Source: Chaetoceros tenuissimus (Eukaryota > Bacillariophyta > Thalassiosirophyceae > Chaetocerotales > Chaetocerotaceae). Taken from it: 59,726 nucleotides of DNA. Within the stretch, counting starts at the first letter, position 1; each line of letters opens with the position of its first letter. The translations under genes and the position numbers were made by a program. Shown one piece after another: positions 1 to 59,726 of this stretch. The DNA lies in the NCBI GenBank assembly GCA_021927905.1, contig BLLK01000076.1, positions 1-59,726 on the forward strand. The letters are read 5' to 3'. The notes beneath the pieces are model-generated. The model made no database searches. It saw nothing but the letters and a program-made list of their open reading frames with translations, and had not been told where the DNA came from.

Positions 1-1207
1 ACACTAGAAAATGGAAAACTGATCCCAATCCGTGGAAAACCAACTTTTAACCAACTCACCGACCTACGGAAACTTCTTGTCCAAAATGCTGCCACAATCC
101 ATACAACGCTTGGTGGAGGACAACATGGCTATTCAGGACTTGTAGTGTCCCCAGCTGACTACGCGCTCCTCAGTAATGTCCCGTTCCAAATGCCAGGATT
201 ACCACCAGTGGATCCTGTGTACCCTCCAGCTGCTACCCAACATCAAATCTCGGCTGCAGACAGAGTGCATACCGAACAATGGCGAAGATACAACGAAGCT
301 GTTGCAGTGGAACAAGCATTAAAAAAAACAATTGACTGAAGTTATTGAGAGAATTTATTTGAATCAACGACTAAATAATATTACTGGCGTGCTTACGGGC
401 CCTCTCCACGACACTATGACTTGGTTACTACAAACATATGGCCAGGTAAAATATTCCACTGTTGTTGAAGAACAAGCTGCACTCACAAAATACCCAGTCC
501 AAGTCCACACCACTCTCACTGATTTTTTTACAAAAATTGACGAGCACGTTCCTCGTGCTACGGCTGCAGGAGTCCCATTGACCGAATTTCAAGTTATTGC
601 AATCGCCAAACAAGCTATTCAGAAAAATACAAGTTTTCAGCAGGCTGTTATGGCTTGGAATGCAAGACAACAGCAACCGACCTGGATTGCCTTCAAGCAA
701 TTTTTTCTACAACAACAAAATGATTTGGAACAAGTCCTCGAGGAAACACCAGCTGGACAAATGTTCCACACTCCTACAGCTGATGATCATCAACTAATGA
801 TGCAACTCATGAACATGCTCCTTGAACAGCATCAAAACCCACCAGCACCTGCTCCAGCTCCACCAGCACCTGCTCCAGCTCCACCAGCACTTGCTCCAGC
901 TCCAGCTCCACCAACACAAGATCATTCTGCTTTCCATGCTGCACAAGCAGCAGAGATCCAGCTACTTCGTGCAGCTATCGATGCATTGCAGGCAAATGTA
1001 CGTCGTCCTCGTAGACCTCCACAGCCTATGACTGGACCAAGACAAGGCCAACCAAGTCGACCAATTCCTGCTCACTTCAATAAATACTGCTACACTCACG
1101 GACGCTGCAATCATGATTCTCCAGGGTGCAGAAATAAATGCCCTGACCACAAGGATGAAGCAACCATGGCAAATAAAATGGGTGGAAGTACATTTGGATG
1201 CTCTTGA
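1..1207 (+). pseudogene. Copia gag, frame-broken
   Basis: Gag/capsid region. It is open in frame 1 from base 1 to 339, with the block GGGQHGYSGLVVSPADYA. It then continues in frame 2 from about 332 to the TGA at 1205-1207; the switch falls in a run of A bases, so a single-base indel explains it. A Pro/Ala-rich low-complexity stretch lies at 838-915. A zinc-knuckle-like block follows at about 1086-1160, with Cys/His residues in YCYTHGRCNHDSPGCRNKC, as expected for nucleic-acid binding by Gag. The start is off-window. Gag and Pol are separated by one in-frame stop, which could be mutation or a readthrough site. Confidence 0.8.
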
Positions 1208-1504
1208 CGAGGTGGGACCGGAATAATCAATACTGATAAAATAAATAATATTTGTATTCCTGCAGTCCCACCCTCAATAGAAAATATTTTACAAGGAACT
1301 GATGTAATGAAAGCAGACTCTGGTGCATCTGGCACATACCTGATGGAGACACATGCGGAAAAATTACACAATTTACAGCAAACCACAACTGGTCCAGCAG
1401 TCGGAACTCCAACAGGTATCAGAATTGAACCGAACAAAAATGGCAATCTCCCTTTGACGGTCTCTCAGAGGAAGCAAAACAAGCCCATGTTTTTCCAGAA
1501 CTAA
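1208..1504 (+). pseudogene. Copia aspartic protease segment
   Basis: In the same frame as the second part of gag, after the TGA at 1205-1207. It contains the retroviral-type aspartic protease signature ADSGASGTYLM, with the catalytic Asp codon near 1316. The frame ends at a TAA at 1502-1504. The adjoining text in frame 1 (SEEAKQAHVFPELTSASLL, about 1465-1524) joins directly to the Pol ORF, so a one-base change near 1453-1460 separates protease from Pol. Copia elements normally make these as one polyprotein. Confidence 0.8.
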
Positions 1505-1524
1505 CGAGTGCATCGCTTTTATCA

Positions 1525-4500
1525 ATGGGACAACTGTGTGACGATGATTGTACTGCTGTATTTACCAAAAATGATTTACAAATTTTCAAAAATGGAAAAT
1601 TATTGATTAAAGGACTACGAAATAGAAAGGATGGACTGTGGGATGTTCCGTTTGATCAGTCGAAGCTTCTCCAAAACCAACCATCTGCGAATGTTTTAAT
1701 AGATCTCCAACAGTCAAAAAAGGAACTCGCATCATTTTATCATGGAGTGCTTGGTGGCCCAGTAAAAACAACATTTCTCAATGCACTTCGGAAAGGATTC
1801 TTCACCAACTGGCCCGGTCTGACCACCGAATTGATCTCAAAACATCTTGATCCAAAAATCTATACAGCCAAAGGTCATATAGCACAAGAAAAACAGGGGC
1901 TCAGGTCGACTTCACAAACTGATACTGATTTTTTACCAGAACAAGAGACAGAAAGAACTCATGAATGCTTTGTTACCATCGAAAAGTACGACGAATTGAA
2001 TGGAAAATCCTATTCTGACCTGACTGGTCGTTTTCCCATTCCATCTAGCCGAGGCAATGAATATATTGTTGTGATCTATGACTACGATGCAAATGCTATT
2101 CTAGCCGAAGCAATTCCAAACCGACAAGCTGCAACCATCCGTGACGCCACTATCAAAATGCTAGATAAATTGACAACCGGAGGTTTTACTCCCAAGCTGC
2201 ACATTTTGGATAACGAATGCAGTGCCCTGCTCAAGGCTGCTTTTCACAAACACAAAATTAAATTTCAATTGGTACCTCCACATCAAAAAAGGCGTAATGC
2301 AGCCGAGCGTGCGATTCAAACATTCAAAAATCACTTCATAACAATTCTCTGTTTGGTCGATCCTGATTTCCCTCTATCTGAGTGGGATCGTCTCCTTCCT
2401 CAGACTCTCCTTAGCTTGAACCATCTGCGAGCAGCCAGAGTCAATCCAAAATTATCGGCCTATGCTGCACTTGAAGGAATTTATGATTTCAACAGATCTC
2501 CATTAGCTCCCCTCGGAACCAAGCTTGTGTACCATGTCAAGCCTGATCAACGATCCACCTTTGGCACAAGAGGCAAAGAGGCGTGGTATGTAGGACCTGC
2601 ACCAGAACACTACCGTTGTGTTACTATTTTTCTTCCGGACACACAACGCGAAATACAGGTAGATACTGTGCAATATTTCCCGAATAGGGTACCGATCCCA
2701 AAGTCGTCCAAAGAATCTCTCCTTCTAAAATCAGCCTTAGACATGCTAGAATTACTGAAGGATCCGACGCCGGCTATGCCAGCTCTTGATTACTCGCAGC
2801 TCACAACTGCCGCAGTAACCAAACTTGCAGAACTATTGCATCGTGCAGCCAAACAACCGAAGGTGCACATTCCTACTGACAGTGTTCCCACAGAGAACGT
2901 TCCAACTCCATCCACCCCCGACGAGAGGGTCGAACCATCATCCCCTGCACAAGTTCCGAGGGTGGTGTCACCAACCCCACTTCCACAGGAGGGTTCAACT
3001 CAACATCCGGCACAAGTTCCGAGGGTGGAGTCTCAACGTTCTCCACAGCCATCTGTTAGTCCAACGCAACAGCCAACACCAATTCCCATTACACAAGATG
3101 ACGATTGTACTCCATCTCAACGCCTGCATCGCTACAACACCAGAAATAAATTTTCAAGGCAAAATGCACTTGTCCATCTCCTTCAGGAACAACCATCTGA
3201 TCCATCTGATATGTTTTTTATGCCAACAGTGCATCATATTTTCAATGAAATTACTGGAAAAAAGGAAACATTGGACACACTCCTTGCTGGAAAATTTCAT
3301 GACATCTGGAATCGATCTCTTTCCAATGAGTTAGGTCGTCTCACTGAAGGTATCCGTGACATAAAAGGTACACAGACCATGGTCTTCATACACAAAGATC
3401 AAGTCCCAGTCGGAAGAATAGCAACCTATCTCAATCCTGTTTGTGATTACAGACCCAAAAAAGATGATCCACATCGAGTTCGATTAACGGTGGGGGGAGA
3501 TAAATTACCGTACCCTTTTGATGCAAGTTCTCCAGCAGCGGGATTGACAGATGCCAAATTAATTTTCAACAGCACCATTTCCACCGACAACGCAAGATTC
3601 ATGTCCATCGATATAAAAGATTTTTTCCTAAATAATCCTATGCAGCGATATGAATATGCACGGATTCCGGTACGATGGATTCCTGAAGACATCATGGAAA
3701 AATACAATTTGAAAGAAAAAATTTACAATGGTTATGTCTATGTTGAAATTCGTAAGGGTATGTATGGCTTAAAGCAAGCTGCACGTATTGCATATGACAG
3801 ACTTGTCGAATATTTACGTCCTCATGGATATGCTCCCTCCAGAACCAACCCAGGTTTATGGAAACATGAATCCAAAAAAGTGTACTTTGCATTATGTGTG
3901 GATGATTTTGGTGTGAAATATACATGTAAAAAACAAGTGCAACATCTGCTGGACGTACTACAGCAACAGTATCCGATTCAATATGACTGGTCAGGAAATG
4001 AGTTTCTTGGGCTGACGTTAGACTGGCATTACGACGAAGGCTATGTCGACCTGTGGATGAAGGGATACATTAATCATGTTCGTCACAAGTTCCAACACCC
4101 AGATCCAAAGCGACCCCAACACTGTCCACACCCATATCGAGAAATTCGATATGGTGCAAAAATTCAATATGCGGACGCACCGGACGAAAGTCCTTTGCTA
4201 TCCAAGGCTGCAACGCGAGAAATACAAGCTATCGTTGGTTCATTACTATACTACGCACGAGCTCTTGATTCCACATTGCTTCTGGCATTGAATACATTGT
4301 CTTATCAACAATCCAAGCCAACAGAAACTACCAAAAAATTAGCCATGCAATTATTGGACTATGTGGCAACATATCCTGATGCTGTCATTCGATTCAAACG
4401 TAGCGACATGATTTTATATATCCACTCTGATGCCGCTTACCTCGTGCTTCCAAAAGCACGCAGTCGAATTGCTGGATATTATTTTTTAAGCAACAATGTA

Positions 4501-5076
4501 CGAGATGGTGAGGACCCACCACTCAACGGTGCTGTCCTCGTCGAATGCAAAAAACTTGATCCAGTTGCGAGCTCCTCTGCCGAGTCTGAAACAGGTGGAT
4601 TGTATAACAATGCACAGAATGGTGTACCAATGCGAAATGATCTTGAATTTTTAGACCACCCCCAACCTGACGATGGAACACCTTTAGTCACAGACAATGC
4701 TTCTTCTCATGGCCTCCTAACAAAACTTATGAAACCAAAACGAGCAAAAGCATGGGACATGAGATACCATTGGCTCGAAGATCGAATTCAACAAAAGCAG
4801 TTCAAACTGATTTGGAGAAAGGGTATAGAAAATTTAGCTGATTATTTTACAAAACATCACCATCCAGCAGTGCACCAGAAGATGAGATACAAATATTTGC
4901 AATGCATCAATGCAATGATTGACCAGCAATGGCCTTCAATCCGTAAACAACTTCCACATACGCGCCTAGCGAGGGTGTGTTATAAACGCCAGCTCCAACT
5001 GGCTAGCAACCTAGCCGCATACATGGCAAGCTATTTACCGATTACTCAAGATTCAGCATTTCCGTTGCTCTCTTGA
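1525..5076 (+). CDS. Copia Pol: integrase, reverse transcriptase, RNase H
   Basis: Makes the cDNA and inserts it into the genome. In order: a pre-integrase block with WPGLT and KGH but without the usual HHCC zinc finger; the integrase core with the likely DDE triad at about residues 165 (SDLTGRF), 229 (ILDNECS) and 261 (AAERAI); a Pro/Ser/Thr-rich linker at roughly 430-530; the RT with MSIDIKDFFLN and the catalytic CVDD at about 791-794; the Copia RNase H with HSDAAY, SSSAESE and TDNASSHG. The C-terminal end (ADYFTKHHHPAVHQ) is typical of the family. The ATG at 1525 is only the first Met in this frame; coding matter continues upstream to about 1460. The 1183-residue frame itself is intact. 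Confidence 0.93.
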   Translation: MGQLCDDDCTAVFTKNDLQIFKNGKLLIKGLRNRKDGLWDVPFDQSKLLQNQPSANVLIDLQQSKKELASFYHGVLGGPVKTTFLNALRKGFFTNWPGLTTELISKHLDPKIYTAKGHIAQEKQGLRSTSQTDTDFLPEQETERTHECFVTIEKYDELNGKSYSDLTGRFPIPSSRGNEYIVVIYDYDANAILAEAIPNRQAATIRDATIKMLDKLTTGGFTPKLHILDNECSALLKAAFHKHKIKFQLVPPHQKRRNAAERAIQTFKNHFITILCLVDPDFPLSEWDRLLPQTLLSLNHLRAARVNPKLSAYAALEGIYDFNRSPLAPLGTKLVYHVKPDQRSTFGTRGKEAWYVGPAPEHYRCVTIFLPDTQREIQVDTVQYFPNRVPIPKSSKESLLLKSALDMLELLKDPTPAMPALDYSQLTTAAVTKLAELLHRAAKQPKVHIPTDSVPTENVPTPSTPDERVEPSSPAQVPRVVSPTPLPQEGSTQHPAQVPRVESQRSPQPSVSPTQQPTPIPITQDDDCTPSQRLHRYNTRNKFSRQNALVHLLQEQPSDPSDMFFMPTVHHIFNEITGKKETLDTLLAGKFHDIWNRSLSNELGRLTEGIRDIKGTQTMVFIHKDQVPVGRIATYLNPVCDYRPKKDDPHRVRLTVGGDKLPYPFDASSPAAGLTDAKLIFNSTISTDNARFMSIDIKDFFLNNPMQRYEYARIPVRWIPEDIMEKYNLKEKIYNGYVYVEIRKGMYGLKQAARIAYDRLVEYLRPHGYAPSRTNPGLWKHESKKVYFALCVDDFGVKYTCKKQVQHLLDVLQQQYPIQYDWSGNEFLGLTLDWHYDEGYVDLWMKGYINHVRHKFQHPDPKRPQHCPHPYREIRYGAKIQYADAPDESPLLSKAATREIQAIVGSLLYYARALDSTLLLALNTLSYQQSKPTETTKKLAMQLLDYVATYPDAVIRFKRSDMILYIHSDAAYLVLPKARSRIAGYYFLSNNVRDGEDPPLNGAVLVECKKLDPVASSSAESETGGLYNNAQNGVPMRNDLEFLDHPQPDDGTPLVTDNASSHGLLTKLMKPKRAKAWDMRYHWLEDRIQQKQFKLIWRKGIENLADYFTKHHHPAVHQKMRYKYLQCINAMIDQQWPSIRKQLPHTRLARVCYKRQLQLASNLAAYMASYLPITQDSAFPLLS

Positions 5077-5155
5077 TCTCATCTGTGTAACTAGTTCATT
5101 TATTTCGCTAATTACTTAGTAGCAATTACCTCAACAAATTCACTAGTCTACAACA
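4976..5155 (+). repeat. Putative 3' LTR of the Copia element
   Basis: Tentative. A purine run GCGAGGG at about 4969-4975 could be the polypurine tract, followed by TGTGTTATAA as LTR start. The element ends CTACAACA at 5155, a good TG...CA pair. This gives an LTR of about 180 bp overlapping the end of Pol. The 5' LTR is outside the window, so the left boundary cannot be checked; the right boundary is firm from comparison with the copy near 33050. Confidence 0.45.
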
Positions 5156-5677
5156 GGCACGCATCCTTCATTTTTGCAAGGTATCCACATTTTGCCTGCC
5201 AGGCCAGTCCTATTTGCCTCCTTTGCAATGATTGTTCGAAGAGATGATCCACCGACCTTTCTATTGTGGAAGAATACAAATGGTTTGTCATACCTTGGTA
5301 TAGGTAATGCAGGAGTATACTTTGAAACCATGTCTGGAATCTGGTCTTTCCAATATTGTAGTCTCGATTCAGCAACTTCTTTAGTGATTGTGATCGGATC
5401 TCTGTCATGTACTACTAATAGTCCAGTAGTGCTGTTGCTGGTGATTGGGTCAGAACTACTATCACGGACTACCATTTCAGTAGATACATTTGTAGTATTG
5501 CTTCTACTGGCTTTTGAAATTTGTATTTCTATCCTCGTCTTTGTTTTTTTTTCTGAAAGAGAAACTAATTCAGACTCTTTCAGAAGAAAAATGAAAATAA
5601 AAAATAAAACAAAGGAAGTTGAACAATGTCTGTTTCTTTCTTGTTGAGTTCGCTAGGCTAATCAGATTACGGAGCAT
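5156..5677 (-). pseudogene. Sulfotransferase N-terminal part, cut by Copia (ST copy 1)
   Basis: Relative of the gene at 32540-33717. On the minus strand it runs from a Met at 5677 with an N-terminal hydrophobic anchor, through a stem region, to the PAPS-binding 5'-phosphosulfate loop HNRKVGGSSLR, and stops after NEGCVP where the Copia LTR begins. The rest of the gene should lie left of the Copia, off the window. Relative to the other copy it has a frame break just after the membrane segment, near the codon string ending GAAAGAGTCTGA. Its protein differs from the other copy at many positions in the stem, unlike the near-identical block that starts beyond about 5830. Family: carbohydrate sulfotransferase, Golgi type II membrane protein (inference). 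Confidence 0.8.
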
Positions 5678-5819
5678 TTTTCTACCAAAGAGATACCTGA
5701 GCAGATTGAAAATTTCTAGTGTTGGGGGAATAGAAATCTGTCAGTCTCAATTTCAGATCGGGGAGAGGAGTTTTATTTCTCCGAAATTTGGTCCAATCTT
5801 GATCCTCCATCCCATCTTA

Positions 5820-6030
5820 GGAAAGAGGAAGGGGGGAATGGCTCTTCTTTCCTTTCTTAGAACTCAAAAACTCAATCTCTCCATATCCGATCAGGAGAAG
5901 GGGAGAGGAAGGAAGGAAGGAAGGAAGGATTGGGATTCTAAGCAGTCGTGGAGAGAAAAAGAGCTGAAGAAGAGAGGGAAAAGGAAATGTTCGGGTATGT
6001 AAAAAACTCTCTCAGGTTGAAGTTTTCCGT
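5820..6030 (-). promoter_or_regulatory. Repeated upstream module A (copy 1)
   Basis: Copy of the repeat that also occurs at 9122-9341, 19922-20160, 28495-29105, 22570-22700 (partial) and 32195-32424. Read on the gene strand it holds ACCCGAACATTTCC, a CCTTCCTTCC tract, GAGTTCTAAG and CCATTCCCCCCTTCC. It precedes ST copy 1 in the same orientation as at the other genes. The end nearest the gene is changed here: the ATTAAACCG block is replaced by other sequence at about 5790-5815. Regulatory role is inference. Confidence 0.55.
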
Positions 6031-6035
6031 CACAG

Positions 6036-7177
6036 GTGCATGGGTTTGTTCCATCGCGCAACCTAAACAATCATGAGATTCCATTGAACTACCAAAAAGA
6101 AACTTTACCAGCATCTTCAAACTTCAATTTTAATCAAAAGGTGAAAGCACAGGTAAATGGGGAATATATTCCAAACACTATTGAAGCATGTAAACTACTT
6201 CAATACGAACCTACTATGCATCTCGAGCATTCAAAGCTTGTGATGAAATTTGATCAAGCTGAAATTAAGAAAGCATACCGTCAGAAAGCCAAAGCCTATC
6301 ATCTAGATTCTAGAATTAAAATGTTGAAGGATGAAGAAAGATTCTTTCAGAAGAGCAGAAGCACATGATCAATATTGAGTTCCAACGATTAAATGCAGCA
6401 TATAGAGTTTTGAAATTCAAGGCTAACCAGTCCCCAGAGGAGAGTGCAAAAGAAGTTGTAGTTTCAAGTAAATTTGGAAGTTATAGATCTCAAGCTTACT
6501 CTGATTATCACACTGATAATGATCAACGAGTTGGTATTTGTCTAGGCAATACATCAATCAGTCCAAACAGTTTTGAACGCAAAGTATCTGCACATGAACC
6601 TCCAAGAAAGAAGGGGCCTGTTAGGGCTAGAGATGATTATTCCACAAGTAATGAAGATAGAGTGAGCCTTTATAGAACAGGAACTCAGAAACCTGTCACG
6701 CCTAAACCGAAAGCGCAACATGTCAAGAGAACAGAAAAGCACGTATCACGACAAGGCCCTCAAAAGATGGATGTCAGTGAAAAGAGAAAAGTAAATGCTT
6801 ATTCTGAGTATAACTCAAGCATTGAACAGAACGTTGGAAAATTTAGTGTGAATGATGAAATTGTGGAGAAGATGTTACGAGACCAAGAGGCAAAGGCTAG
6901 AAAGATGAAAGCAAGTATTAGCGTCGAGGAGGTTACTGAGAAATTGCAGCCAGAACCACTTGTAGAAACTCCAAGCCCTAAGTCTCCTGAGCCTTTGCAA
7001 GAGGAAAAGCCTGGCTTCTCTTATGATTTCAAAGATTATACTTCAGAGCAGACTTCATATGCAAGTGATGATGAAATTCTTCAACGACCAAATAGAAGAG
7101 TCAGTGCTTTTTCTGACTACACCACTTCAAATGATCAACGTGTTGGTCTATATGGAAGAGTTGGATCTAGTAGCTAG
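6036..7177 (+). pseudogene. J-domain-like repeat protein, frameshifted (copy 1)
   Basis: The N-terminal ORF (6036-6368) ends in a J-domain-like helix pair: IKKAYRQKAKAYHLDSR. The HPD motif that stimulates Hsp70 is HLD here, so co-chaperone activity is doubtful. Two single-base shifts near 6345-6385 break the frame; the helix resumes at FQRLNAAYRVLKF in the ORF 6365-7177. The rest is a low-complexity tail with four degenerate repeats of about 16 residues: AYSDYHTDNDQRVGIC, ARDDYSTSNEDRVSLY, AYSEYNSSIEQNVGKF, AFSDYTTSNDQRVGLY. There is no membrane segment. It is divergent from ST copy 1 and convergent with the transporter gene. The same breaks occur in the copy at 31047-32188, so they predate the duplication. 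It is the one gene here with no evident glycan role. Confidence 0.6.
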
Positions 7178-7456
7178 TATTTTTCGAAGCTACAGTTTCG
7201 GGGACCATAGGGAAAGTTTTCAAATTGGGTTTGATTGATTGTAAGAAAATAGAATTGAGAAGACTGCAATCAAACGTTTTATAGATTTACATGTTAGAAA
7301 GAATAAAGCATGAGTATCATTATAAATTAATAATATACTTTTGCTTCTACTTAAAACGAATAACTCTATTCAATAGAGGAGTGCTTTTGCTTCACTAGAG
7401 ACTTTGGATTTGATTAGGAAATAGCTAGATATTTAGATTATATATTATTCAACATA

Positions 7457-9026
7457 CTAAATTTCACGTAACTTCGATTTTCTTCCATCTTCAAGATCGA
7501 AAGAATAGGAGTCAGTGAAGCAATCGTCTACCAAGTCTTGGAGATCACGATTGTCAGAGTTTGAGAGTTTGGTGTAACGAAAAGGACCATATCGTTGTAT
7601 GTAGAATAACAATGTATCAACGTTGACACTTTTTAGGAAAAGGGCAATGATAAATATCATCATTCCTACCAAATGCATAGGTGTACATCTATTGTTCTTG
7701 AATGCAATGAAACTGATGAATAAGGTAAATGCTTTCCTTGTAGTAGAGGTGATGCTCATGGACAAGGCACCAAATCGTTTTGTGATTGCTCCTGCGCAAG
7801 ATGATCCACATAGACCAGTCAAAGTAAACAGTATAAGAACCACAATTTTGCGACTTATAGTCCAAAATATTACACTGTCTTCCTCGGATCCATCAGCGAG
7901 GTTTTGAATTTGAGGTATCGTTCCATGTCGAAGGAAAAAGTGCTGGAATCCCGGTATAAACTCTCCGCTTATTATGGTCGCAACAAGCATTGCTACAAAC
8001 GATATCGAGTAGATGACAAGTTGAAATTCATCTTGTGTAGTACGATGATTTACCATGATTAATTCAGAATAATTCGCAACAGCACCATCACATATCAACG
8101 ATACAGTCTGGATATATTGGCAAACATTGAATATTTTGTGAGATTATGAAATAATTCCTCCAAAATCAAGAAGGATAATATGAATTGAAACTTACCAACA
8201 TTGCAAGTCCTAGTGGGTGAAAGACAGTTGTTTTGGAATGCATATCTGCATTAATAAAGAGCGATAGACCTGTCACCAATAGTCCAACCATCCAATAGTC
8301 TTGTTTTGAATATGTTCTTTTTCCAATCACAATTCCACCAATCATGGTAAACATCACTCTAGAACTCTTGATGAGGGTTTTCATGGGATAATTTAAGTAT
8401 CGCATGGCAGCGTTCGTCATACCAACATCAGTAGCTCTAATCAATGATAAAGTCAGGTACAATTTGATTAAAGTCCAACGATGATTGCTGTTCTCTACAG
8501 ATGGTTTTTCTACTATAATGGAATCTGTGTTGTTGTTTGTAGGTTCAAAGACTATCGACTCATCATCAGTTATGGACTCTGTCGTCGAACTTCCACTTGT
8601 CGACACTGGACCTTCATCTCTATTCCCAATGGAGACAGGAGACATGGAAGCAGTACTCACAAGCACTAATGATGGAGAAGAATCAGAAGGTGAAGCCTCT
8701 TCTTGTGCTCTTTTTTGTTTCATATAGCATCTTAATCTGTCCAACATTGTCAAAATAAAACTCCAGAATGCATATCCTAGAAATTGACAAGTACTGAAAA
8801 ACATTGTATACTTTCTTCCAGTAATATGAACGGCAATTAATTCTTGAAGGTATCCATAGACAAGAGTAAATGAGAAAACCCCACATGCACAAACGTAAAA
8901 ATGGAAATTGGGCGAAAGATGAGAAAGGTCCATTCCAAACAAAACCAAATCTGTCAATTCTTGCTTGGAATCTAGCCTTTGACTTCTTCTTCTACGCTTT
9001 GTACTATCTTCTTCCTTGTTGAACAT
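7457..9026 (-). CDS. PAPS transporter, SLC35B2/B3-like (copy 1), two exons
   Basis: Nucleotide-sugar-transporter superfamily member resembling the 3'-phosphoadenosine 5'-phosphosulfate (PAPS) transporters, which import the sulfate donor into the Golgi. Exon 1 is 9026-8196, intron 8195-8108 (GTAAGT...CCAG on the gene strand), exon 2 8107-7457, giving 493 residues. Family-like blocks: VFSFTLVYGYLQELI near the N-terminus, MTNAAMRYLNYPMKTLIKSS after a Ser/Thr-rich insert of about 80 residues, and FGALSMSITSTTRKAFTLF in exon 2; about ten hydrophobic segments. The open frame extends a little upstream of the chosen Met at 9026 until a stop in the module A end (CATTAAACCG), so an original longer N-terminus may have been lost. 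It is divergent from the glycosyltransferase-sulfotransferase gene, with about 0.9 kb between them. Substrate is inferred from family resemblance. Confidence 0.85.
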
Positions 9027-9121
9027 ATCCCTCGCTGAATTATTTTTTCCAGATGGTGTTCTACTTCTACGGTGTAATTTACTTGGTGTGATTCGAAGAA
9101 CATCGTCTTCGTCTTGACTTT

Positions 9122-9341
9122 CGGTTTAATGTGAGGGGAGAGGAAGGGGGGAATGGCTCTTCTTTCCTTTCTTAAGAACTCAATCTCTCCATATCCGATC
9201 AGGAGAAGGGGAGAGGAAGGAAGGAAGGAAGGATTGGGATTCTAAGCAGTCGTGGAGAGAAAAAGAGCTGAAGAAGTCTCTCTGAGAGGGAAAAGGAAAT
9301 GTTCGGGTCTGTAAAAAACTCTCTCAGGTTGAAGTTTTCCG
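9122..9341 (-). promoter_or_regulatory. Repeated upstream module A (copy 2), before PAPS transporter
   Basis: Complete copy, about 220 bp. On the transporter strand: CGGAAAACTTCAACC, GACCCGAACATTTCC, CTCTCCACGACTGC, the CCTTCCTTCC tract, AAGAGCCATTCCCCCC, and the end CACATTAAACCGA. Its gene-proximal end lies about 95 bp upstream of the Met at 9026. It is the same orientation relative to the gene as at the other module A genes. Confidence 0.6.
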
Positions 9342-9599
9342 GTCTTTAATTTTTTTCCCCTGTCTTTAATTTTTTTCCGCTGTCTTTAATTTCCCCCCTG
9401 CCTTTAATTCCCCCCCTAATTTTCCCCCTCTGTCTTTGAAGAGGTTGAAGTCTTCCGGTCTTTAATTTTTCCCCCTGTTATTAGACTAAAATGGTCTCAC
9501 GAAGAATAGGTTGAAGTGTTACAACTGATCAGTCGTAGGAAATTTCTAGACCCTTCTATTTTTGGTTTTTCGAACTTCCAATTTTACCATCCTACCATC

Positions 9600-9745
9600 C
9601 TTTTGAAGTGTTCGGGTCATTAGACTAAAAAGATCTAATAAGACTTATCTCAACTGATCAGTCGTAGGAAATTTCTAAACCCTTCCATTTTTGGAACTTC
9701 CACAGTTCACCATCCTTTTCAACAAAATATTCGGCGATCCCCGAG
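9600..9745 (+). promoter_or_regulatory. Repeated upstream module B, before the GT-sulfotransferase fusion
   Basis: Begins GTGTTCGGGTCATTAGAC and ends about 130 bp later with ATTCGGCGATCC, roughly 200 bp before the ATG at 9951. The same head and tail, in the same orientation relative to a gene, occur at 25757-25985, 22185-22560, 47870-48060 and 52905-53120. Between modules A and B (9342-9600) lie more short repeats of the type TCTTTAATTTTT and GAAGTGTT, and no ORF. Confidence 0.6.
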
Positions 9746-9950
9746 GGAACTGAGGGTGTTCGGTGGTAATTTTGATTCCGAAGACATTTTCTGGGAGAAT
9801 ATCTTTTCAACAGAGACTAGACAACTAGGCAGGAGATTGATTAACTCCTCATTCCTGTCTGTGAAATTTCTGGTGCCACGAAAAGAAAGGGCTGTAATCT
9901 AAAAACAGTTGCCAGGGGTCCTCGAATAAAGCCTATATCTTACTTTCATC

Positions 9951-12518
9951 ATGACCAACTGTCTTTCTAGACTACTTTTCACCACACTTCTTTATTGCAT
10001 TAGCATCCTTTCTTTTTTTCACAACAAAATTACTCAAGAAGAGTATGTCAACAAGAGGAAAGCTCTGAGACAACTGAAGAAAAGCTTTCAGTCTAGCCAC
10101 TATGTAAAAGAGAAAAATCGACCCGATTCTATGAAAGTCATGATCGAATCAGTCAAGTCATATCAGACTACTCGAAAACTAAACCAAGATGGAATGGAAG
10201 CAGATGATGAGCTTTCAAAATCCCAAAAGATCATCGAGAGCGCAGTAAAAAAATACATTCCAAACAATTTTAAAGACACAGTTCAAAATATAGATAGTAC
10301 GGATGTTGACTCTGTCTGTGCATTACTATTCTTTGGTCTGGGAAGGAGTTTCAAAGAGAAAGCTTTTCCAAGCATACACAAGTATTTGCTGCAAGTAAAC
10401 CATTCCTGTAAAGTTTTTGTGCATACATATGATGTAGCGAACGAAAAGGGGACCCATATCAATGCAAGGGAGCTTTCCCTACTAACTGATGACGCTTCAA
10501 GCATCATCTTCGAAACTGAGGAAGAATTTCGTTCCCAACATAATTTGACTCTTTTCCACAAATATTTCCCAACAAATGTAAATAGTAATAATTGGAAATT
10601 TCCAATAAGTATAGACAACATGATACGACAATGGCATTCTATTGAGAAGGTTTGGAAGTTGATGTTAAATTTCGAGAATAATCGTCAGCTAAAGTTTCTT
10701 CGTGTTGGCTTCTTCCGTCCTGATGTCATCTATACACATCCCATTTCAATTGTAGATCAAAATGAACCTGCAGTTATTCCGTCTATGATGTATTTCTCTC
10801 AACAGAATGGATGGAATGGACTTAATGATCGGATGTTTTATGGAACTCGCAAATACGGTGAAGTTTGGGCAACACAGCGTTTTTGTAACATTGAAAATTA
10901 CATTCAATGGCAGCAAAGCGAAATAAGCCATATCCGACATGGTTTGAGAGGTCTGCATTCAGAGGATTTCATGAAATATATTTTGACAACGAAAGGACGT
11001 CTTCCATTACAGATAAAAAATATCTGTTTTAAACGCGTTCGTTCCAATGGCGATGTACTTCATTGTGACTGCAGATATTTGGAATCAGATAATGGTAATG
11101 AATATGGCAAGACAGAGGTACTAGTAGATCTTAGATTGAATACTGCCCCCGGAGTAATTATTCTTGGAATGCAAAGATCTGGAACATCCCTACTTGCAGG
11201 TTTGCTATCTCATGCCTTTTCATGGAATGTACCGGGACAAGTAGATGATAGTAGCAACTACAACAATATAAGATCTCGAAGTTCTTATCAGAATGTTCAT
11301 GTTGTACAGCAGAACGAAGAATGGATGAAATCTCAAAATGTTACTTGGGATAATATTAAGAGTGACAATGACCAGCTTGTAGCGCGGACTTTTGACGTGA
11401 ATCTAGCTACAAAAATCGGTATACATGGTCAGAAGGCACTGGATTTGTATAATAATGGTGCATACACCCCATGGCTAATGAATGATCCACGACTGTGCTT
11501 CACACTCGGTGCATGGATACCTTTACTCGAGTCTGAATTCTACCCACCGCCTGTTATATTCATGTATCGCAACCCTCTTGAAATAGGATTGATTCGTCAA
11601 GCAAAAGCACAACACACCATATCATTGCTGGAAAGCTTTTATTTGTGGATACTACATAACAGAGAAGCAATCAGGCTTACTCAAGACATTGATATTTGTC
11701 GAATAGCAACAAGGTTAGAAATATCTATTCCAGTCAATTTTATTTTGTTTATGCATCTCATTTTTCTCCGTCATGTGTAAAGTCATGATATTCTCTTTAG
11801 GAAACCAGAGCAAGAGCTACTAAGATTGCAAGATGAGTTGATGAGATGTGGGTTGCATTCTCGTAGTTTTAAGCTGGATGAGATTACGAAGGAGCTTTTA
11901 GACGGATCATCTTCTGAACAATGGAATGTTTCACGCAATTCGAGAGAAGAAGTCAATGGAGATGAAACATGTGACTTTATTCCGTTTCAAAATACGGGTG
12001 CTGCATCGAGTAACGCATCCATTGCAGCAATGGAGTCAAAAATGTATGATATTACCATGAAAATATACTGCGACTTGAAGTCAAGCAAAGCATTCGAAAG
12101 AAGCTATTTGTGGCCAGATATGCCCCAAGTAATAAGGTATGAATCACTTCTTATAGCTTGATATTAAACCTATCAATCTTCTTACACTATTTTACAAAGT
12201 GACGAAACACAGTCTAGATATTCGAACATGATAAGGAGGGAGAACTTAGTTAGTGAAGAAAGAAGTCTGTCGAAGGGGCCTGCGTACAGTTCCCATTGGA
12301 AAGACTTTTCGAAATATGAACGAGAAGCTGCGAAAACATTGGGTTTTACAAAGAAAATGTGGGATAAAGGTGCATGGCCTGGAGGATTGGACTCGAAGTA
12401 TTGGAATATGCTGGAGTCGGGGGAACAGGCTGCTCTTGAAAGGTTAGGATACTTGCAAAGTACATGGGATATTGCAATAACTAATGATGGAATGAACAAA
12501 AGAATTTTCCAAGAATAA
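9951..12518 (+). CDS. Glycosyltransferase-like / sulfotransferase fusion, three exons
   Basis: Exons 9951-11713, 11801-12136 and 12200-12518 join in frame through introns with GT-AG ends (GTTAGAAATA...TCTTTAG and GTATGAATC...ACAAAG), giving 805 residues. A signal-anchor lies at residues 5-23. Residues about 115-370 look like a diatom-type glycosyltransferase domain (LFFGLGRSFKEKAFPSIHKY; FLRVGFFRPDVIY). Residues about 400-740 are a sulfotransferase fold: 5'-phosphosulfate loop GMQRSGTSLLAGLL at about 403, and 3'-phosphate motif MYRNPLEIGLIRQ at about 537. The C-terminal exon is rich in WP and aromatic residues (WPGGLDSKYWNML). One protein could therefore add a sugar and sulfate it, probably in the Golgi lumen. 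The domain calls are by motif; the acceptor is unknown. It is divergent from the PAPS transporter. Confidence 0.8.
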
Positions 12519-13176
12519 TCATAGTCAAAGTTATAATCTTTATCTTTCTTTTCTTCTTGACAAGTAAGCAAGCAATAGACTAACACCCCCATGCATGTTA
12601 CAAGTATTAAATGGCACATGACTCTTCAGAAGTCTAATAAATAGTCATCAACTATCATCACCTAATAGTCCTCAAAATATCATGGATATTTATCACATGA
12701 TATTCTTTGGTCTGGGCTAAAGTTTCAAGGAGAATGTGTTTCAAGCAGACAAAATATTTGCTCAGTTATTTTATATATTTCTTTCTGAACAAGTTTCTGC
12801 TTCCAAGGGATCGTCTAGGTAGAAACATTACTAAGTACGTAGTTTTGACTAAAGATTCAATATTTGCTGTCATGTAGTACAGTCTCTCTTTATGACTCTT
12901 TCATAATCAAGCCTAAAATTTTTAATCGAGGATAGTCTTGACAAAGCAGTTCATAATCTTTGTAGGAGAGCAACAACGCACTATTCTATCAAAGATATTT
13001 GTCATAGCTGTATCCCAGGACCACAAGTGCTTAATAAACGAGAAGATGAGGCAAAGTCAAGAGCTATGTATAGCTAGCGATTGTATGATGCAACATCACA
13101 ATTGTTAATAGGCTTGGTTATTTTGTAGACGGTATTTTGAAGCAACCAATTATAGATCCAAATGCCAATGAAATTA
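12519..13176. other. Intergenic stretch with a small gene relic
   Basis: No credible ORF. At about 12697-12745 the words ATATTCTTTGGTCTGGG and AAAGTTTCAAGGAGAA resemble the glycosyltransferase block of the upstream gene (LFFGLGRSFKEK), with a stop inside, so this is a decayed fragment of a related gene. Confidence 0.4.
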
Positions 13177-13801
13177 CTAAATGACGAGTTTGTTTTGTTT
13201 CGGGTCAGTGCAATTAAAAACGCCTTCTTCACCCAGTCGAGTTTTGCGATTGCTCTTAAATGCATTGATTGTTCCTTCTAGAGTAAAACACACTCCAAGT
13301 TTGAATTCCTCCAATACCATACTTGCCAGAAGGGGGCTCATCAGTGGTGTGAGCAATCCAATGCTCATAGTAGTACCTTGTAATATTTGCATTTTAGCCA
13401 TAACGCCTCCTCCCCCTGGTTTAGCTACAAGCGGGCGCTCAATTGGTGCTTCCAATCTAGTGACATAAGATGATCGCACCCAAATGTAGTTAAAATACAC
13501 ATACCCCCACGAGTAATCGTAAAACCTGCCTTTTCTAATTGAGGGACAGTCTTAAAGCGAAACAATACATCTCTCCATGGCTCAATTACATATTTAAACA
13601 ATGGTCCATCAGTTGCTGCTCTCTTTGCTTCTGTCATATTTCCATGGTTGACCATTCCTTTACTATGCATGTAAAGAAAAACAGAGTCTTTCCTCTGTTG
13701 AGGATTCTGGGACATGGCTTTTTCCCACATAGAATGCAGCCCCCAGTACTCATATCGATTTTCATAACGGGGTGTGACAGTGGCACTAGTGCCACCAATT
13801 T
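13177..13801 (-). pseudogene. Truncated, frameshifted glycosyltransferase-like fragment
   Basis: Two overlapping minus-strand frames (13835-13425 and 13500-13177) read as one protein with a one-base shift near 13490-13500. Blocks seen: RYEYWGLHSMWEKA, VFLYMHSKGMVNHG, EPWRDVLFRF, then FNYIWVRSSYVTRLEAPIE. The Y-x-HSKG and W-x-RSSY-x-x-x-LE-P blocks recall a group of algal glycosyltransferase-like proteins; I cannot name the family firmly. The N-terminal part is missing: at 13801 the sequence switches abruptly to the middle of another glycosyltransferase gene in the opposite direction. Confidence 0.55.
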
Positions 13802-15787
13802 GGAAGCAAATATGAGCAATGGATGCGATCATCAAATTTTCTTGGTGACCATAGTATCAAAGAGGTTCGACGTCATGGAACTTGCTTTTTCCAATTTGTG
13901 ACTGATGTCGATCATACGGGAGACCTTCTATCATCAGATGGTTCTCAGCGGCTCATTGTGATTGACCCATCTAGAATGCCATACAAGAACAACCGTCGGA
14001 ATACAAAAATCTTGAAGCTGAATCCTGGTCTACTCTTCCCTTGGGCTGATAGAGTGATTTGGCAGGATGCTAAACTTCTTCAATCGAATCATGGTAATAT
14101 GCCTTCGCCCCGTGGTTTACCAAGCGATTACTTACTACACTTCAATCGTACCGTTGGTCGCTATGGTGTTTGCTCAAGCTACATGGGATTGCCTCCTGAT
14201 AAAGCTTCTGTTGGAGACTCCTCGACAGTCAGTTTTAAAGCTCATTGCGAGGCTATTATTGCTGCTGCTGAGAAGAGACCTACTGTATCTGATGATCTCG
14301 AAACTCTACGACTCCAGTGTCAACACTACGAGGAAATGCATAGTAATGAAGCACTACAGTCGAGTCAGGTATTTTACAATCAGCATCCACTTGTTGATAC
14401 TGCCTTCATCGTTTATGATATGCGTAATTCAACCTGCCGAAAATTTAATGGAGATTTTGGGTGTTCATGGCTCAGTGAAATATTTTGTTTCTCCGACCGA
14501 GATCAGATTTCATTTCCACATGTACTAGCAAGCTCAGGGTTGAGGCTTTCTCCTCATATGCAAGTTACTGGTCAAGAATATCGCGACCGCATATATATTA
14601 ATGAAAATCAAAGACCTATGTTACACATTGCAAAGAGAAGCTGCCATTGGTACTATAGGAGCTTTTCTCGATGTATAGCAAGTTCCAACACGCATATTGA
14701 TGAGGAAATGATCAAGGACAACGAGACTACACCAACGACCACCACAACGTCAACATAACTGAGAGTTGCTGTGATTGTAGCGGGTACTTTGAATAGGTTC
14801 ATTTTTGATTCTGCTCTGAAAAATTTGATAAAACCTATGAAAAAAAGAGCATCCGTTGACTATTATGTGTCACTAAGCACCGCTCGAATGAAAGCTTACA
14901 GGTCAGACTCAGGATACACAGACCGCCTTCAGCCAGATCCCACACTACCTTCTTCTTCTGTTGAAGATTTTGTTGATATAGAGGAATATATACGAACCAA
15001 AATTGCCAGTCTGTCCTCGTCTGTAGGTGCCGTGAATTTGCAGAAATCTGTTGATATCGATTCTGAGCCAATGCTTATCGCTAGAAGAGAAAGAGCCCTA
15101 GAAGAGAACCCAGACGAAGATCCAGACTCAAGATTTCCTATCATTGACAATAGAAACGCTGCTATATCGCAAAGGACTGCAAATGCAAATAGGAATCTTT
15201 TGAGGTTGCACCTAGCTATACAGAGTTTGTGGAAGACTGCCACCAATTGGGAAAACGAAGAAGGTTTTAAATACGATTATGTCATGTTCCTTCGTGACGA
15301 CTCTCTCTGGTTGAAAGAGTTTGACATACGCAATCTTGTAGCTAAAGGTGGAGACATTTTCATCCCTGCATGTGATGCAAGGGATCCTCCTTTACAACCA
15401 AGTGAAATAAATGACCATATCCTAATTTCGCGACGTGACACTGCAGACGTATTTGGAAATTACTATTCAGAACTATTGAAAAGAGATGTCAAGGCTTGCA
15501 TGAAACGACTTCCAGATGATCTGACAAAAGGTGGAAGGCGTGGATGCAATAGTGAAATGTTACTGAAATGGATAGTGGACGAAAGAAACATAACTGTCAC
15601 CAAACTTGGACAAAGTAAGCTACCCTTTCAGCGCTCTGCAAATGTAAAGTTACCGGATGGATCGAATGTTCCATGTTTCCATAAGTTTTGCCAAAGTCGA
15701 AAGCACCCCTTGACTTTCACAAATGAGTCGAATGGAATGAAAATGTGCAAACATATCGATTGGAAGCAGGTTTTGGACATAAAATAA
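13802..15787 (+). pseudogene. 5'-truncated, stop-interrupted copy of the DUF616 bimodular glycosyltransferase
   Basis: Near-identical to residues 206-866 of the intact gene at 50173-52773. It starts abruptly inside the codon string for GSKYEQWMRSSNFLG, with no start codon or anchor. A TAA at 14756-14758 replaces the Lys codon found in the intact copy just before RVAVIVAGTLNRF, splitting it into ORFs 13823-14758 and 14771-15787. Both the DUF616-like part and the second transferase-like part (FLRDDSLW) are otherwise preserved, with few substitutions, so the duplication is young. Confidence 0.88.
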
Positions 15788-16049
15788 ATGTATTTGAAAG
15801 TGTAAATGTTTTTGCTGCTTCAATCCACAATATATAGACTATGTAGTATTGTAATGTTTATTATCGATAGCCAATTAGAGTCATGAAAGTCGTTGCTAGA
15901 TAAACTTCTCCAGTTGTTATTAGAACCTCCTCGAGAAGAGAGCTAAAGCCCCGTTCCTTTTCGGTAGCCTACTAGTCTAGCATTTCGAGCTTGCTATGAA
16001 GATCTAAACTTCTTCTGACCGGATCGAGAACATCATTATGAGGAGAACT
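15788..16049. repeat. Duplicated segment (inverted copy at about 44441-44660)
   Basis: No gene. The words CGAGAAGAGAGCTAAAG, GTTCCTTTTCGGTAGCC and AGAACATCATTATGAGGAG recur in reverse orientation at 44441-44560, followed there by the reverse of this gene's 3' end. It ends where the third sulfotransferase copy begins. Confidence 0.6.
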
Positions 16050-16592
16050 CATCAATTGGAACTTGCGAAAGGGCAAACTGTTTCCTATCACAAGTTAGAT
16101 GATTCCTATCCATTCTTCGATTGTATAACAAACATTCGACCCACTATTGATAGAGTTGTTAGTTGTTGGAACTATAGAATGACAGTAGAGATGGACACCC
16201 TGCATTTGCCTTCCTCTGATTCATTGACACCTAAAGACTGGAATAATCTTCTACCCGTTGCAATGGATAAGCACAACAATGGTTGCAACAACGAGTACGC
16301 TCGCATTTTTGGAAGTACAGCTCATGAGAGTGAGATCAACTCGCTGTCTCCTAGCAAACCTGACTTCCTACAAGAGTTTGAAAACATTGTCTCAAGAATG
16401 TCTCGGTGTGCCATTGTGCATATCAATCGTTGTGAGGATAGTAACAAGATTCTTCATCATTTCGTGCCTTGGATGAGTATGGCAGATAAGTGTGGCACCC
16501 ATGAGAAGAATTCCAATAGTACAGGAGGACTTTCGGAAGAGGCTACAGAAGTCATTCTTGAATTAGAATTACATGGACGAATTGTTATTTAG
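16050..16592 (+). pseudogene. Sulfotransferase C-terminal fragment (ST copy 3)
   Basis: Corresponds to about the last 175 residues of the gene at 32540-33717, starting at KGQTVSYHKLDDSYP. It includes the 3'-phosphate-binding stretch NIRPTIDRVVSCWNYRM and the end ELELHGRIVI, but lacks the anchor and the 5'-phosphosulfate loop. The Met at 16038 comes from the junction, not from the gene. Sequence identity with the other copy continues into the 3' flank to about 17000. Confidence 0.85.
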
Positions 16593-16689
16593 GTATGCTG
16601 GAGAGTTGTTCGAAAGTCAGTTACAAGTGACCTTGGATGCATCTCAATTTTAACTGAGCCATACTTGACATCATTCTTGTGATTGTCTG

Positions 16690-16998
16690 TAAACTTGGCG
16701 GCACGCTAAAGCCTTTTCCAAGTTATGATGCGAATGAAACTCAAGCTTCTATACCATTGATAGCACAGTACACCATAATGATGCTCAGATCGTCTTGTTC
16801 AGTAGCCTAGTCTATCGAAAGAAAGGGGCTCTAGCTACTTTCTGGAGGAGGTTCTAGGCACTAGACGCCAGATTGTCAGGTCTGAAACAGAGAAGGTTTA
16901 TTTTTTAAACATTACTAAGTATTTATAAACATTGTTCAAAACATTCCAATGAGGACAATTGTCATGATAATCTGTTCGATCTATTATAGAAAGACCAT
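16690..16998 (-). repeat. Triplicated 3'-flank segment (copies at 17868-18170 and 33817-34130)
   Basis: Shared words are ACTTGGCGGCACGCTAAAG, GGTTCTAGGCACTAGACGCC and ATGAGGACAATTGTCATG. In all three places the segment leads into the 3' end of the methyltransferase-like ORF, complete at 16999-17775 and truncated in the other two, so it is probably that gene's 3' untranslated and downstream sequence duplicated with it. Confidence 0.7.
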
Positions 16999-17775
16999 TC
17001 AATCAATGCTCTTCACAAGATCTTCCGTATCTAATTTGAGAAAATCTGCAATAGTATTCGTAGCAATGAGAGAGAGCTGTAGTGCGCATTCCTCACCTGT
17101 GTACTGCTGAAAGGAGCAAGAAACAATCTTATGCCCAGACGATTTCTTATTACACATCATGGTGTCATGAATGCAAAAGGCAGAAAAAATACTCATGCCT
17201 TTGGTTTGTTGGATATCATCATAAATGGCGCAGCCCCACATTTCTTCATATAAGATCTTGTCTAGGGGCTTAGACTCTTTGGGAAGGTGGATTTTTGGAT
17301 CGTATTTACCACTATCTTTTGGTGTACCTTTGGGGAGAATATGAGTATGGTCAGTGGAAGTGATGGGACCATGATTCACAATGATATATGCTTTTGTTTT
17401 CAATGTTCTCTTCATGGCATCCTCCAGCATCGTGGAGTTGAAGTGGCATTTATGTCCATGCCAGTTCTCATAGAATCGGTGGTAATCAGATGGCATTTCA
17501 TTTGCTGCATACATCTCATCGTCATATGCTGGTCCGTGGAAACTTGAAAAAGATCTAGATAATCCTGCAGCCTTGACCCACATCTCTTTTGCCAATTCAC
17601 AATTGGGGATATGCTCCAAAACATGCCAATAGGTGTTTCCTCTAATTGTGCGCTCGCTCATCATCTTCAATGCCTCGAGACTGAGGGTAAGAATATCTGC
17701 CTTTTCACATTCAATACCCACTTGAACCTCAGATATTACGATTTCTGTACTATGATTTACGTTTGCACTTGGACA
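16999..17775 (-). CDS. Methyltransferase-like protein, 5' end missing or in another exon
   Basis: Open frame of about 259 codons to the stop at 16999, with no ATG at its 5' end; a TGA closes it at about 17776. GVGIE-like and acidic blocks at the start (EVQVGIECEKADILTLSLEA, residues approximately 14-33) and YWHVLEHIPNCELAKEMW suggest a class I SAM-dependent methyltransferase-type fold, and a FHGPAYDDEMY...FYENWHGHKCHF block follows. The call is tentative. If right, it could methylate the same glycan, but nothing proves that. There is no membrane segment in what is visible. Directly upstream (17868-18170) lies a copy of its own 3' flank, so the 5' part was probably lost in the tandem duplication. 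Confidence 0.45.
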   Translation of the reverse strand, partial: CPSANVNHSTEIVISEVQVGIECEKADILTLSLEALKMMSERTIRGNTYWHVLEHIPNCELAKEMWVKAAGLSRSFSSFHGPAYDDEMYAANEMPSDYHRFYENWHGHKCHFNSTMLEDAMKRTLKTKAYIIVNHGPITSTDHTHILPKGTPKDSGKYDPKIHLPKESKPLDKILYEEMWGCAIYDDIQQTKGMSIFSAFCIHDTMMCNKKSSGHKIVSCSFQQYTGEECALQLSLIATNTIADFLKLDTEDLVKSID

Positions 17776-18179
17776 TCATGAGATATTGGAGTGAATTGAA
17801 GTGTTCCCTTTCCCCATCGGCGAGAGCAGATAGCTAACCTTCTTTCTAACAGACTATGATATCTCGAGTAAACTTGGCGGCACGCTAAAGTATTTTTCCA
17901 AGTTATGATGCAAATGAAACTCAAGCTTCCGTACCATGGATGACACCGTACGAAATAATGATGCTCAGAGTTTTCTTGTTCAGTAGCCTAGTCTACCGAA
18001 AGAAAGGGGCTATAGCCACTTTCTCGAGGAGGTTCTAGGCACTAGACGCCAGATTGTCAGGTCTGAAACAGAGAAGGTTTATTTTTAAACATTACTAAAT
18101 ATTTATTAACATTGTTCAAAACATTCCAATGAGGACAATTGTCATGATAATCTGTTCAATCCATTATAGAAAGAGGATT

Positions 18180-18410
18180 CATATTTCTCCAAGGAAAGTC
18201 AATGCTCTTCACAAGATCTTCCGTATCTAATTTGAGAAAATCTGCAATAGTATTCTTAGCAACGAGAAAGAGAGCTGTAGTGCGCATTCCTCACCAGTGT
18301 ACTGCTGAAAAAATCTTATGTTCAGACGATTTCTTATCGTAAATAATGGTATCATGAATGCAAAGGGCAGAAAAATACTCATGCCTTTGATTCGTAGGCT
18401 TGAGGTGTAT
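18180..18410 (-). pseudogene. C-terminal remnant of the methyltransferase-like gene
   Basis: Repeats the last 60 or so residues of the ORF at 16999-17775 (HEYFSALCIHDTIIYDKKSSEHKI against SIFSAFCIHDTMMCNKKSSGHKI in parts of under 20 residues) with small deletions. It abuts the 3' end of the SGNH gene at 18424. Confidence 0.65.
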
Positions 18411-18423
18411 TATCACATTCTTC

Positions 18424-19815
18424 CTACGTGTTGCTGTAGTAAAGCCTATGGTATAGCATACGGCTCCAGTATTCGAGGGGGCCAGGTAAGCAAAAGTGAC
18501 ACCCGTCAAAGGTTGAATCAGCTCTCGCTAACATCATTGGTGAGGTGTCAAGAATCTGGAATCGGCGAGTTGAATTATTTTGAAGGAACACTTCGAATGC
18601 AATTAAATTCTGCATCGGTTGTTCAGGTCTTGATCCACCATATGTTGACCACTTTTCTCGCATTGAAGGTTCAACTCTTCCAGCCTTGGATGATTCCGAA
18701 TCCCAGTCGCCGGCACCTCGAATATAATGTCGAACGCTTGTCGTTCGAAAGAATTTGTTGCTATCAGCAATATTGCCGAAAGAAAATGTCAACACCTTCT
18801 CCAATTTTTTTCTGTAAAGTGCAGTCCAATTCGAACCTATCTTGAATCCGACATGATGTCCAATATTGAAAACGACGACGTCTCGCTCTTCCGTTTGATC
18901 AAATGCTTTGTCTCTAATGTCTTCAACACCATTGTGCACCTGAAGATATCTAACTTTTTCACTGGCGTCCTCCGGTGACATTCCGAGTACGTGGATAAGT
19001 TCACATCGCATGGATTGACTCCACTGTCTAGTAAGACTGTCTCCAACGAGGTAAATCTTCCTATTATGAAGAGCTTTTCCGACCTGTTTTGCGTACAAAT
19101 TGCGATCTTTAAATAATAAGACACGATATTGCGGCAATTTTGATTGCCACATCCAAGGATCGTCACCGGCAAGAATTCCGGGGCTGTTTGAAATTGCCTT
19201 TGCGGCCATCGAGTTGTATCTGCTCAGTTTTGCTGTGTCATTGGAATTTTTCCATGCATCTGGATCATGACAATTTCCCTGACGTTCTTGATCAAGACAA
19301 TGTAAATGTTCCTTTGAAGGGCTATTAGCTCGAGCGTCGGGTCTGTAAATCCACTCTCCAGCTTTTTCGGCAGGGAATTCTGAATTGTGGATGGTGGTGT
19401 AAAATTCCAATTCACTGATTTTTTCAGAATTAGTGTCTTCATCTACCAAAATCGGATCTATCTTTTCCAACTTGAGGTGAATTTTGAGGGGTGCTTTGTT
19501 TACTTCCTTCTTTAGTTCAGGTTGTATTTTTCGATCTAGTTCTGGTAGGTCTGCGCTTTTCTCTGCATCATCACGATTACTATTTGAAGTTGTACTTGTA
19601 TTTCCCTCCCTTTGTATTTCTTGATGATCTATCTTCATCTTAAATCTCCCCTGGCCACCAACGTTGAAAACAAATATGAGCGCGGCTACAACAAGGAAGA
19701 TACTTCTTCCTTTCGATCGACCTGCAACACTTGTTCTTGCTGAACTTTGAATCTTGTTGTTGGCTTGTCTCTCATGTTGAGGATTGATAAAAATGTGTCT
19801 ATTAGTTAATATCAT
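18424..19815 (-). CDS. TBL/PC-esterase-type SGNH O-acetyltransferase-like enzyme
   Basis: 463 residues from the first ATG at 19815; an upstream GTG in the same frame is not a likely start. N-terminal anchor SIFLVVAALIFVFNVGG at about residues 38-54, then an acidic/Lys-rich stem. The catalytic part has the GDS block IYLVGDSLTRQWSQSM near residue 258 and a C-terminal D-x-x-H block DGCHFCLPGPLEYW near residue 435. These are the hallmarks of the TBL/DUF231 and PC-esterase families, which O-acetylate polysaccharides in the Golgi. Length and topology fit. It is in tandem with the GT32-like gene. A truncated second copy lies at 45066-45727. Module A is present just upstream. Confidence 0.82.
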   Translation of the reverse strand: MILTNRHIFINPQHERQANNKIQSSARTSVAGRSKGRSIFLVVAALIFVFNVGGQGRFKMKIDHQEIQREGNTSTTSNSNRDDAEKSADLPELDRKIQPELKKEVNKAPLKIHLKLEKIDPILVDEDTNSEKISELEFYTTIHNSEFPAEKAGEWIYRPDARANSPSKEHLHCLDQERQGNCHDPDAWKNSNDTAKLSRYNSMAAKAISNSPGILAGDDPWMWQSKLPQYRVLLFKDRNLYAKQVGKALHNRKIYLVGDSLTRQWSQSMRCELIHVLGMSPEDASEKVRYLQVHNGVEDIRDKAFDQTEERDVVVFNIGHHVGFKIGSNWTALYRKKLEKVLTFSFGNIADSNKFFRTTSVRHYIRGAGDWDSESSKAGRVEPSMREKWSTYGGSRPEQPMQNLIAFEVFLQNNSTRRFQILDTSPMMLARADSTFDGCHFCLPGPLEYWSRMLYHRLYYSNT

Positions 19816-19921
19816 CCTAGTTCTATCCTTCCTTGGCACTGATTCCAGGGAGAAACAAAAGGGAAAAAAGCTAACTCTATTTTTCTTTTCTAGGAAAAGA
19901 CTAGGATTTTTAGGAAAAACC

Positions 19922-20160
19922 TGGTTTAATGTGAGGGGAGAGGAAGGGGGGAATGGCTCTTCTTTTCTTTCTTAGAACTCAAGAACTCAATCTCTCCATA
20001 TCCTCTCCAGGGGAGAGGAAGGAAGGAAGGAAGGATTGGGATTCTAAGCAGTCGTGGAGAGAAAAAGAGCTGAAGAAGTCTCTCTGAGAGGGAAAAGGAA
20101 ATGTTCGGGTCTGTAAAAAACTCTCTCATGGGTAAAAGAAAGGCTTGGAACAGGTTGAAG
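19922..20160 (-). promoter_or_regulatory. Repeated upstream module A (copy 3), before the SGNH gene
   Basis: Same order of blocks as the other module A copies when read on the gene strand, ending CACATTAAACC about 105 bp before the ATG at 19815. The GATCAGGAGAAGG word is shortened here. A further GTGTTCGAGTCTTTAAAA word lies at its far end (20157-20175). Confidence 0.6.
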
Positions 20161-20803
20161 TGTTCGAGTCTTTAAAACTCTCTTTTGGAACCTAGTTTGA
20201 TTTTCGTGTCAAAAGCTAAATTGGTAGCAACAGAAAGGACCATGCAGCAGACCAAATTTGAAAATGAAAATTTTGCTTGATGAAGCCTCTCCATCCCTTG
20301 ATTGTAGACCGCAGTAGCTAGCTAGCAGAGAGGAACGGAAAAATCGATGTGATAATGGAAACTAATAACTTCAGTAATAGAAATTCGCTGTACATGAAGC
20401 CTCTAATGAAGATTTCTATACATGGTTGACGTTGTTTTTATAATACTGCAGTGAGTCGGAAGTGCGCTGCTTTTCATTTCCAAAAGAAGAAAAAGCATTT
20501 TTTATTATTAAATCATAGTCAAAAATAATAACAAGGACAAATTATACCATTTACTTGTCTAGTAATAAAATAACATTGATTGTTTTTTATAACTGGCGAT
20601 TTCTTTGACATGCGAGAAGGAATATTCAAAAATGACGAGTTCATGTATTCCACTTCAACAATGCTTTCATGCCTGATAAAAGAAGGTTCGTTCGTTGTCA
20701 CAAGCCAAAAAATGTTTGATTTAGGATATAAATATACAAGTACCAACAACAGCATTCGAACGTATCAAATCTCCATACTAGGAAAACATTGTTTCAAGAC
20801 TTA
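20161..20803. other. Intergenic, no gene seen
   Basis: 3' side of the GT32-like gene and distal upstream side of the SGNH gene. No ORF or repeat that I can support. Confidence 0.6.
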
Positions 20804-22138
20804 TCAACCTTTCCAGGGTGTGTTTGGGTATGGGTCATCCCCTCCAGCTCCATTGCGATTATCATCGCCGACTTGTGCTACAGGAGGTTTGCTAAATGGA
20901 CTATCAAAGACAGCAGTCGTCCAATTATGGTCATCTTTGTAAAGGACTACAGGCCTACCATTGGTAAATTTTGGAGTATTCTGAGACGAAGTATTTTGAA
21001 ACAAAAGACATTTACCCACCCCTGTTGAGCATTTTGCATCGGTACCGAGGTCATTGGGTGCTCGTTCTGCAATGGCCATAGCCAGCAACTTCAGATTGTA
21101 CCAATTTATGAGACTTGGATGTGCCCCATACTTCTCCCATGTCATCTTTACCCGATTACCCACCGGTCCAATGTGCACCATGCGCTCTGCAACACTCAGT
21201 AATACATGGTTACATGGCCTGGAGATCAAAAATCCATTGTATATAGTCAAGCCAAATGGCTTTTTTTCAGTATCATCGTCAGTGCCCATGGCCTTTTGGG
21301 AGTTTCCCTGTGTCATGTACACACTATCAATTGAGTCTACAAAGGAGGCATTGAAAGGGGTAAGAATGACTGCATCATCGTCAAGGTAGATACCGCCGTT
21401 CTTGTATAAAAAGAGGTACCTCCATAGATCAACCTTGTGAGGGGTTCTAGGTAGGGCGTTGTAGAGAGCTTGAAATCGGAGTGGCTGCGTGCGCATGAAT
21501 GCACAAATGTCTGCATCAGAATGCCATTTATATCCAGTTCCAGGTGGTAAATTGGCTAATACGACCTCGACCTCTGCCCTGGATGGACGTCTATCGGGAG
21601 CAGAAGACTGATGAAGGACCCACGGATGTGGAGAATTCCTACTATCATGGCATTTGGGTGCCCCAACAGTGTCGTCGTACAGTAAAGCTTCCTCTATGAG
21701 TGGCCAGCTGGGAAATCCTTCACAATCCATGTGGTTCTTAATCTGCATCTTCTCCTCCGCCAAGTCATGCTCTTCCAATTCACTATCATTCAACTGCTGT
21801 TTCATATCTGCAATTGAAGCTTCTATTTTGTTTAATTGCTTAGTATTCATAGCTGCAATTGAAGATTCTGTTTTGTTCAATTGCTTAGTATTCATAGCTG
21901 CAATTGAAGATTCTATTTTGTTCAATTGCTTAGTATTCATGTCACTAAATGAAGATTCTATCTTCTCCAGGAGCTCATTAAGAGTAACTTCACGCCCTCT
22001 TACCGACTTACAAAAAAGCTCTATGTCAAGCACGTCTTTACATTCTCCATGAATTGTAATGCAGGTGAAAACAAGATACGAAATTACCAGTAATGCCGAT
22101 ACTGACAAAGTAGTAAATCGTTTCTTAATTGATACCAT
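20804..22138 (-). CDS. GT32-like glycosyltransferase with coiled-coil stem
   Basis: 444 residues, ATG at 22138. Membrane anchor at about 12-30. The stem holds about four tandem 15-residue repeats of the type MNTKQLNKIESSIAA (45-bp DNA repeats at 21795-21975), predicted coiled coil, so it may oligomerise. Catalytic region: SDADICAFMRTQPLRFQALY, then HKVDLWRYLFLYKNGGIYLDDD at about residues 231-252 (22 residues, quoted here as its two halves HKVDLWRYLFL and YKNGGIYLDDD). This is the sugar-binding DXD region of GT32/OCH1-type enzymes, which use nucleotide sugars in the Golgi. The C-terminal NWYN and CLLFQ blocks match that layout. It is divergent from the sulfotransferase at 22754 with 615 bp between them. 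The frame is intact. Confidence 0.85.
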   Translation of the reverse strand: MVSIKKRFTTLSVSALLVISYLVFTCITIHGECKDVLDIELFCKSVRGREVTLNELLEKIESSFSDMNTKQLNKIESSIAAMNTKQLNKTESSIAAMNTKQLNKIEASIADMKQQLNDSELEEHDLAEEKMQIKNHMDCEGFPSWPLIEEALLYDDTVGAPKCHDSRNSPHPWVLHQSSAPDRRPSRAEVEVVLANLPPGTGYKWHSDADICAFMRTQPLRFQALYNALPRTPHKVDLWRYLFLYKNGGIYLDDDAVILTPFNASFVDSIDSVYMTQGNSQKAMGTDDDTEKKPFGLTIYNGFLISRPCNHVLLSVAERMVHIGPVGNRVKMTWEKYGAHPSLINWYNLKLLAMAIAERAPNDLGTDAKCSTGVGKCLLFQNTSSQNTPKFTNGRPVVLYKDDHNWTTAVFDSPFSKPPVAQVGDDNRNGAGGDDPYPNTPWKG

Positions 22139-22184
22139 CTTGAAGGAGAGAATTGAGGTTGTATCATAGAAGAAGGTGACTCAA

Positions 22185-22710
22185 AATGCCCAGATCTAGA
22201 ATAAGATCGCTGAAGAAAAAAATAGTTGTAAAGTTTTCCTACTGAAAGCAGAAACGGATAACTAAGAACGAAAAGCCATCACAGAAAAATTCATCTTCCC
22301 AAAGTACATTCCCACCTCTTGGGCCAGAAAGTGTTCGGGTCTTTAGTTTTAAAAGGGAAAGGATGAAGTGTCCGGGTCTTTATAAAAAAAATTTCTCTTG
22401 GAAGAGGCTAAAGTGTTCGGGTCTTTAATTTTTTCTCTTGGAAGAGTTGAAGTGTTCGCGTCTTTAATTTTTTCTCTTGGAAACCTTTCACTTAGAACCA
22501 AGTCTTCTTATTAGATCTTTCTATACTAATGACCTGAACACACTTTTTCCCAAAAGATGGGTTTTAGTGACCCGAACACTTCAACTCTTTCTGTTCTTCC
22601 TCCCCCCCCCTTCTCCTGATTGTGATTGAATCTGGACAGATTGAGTTCTTGAGTTCTAAGAAAGGAAAAAAGAACCATTCCCCCCTTCCTCTCACAGAGT
22701 ATGCTGAGCT
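22185..22710. promoter_or_regulatory. Bidirectional spacer with modules B and A and an array of GTGTTCGGGTC words
   Basis: Between divergent genes. Near the GT32-like gene: CCCAGATCTAGAATAAGATCGC, the module B tail, read toward 22138 (quoted as CCCAGATCTAGAA and AAGATCGC). Four GTGTTCGGGTC-like words lie at about 22330, 22370, 22411 and 22450, the last three followed by TTTA and CTCTTGGAAG at roughly 40-50 bp spacing. At 22570-22700: GACCCGAACACTTCAAC, then the gene-proximal half of module A read toward 22754. Confidence 0.55.
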
Positions 22711-22753
22711 AGCTATTGCTTTTGTTTTTATTACATATAATTTGAATGAAGAC

Positions 22754-24069
22754 ATGAAATCTCTTGAACATGATGAAATTGAACTGCTAATAGTAAATAA
22801 AGAACAGAGAGAAGAAATAGAACCTCACCCATCGATTGGAAGAAGGATATTTCTTTTCTTTTTGTTCATGTGTTCATTTTGCGTGGTAATTCCGTTTACT
22901 GTTGCCAAAATTTATTCCATGGTGAGCCTAGACAAAGAAATCAGCGGAAATAGCATATACGAAAATAGGAAAAAAGAACCAGCAACAGCAGTACCTAACG
23001 AAAGCAGCAAAGAAGATGATCAAACAAAACCAAAAGACGACAAGGATTTCTTTGACAAGATCATATGGCCTCCGCTACAGCATTCATTGTGTGGCACAGG
23101 CGCCCCAAATCTAACGCTCTCCTCTACCCTCTTTGAACTAGCGCGCACCGAGGCTTTTGAAAATGATTATCCAAGAGTTCCTGTACCTTCAAATGCATCC
23201 ACAACCAAAACAAAATTTTTCTCCGGTGAATACCATATGGTGCTGATGTTTTTTCTGGCACGAATGAAAATGGAGAACGCTTTCACACGGTGTATACAAG
23301 AATATGGAAGTGTGCAAACAACCAGATCCGCTCAATCATGGAAGAGGTTTCTGAATATTTTCACATGGGAGGCATCCGTAAAATCAGATTGTCCAAAGCC
23401 CTTCAGGAAATCAAGAACAATGAATTAAACCCAAGCTTTCCAAAAGTTTGCATCTACACCGCCATTCGGGATCCTATTTCGCACTTTTTATCCGGATACA
23501 ACGAAATAGAAACCCGTCTGTTGGGAAGTTGGAACAAAACAAACTCTGGTAAAAGAGAAATAGCACCGTATCACTTTCGTGTACCCTATAATCAGACAAG
23601 CCCTGGCCTTCATCGAAAACGCTTCCGGGGCTTTGTCGAGGACCTTCTTCTGGAGACGCCAGTTTTCGGTCGTGAAGTGATGTACTTGCACATATCTGCC
23701 ATGAGCCGTGTTTTGATAGATTTGAAGAAATACAACTACACGCTGACGGGATATATTCCAGAACTGCAAAACATCACGTCGGCATGGCCAGCTTTCATGG
23801 CTTCAACCTGCCCAAACTTTTATTCGGTAGAAACAATTCCATCGCTCCACATTGGGGGTCAGCACAAATCGTCAAGTGATCTGTTTGGCCTATACGCGGC
23901 CGCAAAGCAGGTTTGGAAAGAGTCTGGGCCATTCTCCCGTGCACTCTGTCTCTTACACGCTTTTGACTACGCCTGCTTTGAGAATCTTCCAGACGGAATT
24001 CCCTTCCTATGTCAGTCTGTCTACCAAGACCACGCAAATCAAATTATCAACGTTGGAAAAAAAGACTAG
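22754..24069 (+). pseudogene. Sulfotransferase-like type II protein, one-base frameshift in a T run
   Basis: The first ATG in the N-terminal frame is 22754. Cytoplasmic tail, then anchor IFLFFLFMCSFCVVIPFTV at about residues 33-51, then a charged stem. The frame is lost near 23249 at ATGTTTTTTCTGG: adding one T joins it to the second frame, which reads SGTNENGERF and then YTRIWKCANNQIRSIM, a 5'-phosphosulfate-loop-like block. Next is AIRDPISHFLSGYNEIE, the 3'-phosphate motif of family-2 sulfotransferases, and the frame closes at 24069. It is either a real one-base deletion or a homopolymer sequencing error. About 440 residues if joined. It would transfer sulfate from PAPS to a glycan in the Golgi lumen. 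Confidence 0.72.
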
Positions 24070-25756
24070 GGAGGACTCGTGGTTTACTAAAAACTATGAC
24101 AATGATGGATCACTGATTATGGAATATTTAATTCTATGAATCATTTCTGGAGCTAAACAAGAGGTGCAAATTTCAGCCTGAAGGCGTAAAGTAAATGTAT
24201 TTGAAAATGTAAATGTTTGTGCTGCAGCGCTGTGATATCGTCATACAGAGGTTTCTAGAATGAGTACTATCTTTTTCTCAAACACCTTCTTTCCGCGTTC
24301 CGAAATTCGAGATTGACAAGTACCAAGCTTCAAGGATTACATTGTACATCTGAGTGAGATTTGAACATCTGTGTATCCAGTTTTTTGTTCCTCTATTATT
24401 CTTTTACTATACTAGCTTCAATCAACAACGGTACTTGTTGAGTAGGGTCGTTATCATCATTATTAGTTTTTGAGCGATTAAGGTGAAGGGTAAACAAGAA
24501 AATCATCAATGGAGCAGAGATAGAGTATGTAAATTTCTCGATCTCTCTGATTACTATTTCGGAGTTTAATTTGAGAGAACAAGGCTCCGCCAGTGTATTT
24601 GCTATGAGTCGATCTTATTGAAAAATTGAAATTGCATTTACTTCAAATGCAGATGAGTGTGCAGTGTTAGAAAGTACAGACATATGAGTTAAAATTGTTG
24701 ATCGAAAAAAGTAGAAAATGCGGTTTCCCATTCGACACAATAAGCGCTCTCGTATACTGATAAACTGATTGATTCGAATTGCATTTTTGCTTTGTAAAAT
24801 TATAAATGTGTCTATTTTTTATTAGATTGAATTTGTTTAATCAATACAGCAATAAAAACGGTGAAATTGTGATGAAACTGCATCTACTGGAACGTTTTGA
24901 TTCAAACATGTTGTATACAATACAGTATGAGCAAGTCTCTACAAGTAGTACTTTTACTATAACTACTTAGAAATGAATATAATAAGAGAGAGCACAGGGA
25001 GCAATTATTAAAAGACAAAACAAGCAAGTCAAGCACCGGTCACACATATAGCTAGTTACATTGCTTCCTCCTCGCTCCTGTATAGTTGGAAAACTTGGAT
25101 CTGAGTATGATTGATTGGTTTATGAAATGAGATTGTTCTATGAAAGATGGACTTTTTCCTACAGAACCATAGAAGGACGCATCATGTAAACAAGCGAAAA
25201 GGAATAAGTCAATTTATTGTAGGTATGGTATGGTTGTTCACACAACTAGGAATCTAGCTGTTGCAGAAAAGATTAAATCTCTCTTTTTGCCAAGCATCAT
25301 CACAATGGAGCAAATGCTTCTGACTTGAATAAATTGTTCTAAGTCTTTTTCATAAAAAAGTGATGTGCCATCGTACTAGGCATGAAGATAGCAGGGAAAT
25401 TCCAAGTGCTCGTCGATTACACTGATTATCACTGTGGTGTTTAATTTGAGAGAAGGCGCCACCGGTGTATGCACGTTGATCTTATTGAAGAAATATGAAG
25501 GTTTCTGCAGTGATAGAAATAGAAGGATCGCATTGTGAATTACAGAAGCATGAATACGTCTCAAATGCAGATTCCAATCGATGCAATATGCATACTTGTA
25601 TGCTGATATATTCATTGGTTCTATGGGTCTTTTACTTTGTAAAATAATATATGAGTCTATTCATTAATAGATTGAATTATTTCATCAATCGAAATTTTCC
25701 ATTTTTGAGATTTTTCCATAAACCCGTCGAAGCATGGATTCCCGAAGCCCTTAAGG
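24070..25756. other. Intergenic, with a diverged direct repeat
   Basis: No gene seen. GTTTAATTTGAGAGAA, followed by GATCTTATTGAA, then CTTTGTAAAAT and TCTATT...TAGATTGAAT, occur at about 24565-24845 and again at about 25438-25680, about 0.86 kb apart, as a worn direct repeat. The first bases after 24190 echo the 3' flank of the DUF616 gene (GTAAATGTATTTGAAA). Confidence 0.45.
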
Positions 25757-25985
25757 CCTTTTCGGGTCATCATGAAAAGTTCTTGATAGTTCCCCCAGTC
25801 CATCCATTCAGCGATCCTGTTCTAGTCTAAAGGGCATGTTCGGGTCATCATGAAAAAATCTCCCTCTTCTAAGAAAGGCGGGTGAAACGGGGACAATTCT
25901 CCATTTTTCAAAAAGGTGACAATTCCCCCAGTCCATCCAAATTCGGCGATCCTGTTCTAGAGTAAAGGGGACTGTTTGCGTTCTG
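25757..25985 (+). promoter_or_regulatory. Repeated upstream module B (two partial copies)
   Basis: Begins TTCGGGTCATCATGAAAAG; a second start, GTTCGGGTCATCATGAAAA, is at about 25832. It includes AGGCGGGTGAAACGGGGACA and AATTCGGCGATCCTGTTCTAG. It matches the modules at 47870-48060 and 52905-53120 in the same orientation relative to its gene, and ends about 230 bp before the ATG at 26213. Confidence 0.55.
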
Positions 25986-26212
25986 GTCATCATACAAAAA
26001 TCTACCTAAGGGAAGGGAAGGATTGAGATTCTAAAGAATCAGTGGAGAGAAAGATATTTGAATAGGAAAGAAAAACGCTTCTCTAAGAAACTTTCTCGGA
26101 TTCTAATCCTCCATTAAAAAAATCACCAGACATTTCATCTCTTTTTGCATCAAACAGAAAGCGGATCAACTATCCAGAATATTAAAGTCGGGCAAAATAG
26201 TTACAAACAATC

Positions 26213-27195
26213 ATGAACCATATTGAGCGCTTGATTGAGCATCGAGCAAAATTCATGATGCCCTTTGTGTTTGCAATTTCAATTTTTGTTACAGTTACTT
26301 GGATCATTAAAGTTGAAGATGGAGAAGTTCTGGATTCAAAAACAGCAAAGTGCACTATTTTTTCTCCAATACACCAGCAATCTAACCTCCCTAACCTCTC
26401 CTCTAAGATGAATAAGATGGTATTTCTCACGTTGGAAAATCTGGTGGAAGTTATGTGGTTAATCTGATGGAAGCACTTCAGAAGCGAAATGATTTTGAAC
26501 TGGTCCAAGGTGCCTCTCTCAATGGCACTGGTTTTATGCCTAAAAAAGAGAGATTATTTGCTGATATTAAGTCTTTGGATAATAATACAATCTACGAGAA
26601 TCATGCTAACTATATCCAAGGACTTGAAGATTTGGAATGGATAAGCGTGGTACGAGATCCACTTGCTTTGATGAATAGTCATTTCTACTACGCAGTGGAC
26701 ACACGCACAAGAGGTAAAAAGGCGTATAAAGTGCTTGAAGAAAGGAAAAAGGATAAGGTTTGTGGTTGCTTCAACCTTGAGTTTGACGAGTGCATCGACA
26801 CAAAGTTTAAACACAATTGTACCATCAATCTTCCATCACAAATGTCGTACTTTTGTGAGCCACGGGATCCAGATTGCACCCTTGATTCTGCATTGCGCAA
26901 TGTGGAGAATTACCTATTGATTGGAATCACGGAAGAGATGGCAATAGCAATGAAGATGCTTGAAATTTTAAGCCCATGGGCGTTTAGTGGTCAGGGTGAT
27001 GTAAAAGGGAGCGTTTCAAAACGTGGGACGCAGGTCTTTAACCCTGTCACAAATACATCATTGAATGGTGCTATCTCTACAAGAACACGGACTCAAATCA
27101 AGGAACGGGCGCACACGTATAATGATGAGATCCAGTTCTACAACGCAATGAAAAGAATGTTTTGGAAGAAGGCAGTGGAACTAGGTGCAATTTAA
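26213..27195 (+). pseudogene. Sulfotransferase family 2-like, one-base frameshift before the PAPS loop
   Basis: ATG at 26213; anchor MMPFVFAISIFVTVTWII at about residues 14-31. The first frame ends at 26467. A one-base shift near 26428 opens the frame HVGKSGGSYVVNLMEALQ, whose HVGKSGGSY is the 5'-phosphosulfate loop, and which runs to 27195. SVVRDPLALMNSHFYY is the 3'-phosphate motif. Several Cys (VCGCFNLEFDEC) suggest luminal disulfides. Layout and length (about 327 residues) recall heparan-sulfate 2-O- and related glycan sulfotransferases. The catalytic part is well preserved, so the break is recent, or is a base-calling error. Confidence 0.75.
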
Positions 27196-27554
27196 CAGAA
27201 ACCCGCCCTAGTATCACAAAGTATGTTGCATCTCCCTTCTCAGTCGTGCCCTTTTCTAAAACCTACTGAGTAAAGTTACTTTCCATTTCGAGTGTAAAGC
27301 ATTGGCAAGCCGTCTCATCTGAAAGGATAACATGGCAAACATCATCAAGAGCAGCAGCAATTCCATAACATTTCTAAAACGATTCATCATGTCAAGTTTT
27401 TATTTTATCTTCCCAATAAAATATGATTCCATTCAAATAATCAATTCAGTTTTCTTTTCGTTATTCCCGGACCATGCCGCTGGATATCATACCGGCAGGT
27501 ACATACCGTGAAGAAGAAGTTGGATCAAATTGTCCAGATCTAGAAAGAAGAAAT
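27196..27554. other. Intergenic, no gene seen
   Basis: 3' flank of the sulfotransferase and the approach to the right duplication arm. CCAGATCTAGAAAGAAG near 27534 is an extra copy of the module B tail word. No ORF supported. Confidence 0.5.
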
Positions 27555-27900
27555 TGAATCAAAATGTCCAGATCTAGAGTAGGATCGCCGAATATTTTGT
27601 TGAAAAGGATGGTGAACTGTGGAAGTTCCAAAAATGGAAGGGTTTAGAAATTTCCTACGACTGATCAGTTGAGATAAGTCTTATTAGATCTTTTTAGTCT
27701 AATGACCCGAACACTTCAAAAGGATGGTAGGATGGTAAAATTGGAAGTTCGAAAAACCAAAAATAGAAGGGTCTAGAAATTTCCTACGACTGATCAGTTG
27801 TTAAAACACTTCAACCTATTCTTCGTGAGACCATTTTAGTCTAATAACAGGGGAAAAAATTAAAGACCGGAAGACTTCAACCTCTTCAAAGACAGAGGGG
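27555..27900 (-). promoter_or_regulatory. Module B, right-arm copy, now without its gene
   Basis: Mirror of 9480-9745. On the minus strand it reads GTGTTCGGGTCATTAGAC through ATTCGGCGATCC and on into TAGATCTGGACATTTTG, which is the fuller consensus tail seen at 47920 and 52980. In the left arm it serves the fusion gene at 9951; here no minus-strand gene follows, since the duplication ended at 27582. Confidence 0.55.
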
Positions 27901-28133
27901 GAAAATTAGGGGGGGAATTAAAGGCAGGAATCCGAAATTATACACAATTGGATCCGAATCATACACAACTTGACACCTGTCAAATGACCCAAAATGACTC
28001 CAGTACAAAACATACCAACTTCTACATACCAACAAATTCGCATTAAAACCAACCAATAAGCTGATCACGGGAGAGTCCAAGGGTTCGCCGCCGCGCAGCG
28101 TACGTGTGCATCCTTTCTTTAGGGCGCCGCAGG

Positions 28134-28235
28134 CACCACAAAGTGTTAGAGGTTCACAAAGTGTTAGAGGGCGGTAAAAGGAGCGCAGCGACTCGCCCTC
28201 TACCACTTTGTGACCACCTCTACCACTTTGTGGCG
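28134..28235. other. Long imperfect hairpin within the insertion
   Basis: The left arm holds CACAAAGTGTTAGAGG twice and then GCG; the right arm holds CGCCCTCTACCACTTTGTG and ACCTCTACCACTTTGTG. About 38 bases per arm can pair around a loop of about 20 bases. Short direct repeats GCGCCGCAGGCAC flank the hairpin at 28123 and 28238. Confidence 0.75.
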
Positions 28236-28292
28236 GTGCGCCGCAGGCACTTAGAGATTATATTTTGCAGTAGCACTCTATTCTACACTAAT

Positions 28293-28361
28293 AGCCGAAT
28301 AGCTTAGTCGGTAGAGCGCACGACTCTGAAATCGTGTGGTTGTGGGTTCGATCCCCACAAG
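28293..28361 (+). tRNA. tRNA-like sequence without acceptor stem (pseudo-tRNA or SINE part)
   Basis: A box TAGCTTAGTCGG (28300-28311) and B box GGTTCGATCC (28345-28354) match Pol III promoter consensus. D arm GCTTAGTCGGTAGAGC, anticodon stem CACGA/TCGTG around CTCTGAAA, and T arm GTGGG/CCCAC are present. The anticodon loop has eight bases instead of seven (CTG, Gln, if read as usual), and the ends AGCCGAA and AAGAAAA cannot pair, so it is not a working tRNA gene. Confidence 0.7.
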
Positions 28362-28494
28362 AAAAAGAAAAGAAGGGGAAGAAATAATCCGAATTGTACA
28401 AAGTTGTATAGATTGGGTAGTATGCGAATTAAAGGCAGGGGGGAAATTAAAGACAGCGGAAAAAAATTAAAGACAGGGGAAAAAAATTAAAGAC

Positions 28495-29105
28495 CGGAAA
28501 ACTTCAACCTGAGAGAGTTTTTTACAGACCCGAACATTTCCTTTTCCCTCTCAGAGAGACTTCTTCAGCTCTTTTTCTCTCCACGACTGCTTAGAATCCC
28601 AATCCTTCCTTCCTTCCTTCCTCTCCCCTTCTCCTGATCGGATATCCGGCATGAGGTTTTTCGCGGTTTTTTGGCCTCTCAGGTTGCATAATGCAACCTG
28701 GACCCCTACGAGCGTTTCTACGAGAAAACCATACTGAGAGACACATTTCAAAGAAAAAATCATAGTACAAAACACTAACAAAAATGATGCTATAGTATAC
28801 TTGTTGTAAAAGAGGATTTTACATGTGTTTTGCTCCACACTAACATTGCATCAACTCTACCACACATGTTTGCAGTATTCTGCGTCCTCAGTTCACACAC
28901 ATATGTTGGATAGTCACATCTTACATATGGCCAAAAAGGGGGAAATTCAACGATTTATGCTTACTTTGGCAGCAAACATAGTGATACATATGTACTTCTC
29001 AGACTTGAAACACTCAACCTATGTCTTACAAAATTGAGTTCTTGAGTTCTAAGAAAGGAAAGAAGAGCCATTCCCCCCTTCCTCTCCCCTCACATTAAAC
29101 CGAAA
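28495..29105 (+). promoter_or_regulatory. Repeated upstream module A (copy 4), split by a 386-bp insertion
   Basis: The halves at 28495-28645 and 29032-29105 together equal the left-arm copy at 9122-9341. It lies upstream of PAPS transporter copy 2 (ATG 29198), same orientation. The insertion separates the GACCCGAACA half from the gene-proximal half. Confidence 0.65.
28646..29031 (+). mobile_element. 386-bp insertion or replacement in module A
   Basis: Absent from the left arm, where GATCGGATATGGAGAGATTGAG is continuous (written here as GATCGGATAT then GGAGAGATTGAG). Near its left end it has a perfect short palindrome arm pair, GGTTGCA...TGCAACC. Part of the target (GGAGAG) is missing, so this is either an indel-type replacement or an unusual insertion. 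No ORF and no clear target duplication. Confidence 0.55.
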
Positions 29106-29197
29106 GTCAAGACGAAGACGATGTTCTTCGAATCACACCAAGTAAATTACACCGTAGAAGTAGAACACCATCTGGAAAAAATAATTCAGCGAGGGAT

Positions 29198-30767
29198 ATG
29201 TTCAACAAGGAAGAAGATAGTACAAAGCGTAGAAGAAGAAGTCAAAGGCTAGATTCCAAGCAAGAATTGACAGATTTGGTTTTGTTTGGAATGGACCTTT
29301 CTCATCTTTCGCCCAATTTCCATTTTTACGTTTGTGCATGTGGGGTTTTCTCATTTACTCTTGTCTATGGATACCTTCAAGAATTAATTGCCGTTCATAT
29401 TACTGGAAGAAAGTATACAATGTTTTTCAGTACTTGTCAATTTCTAGGATATGCATTCTGGAGTTTTATTTTGACAATGTTGGACAGATTAAGATGCTAT
29501 ATGAAACAAAAAAGAGCACAAGAAGAGGCTTCACCTTCTGATTCTTCTCCATCATTAGTGCTTGTGAGTACTGCTTCCATGTCTCCTGTCTCCATTGGGA
29601 ATAGAGATGAAGGTCCAGTGTCGACAAGTGGAAGTTCGACGACAGAGTCCATAACTGATGATGAGTCGATAGTCTTTGAACCTACAAACAACAACACAGA
29701 TTCCACTATAGTAGAAAAACCATCTGTAGAGAACAGCAATCATCGTTGGACTTTAATCAAATTGTACCTGACTTTATCATTGATTAGAGCTACTGATGTT
29801 GGTATGACGAACGCTGCCATGCGATACTTAAATTATCCCATGAAAACCCTCATCAAGAGTTCTAGAGTGATGTTTACCATGATTGGTGGAATTGTGATTG
29901 GAAAAAGAACATATTCAAAACAAGACTATTGGATGGTTGGACTATTGGTGACAGGTCTATCGCTCTTTATTAATGCAGATATGCATTCCAAAACAACTGT
30001 CTTTCACCCACTAGGACTTGCAATGTTGGTAAGTTTCAATTCATATTATCCTTCTTGATTTTGGAGGAATTATTTCATAATCTCACAAAATATTCAATGT
30101 TTGCCAATATATCCAGACTGTATCGTTGATATGTGATGGTGCTGTTGCGAATTATTCTGAATTAATCATGGTAAATCATCGTACTACACAAGATGAATTT
30201 CAACTTGTCATCTACTCGATATCGTTTGTAGCAATGCTTGTTGCGACCATAATAAGCGGAGAGTTTATACCGGGATTCCAGCACTTTTTCCTTCGACATG
30301 GAACGATACCTCAAATTCAAAACCTCGCTGATGGATCCGAGGAAGACAGTGTAATATTTTGGACTATAAGTCGCAAAATTGTGGTTCTTATACTGTTTAC
30401 TTTGACTGGTCTATGTGGATCATCTTGCGCAGGAGCAATCACAAAACGATTTGGTGCCTTGTCCATGAGCATCACCTCTACTACAAGGAAAGCATTTACC
30501 TTATTCATCAGTTTCATTGCATTCAAGAACAATAGATGTACACCTATGCATTTGGTAGGAATGATGATATTTATCATTGCCCTTTTCCTAAAAAGTGTCA
30601 ACGTTGATACATTGTTATTCTACATACAACGATATGGTCCTTTTCGTTACACCAAACTCTCAAACTCTGACAATCGTGATCTCCAAGACTTGGTAGACGA
30701 TTGCTTCACTGACTCCTATTCTTTCGATCTTGAAGATGGAAGAAAATCGAAGTTACGTGAAATTTAG
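29198..30767 (+). CDS. PAPS transporter, SLC35B2/B3-like (copy 2), two exons
   Basis: Exon 1 29198-30028, intron 30029-30116 (GTAAGTTTC...ATCCAG), exon 2 30117-30767; 493 residues. It differs from copy 1 by a single Ile-to-Thr change in the Ser/Thr/Asn-rich insert (TDSTIVEKP). All family-like blocks are kept: VYGYLQELI, RYLNYPMKTLIKSS, TRKAFTLFISF. Its upstream module A is split by an insertion, so expression may differ from copy 1 although the proteins are almost the same. A second dose of transporter would raise PAPS supply to the Golgi, if expressed. Confidence 0.85.
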
Positions 30768-31046
30768 TATGTTGAATAATATATAATCTAAATATCTAGC
30801 TATTTCCTAATCAAATCCAAAGTCTCTAGTGAAGCAAAAGCACTCCTCTATTGAATAGAGTTATTCGTTTTAAGTAGAAGCAAAAGTATATTATTAATTT
30901 ATAATGATACTCATGCTTTATTCTTTCTAACATGTAAATCTATAAAACGTTTGATTGCAGTCTTCTCAATTCTATTTTCTTACAATCAATCAAACCCAAT
31001 TTGAAAACTTTCCCTATGGTCCCCGAAACTGTAGCTTCGAAAAATA

Positions 31047-32188
31047 CTAGCTACTAGATCCAACTCTTCCATATAGACCAACACGTTGATCATTTGAAGT
31101 GGTGTAGTCAGAAAAAGCACTGACTCTTCTATTTGGTCGTTGAAGAATTTCATCATCACTTGCATATGAAGTCTGCTCTGAAGTATAATCTTTGAAATCA
31201 TAAGAGAAGCCAGGCTTTTCCTCTTGCAAAGGCTCAGGAGACTTAGGGCTTGGAGTTTCTACAAGTGGTTCTGGCTGCAATTTCTCAGTAACCTCCTCGA
31301 CGCTAATACTTGCTTTCATCTTTCTAGCCTTTGCCTCTTGGTCTCGTAACATCTTCTCCACAATTTCATCATTCACACTAAATTTTCCAACGTTCTGTTC
31401 AATGCTTGAGTTATACTCAGAATAAGCATTTACTTTTCTCTTTTCACTGACATCCATCTTTTGAGGGCCTTGTCGTGATACGTGCTTTTCTGTTCTCTTG
31501 ACATGTTGCGCTTTCGGTTTAGGCGTGACAGGTTTCTGAGTTCCTGTTCTATAAAGGCTCACTCTATCTTCATTACTTGTGGAATAATCATCTCTAGCCC
31601 TAACAGGCCCCTTCTTTCTTGGAGGTTCATGTGCAGATACTTTGCGTTCAAAACTGTTTGGACTGATTGATGTATTGCCTAGACAAATACCAACTCGTTG
31701 ATCATTATCAGTGTGATAATCAGAGTAAGCTTGAGATCTATAACTTCCAAATTTACTTGAAACTACAACTTCTTTTGCACTCTCCTCTGGGGACTGGTTA
31801 GCCTTGAATTTCAAAACTCTATATGCTGCATTTAATCGTTGGAACTCAATATTGATCATGTGCTTCTGCTCTTCTGAAAGAATCTTTCTTCATCCTTCAA
31901 CATTTTAATTCTAGAATCTAGATGATAGGCTTTGGCTTTCTGACGGTATGCTTTCTTAATTTCAGCTTGATCAAATTTCATCACAAGCTTTGAATGCTCG
32001 AGATGCATAGTAGGTTCGTATTGAAGTAGTTTACATGCTTCAATAGTGTTTGGAATATATTCCCCATTTACCTGTGCTTTCACCTTTTGATTAAAATTGA
32101 AGTTTGAAGATGCTGGTAAAGTTTCTTTTTGGTAGTTCAATGGAATCTCATGATTGTTTAGGTTGCGCGATGGAACAAACCCATGCAC
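31047..32188 (-). pseudogene. J-domain-like repeat protein, frameshifted (copy 2)
   Basis: Same two ORFs, same HLD in place of HPD and same frame breaks as 6036-7177, with identical translations. It lies convergent with PAPS transporter copy 2, and its 5' end abuts module A of the sulfotransferase at 32540. Because both copies carry the identical breaks, a random sequencing error is unlikely. Confidence 0.6.
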
Positions 32189-32194
32189 CTGTGA

Positions 32195-32424
32195 CGGAAA
32201 ACTTCAACCTGAGAGAGTTTTTTACATACCCGAACATTTCCTTTTCCCTCTCATCAGAGAGACTTCTTCAGCTCTTTTTCTCTCCACGACTGCTTAGAAT
32301 CCCAATCCTTCCTTCCTTCCTTCCTCTCCCCTTCTCCTGATCGGATATGGAGAGATTGAGTTCTTGAGTTCTAAGAAAGGAAAGAAGAGCCATTCCCCCC
32401 TTCCTCTCCCCTCACATTAAACCG
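32195..32424 (+). promoter_or_regulatory. Repeated upstream module A (copy 5), before ST copy 2
   Basis: Complete copy: GGAAAACTTCAACCTGAG, ATACCCGAACATTTCC, the CCTTCCTTCC tract, AAGAGCCATTCCCCCC, then CACATTAAACCGA, about 115 bp upstream of the ATG at 32540. Confidence 0.6.
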
Positions 32425-32539
32425 AATTTCGAAAGAGAAATAAAACTCCTCTCCTCCGATCTGAAAAAGAGACTGACGGATTTCTATTCCCCCAACACTA
32501 GAAATTTTCAATCTGCTCAGGTATCTATTTGGTAGAAAA

Positions 32540-33717
32540 ATGCTTCGTAATCTGATTAGCCTAGCAAACTCAACAAGAAAGAAACAGACATTGTTCAACT
32601 TTCTCTGCTTTTTTCTTCTTTTTTTTCTGAAAGAGTCTAAATTAGTTTCTCTTTCAGAAAAAAATAAAGACGAGGATAGAATTAGACTACAAATTTCAAA
32701 GTCAGTAGAAGCAATATTAAAAATGCATCTGCTGAAACGGTAGTCCGTGATAGTAGTACTGAACCAATCACCAGCAATAGCAATACTGAACTATTAGTAG
32801 TAGATGACAGAGATATGATCACAATCACTAAAGAAGTTGCTGAATCGAGACTACAATATTGGAAAAACAAGATTCCAGACATGGTTTCAAAGTATACTCC
32901 TGCATTACCTATACCAAGGTATGACAAACCATTTGTATTCTTCCACAATAGAAAGGTCGGTGGATCATCTCTTCGAACAATCATTGCAAAGGAGGCAAAT
33001 AGGACTGGCCTGGCAGGCAAAATGTGGATACCTTGCAAAAATGAAGGATGCGTGCCATACTCTTTGCCTCCTAGTCAAGGAAATATTACAATATTTGCAG
33101 GGCATATCAACTATATGCAAATGACTCAGATCATTAGAGAAACAAAGGCTCGTAGCATTCTTTTAGGGATGACAGAGCCAATCACCTTGGAGAAAGGACA
33201 GACTGTTTCCTATCACAAGTTAGATGATTCCTATCCATTATTCGATTGTATAACAAACATTCGACCCACTATTGATAGAGTTGTTAGTTGTTGGAACTAT
33301 AGAATGACAGTAGAGATGGGCACCCTGCGTTTGCCTTCCTCTGATTCATTGACACCTGAAGACTGGAATAATCTTCTACCCGTTGCAATGGATAAGCACA
33401 ACAATGGTTGCAACAACGAGTACGCTCGCATTTTTGGAAGTACAGCTCATGAGAGTGAGGTCAACTCGCTGTCTCCAAGCAAACCTAACTTCCTACAAGA
33501 GTTTGAAAACATTGTCTCAAGAATGTCTCGATGTGCCATTGTGCATATCAATCGTTGTGAGGATAGTAACAAGATTCTTCATCATTTCGTGCCTTGGATG
33601 AGTATGGCAGATATGTGTGGCACCCATGAGAAGAATTCCAATAGTACAGGAGGACTTTCAGAAGAGGCTGCAGAAGTCATTCTTGAATTAGAATTACATG
33701 GACGAATTGTTATTTAG
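32540..33717 (+). pseudogene. Sulfotransferase (ST copy 2), full length but frameshifted in the stem
   Basis: The N-terminal ORF 32540-32743 carries the anchor LFNFLCFFLLFFL. The catalytic frame has its first Met at 32815 and runs to 33717. At 32692-32703 this copy reads TTTCAAAGTCAGTAG where ST copy 1 has one more A, which explains the shift. Catalytic blocks: FFHNRKVGGSSLRTI (5'-phosphosulfate loop), then NIRPTIDRVVSCWNYRM (3'-phosphate site), then CAIVHINRCED near the end. Translated from 32815 alone it would be a soluble 300-residue protein without Golgi targeting. It is upstream of, and nearly identical over its last half to, ST copy 3. Confidence 0.8.
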
Positions 33718-34289
33718 GTATGCTGGAGAGTTGTTCAAAAGTCAGTTACAAGTGACCTTGGATGCATCTCAATTTTAACTGAGCCATAGTTGACATCATT
33801 CTTGTGATTGTCTGTAAACTTGGCGGCACGCTAAAGTATTTTTCCAAGTTATGAAATGAATGAAACTCAAGCTTCTATACCATTGATAGCACAGTACACC
33901 ATAATGACGCTCAGATCGTCTTGTTCAGTAGCCTAGTCTATCGAAAGAAAGGGGCTCTAGCTACTTTCTGGAGGAGGTTCTAGGCACTAGACGCCAGATT
34001 GTCAGGTCTCAAACATAGAAGGTTTATTTTTTAAACATTACTAAGTATTTATAAACATTGTTCAAAACATTCCAATGAGGACAATTGTCATGATAATCTG
34101 TTCGATCTATTAGAAAGCCCTTTCATTTTTCTCTAAGAAAAATCAATGCTCTTCACAAGATCTTCCGTATCTAATTTGAGAAAATCTGCAATAGTATTCT
34201 TAGCAATGAGACAGAGCTGTAGTGCGCATTCCTCACCAGTGTACTGCTGAAAGGAGCAAGCCTTAGAAGAGGGAGAAGTTTTCATGAAC
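33718..34289. repeat. Duplicated 3' flank plus methyltransferase-like remnant
   Basis: Direct copy of about 16593-17110, including the triplicated segment (33817-34130) and about 120 bp of the 3' end of the methyltransferase-like gene on the minus strand (34140-34260). No intact gene. Confidence 0.65.
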
Positions 34290-35410
34290 TTATTTTCTGA
34301 AATCTATGCTATTAGACGATCTGAAATTTTCTGTTGACTCAGATCCTCTGCTCAATCAATAATTATGAATTGCGAGATATTGCGTCGATACTGTCTATGA
34401 TGGTGCTGTCAAAGCCAATTGCGCTGACAGCTGTGGGCTCTGTCCAATCTAATAGCGTCCTGTGAGAGCTGTTAGGTTGCTCCAACAAGTTTGTATATGT
34501 TCTTCATTCTTTCATAGCTGTGTGACGTTGAGGAACCGTATCCTTTCATGGATGCTTGAGTTCTCCCCGCAGTTTACATGTTTTTGAATACTATTTCCTT
34601 GCTTGTCAGACAGCTTTGTCAATAAGCAAGTACTGATTCATTTATTTCTGTGTGGACTTTGACTGGTGAAAGTCCAGTAGCCAAACATTACTATAAAAAA
34701 TAACATATGTTTCAGTATGTTTTACTCTTTTCTATTTTGGCAACATTAGTTCGTTGTCATGTAATGTACAATCATGGGATATTCCATTGCGATATTGTTG
34801 TAACATAGCTCTGTATTTATTTACTTCCTCTTCTTCATCTATGTCTGGTCACGATATTTTCGTTAGACAGATTCTATTAACATTGCGATATTTTCGTTCG
34901 CAGATTCTCTTAGCAGAAATACATTCCACTTTAGTTATTGTTGAGGGCTTTTGTAAGCAATTTCTGAAGAAAAGTACTACAACATCGTTACAGCAATCAC
35001 ATCACACAGCATTGGTCGATACAATCCAAGTCTTTCTACTTCTGCTTGAGTATTGTATTTGTACTTCACTTTGACATTCATGACAACTATTCATACAGTT
35101 CATACAGAGTCCACACTCCAACAATAATTTCTCCTAGCAGGTAGACGCAGTTGGATTGATAATCCTGAACAAAGTGTAATACCAATCCATTCGCCTCCTG
35201 ACTTCTTACCAAAAGGGACAGACTAGACAAAATGATACAGGGTGGAACTCGACTCTTCTTGGCTTCTTCCAGAAAGACATGATTCTTTATCAACATAGAT
35301 TGTAGGTAGGAAGTAAAAGACTTTTGCACAAAACTACTACTAGAGAAGAATTCCAGGGACTAGCAGGCCTGGAAATGTCTATCAAAATAGAACTGGATAG
35401 CGGATTACCT
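34290..35410. repeat. Segmental duplication, copy 1 (copy 2 at 49060-50145)
   Basis: About 1.1 kb shared in direct orientation; examples are TTAGACGATCTGAAATTTTC, TTTCATGGATGCTTGAG, TTTTGTAAGCAATTTCTGAAG and ATCAACATAGATTGTAGG. ORFs inside differ between copies and look like chance, so this is non-coding, or an old untranslated region. Confidence 0.65.
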
Positions 35411-35560
35411 GTAACACACAAAAAGAGGGATGATAGTATCTTATAATTAGAAGCTATTTGTTCGTTGTTTGGAGATGTTGTTGGATATATTCTTTGGAGT
35501 CTTGAGAACAATGAGACGCATCACCATAGACATCAATCGTGGAGCTATATTAGTAAATGA
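35411..35560. repeat. Short duplicated segment (copy at about 43372-43530)
   Basis: Nearly identical over about 150 bp: AACACACAAAAAGAGGG through AATGAGTGTTACAT. Sequence on both sides differs, so it moved as a small block. Confidence 0.7.
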
Positions 35561-35700
35561 GTGTTACATCGGTTCTTCTTCTCATATAAAAAACTCATTG
35601 GAAAACTTTCGAAATTTCTTATGGGAAATTCGTTCAGAGATGGGCTCATGTTTTATTCCAACTTTGAGAAAAAATATGAGAAGATTTTTTCGGTAGCCTA

Positions 35701-36943
35701 TTACCGATTTATTTTAACCGAAGCCACCACCACAGGTTTTTAGCCGACCCCTCTCACAGCTCGCACAAAAATTTTTCAAAAAACTTTTTTTTCACATCAA
35801 AACACATCTCTTCTTTTCACTTAAACTGGCCCATTGAATGAACATGACCCTTCAGAGCCATGCAAAATACTGATGAAACATCTACTTAGTGAATGATTTG
35901 TAGGGAAAGGCAGTGGTGCTTGAAGAAAGCTTGTCATGGTGGTACTACGATAGTACACCACAGTTGCTTTTATCCTTGTTGTTGACTTCTCATGCTATTC
36001 CCGAAGAGCCAAGCTACTGTAGAACCTACTTTTCAATCCTTTTTCGTGGATTGGAGTTCGGAAATGATTTCAGGATTATGGTAGAGCTATCTATTCTCAA
36101 GTATCTTGAGAGGATAAGAATAGACCACTTGAATCGAATCATTTGTGTCGAGTTGCACCTTACATTCAGTTGCCATTTGAAGAAGATTGAAGAAACAGCC
36201 TTATCATTTGCAAGTTCATTCGAATAGAGATAAATTAATAAATTGAATGGAAAGATATACTTGGCTTTAATTTATAATGTTGCAAGCGACATGGCAAGTC
36301 GGAACGTCGGAACCTCAAGAGCTACTTTTCTCTCGTATTCAAAATGTTCTATCCATTCATTCGATTCGATCTTATGATAAGTCTAGACTCTAAATTTTTA
36401 TCATGGTTAAAGTAAGTGCTGCTTTCCATAAGCTTTCCTGTCCTCGTAAGTAGCTTCCGGTCAATATTTAGTTCCGAAGTAGCACTTGTGTACTCTCAAC
36501 TCAGGCCGCTTACTTCGCTCGCTGATAATCAATAATGGTCTTTCAAAGACTTCCTACAGCCCATCAATGCAAGAATAAACAAGCCTTCCTTCTGAAGAGA
36601 GCGTAAAGAGGGCTACACTAAATCAGAGGAACAAGAAGCAGCAAAGTACTAGTCGTTTGTCCTCCTCATGGGCGAATCTATCATGTATCAACAGCAAGAC
36701 AGCATGTTGGGTTCCTTTCAATTCGAATAAAAGCCAAGATCGTCTTCTAATATGCTCTAGTATGAATCTATGAAGTGTTGGTTATGTGTTGTTGGTTAGT
36801 TACAGCTTGAAGTGGCTTTATTCATTAGTGTTGTTGTTGAAAAAACTAGTTTTTTTTGTTTTTTGTAGAGAAATTTTTGCGAGCCGCTGAGAGGGGTCGG
36901 CTAAAAACCTGTGGGGGTGGCTTCGGTTAAAATAAATCGGTAA
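35701..36943. mobile_element. Non-autonomous DNA transposon with about 80-bp TIRs and TA target duplication
   Basis: The left end (35701) TTACCGATTTATTTTAACC... and right end ...GGTTAAAATAAATCGGTAA (36943) are inverted repeats that continue through GAAGCCACC, CACAGGTTTTTAGCCGACCC and CTCGCA, about 80 bp with a few mismatches. TA flanks each side (35699-35700 and 36944-36945), as in Tc1/mariner-type insertion. The interior (about 1.08 kb) has only a 104-codon ORF (35913-36227) with no transposase motif, so it needs a transposase from elsewhere. Confidence 0.82.
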
Positions 36944-37129
36944 TATGGAGAAGTAGAGAAAGGAGATGGTGGTTGTGCGATGAAAACGTAAAATATGATC
37001 AGTAAAAATAGAAATGTCAATTGAGATACTGTACCGGTGTGCTTGAGATGTCGAGTGAAGTAATGAGGAGTAGAGTGTTCCGAAAAGAAATCGAGTATTT
37101 TGCACAGTCCTAAAGTTTCAGAAAACTCA

Positions 37130-37740
37130 TCCTCACCGGTTGGCGATTGGAGATTGGAAATAAAAGTTGTTGCCTCAAAGTAATCCTAGCGAACGTAAAA
37201 TACGATAAGCTAAAGAAAACTCGTCCTCAGCAGTTGGAGAGTTGGAGAGTTGGAGAGTTGGAGATAAAAGTTGTTGCTTCAAAGTAATCCTAGCGAACGT
37301 AAAATACGATAAGCTAAAGAAAACTCGTCCTCAGCAGTTGGAGAGTTGGAGAGTTGGAGATAAAAGTTGTTGCCTCAAAGTAATCCTAGCGAACGTAAAA
37401 TACGATAAGCTAAAGAAAACTCGTCCTCAGCAGTTGGAGAGTTGGAGAGTTGGAGATAAAAGTTGTTGCCTCAAAGTAATCCTAGCGAACGTAAAATACG
37501 ATAAGCTAAAGAAAACTCGTCCTCAGCAGTTGGAGAGTTGGAGAGTTGGAGATAAAAGTTGTTGCCTCAAAGTAATCCTAGCGAACGTAAAATACGATAA
37601 GCTAAAGAAAACTCGTCCTCAGCAGTTGGAGAGTTGGAGAGTTGGAGATAAAAGTTGTTGCCTCAAAGTAATCCTAGCGAACGTAAAATACGATAAGCTA
37701 AAAAAACTCGTCCTCAGCAGTTGGCGATTGGAGATAAAAG
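37130..37740. repeat. Minisatellite, 96-bp period, about six units
   Basis: Unit: TTGCCTCAAAGTAATCCTAG, CGAACGTAAAATACGATAAG, CTAAAGAAAACTCGTCCTCA, then GCAGTTGGAGAGTTGGAGA. Unit starts are spaced 96 bp (37332, 37428, 37524, 37620); the first unit has an 8-bp extra GAGTTGGA. An apparent 205-codon ORF (37242-37859) exists only because the period is a multiple of three. Confidence 0.9.
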
Positions 37741-39917
37741 TTGACTCAAATAGAAAGAGTAGATGGGTGATGTCCAGTAGCGTATGTCTTGATAGTGTAG
37801 CAATTAAATACAGCAAAAGAGCTCTAGAGGAAACTCGGAGGTCCGAAGAAGGATCTTGATTCATGCAAAGAAGGATCTTGATTCATGCACAGTACGAAAG
37901 TCAATACTAGGTACTGTCGATTGCATGGGCTGATACGAACTTGTCGATACGTCTGTCTAAGATTCCTGAGAAAGAAGGGAGTAACAAGATATAATAAGAT
38001 GTGTGTTGTAAAAATAGATGCAATACTATACCTTGTAGACCTGCTGCCAAGATGAATGAAACGAAAGAGAAGCAAGTGTGGTCCAAACAAGACCCAGACT
38101 ATGGAGCAAAGTGTAAAAAGAAGAAACTTGGAGATGGAGACTAAAGAGATTGCTCCAAAATGAGAGAATAGCTGAAGTGTCGAGAAGGATAGGGAGATGA
38201 ATGAAGTAGAAGTCGAGCGTTCCGAAGGTAGAGTGAGCTTGTGATGGCAGACATACTCGTGAACTGTAGACCGTAGCAATTGTTCCAAACGTAAAATGAG
38301 CTGGTCGCAATATTATTTACCGAGGTCTGAGGCAAGTGTATATCGAAATATAGTCTGACTTTGATGCAAACTATGAAGGTAGAGACTTGTATTAGGGCTG
38401 TAGCAAATCGAGCAAAGAAGGAGAGAAAATACCAGAGCGAAGTACGGTTACACTAAGGGAAGGATAAGGCTACCCTCGATGCGAAGAAATCTCATTCATA
38501 AGAACAGTTGCTCGAAAGAATGCTGAAGATCTGTCTGAAAAAGAGGATTCATAGAAAAGAATGTGAGATGCATGAATGCAGCTGGAATACTGTACCCATG
38601 AACCTTTTGCGGAAATAACGACGAGTAGAACAAGTACATCCTGTATGGAGAGTATGAATGATGCTAAACTTGGTACTTTCATGCAAACAACGAAATAAAG
38701 GTGAAGGCGAAGATAGAGACAGGAATTACGTTCGAGGCGTAAACCATGCATTGATACAAAGTAAAAAGTTGGTATCCGAGGACAAGCTCAGAAGTAATAC
38801 AAACTTGTTGTCATCTATTGGAAAAGAGGGTTATAGCGCAAAGTAAATTGTAAGTTGAATATAATTGAAATACTATACCGAGTAACAGCGAAGAAAATCA
38901 TGCGTGTGAAGCGTGACGTCTGACGCGGGATATGAAGGCAGAGATTTGAATCTACGGATTGTATCAAAAGAGAAATTATGAATGATGGATAGTACAAAAC
39001 GGTACACCTGAACTCTGTCGATTGCTCAAGACTGCTATGAACTTGTCTACTCCGCCTTTCGACCTGCTGCGAAGATGAGGGAAATGGAACGGACCCAAAC
39101 CATGACGAAAAGTGTAAGAGAAGTGACTTGGGGGTGAAGACCGTAGAGACTGTTCCAAAATGAGAGGTAGCTTGTAGCCGGTGATGGAGATGATGAAGAT
39201 AAAGCAACTGCTGTCCAAATGTAAAGCATTTATGAGCAAAGTATTTGTAGCAAGGAGACTAAAACTACCAGCTGTTACTCTGACTATGATGAAACAAGCA
39301 AGAGCAGAAGTCGAAATTTGCGAATATGAAGGAGACAGCAAATGCGTTCCAGGTGCAAGCCATGCTTGAAACAAAGTACGGAATTCGGTATCCAAGGGCA
39401 ACTCCAAAGCAGTACAAACCTGTTTCATTTATGGGAAAAGAGGATTATAGAGCAGAGTAAAGTGGAAGTCGAATAAAATTGCAATACTGTACCAAATAGC
39501 CATCACGTAAAACCCGATTGTGCAAAAGATGCAAATGTAGAAACTGCAGTTGGCTAGTTGCAAGGACAGACGCATTGAAAGCTATTGTAAAGCAGATAGT
39601 TTCAAAAGACATGAAGACGGAGACTTGAATGCGTAGACGAAATTTGTAGTCTTCTAAAAAGAGAATTGTAGGTATTGAAAGGTCGTTAAAATGAAGGCAA
39701 AGGTAGAGACAAGAAGTGCATCCCGGGAGTGAATCTTGAGTGGCATAAAGCACTAAAGCCCGTATCCAGTACCACTTCCCTTTTATCTATTTGAACGGGA
39801 CAAGAGAGTAAAAAAACTAATGAAAAATGTTAGTTGAATAAAAAAATATGCTTCAAAGCAACCCTAGCCATTGTTCAGTAATGGATATATCTAATGGAAA
39901 CTCATCATCAGCGAGTA
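37741..39917. repeat. Degenerate long-period repeats, no gene
   Basis: Diverged blocks recur here and at 41200-42190. The clearest is about 38780-38930 against 41823-41965 (ACAAGCTCAGAAGTAATAC, ATACTATACCGAGTAACAGC, CATGCGTGTGAAGCGTGACG). Phrases such as ATGAAGGTAGAGACTTG and CCAAAATGAGAG recur with drift. Minus-strand ORFs of up to 154 codons have Ser/Phe-rich compositions of chance type. Confidence 0.55.
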
Positions 39918-41045
39918 GAGTTGTAGAGTAAAGTCTGGACTTTGGACTTTGGACTTTGGACTTTGGACTTTGGGCTTTGCCTCAAAGTAGACCTAGCAAG
40001 CGTTCACAACGACTTAAAGCTAAAGAAAACTCATCATCAGCGATTTGGACTTTGGACTGTGGACTTTGGACTTTGGACTTTGCCTCAAAGTAGACCTAGC
40101 AAGCGTTCACAACGACTTAAAGCTAAGGGAAACTCATCATCAGCGATTTGGACTTTGGACTGTGGACTTTGGACTTTGCCTCAAAGTAGACCTAGCAAGC
40201 GTTCACAACGACTTAAAGCTAAGGAAAACTCATCATCAGCGATTTGGACTTTGGACTGTGGACTTTGGACTTTGCCTCAAAGCAGACCTAGCAAGCGTTC
40301 ACAACGACTTAAAGCTAAAGAAAACTCATCATCAGCAATTTGGACTTTGGACTGTGGACTTTGGACTTTGCCTCAAAGTAGACCTAGCAAGCGTTCACAA
40401 CGACTTAAAGCTAAAGAAAACTCATCATCAGCGATTTGGACTTTGGACTGTGGACTTTGGACTTTGCCTCAAAGTAGACCTAGCAAGCGTTCACAACGAC
40501 TTAAAGCTAAAGAAAACTCATCATCAGCGATTTGGACTTTGGACTGTGGACTTTGGACTTTGCCTCAAAGTAGACCTAGCAAGCGTTCACAACGACTTAA
40601 AGCTAAAGAAAACTCATCATCAGCGATTTGGACTTTGGACTGTGGACTTTGGACTTTGCCTCAAAGTAGACCTAGCAAGCGTTCACAACGACTTAAAGCT
40701 AAAGAAAACTCATCATCAGCGATTTGGACTTTGGACTGTGGACTTTGGACTTTGCCTCAAAGTAGACCTAGCAAGCGTTCACAACGACTTAAAGCTAAAG
40801 AAAACTCATCATCAGCGATTTGGACTTTGGACTGTGGACTTTGGACTTTGCCTCAAAGTAGACCTAGCAAGCGTTCACAACGACTTAAAGCTAAAGAAAA
40901 CTCATCATCAGCGATTTGGACTTTGGACTGTGGACTTTGGACTTTGCCTCAAAGTAGACCTAGCAAGCGTTCACAACGACTTAAAGCTAAGGAAAACTCA
41001 TCATCAGCGAGTGGAGTTGTAGAGTGAAGCTTTGCCTCAAAGTAG
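39918..41045. repeat. Minisatellite, 96-bp period, about eleven units
   Basis: Unit: GCCTCAAAGTAGACCTAGCA, AGCGTTCACAACGACTTAAA, GCTAAAGAAAACTCATCATC, then AGCGATTTGGACTTTGGACT and GTGGACTTTGGACTTT. Unit starts at 40083, 40179, 40275 and so on to 40947 are exactly 96 bp apart. The first two units have extra GGACTTT heptamers. Related to the 37130 array by the CCTCAAAGTA..CCTAGC core. Confidence 0.95.
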
Positions 41046-42190
41046 ACCTAGCAGGATACTCAAATAACAAGCGAAGGAAAACTCATCATAGGCGAAACGG
41101 AAAGAAGATTGCAGCTATGCCTCAAAGTAGACTAAGCATGCTCAAATAATAAGCAAAGGAAAACTCATCATCGACGAAACTGGAAGAAAAGAAAAAATAG
41201 AGGTCTGAAGCAAAGTGTATCGAAATGTAAGCTGACTTGATGCAAACTATGAAGGTAGAGACTTATCCAAAGACAATAATAGTTGCTCCAAGGCAGGTAC
41301 AAATGTGTGTCATCTATCAGAAGAGAGTTTTAGAGAACGGGTAGGCTGTGAGTCAAAAGCAAATGTAAACTATACCGAATAGCCAAAAAATGATTGTGAA
41401 TCGAAATGCATTTTAAACGTGATATCAATGAAATATATGACGACAGAAGCTCGAATATGTTTCGCATGATTGCGAGGAAGATTGCATGGGAAGCAAAACC
41501 TGAACATGGCCAAAACTGCAAAAGTAGGGTCCTCAGTACCCTGTGATGGATTGAAAGTAATTGTAAAGCAAATGTAAACAGCTAGTGACGAAGGGTATGA
41601 AGGTGGAAACTTGAATGCGTAGTCGAAATTTGTAGTTCTCGTGAATGAAAGTATATTGCCGAGGTAGAGACAAGGAAGAAGAAAGCGAATGCGTTCCAAT
41701 TATGCGGAACTGGAAGGGTGTAGCGAAGTATTTGCAGCGAGTAGAGTAGTAGTGCCAATAGGGGGCAGTAGCAGTTGCTCGACAATGATCTAATCCTTGC
41801 GATATATAGAAGTTATAAACACGGACAAGCTCAGAAGTAATACAAACTTGTTGTCATCTATTGGAAAAGAGGGTTATAGAGCAAAGTAAATTGTAAGTTG
41901 AATATAATTGAAATACTATACCGAGTAACAGCGAAGAAAATCATGCGTGTGAAGCGTGACGTATGACGCGAGATATGAAGGCAATAACTTAAATGCGTAG
42001 TCGAGATCTTTATTCTTCCAAAAAGACTGTAGCTATTGAGAGATCGCAGAAGTGAAGGCAAAAGTAGACACAAGAAGTGCATCCTAGGACTGAATCTTGA
42101 ATGGCGTAAAGTACTAAACTGCATCCATTACTGTGAAGTGTCAGACCCCCTATTTCTTTTTTATTTGATCGGAAAAAGATAGTAACAATG
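41046..42190. repeat. Core-repeat remnants and degenerate repeats, no gene
   Basis: Two irregular core units (about 41034-41170, with GCCTCAAAGTAGAC and AAACTCATCAT) lead into diverged sequence that shares blocks with 37741-39917. Confidence 0.5.
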
Positions 42191-43115
42191 AAAATCAAAT
42201 GTTAGTAAAATAAATAAGTTGCTTCAAAGTAATCCTAGCCAACGTTCAGTAACGAATATAGCTAAAGAAAACTCATCATCAGCGATTGTAGATTGTAGAT
42301 GCCTCAAAGTAGACCTAACAAGCATTTATAGCAAGCCAAGAAGACTCATCATTAGCGGGTAGATTGACGATTGACGATTGACGATTGACGATTGACAATT
42401 GACAATTGTAGATTGTAGATTGACGATTGTAGATTGACGATTGTAGATTGACGATTGTAGATTGACGATTGTAGATTGACGATTGTAGATTGACGATTGT
42501 AGATTGTAGATGCCTCAAAGTAGACCTAGCAAGCGTTCATAGCAAGCTAAGAAGACTCATCATTAGCGAGTAGATTGTAGATTGTAGATTATAGATTGTA
42601 GATGCCTCAAAGTAGGCCTAGCAAGCGTTCATAGCAAGCTAAGAAGACTCATCATCAGCGGGTTAGAGTGTAAATAAAAGTTTGCCTCAAAGTAAACCTA
42701 GCAAGCGTTCACAACGACTTAAAGCTAAAGAAAACTCATCATCAGCGAGTAGAGTTGTAGAGTTGTAGAGTTGTAGTTTTGCCTCAAAGTAGACCTAGCA
42801 AGCGTTCACAACGACTTAAAGCTAAAGAAAACTCATCATCAGCGAGTAGAGTTGTAGAGTTGTAGAGTTGTAGTTTTGCCTCAAAGTAGACCCAGCAAGC
42901 GTTTATAGCAAGCGAAGAAGACTCATCCTCAGTGGGTTAGATGGTAGATAAAAGTTTTGCCTCAAAGTAGACCTAGCATGTTCATATAAGAAACGAAGGA
43001 AAACTCATCATGGACGAAATTGAAAGAAGATTACAGCAATGCTTCAAAGTAGACCTAGCAAGTGTTCATAACAGACGAAGGAAAACTCATCATTGACGAA
43101 ACTGGAAGGAAAGAA
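42191..43115. repeat. Irregular minisatellite with the same core and several spacer types
   Basis: Cores at about 42301, 42512, 42603, 42684, 42780, 42876, 42959 and 43032. Spacers between cores differ: expanded GATTGACGATTGTA words (42364-42508), TAGATTGTAGATTATAGA, or AGAGTTGTAGAGTTGTAG. No ORF of interest. Confidence 0.85.
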
Positions 43116-44316
43116 AATATATTCCTGTAATTATAAAGGAAAGGAGTGAGTATAATACTATAAAATAATAGAACTATCAGAAGGAGATGAAGAGGCGATT
43201 ATGAGCATGAATCTTGACACTCCTCAACACAAAATTGAGTAAAACTAGTGAGTACATCAATCGCTGTTCTGCAAAGTAAAATAAAACCATTCAGACTGTT
43301 AGCTCGGAGCACATATATCTCGCGACTCATATAATATATCGGTGGTTGGGTTTGATGAACATTCGGTGCCATGTAACACACAAAAAGAGGGATGATAGTA
43401 TCTTATAATTAGAAGCTATTTGTTCGTTGTTTGGAGATGTTGTTGGATATATTCTTCGGAGTCTTGAGAACAATGAGACGCATCACCATAGACATCAATC
43501 GTGGAGCTATATTAGTAAATGAGTGTTACATACAATCTCTTCCTGGTTCCATCTATTCACACTCCTTTCCAATTGATCTACCCTTTGCACAAATTGGGGG
43601 GTATATTTTCATCTGGGGGAATTACACAATTTTAAGCTAAATCACTGTTAATTCGACTTTGCAGATTTTCTTCAACTAATTTAATGTTAAGCAAAGGCCC
43701 GGAAATCCACGCGACAGCAACGCTAACAAAAACCCAATTCACCTCCAATTTGAATGAAATGCATTGAATAGACCTAATTCCTATCAGTACAATTAGGATC
43801 AGACATCGGAAGAATAGACTAAAACTACTACTCGAATAGATTGCGAAGGCTGAACCTAATTGTACCATGGAAAAGAGATGCTAAAGTAGAGGAAGTCAAG
43901 ACTGAAAAGGTGGGAAACACACAACACTTTCAAATCGATAGAAATCAATTCACAACACTTTACAAAGAACAGCATTCGATGCAATATACATAGAGACTAA
44001 TAATTGTTTATTGATGTAAAAGATTTGTTTCAATATCATTTCTTTGTTATGTACAGAGCCTTTGTATTCACTCTATTGTGGTGTTCGTTTGCGATGTTGT
44101 TGAGTTTGGTGTGGAGATGCGGAAAGAGAGCAGCAGCAGAGAGCACCAGTATCTAATGTACGTACCCTACTGTGCAAATATGAAATGTCGCAGAAATCCC
44201 TTTTTACTTAAGCCCCTCCCCTCTTCCAAAAAGATGAAAATTCACCCCCCAATTTGTGCACGGGGTAGAATCCAAACAAGATCAAAGATGTTGCAACCGA
44301 AACAAAACTGCTTGGT
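43116..44316. other. Gene-free stretch with one duplicated block
   Basis: Holds the second copy of the block from 35411-35560 (43372-43530). I see no gene, though several short ORFs exist. ACCCCCCAATTTGTGCAC (44246) mirrors CACAAATTGGGGGGT (43588), so 43588-44260 may be bounded by short inverted words. Confidence 0.4.
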
Positions 44317-44437
44317 TCTTACTACTTAGATCAGTTAGAGTAGAAAATATGCACGTTCCAATTGAGCCAAACATATCAAAGATGTTTGGCTCTTACTACT
44401 TAGATCAGCTAGAGTAGAAAATATGCACGTTCCAATT
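44317..44437. repeat. Tandem repeat, 73-bp period, about 1.6 copies
   Basis: CTTACTACTTAGATCAG followed by TAGAGTAGAAAATATGCACG and TTCCAATT occurs at 44319 and again at 44392. Confidence 0.85.
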
Positions 44438-44440
44438 TAT

Positions 44441-44885
44441 GAGTTCTCCTCATAATGATATTCTCGATCCGGTCAGAAGAAGTTTAAATTTTCATAGCAA
44501 GCTCGAAATCCTAGACAAGTAGGCTACCGAAAAGGAACGGGCCTCTAGCTCTCTTCTCGAGGAGGTTCTAATAACAACTGGAGAAGTTTATCTAGCAACG
44601 ACTTTCATGACTCTTATTGGCTATCGATAACAAACATTACAATACTACATTTGTCTATATAGATAGCATAAACATTTACACTTTCAAATACATTTATTTT
44701 ATGTCCAAAACCTGCTTCCAATCGATATGTTTGCACATTTTCATTGCATTCGACAAAGTCAAGGGGTGCTTCCGACTTTGACAAAACTTATGGAAACATG
44801 GAACATTCGATCAAAGATTTACTTTATTTCACAAGACCTGCTTCCAATCGATGTGTTTGCACAATTTATAAGTTCTACAGCCTCG
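44441..44885 (-). pseudogene. Inverted fragment of the DUF616 glycosyltransferase 3' end and flank
   Basis: 44441-44660 is the reverse of about 15830-16045. 44700-44815 reverses the last codons of the gene at 13802-15787 (CFHKFCQSRKHPLT, then the end block with DWKQVLDIK), with a deletion. A second short copy of the last codons lies at 44825-44870. Only a relic. Confidence 0.7.
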
Positions 44886-45065
44886 GCATCTCTGTACGGC
44901 CTCTTCAATTCATCAACCATTAATTTCATGACAACAGACCTGCTAGCCTCCTTTCTCTTTCTCGCACCTGCTTTTGCCGTTTCTGTCTGACCAAGTGTTT
45001 TAAAGTGATCTCGTAATTCGTAATGACTTTAGAAATGATGCATACCAAAGTCTCCGCCTAGACTC
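44886..45065. other. Short non-coding stretch
   Basis: Junction sequence between the glycosyltransferase relic and the SGNH fragment; nothing recognised. Confidence 0.5.
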
Positions 45066-45727
45066 ATCAAGAAATACAAAGGGAGGGAAATACAAGTACA
45101 ACTTCAAATAGTAATCGTGATGATGCAGAGAAAAGCGCAGACCTACCAGAACTAGATCGAAAAATACAACCTGAACTAAAGAAGGAAGAAACAAATCACC
45201 CCTCAAAATTCACCTCATTGGAAAAGATAGATCCGATTTTGGTAGATGAAGACACTAATTCTGAAAAAATCAGTGAATTGGAATTTTACACCACCATCCA
45301 CAATTCAGAATTCCCTGCCGAAAAAGCTGGAGAGTGGATTTACAGACCCGACGCTCGAGCTAATAACCCTTCAAAGGAACATTTACATTGTCTTGATCAA
45401 GAACGTCAGGGAAATTGTCATGATCCAGATGCATGGAAAAGTACCAATGACACAGCAAAACTGAGCAGATACAACTCGATGGCCGCAAAGGCAATTTCAA
45501 ACAGCCCCGGAATTCTTTCCGGTGACGATCCTTGGATGTGGCAATCAAAACTGCCGCAATATCGTATCTTATTATTTAAAGATCGCAATTTGTACGCAAA
45601 ACAGGTAGGAAAAGCTCTTCATAATAGGAAGATTTACCTCGTTGGAGACAGTCTTACTAGACAGTGGAGTCAATCCATGCGATGTGAACTTATCCACGTA
45701 CTCAGAATGTCACCGGAGGGCGAGTGA
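45066..45727 (+). pseudogene. Truncated copy of the TBL/SGNH O-acetyltransferase
   Basis: Near-identical to the stem and first catalytic half of the gene at 18424-19815, from EGNTSTTSNSNRDDAEKS through YLVGDSLTRQWSQSM to the block before MSPED, where it ends in GE-stop. It has no anchor, no start codon of its own, and no C-terminal D-x-x-H block, so it cannot be an active enzyme. The frame is open throughout, so truncation is recent. Confidence 0.85.
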
Positions 45728-46025
45728 AAAAGTTAGATATCTTCAGGCACTTTAGCCTACAAAGACTTTGAAGCAAAAGAACAAGCTAACCAGAATGTTA
45801 TGTAATAGAGGTATTCATTATCTAGGTGCCTACAAGTACTTACTTGCTTGCTTTTGATCATTGTGGTCGTAATTTTGGTAGATAGACGAGACGTAAAGAA
45901 AAGGAGGTAAAGTTACCATGTTTGGGAATAGCAGCTACAAGCAGAAATGAAGGGTTACATTGGTTAAATGCACATGTGTAGTTTTGTAATAAGATTGTTT
46001 ATTTGCTAGGGTTAGATCAGAAATA
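45728..46025. other. Intergenic, no gene seen
   Basis: Downstream of the SGNH fragment and of the convergent gene at 46026; no feature supported. Confidence 0.5.
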
Positions 46026-47744
46026 CTAATATTTTTTTAGAATTTCAGACAGAATGAACTTGGCTTCCATCTGTGAAATCTTCTCCATTTCGTGTTCATA
46101 ATGGCTAAAGTCTGGTGCGCTATCCCACACAGGGTCAATGAGAAAGCTAGTATCAATGAATGAGACTGGCACGAGTGTTGTATTCCTGCTCTCTTGTTTA
46201 GAGAAACCATCCGCAATATCGTGAAGTATTTTGTTTGCAATCTCAGCATTGATAGGAGTCCGAAAATCACGTGGAGGGCACGATCTACGGTCCCACCCCA
46301 TTCCACATGCGTGGGCGGACCTTAACAGGATCCTTTGGAGAGGGGATTTTATTCTGAAAGACTCTCGTTGGAGGAATCTCACTGACTCTGTCAAAGCATT
46401 TTGCCACTCAGTAAAGTTGACATTTGTCCAACCCGCTTCTAATCGTTTGAAACTGAAAGGCCATTGAAACAATCCTAAAACAATATGGGTACACCCCATT
46501 TTGCCAAGGTCCCAAGACTCAGATTTTCCAACTGTATTGGGATAACTTTCACGCATCATGGAGCATCCAATGGGCGCATTTGCTAGCTTCTCAGTACCGT
46601 TAAAGTGCACCTTAAGATTTCCCAAACAATTATTTTTTAGTACTCTTGAATGGCTAGCACCTAAGAAACAGACTTCAACTTTCTTCCCTGTGGCAAGTCT
46701 TCGCTGATGTTGTTCTAAAAGCGTACCTAAACCAGGTTGGTTGAGTTCTGCATCTGGTCCTGAATCATTCCAGAGAAAGTTGTAATCATTGAAGGGCTTC
46801 AAGCGATCTTCATTGAATTGTTTGCAATACCTGCTTGGTTTATTGGTCCTTTTTCTACACGATTCGGGTTGAAATCGTGTGAAGACTGGCGTTGGTTGTT
46901 CAAGTAGAGGACCATTGCTACTAAACTTGTTGATGTTGTGCCTCAATTGATGCTGATCGGAGAGGACACTCTTGTGTAACCACCTCCCCCTGACCTTCTT
47001 GTTTTCCAACCTTTGATGAAAAAGGTTGACTGCAATTGAGGCGTTATTTTTGCTTGTGATGAGGCCGTTTTCATCCGTCCTGTCTGCAAGGCACACAGTC
47101 ATGAGGTTCAAGCTTGATTGGAAGCCTTCTTCATATTTCTCGCACAGCAAAAGCAGGATTTCCACATGGTAATTGCCAGACTTTGGCATGTGAAAGAGAT
47201 CATAGGTCCCTACTACAACATCATCAATGACATCCTCAAAATTGATCATTGACAAAGACCATCCAGATATCCGTCCCTTGAAGACAGGGCTATGGCAACT
47301 TCGCTGAGGTTTTAAATGAATTTCAATGCGAGATTTTATTGGAATGTGAAGAATCTGCAAAATGTCGGAGGTGACATAGCTATAATAGTGGTTTGAGGCG
47401 ATGTTCTGCGCTGATGATTTGATGTCATCATGATTTTTTGGCTTTACTGTTCTTGCCTTGGCAACTGAATCCAATTGAGAGATGCTTGGAGGAATTGAAG
47501 ATTCCTGTCCATCCTCAGCATCAGTTTGATTGTCACCAGGTGCAGCTGCTGCTGCAACTGCATCTAGTTGAATTTTCATCATCTTTTCCTTCTTTGTTTT
47601 GGCGTTTTTTGGCTCAGTTGGCACATATCCTACTTTGGTATTTCTACTGCTGACTTCAAACAGGGTATAACACACCAAGATTATGCACACGAAGATCAGC
47701 AATGCACTGATTTTCTTCCGATTTGTCCTCAGTTTGCTAATCAT
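46026..47744 (-). CDS. SGNH/TBL-like O-acyltransferase or esterase, type II membrane protein
   Basis: 572 residues, single exon, ATG at 47744. Anchor ISALLIFVCIILVCYTLFEV at about 12-31, then an Ala-rich stem with AAAAAPGD. Residues about 135-300 form an extra N-terminal domain (SRIEIHLKPQRSCHSP, GYWS-like turns) of unknown type. EVCFLGASHSRVLKNN near residue 360 is an SGNH block I (G-x-S-H-S). NAPIGCSMM and VLGLFQWPF follow. VSFIDTSFLIDP and DFSHYEHEMEKISQM near residue 540 supply a candidate catalytic D-x-x-H. The order suits an O-acetyltransferase acting on luminal glycans. It is only distantly like the enzyme at 18424. The frame is intact. Module B lies 126 bp upstream. Confidence 0.75.
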   Translation of the reverse strand: MISKLRTNRKKISALLIFVCIILVCYTLFEVSSRNTKVGYVPTEPKNAKTKKEKMMKIQLDAVAAAAAPGDNQTDAEDGQESSIPPSISQLDSVAKARTVKPKNHDDIKSSAQNIASNHYYSYVTSDILQILHIPIKSRIEIHLKPQRSCHSPVFKGRISGWSLSMINFEDVIDDVVVGTYDLFHMPKSGNYHVEILLLLCEKYEEGFQSSLNLMTVCLADRTDENGLITSKNNASIAVNLFHQRLENKKVRGRWLHKSVLSDQHQLRHNINKFSSNGPLLEQPTPVFTRFQPESCRKRTNKPSRYCKQFNEDRLKPFNDYNFLWNDSGPDAELNQPGLGTLLEQHQRRLATGKKVEVCFLGASHSRVLKNNCLGNLKVHFNGTEKLANAPIGCSMMRESYPNTVGKSESWDLGKMGCTHIVLGLFQWPFSFKRLEAGWTNVNFTEWQNALTESVRFLQRESFRIKSPLQRILLRSAHACGMGWDRRSCPPRDFRTPINAEIANKILHDIADGFSKQESRNTTLVPVSFIDTSFLIDPVWDSAPDFSHYEHEMEKISQMEAKFILSEILKKY

Positions 47745-47869
47745 TATTCCTTTTTTTTGCTAGTAATATGATAAAAGTGCTAAGTAGGGGAATGAATGTA
47801 CATTACTATGAATTATGAACAGTAATGTGGATTTGTGATGCGAGAGCAGAAGACAGTAGCTTGGGTAGG

Positions 47870-48060
47870 AGACGTTTTCTTTCTCAAAAGGGAGGCATCA
47901 ATAAGACCTTGAATCAAAATGTCAAGATCTAGATCAGGATCGCCGAATTTCGGATGGCCTGGAGGAATTGTCACTTTTTTGGAAATTGGAGAAATGTCTC
48001 GGTTTCACCCGACTGCCTTAGAAGAGGGAGAACTTTTCATGATGACCCGAACAGGCCCTT
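47870..48060 (-). promoter_or_regulatory. Repeated upstream module B, before the second SGNH gene
   Basis: On the gene strand it runs from GTTCGGGTCATCATGAAAAG through TCGGGTGAAACCGAGACA to ATTCGGCGATCCTGATCTAG and TCTTGACATTTTGATTCAAG, then GAGAAAGAAAACGTCTCC. It is the same over about 190 bp as 52905-53120 with very few changes, and both end about 130 bp before their ATG. Confidence 0.65.
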
Positions 48061-48109
48061 TAGAGGAGATAGAGAGAGGAAAAGAATTTTATGATCTTTT
48101 TAAAATGAC

Positions 48110-48320
48110 CCGAGGGCCCTTTCCAAGACTGAAGTTCAAGAGTTCATGATTCTCTCAGAGGCTTCTCCCTTCTTGAACCCTGATCAGAAGAGGATCTTTC
48201 TATTAATGACCTGAACACTTCAACCATTTCTTTTTCCCAAGAGATTACCTTTTTCTCCTCAGGGAATCAGAGTTTTTTTAAAGACCCGAGCACTTCAACC
48301 ATTTATTTTTTCCCAAGTTA
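48110..48320 (+). promoter_or_regulatory. GACCCGAACA-type words, two copies
   Basis: GACCTGAACACTTCAACC at about 48209 and GACCCGAGCACTTCAACC at about 48282, each followed by ATTT-TTTTTCCCAAG. These are the words seen in the spacer 22330-22590, here read toward the degraded gene region at 48411. Confidence 0.45.
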
Positions 48321-48410
48321 GCTATTAGAACCCTTCCAGGGAAGGAGAACGAGAGGAATTCTCTTAAAAAGAGATAGAAAAGGTCTCCCTGACGTCATCT
48401 TTGGACTCCA

Positions 48411-48900
48411 ATGCTAGCTAGTCATTGGATTCTCATGAATATGCCATCTGATCCAACTGCTTTGTCCATCCAACTTTTCCGAAGTTCTTATTCTCGTATA
48501 TTGAAAGAGATGCTGACATGCACTGTAGAAATGGTTTTGACAGTGAAGGATCCCATCAACAATCAGACTGTATTACTTGTCCACAGTGGTGGAAGGCATA
48601 AACCTGGCGAAAAGATTGGAGGGATGTCACGTAATGGTTTGTCCTAAATTTCATAGAGACGCAGTTTGGCCATCAAAGATGAATCCATCGAGACAGCTTT
48701 GGGAATATCGACAATACATTGAAAAAGACGTCTATAACAGAGCGCTTTACAATTAACCTGAAGGACCAAGATTTACAAAATCTCATGTCATTGGATCAAG
48801 TGAAAGAAAGATATTAACAGCACGACTCTGGAATTAGGTTTCAACTTCAAGGTGTTGGAGCCGACATCGTCATTCCATTCAAGCAGAAGCAACCGAGTAA
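48411..48900 (+). pseudogene. Degraded coding region, family not recognised
   Basis: Three frames carry protein-like stretches in turn: an ORF 48411-48647 (MLASHWILMNMPSDPTALS at its start); in another frame DADMHCRNGFDSEGSHQQSD then CITCPQWWKA (about 48500-48597); and later VCPKFHRDAVWPSKMNPSRQ and WEYRQYIEKDVYNRALYN (about 48636-48755). Stops and shifts separate them. Cys- and Trp-rich pieces are more gene-like than random, and the place, divergent from the SGNH gene and after module-type words, fits a dead cluster member. The function is unknown. Confidence 0.35.
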
Positions 48901-49059
48901 ATGGTACTGATAAGTTCAAATTACTGGGTCTTGTCACTTGCTACGTAGATGGATCCATAATTTTCATCAGAGTGCTTTGAAAAGAAAGTCTCTCACTTCA
49001 TTATATAGAAGACACAGTGGATTTACGCGGCCCGGTAACATTTATTCGTCATAAACTAT

Positions 49060-50145
49060 ATTATGAAATCCATGCCATTAGACGATCTGAAATTTTCTAT
49101 TGACTCGGATCCTCTACTAAATCAATAATTATGACTTGCGAGATATTGCATCGATACCGTTTATGATGCTGCTGTCAAAGCCAATTGCGCTGACAGTTGT
49201 GTGCTCTGTCCAATCTAAAAAGGGCCTGTGCTGTTAGGTTGCCCCAACAAGTTTGTATATGTTCTTCATTCTTTCATAGCTGTGTGAGGTTGAGGAACCG
49301 TATCCTTTCATGGATGCTTGAGTTCTCCCCGCAGCATACATGTTTTGAATACTATTTCCTTGCTTGTCAGGCTTCTTTGTCAATAAGCAAGTACTGATTC
49401 ATTTATTTCTGTGTGGGCTTTGACTGGTGAAAGTTCAGTAGCCAAATAATACCATAAAAAATAATATATGTTTTACTCTTTTCTATTTTGGCAACATTAG
49501 TTCGTTGTCATGTAATGTACAATCATGTGACATTCTATTGTGATATTGTTGTAACATAGCTCTGTATTTATTTACTTCCCCCTTCTTCATCTATGTCTGG
49601 TCACGATATTTTCGTTCGACAGATTCTATTAACAATGCCATATTTTCGTCCGTGGATTCTCTCAGTAGAAATGCATTCCACTATAGTTGTTCACGGCTTT
49701 TGTAAGCAATTTCTGAAGAAAAGTACTACAGCATCTTTAAAACAATCACATCACATAGCATTGGTCGATACAATCCAAGTCTTTCTCTATCTGCTTGAGT
49801 ATTGTATTTGTACATCACTTTGACATTCATGGCAACTATTCATACAGTTCATACAGAGCCCACACTCCAACAATAATTTCTCCTAGCAGGTAGACGAAAT
49901 TGGATTGATAATCCTGAACAAGGTGTAATACCAATCAATTCGCCTCCTGACTTCTTACCAACAGGGACAGACTAGACAAAAACATACAAAGTGGTACTTG
50001 ACTCTTCTTGACTTCTTCCAGAGAGACATCATTCTTTATCAACATAGATTGTAGGTAGGAAGTAAAAGACTTTTGCACAAAACTACAAACAGAGAAGAAT
50101 TCCAGGAACTGGCAGCCCTGGGATTTTGTATAAAATAGAACTGGA
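49060..50145. repeat. Segmental duplication, copy 2 (copy 1 at 34290-35410)
   Basis: Same order of blocks as copy 1, with scattered substitutions and small indels. It ends just before the 3' end of the DUF616 gene. Confidence 0.65.
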
Positions 50146-50172
50146 CACAAAGATCGACAATTTCAAATACAT

Positions 50173-52773
50173 TTACTTTATTTCAAAGACCTTTTTCCAA
50201 TCGATTTGTTTGCATATTTTTATTGCATTCGACTCATTTGTGAAAGTCAAGGGGTGCTTTCGACTTTGACAAAACTTATGGAAACATGGAACATTCGATC
50301 CATCCGGTAGCTTTACATTTGCAGAGCGCTGAAAGGGTAGCTTACTTTGTCCAAGTTTGGTGACAGTTATGTTTCTTTCGTCCACTATCCATTTCAGTAA
50401 CATTTCACTGTTGCACCCACGCTTTCCACCTTTTGTCAGATCATCTGGCAGTAGTTTCATGCAACCCTTGACATCTTTCTTCGATAGTTCTGAATAATAA
50501 TTTCCAAATACGTCTGCAGTGTCACGTCGCGAAACTAGGATATGGTCATTTATTTCACTTGGTTGTAGAGGAGGATCCCTTGCATCACATGCAGGGATGA
50601 AAATGTCTCCACCTTTAGCTATAAGATTGCGTATGTCAAACTCTTTCAACCAGAGAGAGTCGTCACGAAGGAACATGACATAATCGTATTTAAAACCTTC
50701 TTCCTTTTCCCAATTGGTGGCAGTCTTCCACAAACTCTGTATAGCGAGATGCAACCTCAAAAGATTCCTATTTGCATTTGCAGTCCTTTGCGATATAGCA
50801 GCGTTTCTACTGTCAATGATAGGAAATCTTGAGTCTGGATCTTCGTCTGGGTGTTCTTGTAGGGCTCTTTCTCTTCTAGCGATAAGCATTGGCTCAGAAT
50901 CTATATCAATAGATTCCTGCAAATTCACGGCACCTACAGACGAGGTCAGACTGGCAATTTTGGTTCGTATATATTCCTCTATGTCAACAAAATCTTCAAC
51001 AGAAGAAGAAGGTAGTGTGGGATCTGGCTGAAGGCGGTCTGTGTATCCTGAGTCTGACCTGTAAGCTTTCATTCGAGCGGTGCTTAGTGACACATAATAG
51101 TCAACGGATGCTCTTTTTTTCATAGGTTTTATCAAATTTTTCAGAGCAGAATCAAAAATGAACCTATTCAAAGTACCCGCTACAATCACAGCAACTCTCG
51201 GCTTTGTTGACGTTGTGGTGGTCGTTGGTGTAGTCTCATTGTCCTTGATCATTTCCTCATCAATATGTGTGTTGGAACTTGCTACACATCGAGAAAAGCT
51301 CCTATAGTACCAATGGCAGCTTCTCTTTGCAATGTGTAACATAGGTCTTTGCTTTTCATTAATATATATGCGGTCGCGATATTCTTGACCAGAAACTTGC
51401 ATATGAGGAGAAAGCCTCAACCCTGAGCTTGCTAGTACATGTGGAAATGAAATCTGATCTCGGTCGGAGAAACAGTGTATTTCACTGAGCCATGAACACC
51501 CAAAATCTCCATTAAATTTGCGGCAGGTTGAATTACGCATATCATAAACGATGAAGGCAGTATCAACAAGTGGATGCTGATTGTAAAATAACTGACTCGA
51601 CTGTAGTGCTTCATTACTATGCATTTCCTCGTAGTGTTGACACTGGAGTCGTAGAGTTTCGAGATCATCAGATACAGTAGGTCTCTTTTCAGCAGAAGCA
51701 ATAATAGCCTCGCAATGAGCTTTAAAACTGACTGTCGAGGAGTCTCCAACAGAAGCTTTATCAGGAGGCAATCCCATGTAGCTCGAGCAAACACCATAGC
51801 GACCAACGGTACGATTGAAGTGTAGTAAGTAATCGCTTGGTAAACCTTTGGGCGAAGGCATATTGCCATGATTCGATTGAAGAAGTTTAGCATCCTGCCA
51901 AATCACTCTATCAGCCCAAGGGAAGATTAGACCAGGATTCAGCTTCAAGATTTTTGTATTCCGACGGTTGTTCTTGTATGGCATTCTAGATGGGTCAATC
52001 ACAACGAGCCGCTGAGAACCATCTGATGATAGAAGGTCTCCCGTATGATCAACATCAGTCACAAATTGGAAAAAGCAAGTTCCATGACGTCGAACCACTT
52101 TGATACTATGGTCACCAAGAAAATTTGATGATCGCATCCATTGCTCATATTTGCTTCCAAGAGCAGCTCCGTAGACTACTAATTCTTTGCACTTGCTTGC
52201 AAACTTCTTTGCAATATCTTCTTGTAATTCTCTCAAATATTCTGCATTGTCTCCACAAAGCCCACAAGAGCGCTTATAGGAAGCAGAACTGAAAATAGAG
52301 CGATGTGGATCCTTCATACATGTACCATCCAATATCCAGGGAACATTCTTCTCTGGTGAATGGCATTGTATTTTCGGTGCCACTCCTACTGCTTGTCTCA
52401 AGAGTGTTGATGTAGATACATTTCGAGACACCATGCTTTTCATATCATGCTCCTTACTCTCTGTATGATTGCTACTGGAAGAAGAAGAATCATACAAACG
52501 TTGCTTTTGAAGTAAGTCGAAATGAGCTTCTCTACTGGAAAATACATGCTGTCGCTGATTCTTCATCGACATGCTGTCCTTGTCTGGGGCTTTGATAATG
52601 TTGGCACTGACAATCTTTAGGTCTAAGGCGATAGAAATGTTGAGAATAATTGTTAGGAACAAAAGGAGTAACATTCCCAATAGGATCAATTCAATTTTCT
52701 TCATCTTTCGCTTCTTCATCTTTCGTATCTTCATATTTGATTGGGAATGAATATAGGCATTGTTGTGCGTCAT
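50173..52773 (-). CDS. Bimodular glycosyltransferase: DUF616 (TOD1/MUCI70-type) plus second transferase-like domain
   Basis: 866 residues, single exon, ATG at 52773. Lys/Arg-rich cytoplasmic tail, anchor at about 27-50, and a Ser-rich stem to about 130. Residues about 195-490 resemble DUF616: MPYKNNRRNTKILKLNPGL, FPWADRVIWQDAKL near 285-297, VDTAFIVYDMRNSTC and FSDRDQISFPHVL. A Thr-rich linker (ETTPTTTTTST) precedes a second domain from about 532, with RVAVIVAGTLNRF and, near 700, YDYVMFLRDDSLWL with an acidic pair of D-x-D type. Two transferase modules in one chain suggest a polymerising or two-step enzyme. A near-identical but broken copy is at 13802-15787. Module B lies 132 bp upstream. 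The DIRS-like element follows on its upstream side. Confidence 0.82.
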   Translation of the reverse strand: MTHNNAYIHSQSNMKIRKMKKRKMKKIELILLGMLLLLFLTIILNISIALDLKIVSANIIKAPDKDSMSMKNQRQHVFSSREAHFDLLQKQRLYDSSSSSSNHTESKEHDMKSMVSRNVSTSTLLRQAVGVAPKIQCHSPEKNVPWILDGTCMKDPHRSIFSSASYKRSCGLCGDNAEYLRELQEDIAKKFASKCKELVVYGAALGSKYEQWMRSSNFLGDHSIKVVRRHGTCFFQFVTDVDHTGDLLSSDGSQRLVVIDPSRMPYKNNRRNTKILKLNPGLIFPWADRVIWQDAKLLQSNHGNMPSPKGLPSDYLLHFNRTVGRYGVCSSYMGLPPDKASVGDSSTVSFKAHCEAIIASAEKRPTVSDDLETLRLQCQHYEEMHSNEALQSSQLFYNQHPLVDTAFIVYDMRNSTCRKFNGDFGCSWLSEIHCFSDRDQISFPHVLASSGLRLSPHMQVSGQEYRDRIYINEKQRPMLHIAKRSCHWYYRSFSRCVASSNTHIDEEMIKDNETTPTTTTTSTKPRVAVIVAGTLNRFIFDSALKNLIKPMKKRASVDYYVSLSTARMKAYRSDSGYTDRLQPDPTLPSSSVEDFVDIEEYIRTKIASLTSSVGAVNLQESIDIDSEPMLIARRERALQEHPDEDPDSRFPIIDSRNAAISQRTANANRNLLRLHLAIQSLWKTATNWEKEEGFKYDYVMFLRDDSLWLKEFDIRNLIAKGGDIFIPACDARDPPLQPSEINDHILVSRRDTADVFGNYYSELSKKDVKGCMKLLPDDLTKGGKRGCNSEMLLKWIVDERNITVTKLGQSKLPFQRSANVKLPDGSNVPCFHKFCQSRKHPLTFTNESNAIKICKQIDWKKVFEIK

Positions 52774-52904
52774 AGAGAAGAAGAAGAAGTATAAAATCCT
52801 ATTCGAGGGAGAAGCTATGAATTGGCGATTACTCGTACATATTTTTCCTATTGGAAAATGTCAATATCTTGGAACATACGAGCGAATATTTACGTGATTT
52901 GGGA

Positions 52905-53120
52905 TGGAGCAGAAGACAGTAGCTTGGGTAGGAGACGTTTTCTTTCTCAAAAGGGGGGCATCAATAAGACCTTGAATCAAAATGTCAAGATCTAGATCAG
53001 GATCGCCGAATTTCGGATGGCCTGGAGGAATTGTCACTTTTTTGGAAATTGGAGAAATGTCTCGGTTTCACCCGACTGCCTTAGAAGAGGGAGAACTTTT
53101 CATGATGACCCGAACAGGCC
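52905..53120 (-). promoter_or_regulatory. Repeated upstream module B, before the DUF616 gene
   Basis: Near-identical to 47870-48060, from AGCAGAAGACAGTAGCTTGG to GATGACCCGAACAGGCCC. Identity ends after ACAGGCCC in both places, which here marks the likely left limit of the DIRS-like element. Confidence 0.65.
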
Positions 53121-53594
53121 CATTTTGCACATACAGTTCAATAGGGAAAAGAAAGAGAAGCGAAGGAGGTGAAAGTGCAAACTACGATGCAGGTAGAATA
53201 TCTTTTGAAACGTCTGCTAACGTCTAGGTGTCAGATTTTGAAAGTTTGAAAAAATGACGCACAATCCATACTCTAATACATCTACTACCTACAGAAAAGA
53301 TTCTAGAGATATGATTGGAAGTCTCGAACTTGAAACAAGTGACGTATATCGAAAAGGAACGGCTGACAGACGGAAGAAGGAATTGAAACGAATGACGTGT
53401 TACAAGCAGAGCCATTGAAATTGTAAGATGTCAGAAAGAGGTGTCAGTTAGAAGGTCTTTACTTTACTTCAGCAGTGTGCTCATAGAAAGTCGAAATTCA
53501 GTTGTGTGGAAGAATAGCTATCTTGTACTGGAACTGGAAAGAAAATTTTTCACTTTCTCCAAACTAATCTAATTTCAAATTCAATCGCTACACC

Positions 53595-55754
53595 ATGTCT
53601 TTGTTCGCTGATTTCATTCCTACCGGCCCAGGTAAGCAACCTGCTAAAGTGCGTGGGGGGGGAAGGGATGATGATGATGATGATGATGATAATGTCAGTC
53701 CTTTCTCTGATTCTTGGACGGAGGCAGGGTCTGCAAACACTGCCCCTCCAGTCAGATACGGACTCTGTGTAGCGCTAGTCAATGATCTCGGAGCCTTGTG
53801 CTGTGGGAGAATTGGCAACAATGGGAATGTCTTCTGTGGAGCGGTCGGCTCGAAGGGATGCCCAACCAGCCATGAGAACAAGGTGGCAGTTCTGGAGGCC
53901 CGCAAAGCTACAGGTGCTGCTGCCTTGTACTACATGTCTAAATCTTCTGCTAAGATCAAGCTTGCTGTTGATCCGATGCTGGATGCTGCTAACTTGGATA
54001 CCATGGAGATTGCGGGACTCCTTCAGGCCAACTTCAAGGATCAAGGAGATTGGATGCATGAAGTTGAGGCTAGAACTGAAGCTCTATTGACTGGTGTCTC
54101 TCTTGCTATTGCTAGATCTACCGTCAAGAAACCTGCCGTGTTCAGCAAGATGGACGATGAAGAGGATATGGAGGACGTTGCTCATGGACTGACTGACATG
54201 TTCGATAAAGCTGCTCTTAATTCACCTGAGAGAGTGAGTGACCAGAAACCAGCTGCTATCGAGCCCAAGGAAGAAGGATGGTTGACGTTAGTGGACAAGC
54301 AGATTGAAGCGTGGATGAGTTCTGCTAATCAAAAGCTCGAGAAAGATGTCGAAGATCTTACTACCAAGTATCAGCTGCTTTGTACCCAGGTGGGAAATCC
54401 AAGTGTTCACCTCGCAAGAGCAGGGCAATCTATTTGGGAAGCAATCGAAGATACAGGTGCTCCGGATCTCATGAAGGTAGTACAAGATCCTGTCAAGCTC
54501 AAGGATCTGCAAGAGGCTGTATTTCAGAATCAAGACTTCAAGAAGTATCTCAAATCTACTAAGGATACGGTTCAGAGCATCACCGACAGAATCAGTAAAT
54601 TGGAGCTGGCTAATGCGAACCGGTCTGCTGCCCCTGCTACTGCTACTTCTCTTTTTGACAGCTTTCATGTTGGAGTCGCGGCACCACCACCAGCTGCAGC
54701 TCCGAATGGAGATACTCTGGCAAAGTTAGCTCAGAAGGTAGCAGATCTTGAACGAGCTAAGAATGGAAATTCTTCTAGAGGAGAGATCACTGTGGTATTC
54801 AAGGATCGGGTATTCACTTCAACTAAAGATGTGCGTTCAGCTTTCAGAATGAATCCTACATCTACTTCTCTGGTACGTCCGTCGATGGTCTACGACGCTT
54901 ACATCCTCTTCGACCTTGTAGCCGACAGAGTATTTGGCTATCCAGACGAGAGGAAGTTCTCTCCAGATAAAGCTCACAGGCTTAACAGGAGCGTCAAGGA
55001 CTTGTTGCATATCCAGTCATCTACCTTGAGTGGGCTACCTAACTTCTTCGATGGATCAAAGAGCTCAAAGATCTTCATGGATGGTAGTATTAAAGGATCA
55101 AAGGCGAGCGTGTTCTCTAACATCAAGTCCCATGATATTTGGGGACCTATGGGGACTCCAAACAATTGTGTCAGGGTGGCTGCAGAAAGGGCCTTGGATT
55201 CCATCAAGCTGGAATACTTGAACAATCCCAGGGAAGGTTTGGATGCTTCGGTCACTGTACTATTGGATTCCATGCTGGTACGCTCTGTTGAATTCGTCAA
55301 GGCTGTGTTTCTCTTTCTCTCCAACGAGTATGAAACACTAAAGCTGTACTTCAGTGAGGGAGACAAGTGCTGGAATTTCCTATGCAATTGTGTAAAGCAA
55401 GTGTTCTCCAGTGAATTCCATGTTGCTAGAGCTGTCTCCAGCTCCGCGGATCATATGAACTGCGACGGAACTAACGTGAATGTGATTTGGACAGCACTGC
55501 GTACTATTTCTATCCAAGAAGACTTTCTTCGCGTGGGCTTTGAGAATCATTCTGGTTTGTCTAGCGCATACTCCCGCTTTATGCTCACCCATATGCCAAA
55601 CAAGGCTGTCACCAAGCTACAGACTGAGATGGAGGGCACGGTGAAGAAGGTAAAGGCAATCGAGGAGAAGTTGACAAAGGTAGAGGGTTTGGCAAACTCG
55701 GCTATTTCCAAGGCTGCAGCAGCAGGCGGAGGAAAGAAGAAGAAGGAGACCTGA
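53595..55754 (+). CDS. DIRS-like element ORF1 (gag-like)
   Basis: 719 residues, ATG at 53595. After a run of eight Asp (about residues 25-32) comes a Cys/His block, LCCGRIGNNGNVFCG then SKGCPTSHENK (about 66-96), a possible small zinc-binding module. Residues about 230-345 and the C-terminal 60 residues are predicted coiled coil (LEKDVEDLTTKYQLL; KLQTEMEGTVKKVKAIEEKL), ending in a basic tail GGGKKKKET. No enzyme motif. By position it should be the structural protein of the particle. The frame is intact, and the stop is 19 bases before the ORF2 frame is taken up. Confidence 0.75.
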   Translation: MSLFADFIPTGPGKQPAKVRGGGRDDDDDDDDNVSPFSDSWTEAGSANTAPPVRYGLCVALVNDLGALCCGRIGNNGNVFCGAVGSKGCPTSHENKVAVLEARKATGAAALYYMSKSSAKIKLAVDPMLDAANLDTMEIAGLLQANFKDQGDWMHEVEARTEALLTGVSLAIARSTVKKPAVFSKMDDEEDMEDVAHGLTDMFDKAALNSPERVSDQKPAAIEPKEEGWLTLVDKQIEAWMSSANQKLEKDVEDLTTKYQLLCTQVGNPSVHLARAGQSIWEAIEDTGAPDLMKVVQDPVKLKDLQEAVFQNQDFKKYLKSTKDTVQSITDRISKLELANANRSAAPATATSLFDSFHVGVAAPPPAAAPNGDTLAKLAQKVADLERAKNGNSSRGEITVVFKDRVFTSTKDVRSAFRMNPTSTSLVRPSMVYDAYILFDLVADRVFGYPDERKFSPDKAHRLNRSVKDLLHIQSSTLSGLPNFFDGSKSSKIFMDGSIKGSKASVFSNIKSHDIWGPMGTPNNCVRVAAERALDSIKLEYLNNPREGLDASVTVLLDSMLVRSVEFVKAVFLFLSNEYETLKLYFSEGDKCWNFLCNCVKQVFSSEFHVARAVSSSADHMNCDGTNVNVIWTALRTISIQEDFLRVGFENHSGLSSAYSRFMLTHMPNKAVTKLQTEMEGTVKKVKAIEEKLTKVEGLANSAISKAAAAGGGKKKKET

Positions 55755-55772
55755 GAGGTTGGGGTCAATGAA

Positions 55773-58700
55773 GTGCAAGTAAGATTAGAGGAAGAGTGTA
55801 GTGGCATTAAATTAATTACACCTGTCAACACTCCTCTTTTCATATTTGCACAACATTGGCCCTCATTGGCCTTCAGTAGTGTGTCACTAGGTTGTAAAAA
55901 CCTAACGACGGTAGTAGATGACATCACATTGCAAGGCAAGTTGGAGTTAGAAAAATCACAAATTGGGGTTACAGTTTGTAGGAGGAATGAAACTCTACGG
56001 GCATTGCATGCATTCAAGGGATCTTGCTGGGTAATGTTACAAGGCTCAGTCAATTACCTTGTACAAATTCTCTCTGCTTTACCTCAGGAGATGGCTTCGC
56101 AGGCGGTGGTTCTCATAACTAATGGCAACAGGAGAAGACTGAGAGACTTTGGTTTGAATGAGGATGTGGGTGGAGCATTGGATCACGTATGGTGGATTGG
56201 ATCAGCCCAAGAACTGCACATTCCAGCTGCTAAGGTGCATGCACAACTGAGAGATATGCTAAAGTGTACGGAGGAAGGAAGCTTCTACTCTGGCGATATG
56301 AATACTCCAGCATATATTCCCTTGGCTAGAATAAATGATCCTGTGATCTGTCCTTCGGTGTTAGTAAGATCTGGGAAGGTGAGGCGAAAGATAACTTCTG
56401 CTGAAGCTTTAGATCTGTACGATGTTGAAGTGCAGTACCAGCATTTCACATCTATAGATTTCAAGAAGCAAGCACCTGGAAAAATCACGTATGGGTTGAT
56501 GGAATCGGTGTTGAAAGCTAGAAGTGTATTGAGTAAGAAGCGTGAAGTAGAGGACACCGGCAGTGATGTACCTTCGGCTAAGAAGGCAAGGGTAACGCAG
56601 ATACTGGTAGAAGAAGATCCGCAGATCGAGGATGTAAGGGAGGATCCAACAGTCAAGAGTGCCAAGGCAACCAAATCAGATGATGCCGAGGTTCAAGTGG
56701 ACATTTGGAACAGACGAATGTTTCAAAAGTGTTTGAGTGTTACCTATCAAGCGGATAAGCATGCTAAGATGTGTGATATGCTGCGAAGAGTTATGCTACG
56801 TTTCTATCAGAGAAAGATCTACGCAAGCTTTAGAAAATACCTACACAAGGAGCATGGTGCTAAGGCAGTCTCAAGATACCATCAACTCAAGCAGAACAAG
56901 AAAAAGAAGCTATCTGAGTTGGAGAAGGATATCATCGTAGGAACAGATGCAATTCGTAGAGCCTCGGAAGCTTCATACTGGGAGTGGACTAGTGGTTCTA
57001 CACTGTTCTTTTGGCGGTGGCCGGAGTGCTATCAACAGGAAGTAAGGGACGGTTTGGCTGTGACTTTGCTAGACAAGCCACCTGTTTACTGGAAGAAATC
57101 CAGATGGCCAGAGGATGATAAACAGCTGGAAGCTATGCGGAAGAAGATCAAAAAGGTAGCGGATAGAGGCTATATCAAAGATGGAGAGGTGGACAGTTTG
57201 ATTTCATTCTTTGCTGTACCAAAGGGTGAAGAAGACATAAGAATGGTGTATGATGCCACCAAGTGTGGCTTGAACGAGGTTATCTGGTCACCAAACTTCT
57301 TTCTACCTACTGTAGCAACGGTGGTACGAAGCGCTACTCCAGATACTTTCTTTGGTGACATAGATTTGGGGGAGATGTTTCTCAACTATTTCTTGGATGA
57401 GGATCTTAGATCAAGTGCTGGGGTGGATGTGACAAACATTGCTGATCTGCTTGAGGTGGAGGTTCCAGAGGGGAAGAGACTGATCATGCGATGGGAGAGG
57501 AACCTCATGGGGCTAAAGAGTTCTCTGTATAACTGCATCAGAACCTTTTTGTGGAGCGAAGACTTCATTCGTGGAGACAGAAAAGACAGCAACAATCCTT
57601 TACGGTGGGACACAGTAGTCACTAACTTGCCTGGCTCAGCTGATTATGATCCTACAAAGCCTTGGATCTACAGGTGGGATGAAACTAACAAGAGAATTGC
57701 TGCTTCCTTTTGTTCATATGTGGATGACATTCGTACTTGGGCTCAAGGTGAAGACCACTGCAACGAAGCAACTCGTACCATAGCTGCAAAGATTAACTAT
57801 CTAGGTCAGCAAGATGCGCCGCGTAAAAGGAGAGAAGTGAGTCAGGCACCTGGAGCATGGGCTGGAGCTACAGTAGAAACAGTAGCTGGAGAAGGAGTCT
57901 ACGCTTCTATACTTCCGGAGAAGTGGAACAAAGCTAGAGATATTGTGGAAAAGTGGCTAAGATGTGCTCCAGAGGAGGAGGAAGAGGACTGGAAGGTGAA
58001 CCGGAAGGAGTTGGAGAAGGATACTGGTTTCTTGATTCATGTATGCTTAACCTTTGAAAATTTCAAGCCTTACTTGAAGGGTTTCTACAACACCCTTAAT
58101 GGCTGGAGATGGGATAGGGACTCAGACGGTTGGAAGAGAAGCAATAAAGACTGGAAGCAGTATTGGGAAGATTTGGAAGCAGGAGATGGAACTACCAATG
58201 GTGTTGAATGGACCAACATTGGAAGTAGGGCGGAGCACTGGTCAGATGTAAAGTTCATGTTGAAGGAAGAACATCAAGATGACAATGCGCCTGTGTTTGT
58301 GAAGGGGGTACCTCGCTTCAAGCAAGATCTTAGAGTGCTTAGTAAGTTGCTAGAGTCAGAAACACCAAGTAAAAGACTCATAAGAGGTAGCAAAATCTGG
58401 GAGATAATCTACGGCTTTGGAGACGCGAGTGGATCCGGCTTTGGTATGTCATGGGAAAAAGACTGCAAGGGCGAGACTACAGGCAGATCAAGCATCTCTT
58501 ACAGATTTGGAAGATGGGGAAGTGATATGGATGATTCTAGTTCTAATCTCCGCGAGCTGAAAAACCTAGTTCAGACGCTGGAGAAGATGGGAGAGAAAGA
58601 GCTAGAAGGAGTGGAGATGTTTCTATTTACGGATAACTCCACAGCTGAAGCAGCCTTTTACAAGGGATCTTCAAGCTCAGAATGGCTGTTTGATTTGGTA

Positions 58701-59561
58701 GTGAGGCTTTCTGTGCTAGAAATGACTCGTAACTGCAAGATACATATCATACATGTAGCAGGCACTAGAATGATAGCGCAAGGCGCGGATGGTTTGAGCA
58801 GAGGAGCTCTAACTGAAGGAGTAATGAAAGGAGAAGCAATGAAATCATTTGTTCCGCTGCATCAGTCAGCCTTGGACAGAGATCCAGCACTGGAACCGTG
58901 GCTACGTGACTGGTTTGAAAGTGCAGGAAGAAATCAAGGCCAAGATTTGGAGTTTCTGTCCATGGAGGACTGGTTTGAGAGAGGTCATGACATTTTGGAA
59001 GGCAGTGTCAACGTAGACGGTCAATGGGTTCCAAATTATGTATCTGGTAATTTTGTATGGTCGCCTCCTCCTAGCTTGGCTTTACCTTGCTTGGAAGAAA
59101 TACGGCGCGCCAGACACAAGAGACAAGAGTCAACTCACATTTTCATTTGTCCCAGGTTGATGACACCTGCATGGAAAAGGCATTTACACAAGGCGGCTGA
59201 TATCATCTTGGAACTTCCCCCTGGTCATGCAGCTTGGAGTGTGAACATGTTTGAACCTTTACTAATAGCAATATTTTTTCCTTTCCTCAACAGTAGACCA
59301 TGGCAACTCAAAGGGTCACCAGCACTTTTGGAATTGGGAAGGAAGGTGCAACAGGTGTTCAAAGGAGACGAAAGCACCAAAAGACATGTTTTGCGGGAAC
59401 TTTGGAATCTCCCGAGAAGGCTGCAAGGAATGTCAGATGAGTTGGTGCTGCGAGTGCTACGTATATCAGGGGAGCCTAGAATTTCATCGAAAGCTACCGG
59501 AAAACGACGAAGGAGCAAAGTGGAAGAAAACAAGCGACTCAAACCGTTTCAATCATGCTAG
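55773..59561 (+). CDS. DIRS-like element ORF2: reverse transcriptase and RNase H
   Basis: 1262 codons open without an ATG at the 5' end: the first codon shown is GTG and an in-frame TGA lies just upstream, so translation may start at an inner Met (about residue 88 or 107) or by coupling to ORF1. RT: FFAVPKGEEDIRMVYDATKC at about 481-500, motif A DIDLGEMFLNYF near 529, catalytic SYVDDIRTW near 649. RNase H: GFGDASGSGFG near 883, the Glu in NLRELKN, LFTDNSTAEAA near 951 and GADGLSRG near 1003, giving the expected D-E-D-D set. The C-terminal about 200 residues (LALPCLEEIRRARHK, PRLMTPAWKRHL) are typical of this element group. The frame is intact. Confidence 0.85.
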   Translation: MQVRLEEECSGIKLITPVNTPLFIFAQHWPSLAFSSVSLGCKNLTTVVDDITLQGKLELEKSQIGVTVCRRNETLRALHAFKGSCWVMLQGSVNYLVQILSALPQEMASQAVVLITNGNRRRLRDFGLNEDVGGALDHVWWIGSAQELHIPAAKVHAQLRDMLKCTEEGSFYSGDMNTPAYIPLARINDPVICPSVLVRSGKVRRKITSAEALDLYDVEVQYQHFTSIDFKKQAPGKITYGLMESVLKARSVLSKKREVEDTGSDVPSAKKARVTQILVEEDPQIEDVREDPTVKSAKATKSDDAEVQVDIWNRRMFQKCLSVTYQADKHAKMCDMLRRVMLRFYQRKIYASFRKYLHKEHGAKAVSRYHQLKQNKKKKLSELEKDIIVGTDAIRRASEASYWEWTSGSTLFFWRWPECYQQEVRDGLAVTLLDKPPVYWKKSRWPEDDKQLEAMRKKIKKVADRGYIKDGEVDSLISFFAVPKGEEDIRMVYDATKCGLNEVIWSPNFFLPTVATVVRSATPDTFFGDIDLGEMFLNYFLDEDLRSSAGVDVTNIADLLEVEVPEGKRLIMRWERNLMGLKSSLYNCIRTFLWSEDFIRGDRKDSNNPLRWDTVVTNLPGSADYDPTKPWIYRWDETNKRIAASFCSYVDDIRTWAQGEDHCNEATRTIAAKINYLGQQDAPRKRREVSQAPGAWAGATVETVAGEGVYASILPEKWNKARDIVEKWLRCAPEEEEEDWKVNRKELEKDTGFLIHVCLTFENFKPYLKGFYNTLNGWRWDRDSDGWKRSNKDWKQYWEDLEAGDGTTNGVEWTNIGSRAEHWSDVKFMLKEEHQDDNAPVFVKGVPRFKQDLRVLSKLLESETPSKRLIRGSKIWEIIYGFGDASGSGFGMSWEKDCKGETTGRSSISYRFGRWGSDMDDSSSNLRELKNLVQTLEKMGEKELEGVEMFLFTDNSTAEAAFYKGSSSSEWLFDLVVRLSVLEMTRNCKIHIIHVAGTRMIAQGADGLSRGALTEGVMKGEAMKSFVPLHQSALDRDPALEPWLRDWFESAGRNQGQDLEFLSMEDWFERGHDILEGSVNVDGQWVPNYVSGNFVWSPPPSLALPCLEEIRRARHKRQESTHIFICPRLMTPAWKRHLHKAADIILELPPGHAAWSVNMFEPLLIAIFFPFLNSRPWQLKGSPALLELGRKVQQVFKGDESTKRHVLRELWNLPRRLQGMSDELVLRVLRISGEPRISSKATGKRRRSKVEENKRLKPFQSC

Positions 59562-59726
59562 ACCAGGAGATTCTTTTCTGGCTCCATTTCAATGTGACAA
59601 TTGTTGCTTCATGAACCTGTATCTGAGAAATCCTAACCCGCACTCTCCCAGCGATGACATAGCATTGAATTTGATTCGTCGTGCAAATCTTGATATGTTA
59701 TGGGGTAGAGACTCTTCTACCGTGTC
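59437..59726 (+). CDS. DIRS-like element ORF3, probable tyrosine recombinase, partial
   Basis: Open in the +1 frame relative to ORF2, overlapping its end by about 125 bases if the ATG at 59437 is used, and still open at the window end. RPGDSFLAPFQCDNCCFMNL (59560-59619) and LNLIRRANLDMLWGR (about 59666-59710) are the N-terminal signature I know from recombinase ORFs of algal and protist DIRS-like elements. The catalytic Arg and Tyr motifs lie beyond the window, so the class is inferred from this and from the ORF order. Confidence 0.6.
   Translation, partial: MSWCCECYVYQGSLEFHRKLPENDEGAKWKKTSDSNRFNHARPGDSFLAPFQCDNCCFMNLYLRNPNPHSPSDDIALNLIRRANLDMLWGRDSSTV

Follow-up and report, generated by a model that had tools for sequence, protein, structure and literature searches.

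Shared upstream blocks in glycan gene clusters of the diatom Chaetoceros tenuissimus: candidate arms of a bidirectional promoter

The window analysed here is an entire 59.7-kb contig (C60) of the small marine diatom Chaetoceros tenuissimus, in which two repeated blocks, A and B, stand upstream of clustered glycan genes. On balance, these blocks are probably the arms of a bidirectional promoter of the GAL1-GAL10 kind, which would co-regulate a sulfated-glycan gene cluster and would have spread by duplication and exchange. The occurrence of shared blocks and of a short motif before clustered genes suggests one control system, copied and re-used during gene shuffling. In the proposed mechanism, one or several copies of the motif GAAGTGTTCGGGTCWTTA at the inner ends of the arms would be bound by a presumed cluster-specific activator, and the two arms, each with its own core promoter and leader, would transcribe different glycan genes divergently. 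Segmental duplication would have copied the unit, and ectopic recombination or conversion would have joined unrelated glycan genes to the arms, giving a sulfated-glycan gene cluster under one control, whose genes we infer to be co-expressed. The product, presumably a sulfated extracellular polysaccharide, may belong to the fucose-containing polysaccharides reported from Chaetoceros.

The first-pass annotation of this contig described A and B from short motifs, which do occur close to where it placed them, and its observation holds in its core. Module A is about 205 bp long and is found upstream of all the genes that it had been assigned to. It precedes the two PAPS-transporter-like genes, PAPST1 (ATG 9026; A at 9114..9314, minus strand, nhmmer E 3e-68) and PAPST2 (ATG 29198; A at 28522..29109, plus strand, two nhmmer pieces and an alignment, interrupted by a 373-bp insert at 28660-29032), the gene SGNH463 (ATG 19815; A at 19922..20116, minus, E 8e-60) and, in truncated form, the gene at 22754, ST22 (22579..22699, plus, E 3e-24). 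It also faces the two sulfotransferase-like copies: the translations rule out the ORFs at 6365 and 31859 for this role and identify instead a 300-aa ORF (ATG 32815; A at 32222..32431, plus, E 5e-64) and a truncated copy (A at 5799..6002, minus, E 8e-58). The latter is a remnant (5155-5394) which matches the 300-aa gene at 98% over residues 2-81 and is cut short by the border of a Copia-bearing repeat.

Module B comprises two subtypes, B1 and B2, whose consensus strings are 69% identical; the B2 copies were missed by the B1 profile and found by BLAST. B1 precedes a glycosyltransferase-sulfotransferase fusion gene (ATG 9951; 9604..9740, plus, nhmmer E 4e-46), with a second partial piece at 9476-9593 (E 2e-23), and an orphan B1 copy lies at 27582..27718 (minus). 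B2 precedes the sulfotransferase-like gene ST26 (25826..25961, plus, 88% to B2), which starts at about 26213 and whose reading frame is broken or spliced ahead of 26467, SGNH572 (ATG 47744; 47925..48069, minus, BLAST) and a DUF616/TOD1_MUCI70 gene (ATG 52773, Pfam PF04765; 52988..53124, minus, BLAST). These four assignments agree with the earlier description; the fifth, to the GT32 gene, concerns a very degenerate copy, reduced to one 47-bp piece (E=3e-4) or, in a separate comparison, to a single stretch of 34-38 bp at 82-88%. No module accompanies the truncated copy of DUF616 at 13799-15784.

The fixed orientation that had been claimed is confirmed: 11 of the 12 window copies (6 A and 6 B, not counting the weak pieces at 9476, 27729 and 26010) face a gene start. 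The twelfth is the orphan B1, which faces no gene because it lies at the broken end of an inverted duplication. The spacings given for two modules fared less well: at SGNH463 a distance of 126 bp results if the module is made to end at CCATTCCCCCCTTCC and not otherwise, and no place giving 132 bp was found. Nor was any gene recognised that corresponds to the annotation's 'J-like' gene.

A and B had been taken for two separate modules, but A and B1 are instead the arms of one divergent unit. The complete unit, PAPST1 <- A. B1 -> fusion gene, occupies 9027..9950, with the 10-mer TGTTCGGGTC at 9300 and 9609; another, GT32 <- degenerate B. truncated A -> ST22, occupies 22139..22753 and contains six TGTTCGGGTC copies (at most 1 mismatch) in both orientations. 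Strong neighbouring A-B1 matches are head to head in 7 of 7 places and read outward, so that both arms point away from a single intergenic region, as in bidirectional promoters of the GAL1-10 type. This geometry and orientation are largely inherited, because the copies descend from shared duplications. One A-B2 pair is face to face (A at C34:1230860-1230990, plus; B2 at C34:1231029-1231142, minus), and two weak pieces, of B1 at C12:10151 and of A at C60:26010, likewise point towards their partner arm.

When A and the two B subtypes were searched against the 41-Mb genome, all 52 matched pieces fell within a summed length of ~0.34 Mb, in C60, the left end of C21, C34 (at 1.20-1.24 and 1.35 Mb), C24 and C12. 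Chance is excluded as the origin of the shared blocks by the E-values (3e-24 to 3e-68 for the main A and B1 pieces of the window, 1e-42 to 8e-70 for its B2 copies) and by the counts of ATTCGGCGATCC, of which the 41 Mb contain 19 copies, all but one of them inside the clusters, against 0 for the reversed control. The copies are not independent, since many lie inside segmental duplications, and some are redundant or allelic, as C24 and C21 share near-identical DNA.

The modules had been said to mark nearly every glycan gene, which is true inside the clusters only: relatives of the cluster genes elsewhere in the genome have no module match nearby. Among 23 GT32-family matches, the 2 in clusters start from stretches with module DNA, only the C60 one being faced by a (degenerate) arm, and the other 21 have no module match nearby. 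B lies upstream of 10 of 16 TOD1/DUF616 matches (in one case merely a 54-bp fragment) and is missing from 5, while one cannot be judged. These 5 count against a promoter, as does the distance of ~1 kb between arm and gene in 3 of the 4 GT2-like copies.

The common core of the arms, which had been overlooked, is a short repeated motif, also present upstream of genes without full modules. The 18-bp GAAGTGTTCGGGTCWTTA occurs in both arms, and 43 copies (at most 1 mismatch) were counted across 13 intergenic stretches picked for carrying a module. As the motif forms the start of every arm, one copy is expected; 10 of the 13 stretches have more than one copy and 8 more than two (0-0.15 in shuffles), and the motif keeps a single orientation in 12. 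Upstream of SGNH572, copies lie at 48044 (exact), 48208 and 48283 (1 mismatch each). The motif also precedes the UXS-like and O-FucT genes, where only the 23-31 bp around it are common with the other upstream regions compared. In 35 motif contexts less than 75% alike, the bases flanking the 10-bp seed are conserved (GAAG before, TTA after), fading farther out. Exact copies of TGTTCGGGTC number 72, of which 51 are in clusters and 21 are scattered singly; this total is not lower than that of the reversed control (67), and the enrichment lies in placement, upstream of cluster members and rarely elsewhere, as in co-regulated clusters. In places the motif is minisatellite-like, with 67-bp steps at C34:1350016-1350150, adjoining a DDE transposase gene.

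The most serious rival is that the blocks are old intergenic DNA which hitchhiked neutrally as the clusters were duplicated in tandem or in segments, with no shared regulation; we consider it doubtful, although several observations suit it. Large duplications abound, among them an inverted copy of 3.2 kb at 100% and DUF616 units recurring in C34, C21, C12 and C60, and orphan arms occur, 3 of 14 A copies facing no recognised gene start (C21:45950, C21:64913 and C34:1230860). The modules are no better conserved than coding DNA: between C60 and C34 the B arm of the fusion gene is 86% identical, against 92.5% when the gene is included, over 3.2 kb. Mere hitchhiking fits less well with an upstream block shared by flanking genes that are mostly unalike by BLASTP, or with a short motif retained in promoters which have little else in common. 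When unrelated genes are compared from -700 to +400 around the ATG, the shared DNA stops at least 23 bp before the ATG, except for the unnamed gene U310, where it reaches the listed start (-5) and overruns it by up to 52 bp. The conservation between B1 and B2 is also uneven: the ends are kept (12/12 and 33/36 columns) and the middle has drifted (50/90). Shuffling the columns 20000 times gave a profile this uneven in 88 cases. Identical columns follow one another for at most 13 positions, which is no exceptional length (it is reached in 1251 of 5000 shuffles). Finally, no Copia, DDE or EF-hand gene in the cluster stretches examined is faced by an arm, but U310 has one facing its start.

The blocks might instead serve mainly as homology for swapping genes within or between clusters, yielding variant glycan sets. 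Several features point in this direction: 120 bp are identical between the A of PAPST1 (9207-9326) and that of SGNH463 (20009-20128), a junction at CACATTAAACC is common to PAPST, SGNH463 and the 300-aa gene, another at ATTCGGCGATCC sets the fusion gene apart from the other B genes, and the B arm of the fusion gene is backed by A and PAPST in C60 but by A and SGNH463 in C34. This last change of partners also speaks for the promoter reading. We hold it quite unlikely that this is their main role, and since exchange is compatible with promoter function, it may be an addition rather than an alternative. A broader proposal, which also strikes us as unlikely, is a cassette system in which glycan-modifying genes would be exchanged into bidirectional promoter arms, so that the lineage would keep changing the make-up of its sulfated surface or exuded polysaccharide while a single switch controlled it, perhaps in response to viral or bacterial pressure. 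The two readings offered by the first-pass annotation, a common promoter and the capture of genes behind a common sequence, would both fit the sequence data and are partly supported.

A transposable element or its remnant (MITE or LTR) that happens to sit upstream of genes is very improbable: the blocks are repeated and non-coding in a region with Copia and DDE genes, but the refuting test proposed by the first-pass annotation, for genome-wide scatter or transposon termini, was negative. No module match lies outside the clusters barring one exact ATTCGGCGATCC, and across the 14 units compared terminal inverted repeats are at best 5-7 bp and flanking duplications at best 4-6 bp long, lengths that in either case no fewer than 17 of 200 random positions attain. 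A dispersed repeat is rejected on the same grounds. Rfam at the gathering threshold likewise dismisses an RNA gene inside the modules, its sole match being a tRNA-like stretch at 28300-28358. One exact pattern searched for a viral origin gave 0 matches, in a search that may omit close relatives of the window's genome.

The module-bearing stretches are rich in glycosyltransferase, sulfotransferase, PC-esterase, O-fucosyltransferase and sugar-transporter genes, and the clustered genes resemble genes for assembling and modifying sulfated cell-surface sugars. Pfam names UAA transporter, PC-Esterase, GT32, TOD1_MUCI70, GT17, GT61, O-FucT and FkbM families, with further matches to a nucleotide-sugar transporter, an epimerase and Sulfotransfer_3 (the last below cut-off); several members have no Pfam name. 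PF03567 appears in 2 of 10 ST26 homologs among the matches listed. PDB sequence searches gave no match for the fusion gene, U453 and ST22, and a single weak, irrelevant one for the 300-aa gene. Functionally related, non-homologous genes thus lie side by side, as in co-regulated eukaryotic gene clusters.

In yeast GAL1-GAL10, as here, arms run outward from a stretch of repeated binding-site-like motifs, with functionally linked genes on both sides; the diatom arms differ in being duplicated and joined to ~10 gene families unalike by BLASTP (the fusion and GT2-like genes counted once; the sulfotransferase types may be remotely related), and their activator is putative. Fungal clusters such as that of aflatoxin, with AflR, also combine clustered pathway-like genes, divergent pairs and a short motif upstream of many of them, whereas the present case concerns a diatom, glycan genes, several clusters per genome and long shared blocks besides the motif. 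Conserved upstream blocks of fixed orientation in recombining multigene regions are known from Plasmodium var genes (ups types) and from trypanosome VSG genes, whose upstream 70-bp repeats serve gene exchange, but var and VSG blocks precede one gene family and the families downstream of the diatom blocks differ.

Other Chaetoceros species than C. tenuissimus are reported to secrete a fucose-containing sulfated polysaccharide and a sulfated mannan, which are discussed for carbon export and microbiota (PMC7896085, PMC13063451); 'biosynthe' occurs 0 times in the main text of these two papers, as do sulfotransferase, glycosyl and CTEN210 in that of PMC12305248. By title or abstract start, none of the papers listed by searches on diatom bidirectional promoters and glycan gene clusters describes this cluster. 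If the cluster does have a common control motif, its genes would become candidates for biosynthesis, and the motif would be a handle for finding their regulator. Heat-shock-factor-like proteins are one candidate binder, since GAAGTGTTC resembles a GAA-N3-TTC site, and the genome paper places HSF-type domains among those more abundant in C. tenuissimus (PMC8613185).

The two upstream modules, A and B (the latter in two subtypes, B1 and B2), were searched for in the whole genome (68 contigs, 41.03 Mb, the window being the complete contig C60 of 59,726 bp), with queries of 131 bp (A), 146 bp (B1) and 145 bp (B2). As scores are given to the best candidates only, the counts of at least 13 matches for A, 20 for B1 and 19 for B2 are lower bounds, and some matches are pieces of one copy. 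All 52 listed matches lie on C60, C12 and C24, within the initial 148 kb of C21, or on C34 at 1.195–1.242 and 1.350 Mb.

Exact copies of ATTCGGCGATCC number 19, 18 of them in the glycan-gene clusters and one at C27:1698597 (reversed control: 0). CCATTCCCCCCTTCC occurs exactly nine times, always in clusters, its copy at C21:59861 having no A match; one or two mismatches add 68 copies, 67 of which lie outside clusters (reversed control: 28 in total). For GTTCGGGTCAT, 39 of 46 copies are in clusters (reversed control: 51). TGTTCGGGTC, the 10-bp seed of an 18-bp motif repeated at the inner ends of the gene-facing arms, is found 72 times (reversed control: 67); 51 copies fall inside clusters, and the remaining 21 are scattered, each at least 10 kb from any other of them. 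For the short words, comparison with the reversed controls thus indicates an enrichment of placement, not of total number.

The window contains six A and six B copies, and the annotated sequence motifs are found at their positions. Of the 12, 11 face a gene start; the B copy at 27582–27718 faces none. The B module annotated before the GT32 gene is present but very degenerate. Many copies sit within duplications; 5969–9174 and 29050–32255 are identical inverted copies. The stretch 1–5155, which bears a Copia-type ORF, is 99.9% identical to C12:12238–17393 and ends at the point where a second, 5′-lying copy of the 300-aa sulfotransferase-like gene (ATG 32815) is cut off.

Counted family by family, the modules track the clusters and not the gene families. 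All 16 genome matches of TOD1_MUCI70 (DUF616) lie within clusters: ten are preceded on their own strand by a B match, which in one case is just a 54-bp fragment, five have none and one is at a contig end. PC-Esterase has seven matches at five loci, with a facing arm at those on C60, C34 and C21, whereas the A, B1 and B2 searches gave no match at those on C27 and C14. Only two of 23 GT32 matches are in clusters: the C60 copy is faced by the degenerate B, and the C21 copy has an upstream stretch in common with the B1 that faces the gene U310. The same searches gave no match near the other 21. B is present at all three full copies of the fusion gene (ATG 9951), while its seven partial relatives (C48, C38, C14, C58, C54) have no module match. 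The claim that the modules mark nearly every glycan gene is therefore correct inside the clusters, but not for GT32, PC-Esterase and fusion-gene relatives elsewhere.

Neighbouring strong A and B1 modules are head to head in seven places out of seven: C60 9.1–9.7 and 27.6–29.1 kb, C34 1.2268–1.2273 Mb, C24 14.1–14.6 kb, and C21 45.5–46.1, 64.9–65.4 and 98.4–99.0 kb. These are not seven independent events, since C24 duplicates part of C21 and several units have a common ancestry. A 2-kb stretch is 99–100% identical at C21:152001–154000, C24:53802–55803 and C39:450607–452605, which may mean that some of the cluster DNA is allelic or entered the assembly in duplicate. The published NIES-3715 assembly (85 scaffolds, 41 Mb, longest 4.46 Mb) is described as reduced to haploid by HaploMerger2, with 1.56% heterozygosity (PMC8613185). 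A and B2 are head to head at C12:10297–10746 and, contrary to the rule, face to face at C34:1230860–1231142.

The gene pairs across units include PAPS-transporter-like gene (PAPST)/fusion gene, SGNH463 (ATG 19815)/fusion gene, GT2-like/DUF616 remnant and ST22 (putative sulfotransferase, 22754)/GT32. The comparison of regions from −700 to +400 around the ATG took in six genes with A and 13 that lie on the B side or have the motif. On the A side, homology between unlike genes stops about 94–108 bp (PAPST, SGNH463), 58–61 bp (ST22) or 349–407 bp (300-aa gene) upstream of the ATG. On the B side it stops at least 23 bp upstream; the exception is U310, where it runs up to 52 bp past the listed start, which is probably misplaced. 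The repeat 28109–28425 sits in the PAPST2 unit, with the B arm on one side and the A arm on the other; it is 97% identical to C34:1236666–1236980 and contains a tRNA-like Rfam match (28300–28358); it is perhaps a tRNA-derived SINE.

With at most one mismatch, TGTTCGGGTC has 43 copies (1–8 each) in 13 intergenic stretches picked because they bear modules; ten hold more than one copy and eight more than two. Orientation is uniform in 12 of the 13, the ST22/GT32 stretch having both. Further copies of the motif precede a GDP_Man_Dehyd/epimerase gene by 240 and 258 bp (loosely "UXS-like", as Pfam resolves no particular sugar enzyme) and the O-fucosyltransferase gene by 287 bp, in regions with only 23–31 bp in common with the others compared. 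In all DNA searched, 100 hits give 77 distinct 45-mers, and 35 at less than 75% likeness; some hits are probably due to chance (inside Copia, in SGNH463 coding sequence, one at C14). The consensus is GAAG-TGTTCGGGTC-WTTA, with conservation fading outside the flanks; because the seed was chosen beforehand, unbiased evidence comes only from GAAG and TTA on either side of it. B1 and B2 were compared over 11 B1 and seven of ten B2 rows, omitting the degenerate or deviating B2 rows (C34:1231, C21:54, ST26) and the GT32 row: the figures were 88 of 20000 shuffles for unevenness of conservation and 1251 of 5000 for the longest identical run, two tests which differ in strength.

Divergent promoters common to members of a gene cluster are known from fungi and yeast. 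By a narrow balance, we favor the idea that the modules form a bidirectional promoter which would co-regulate the glycan cluster, everything about its transcription and product being inferred. An activator would bind the motif copies in the middle, flanked by two core promoters that point away from each other. Each arm, the pyrimidine-rich A as well as B, would provide its own start site and leader, and unlike glycan genes would have been brought under the unit by duplication and exchange. The exchange is shown by the fusion gene, which has a PAPST behind it in C60 and SGNH463 in C34. Our confidence in the promoter is lowered by the face-to-face pair and the module-based selection of the 13 stretches. 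The non-independent copies, modest conservation, DUF616 exceptions, arms without genes, minisatellite-like motif runs and the doubt over whether the small contigs are separate haplotypes also argue against it.

Genes of the clusters and their surroundings carry the Pfam names UAA, Sulfotransfer_3 (below its cut-off), PC-Esterase, Gly_transf_sug (GT32), TOD1_MUCI70, GT17, GT61, GDP-fucose O-fucosyltransferase, FkbM methyltransferase, nucleotide-sugar transporter and GDP_Man_Dehyd/epimerase. The UAA transporters are SLC35B-like, with a weak match to SLC35B1 structures, and their PAPS specificity is a putative label from the first-pass annotation. The fusion gene combines a domain related to the clusters' GT2-like gene (residues ~122–375) with a sulfotransferase domain (~391–589). 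PF03567 is named in two of ten proteins listed for ST26 (~26213), one of the ten being the window's own, and matches ST22 at E=0.19 only. None of the 22 proteins listed for SGNH572 (ATG 47744) has a Pfam name; the GASHSR and DWSHY blocks of its family are read as SGNH-like. Similarly, FFHNRKVGGSSLR in the 300-aa gene, for which the Pfam search returns nothing, is read as a sulfotransferase PAPS loop. No Pfam name was found for U453 and U310. CTEN210_10375 of Chaetoceros tenuissimus is a 98% copy of SGNH463.

Chaetoceros is described as secreting a fucose-containing sulfated polysaccharide (PMC7896085) and a sulfated mannan (PMC13063451); to connect the cluster with either product is guesswork. 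No report of this cluster or motif was apparent from the titles and abstract openings of the matches listed in the open literature, and a term search of the main text of the genome paper gave no occurrence of "sulfotransferase" or "glyco" (PMC8613185).

The identical ORFs 6365–7177 and 31047–31859, with four loose SAYSDYxTxNDQRVG repeats, are paired divergently with the 300-aa gene, and Pfam names no family for them at E up to 1. In 53595–59561 there are two long ORFs, of 719 aa and 1175 aa; neither matches Pfam at E 0.001, and the first diverges from DUF616 at the B module of the latter. Near-identical GT61-like copies lie head to tail at C34:1206511–1210191, spaced by about 1.2 kb, either as a tandem gene or as an assembly effect. 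Tandem arrays, mostly of 96-bp units containing GGACTTTGGACTGTGGACTTT runs, occupy 37040–43121 of the window.
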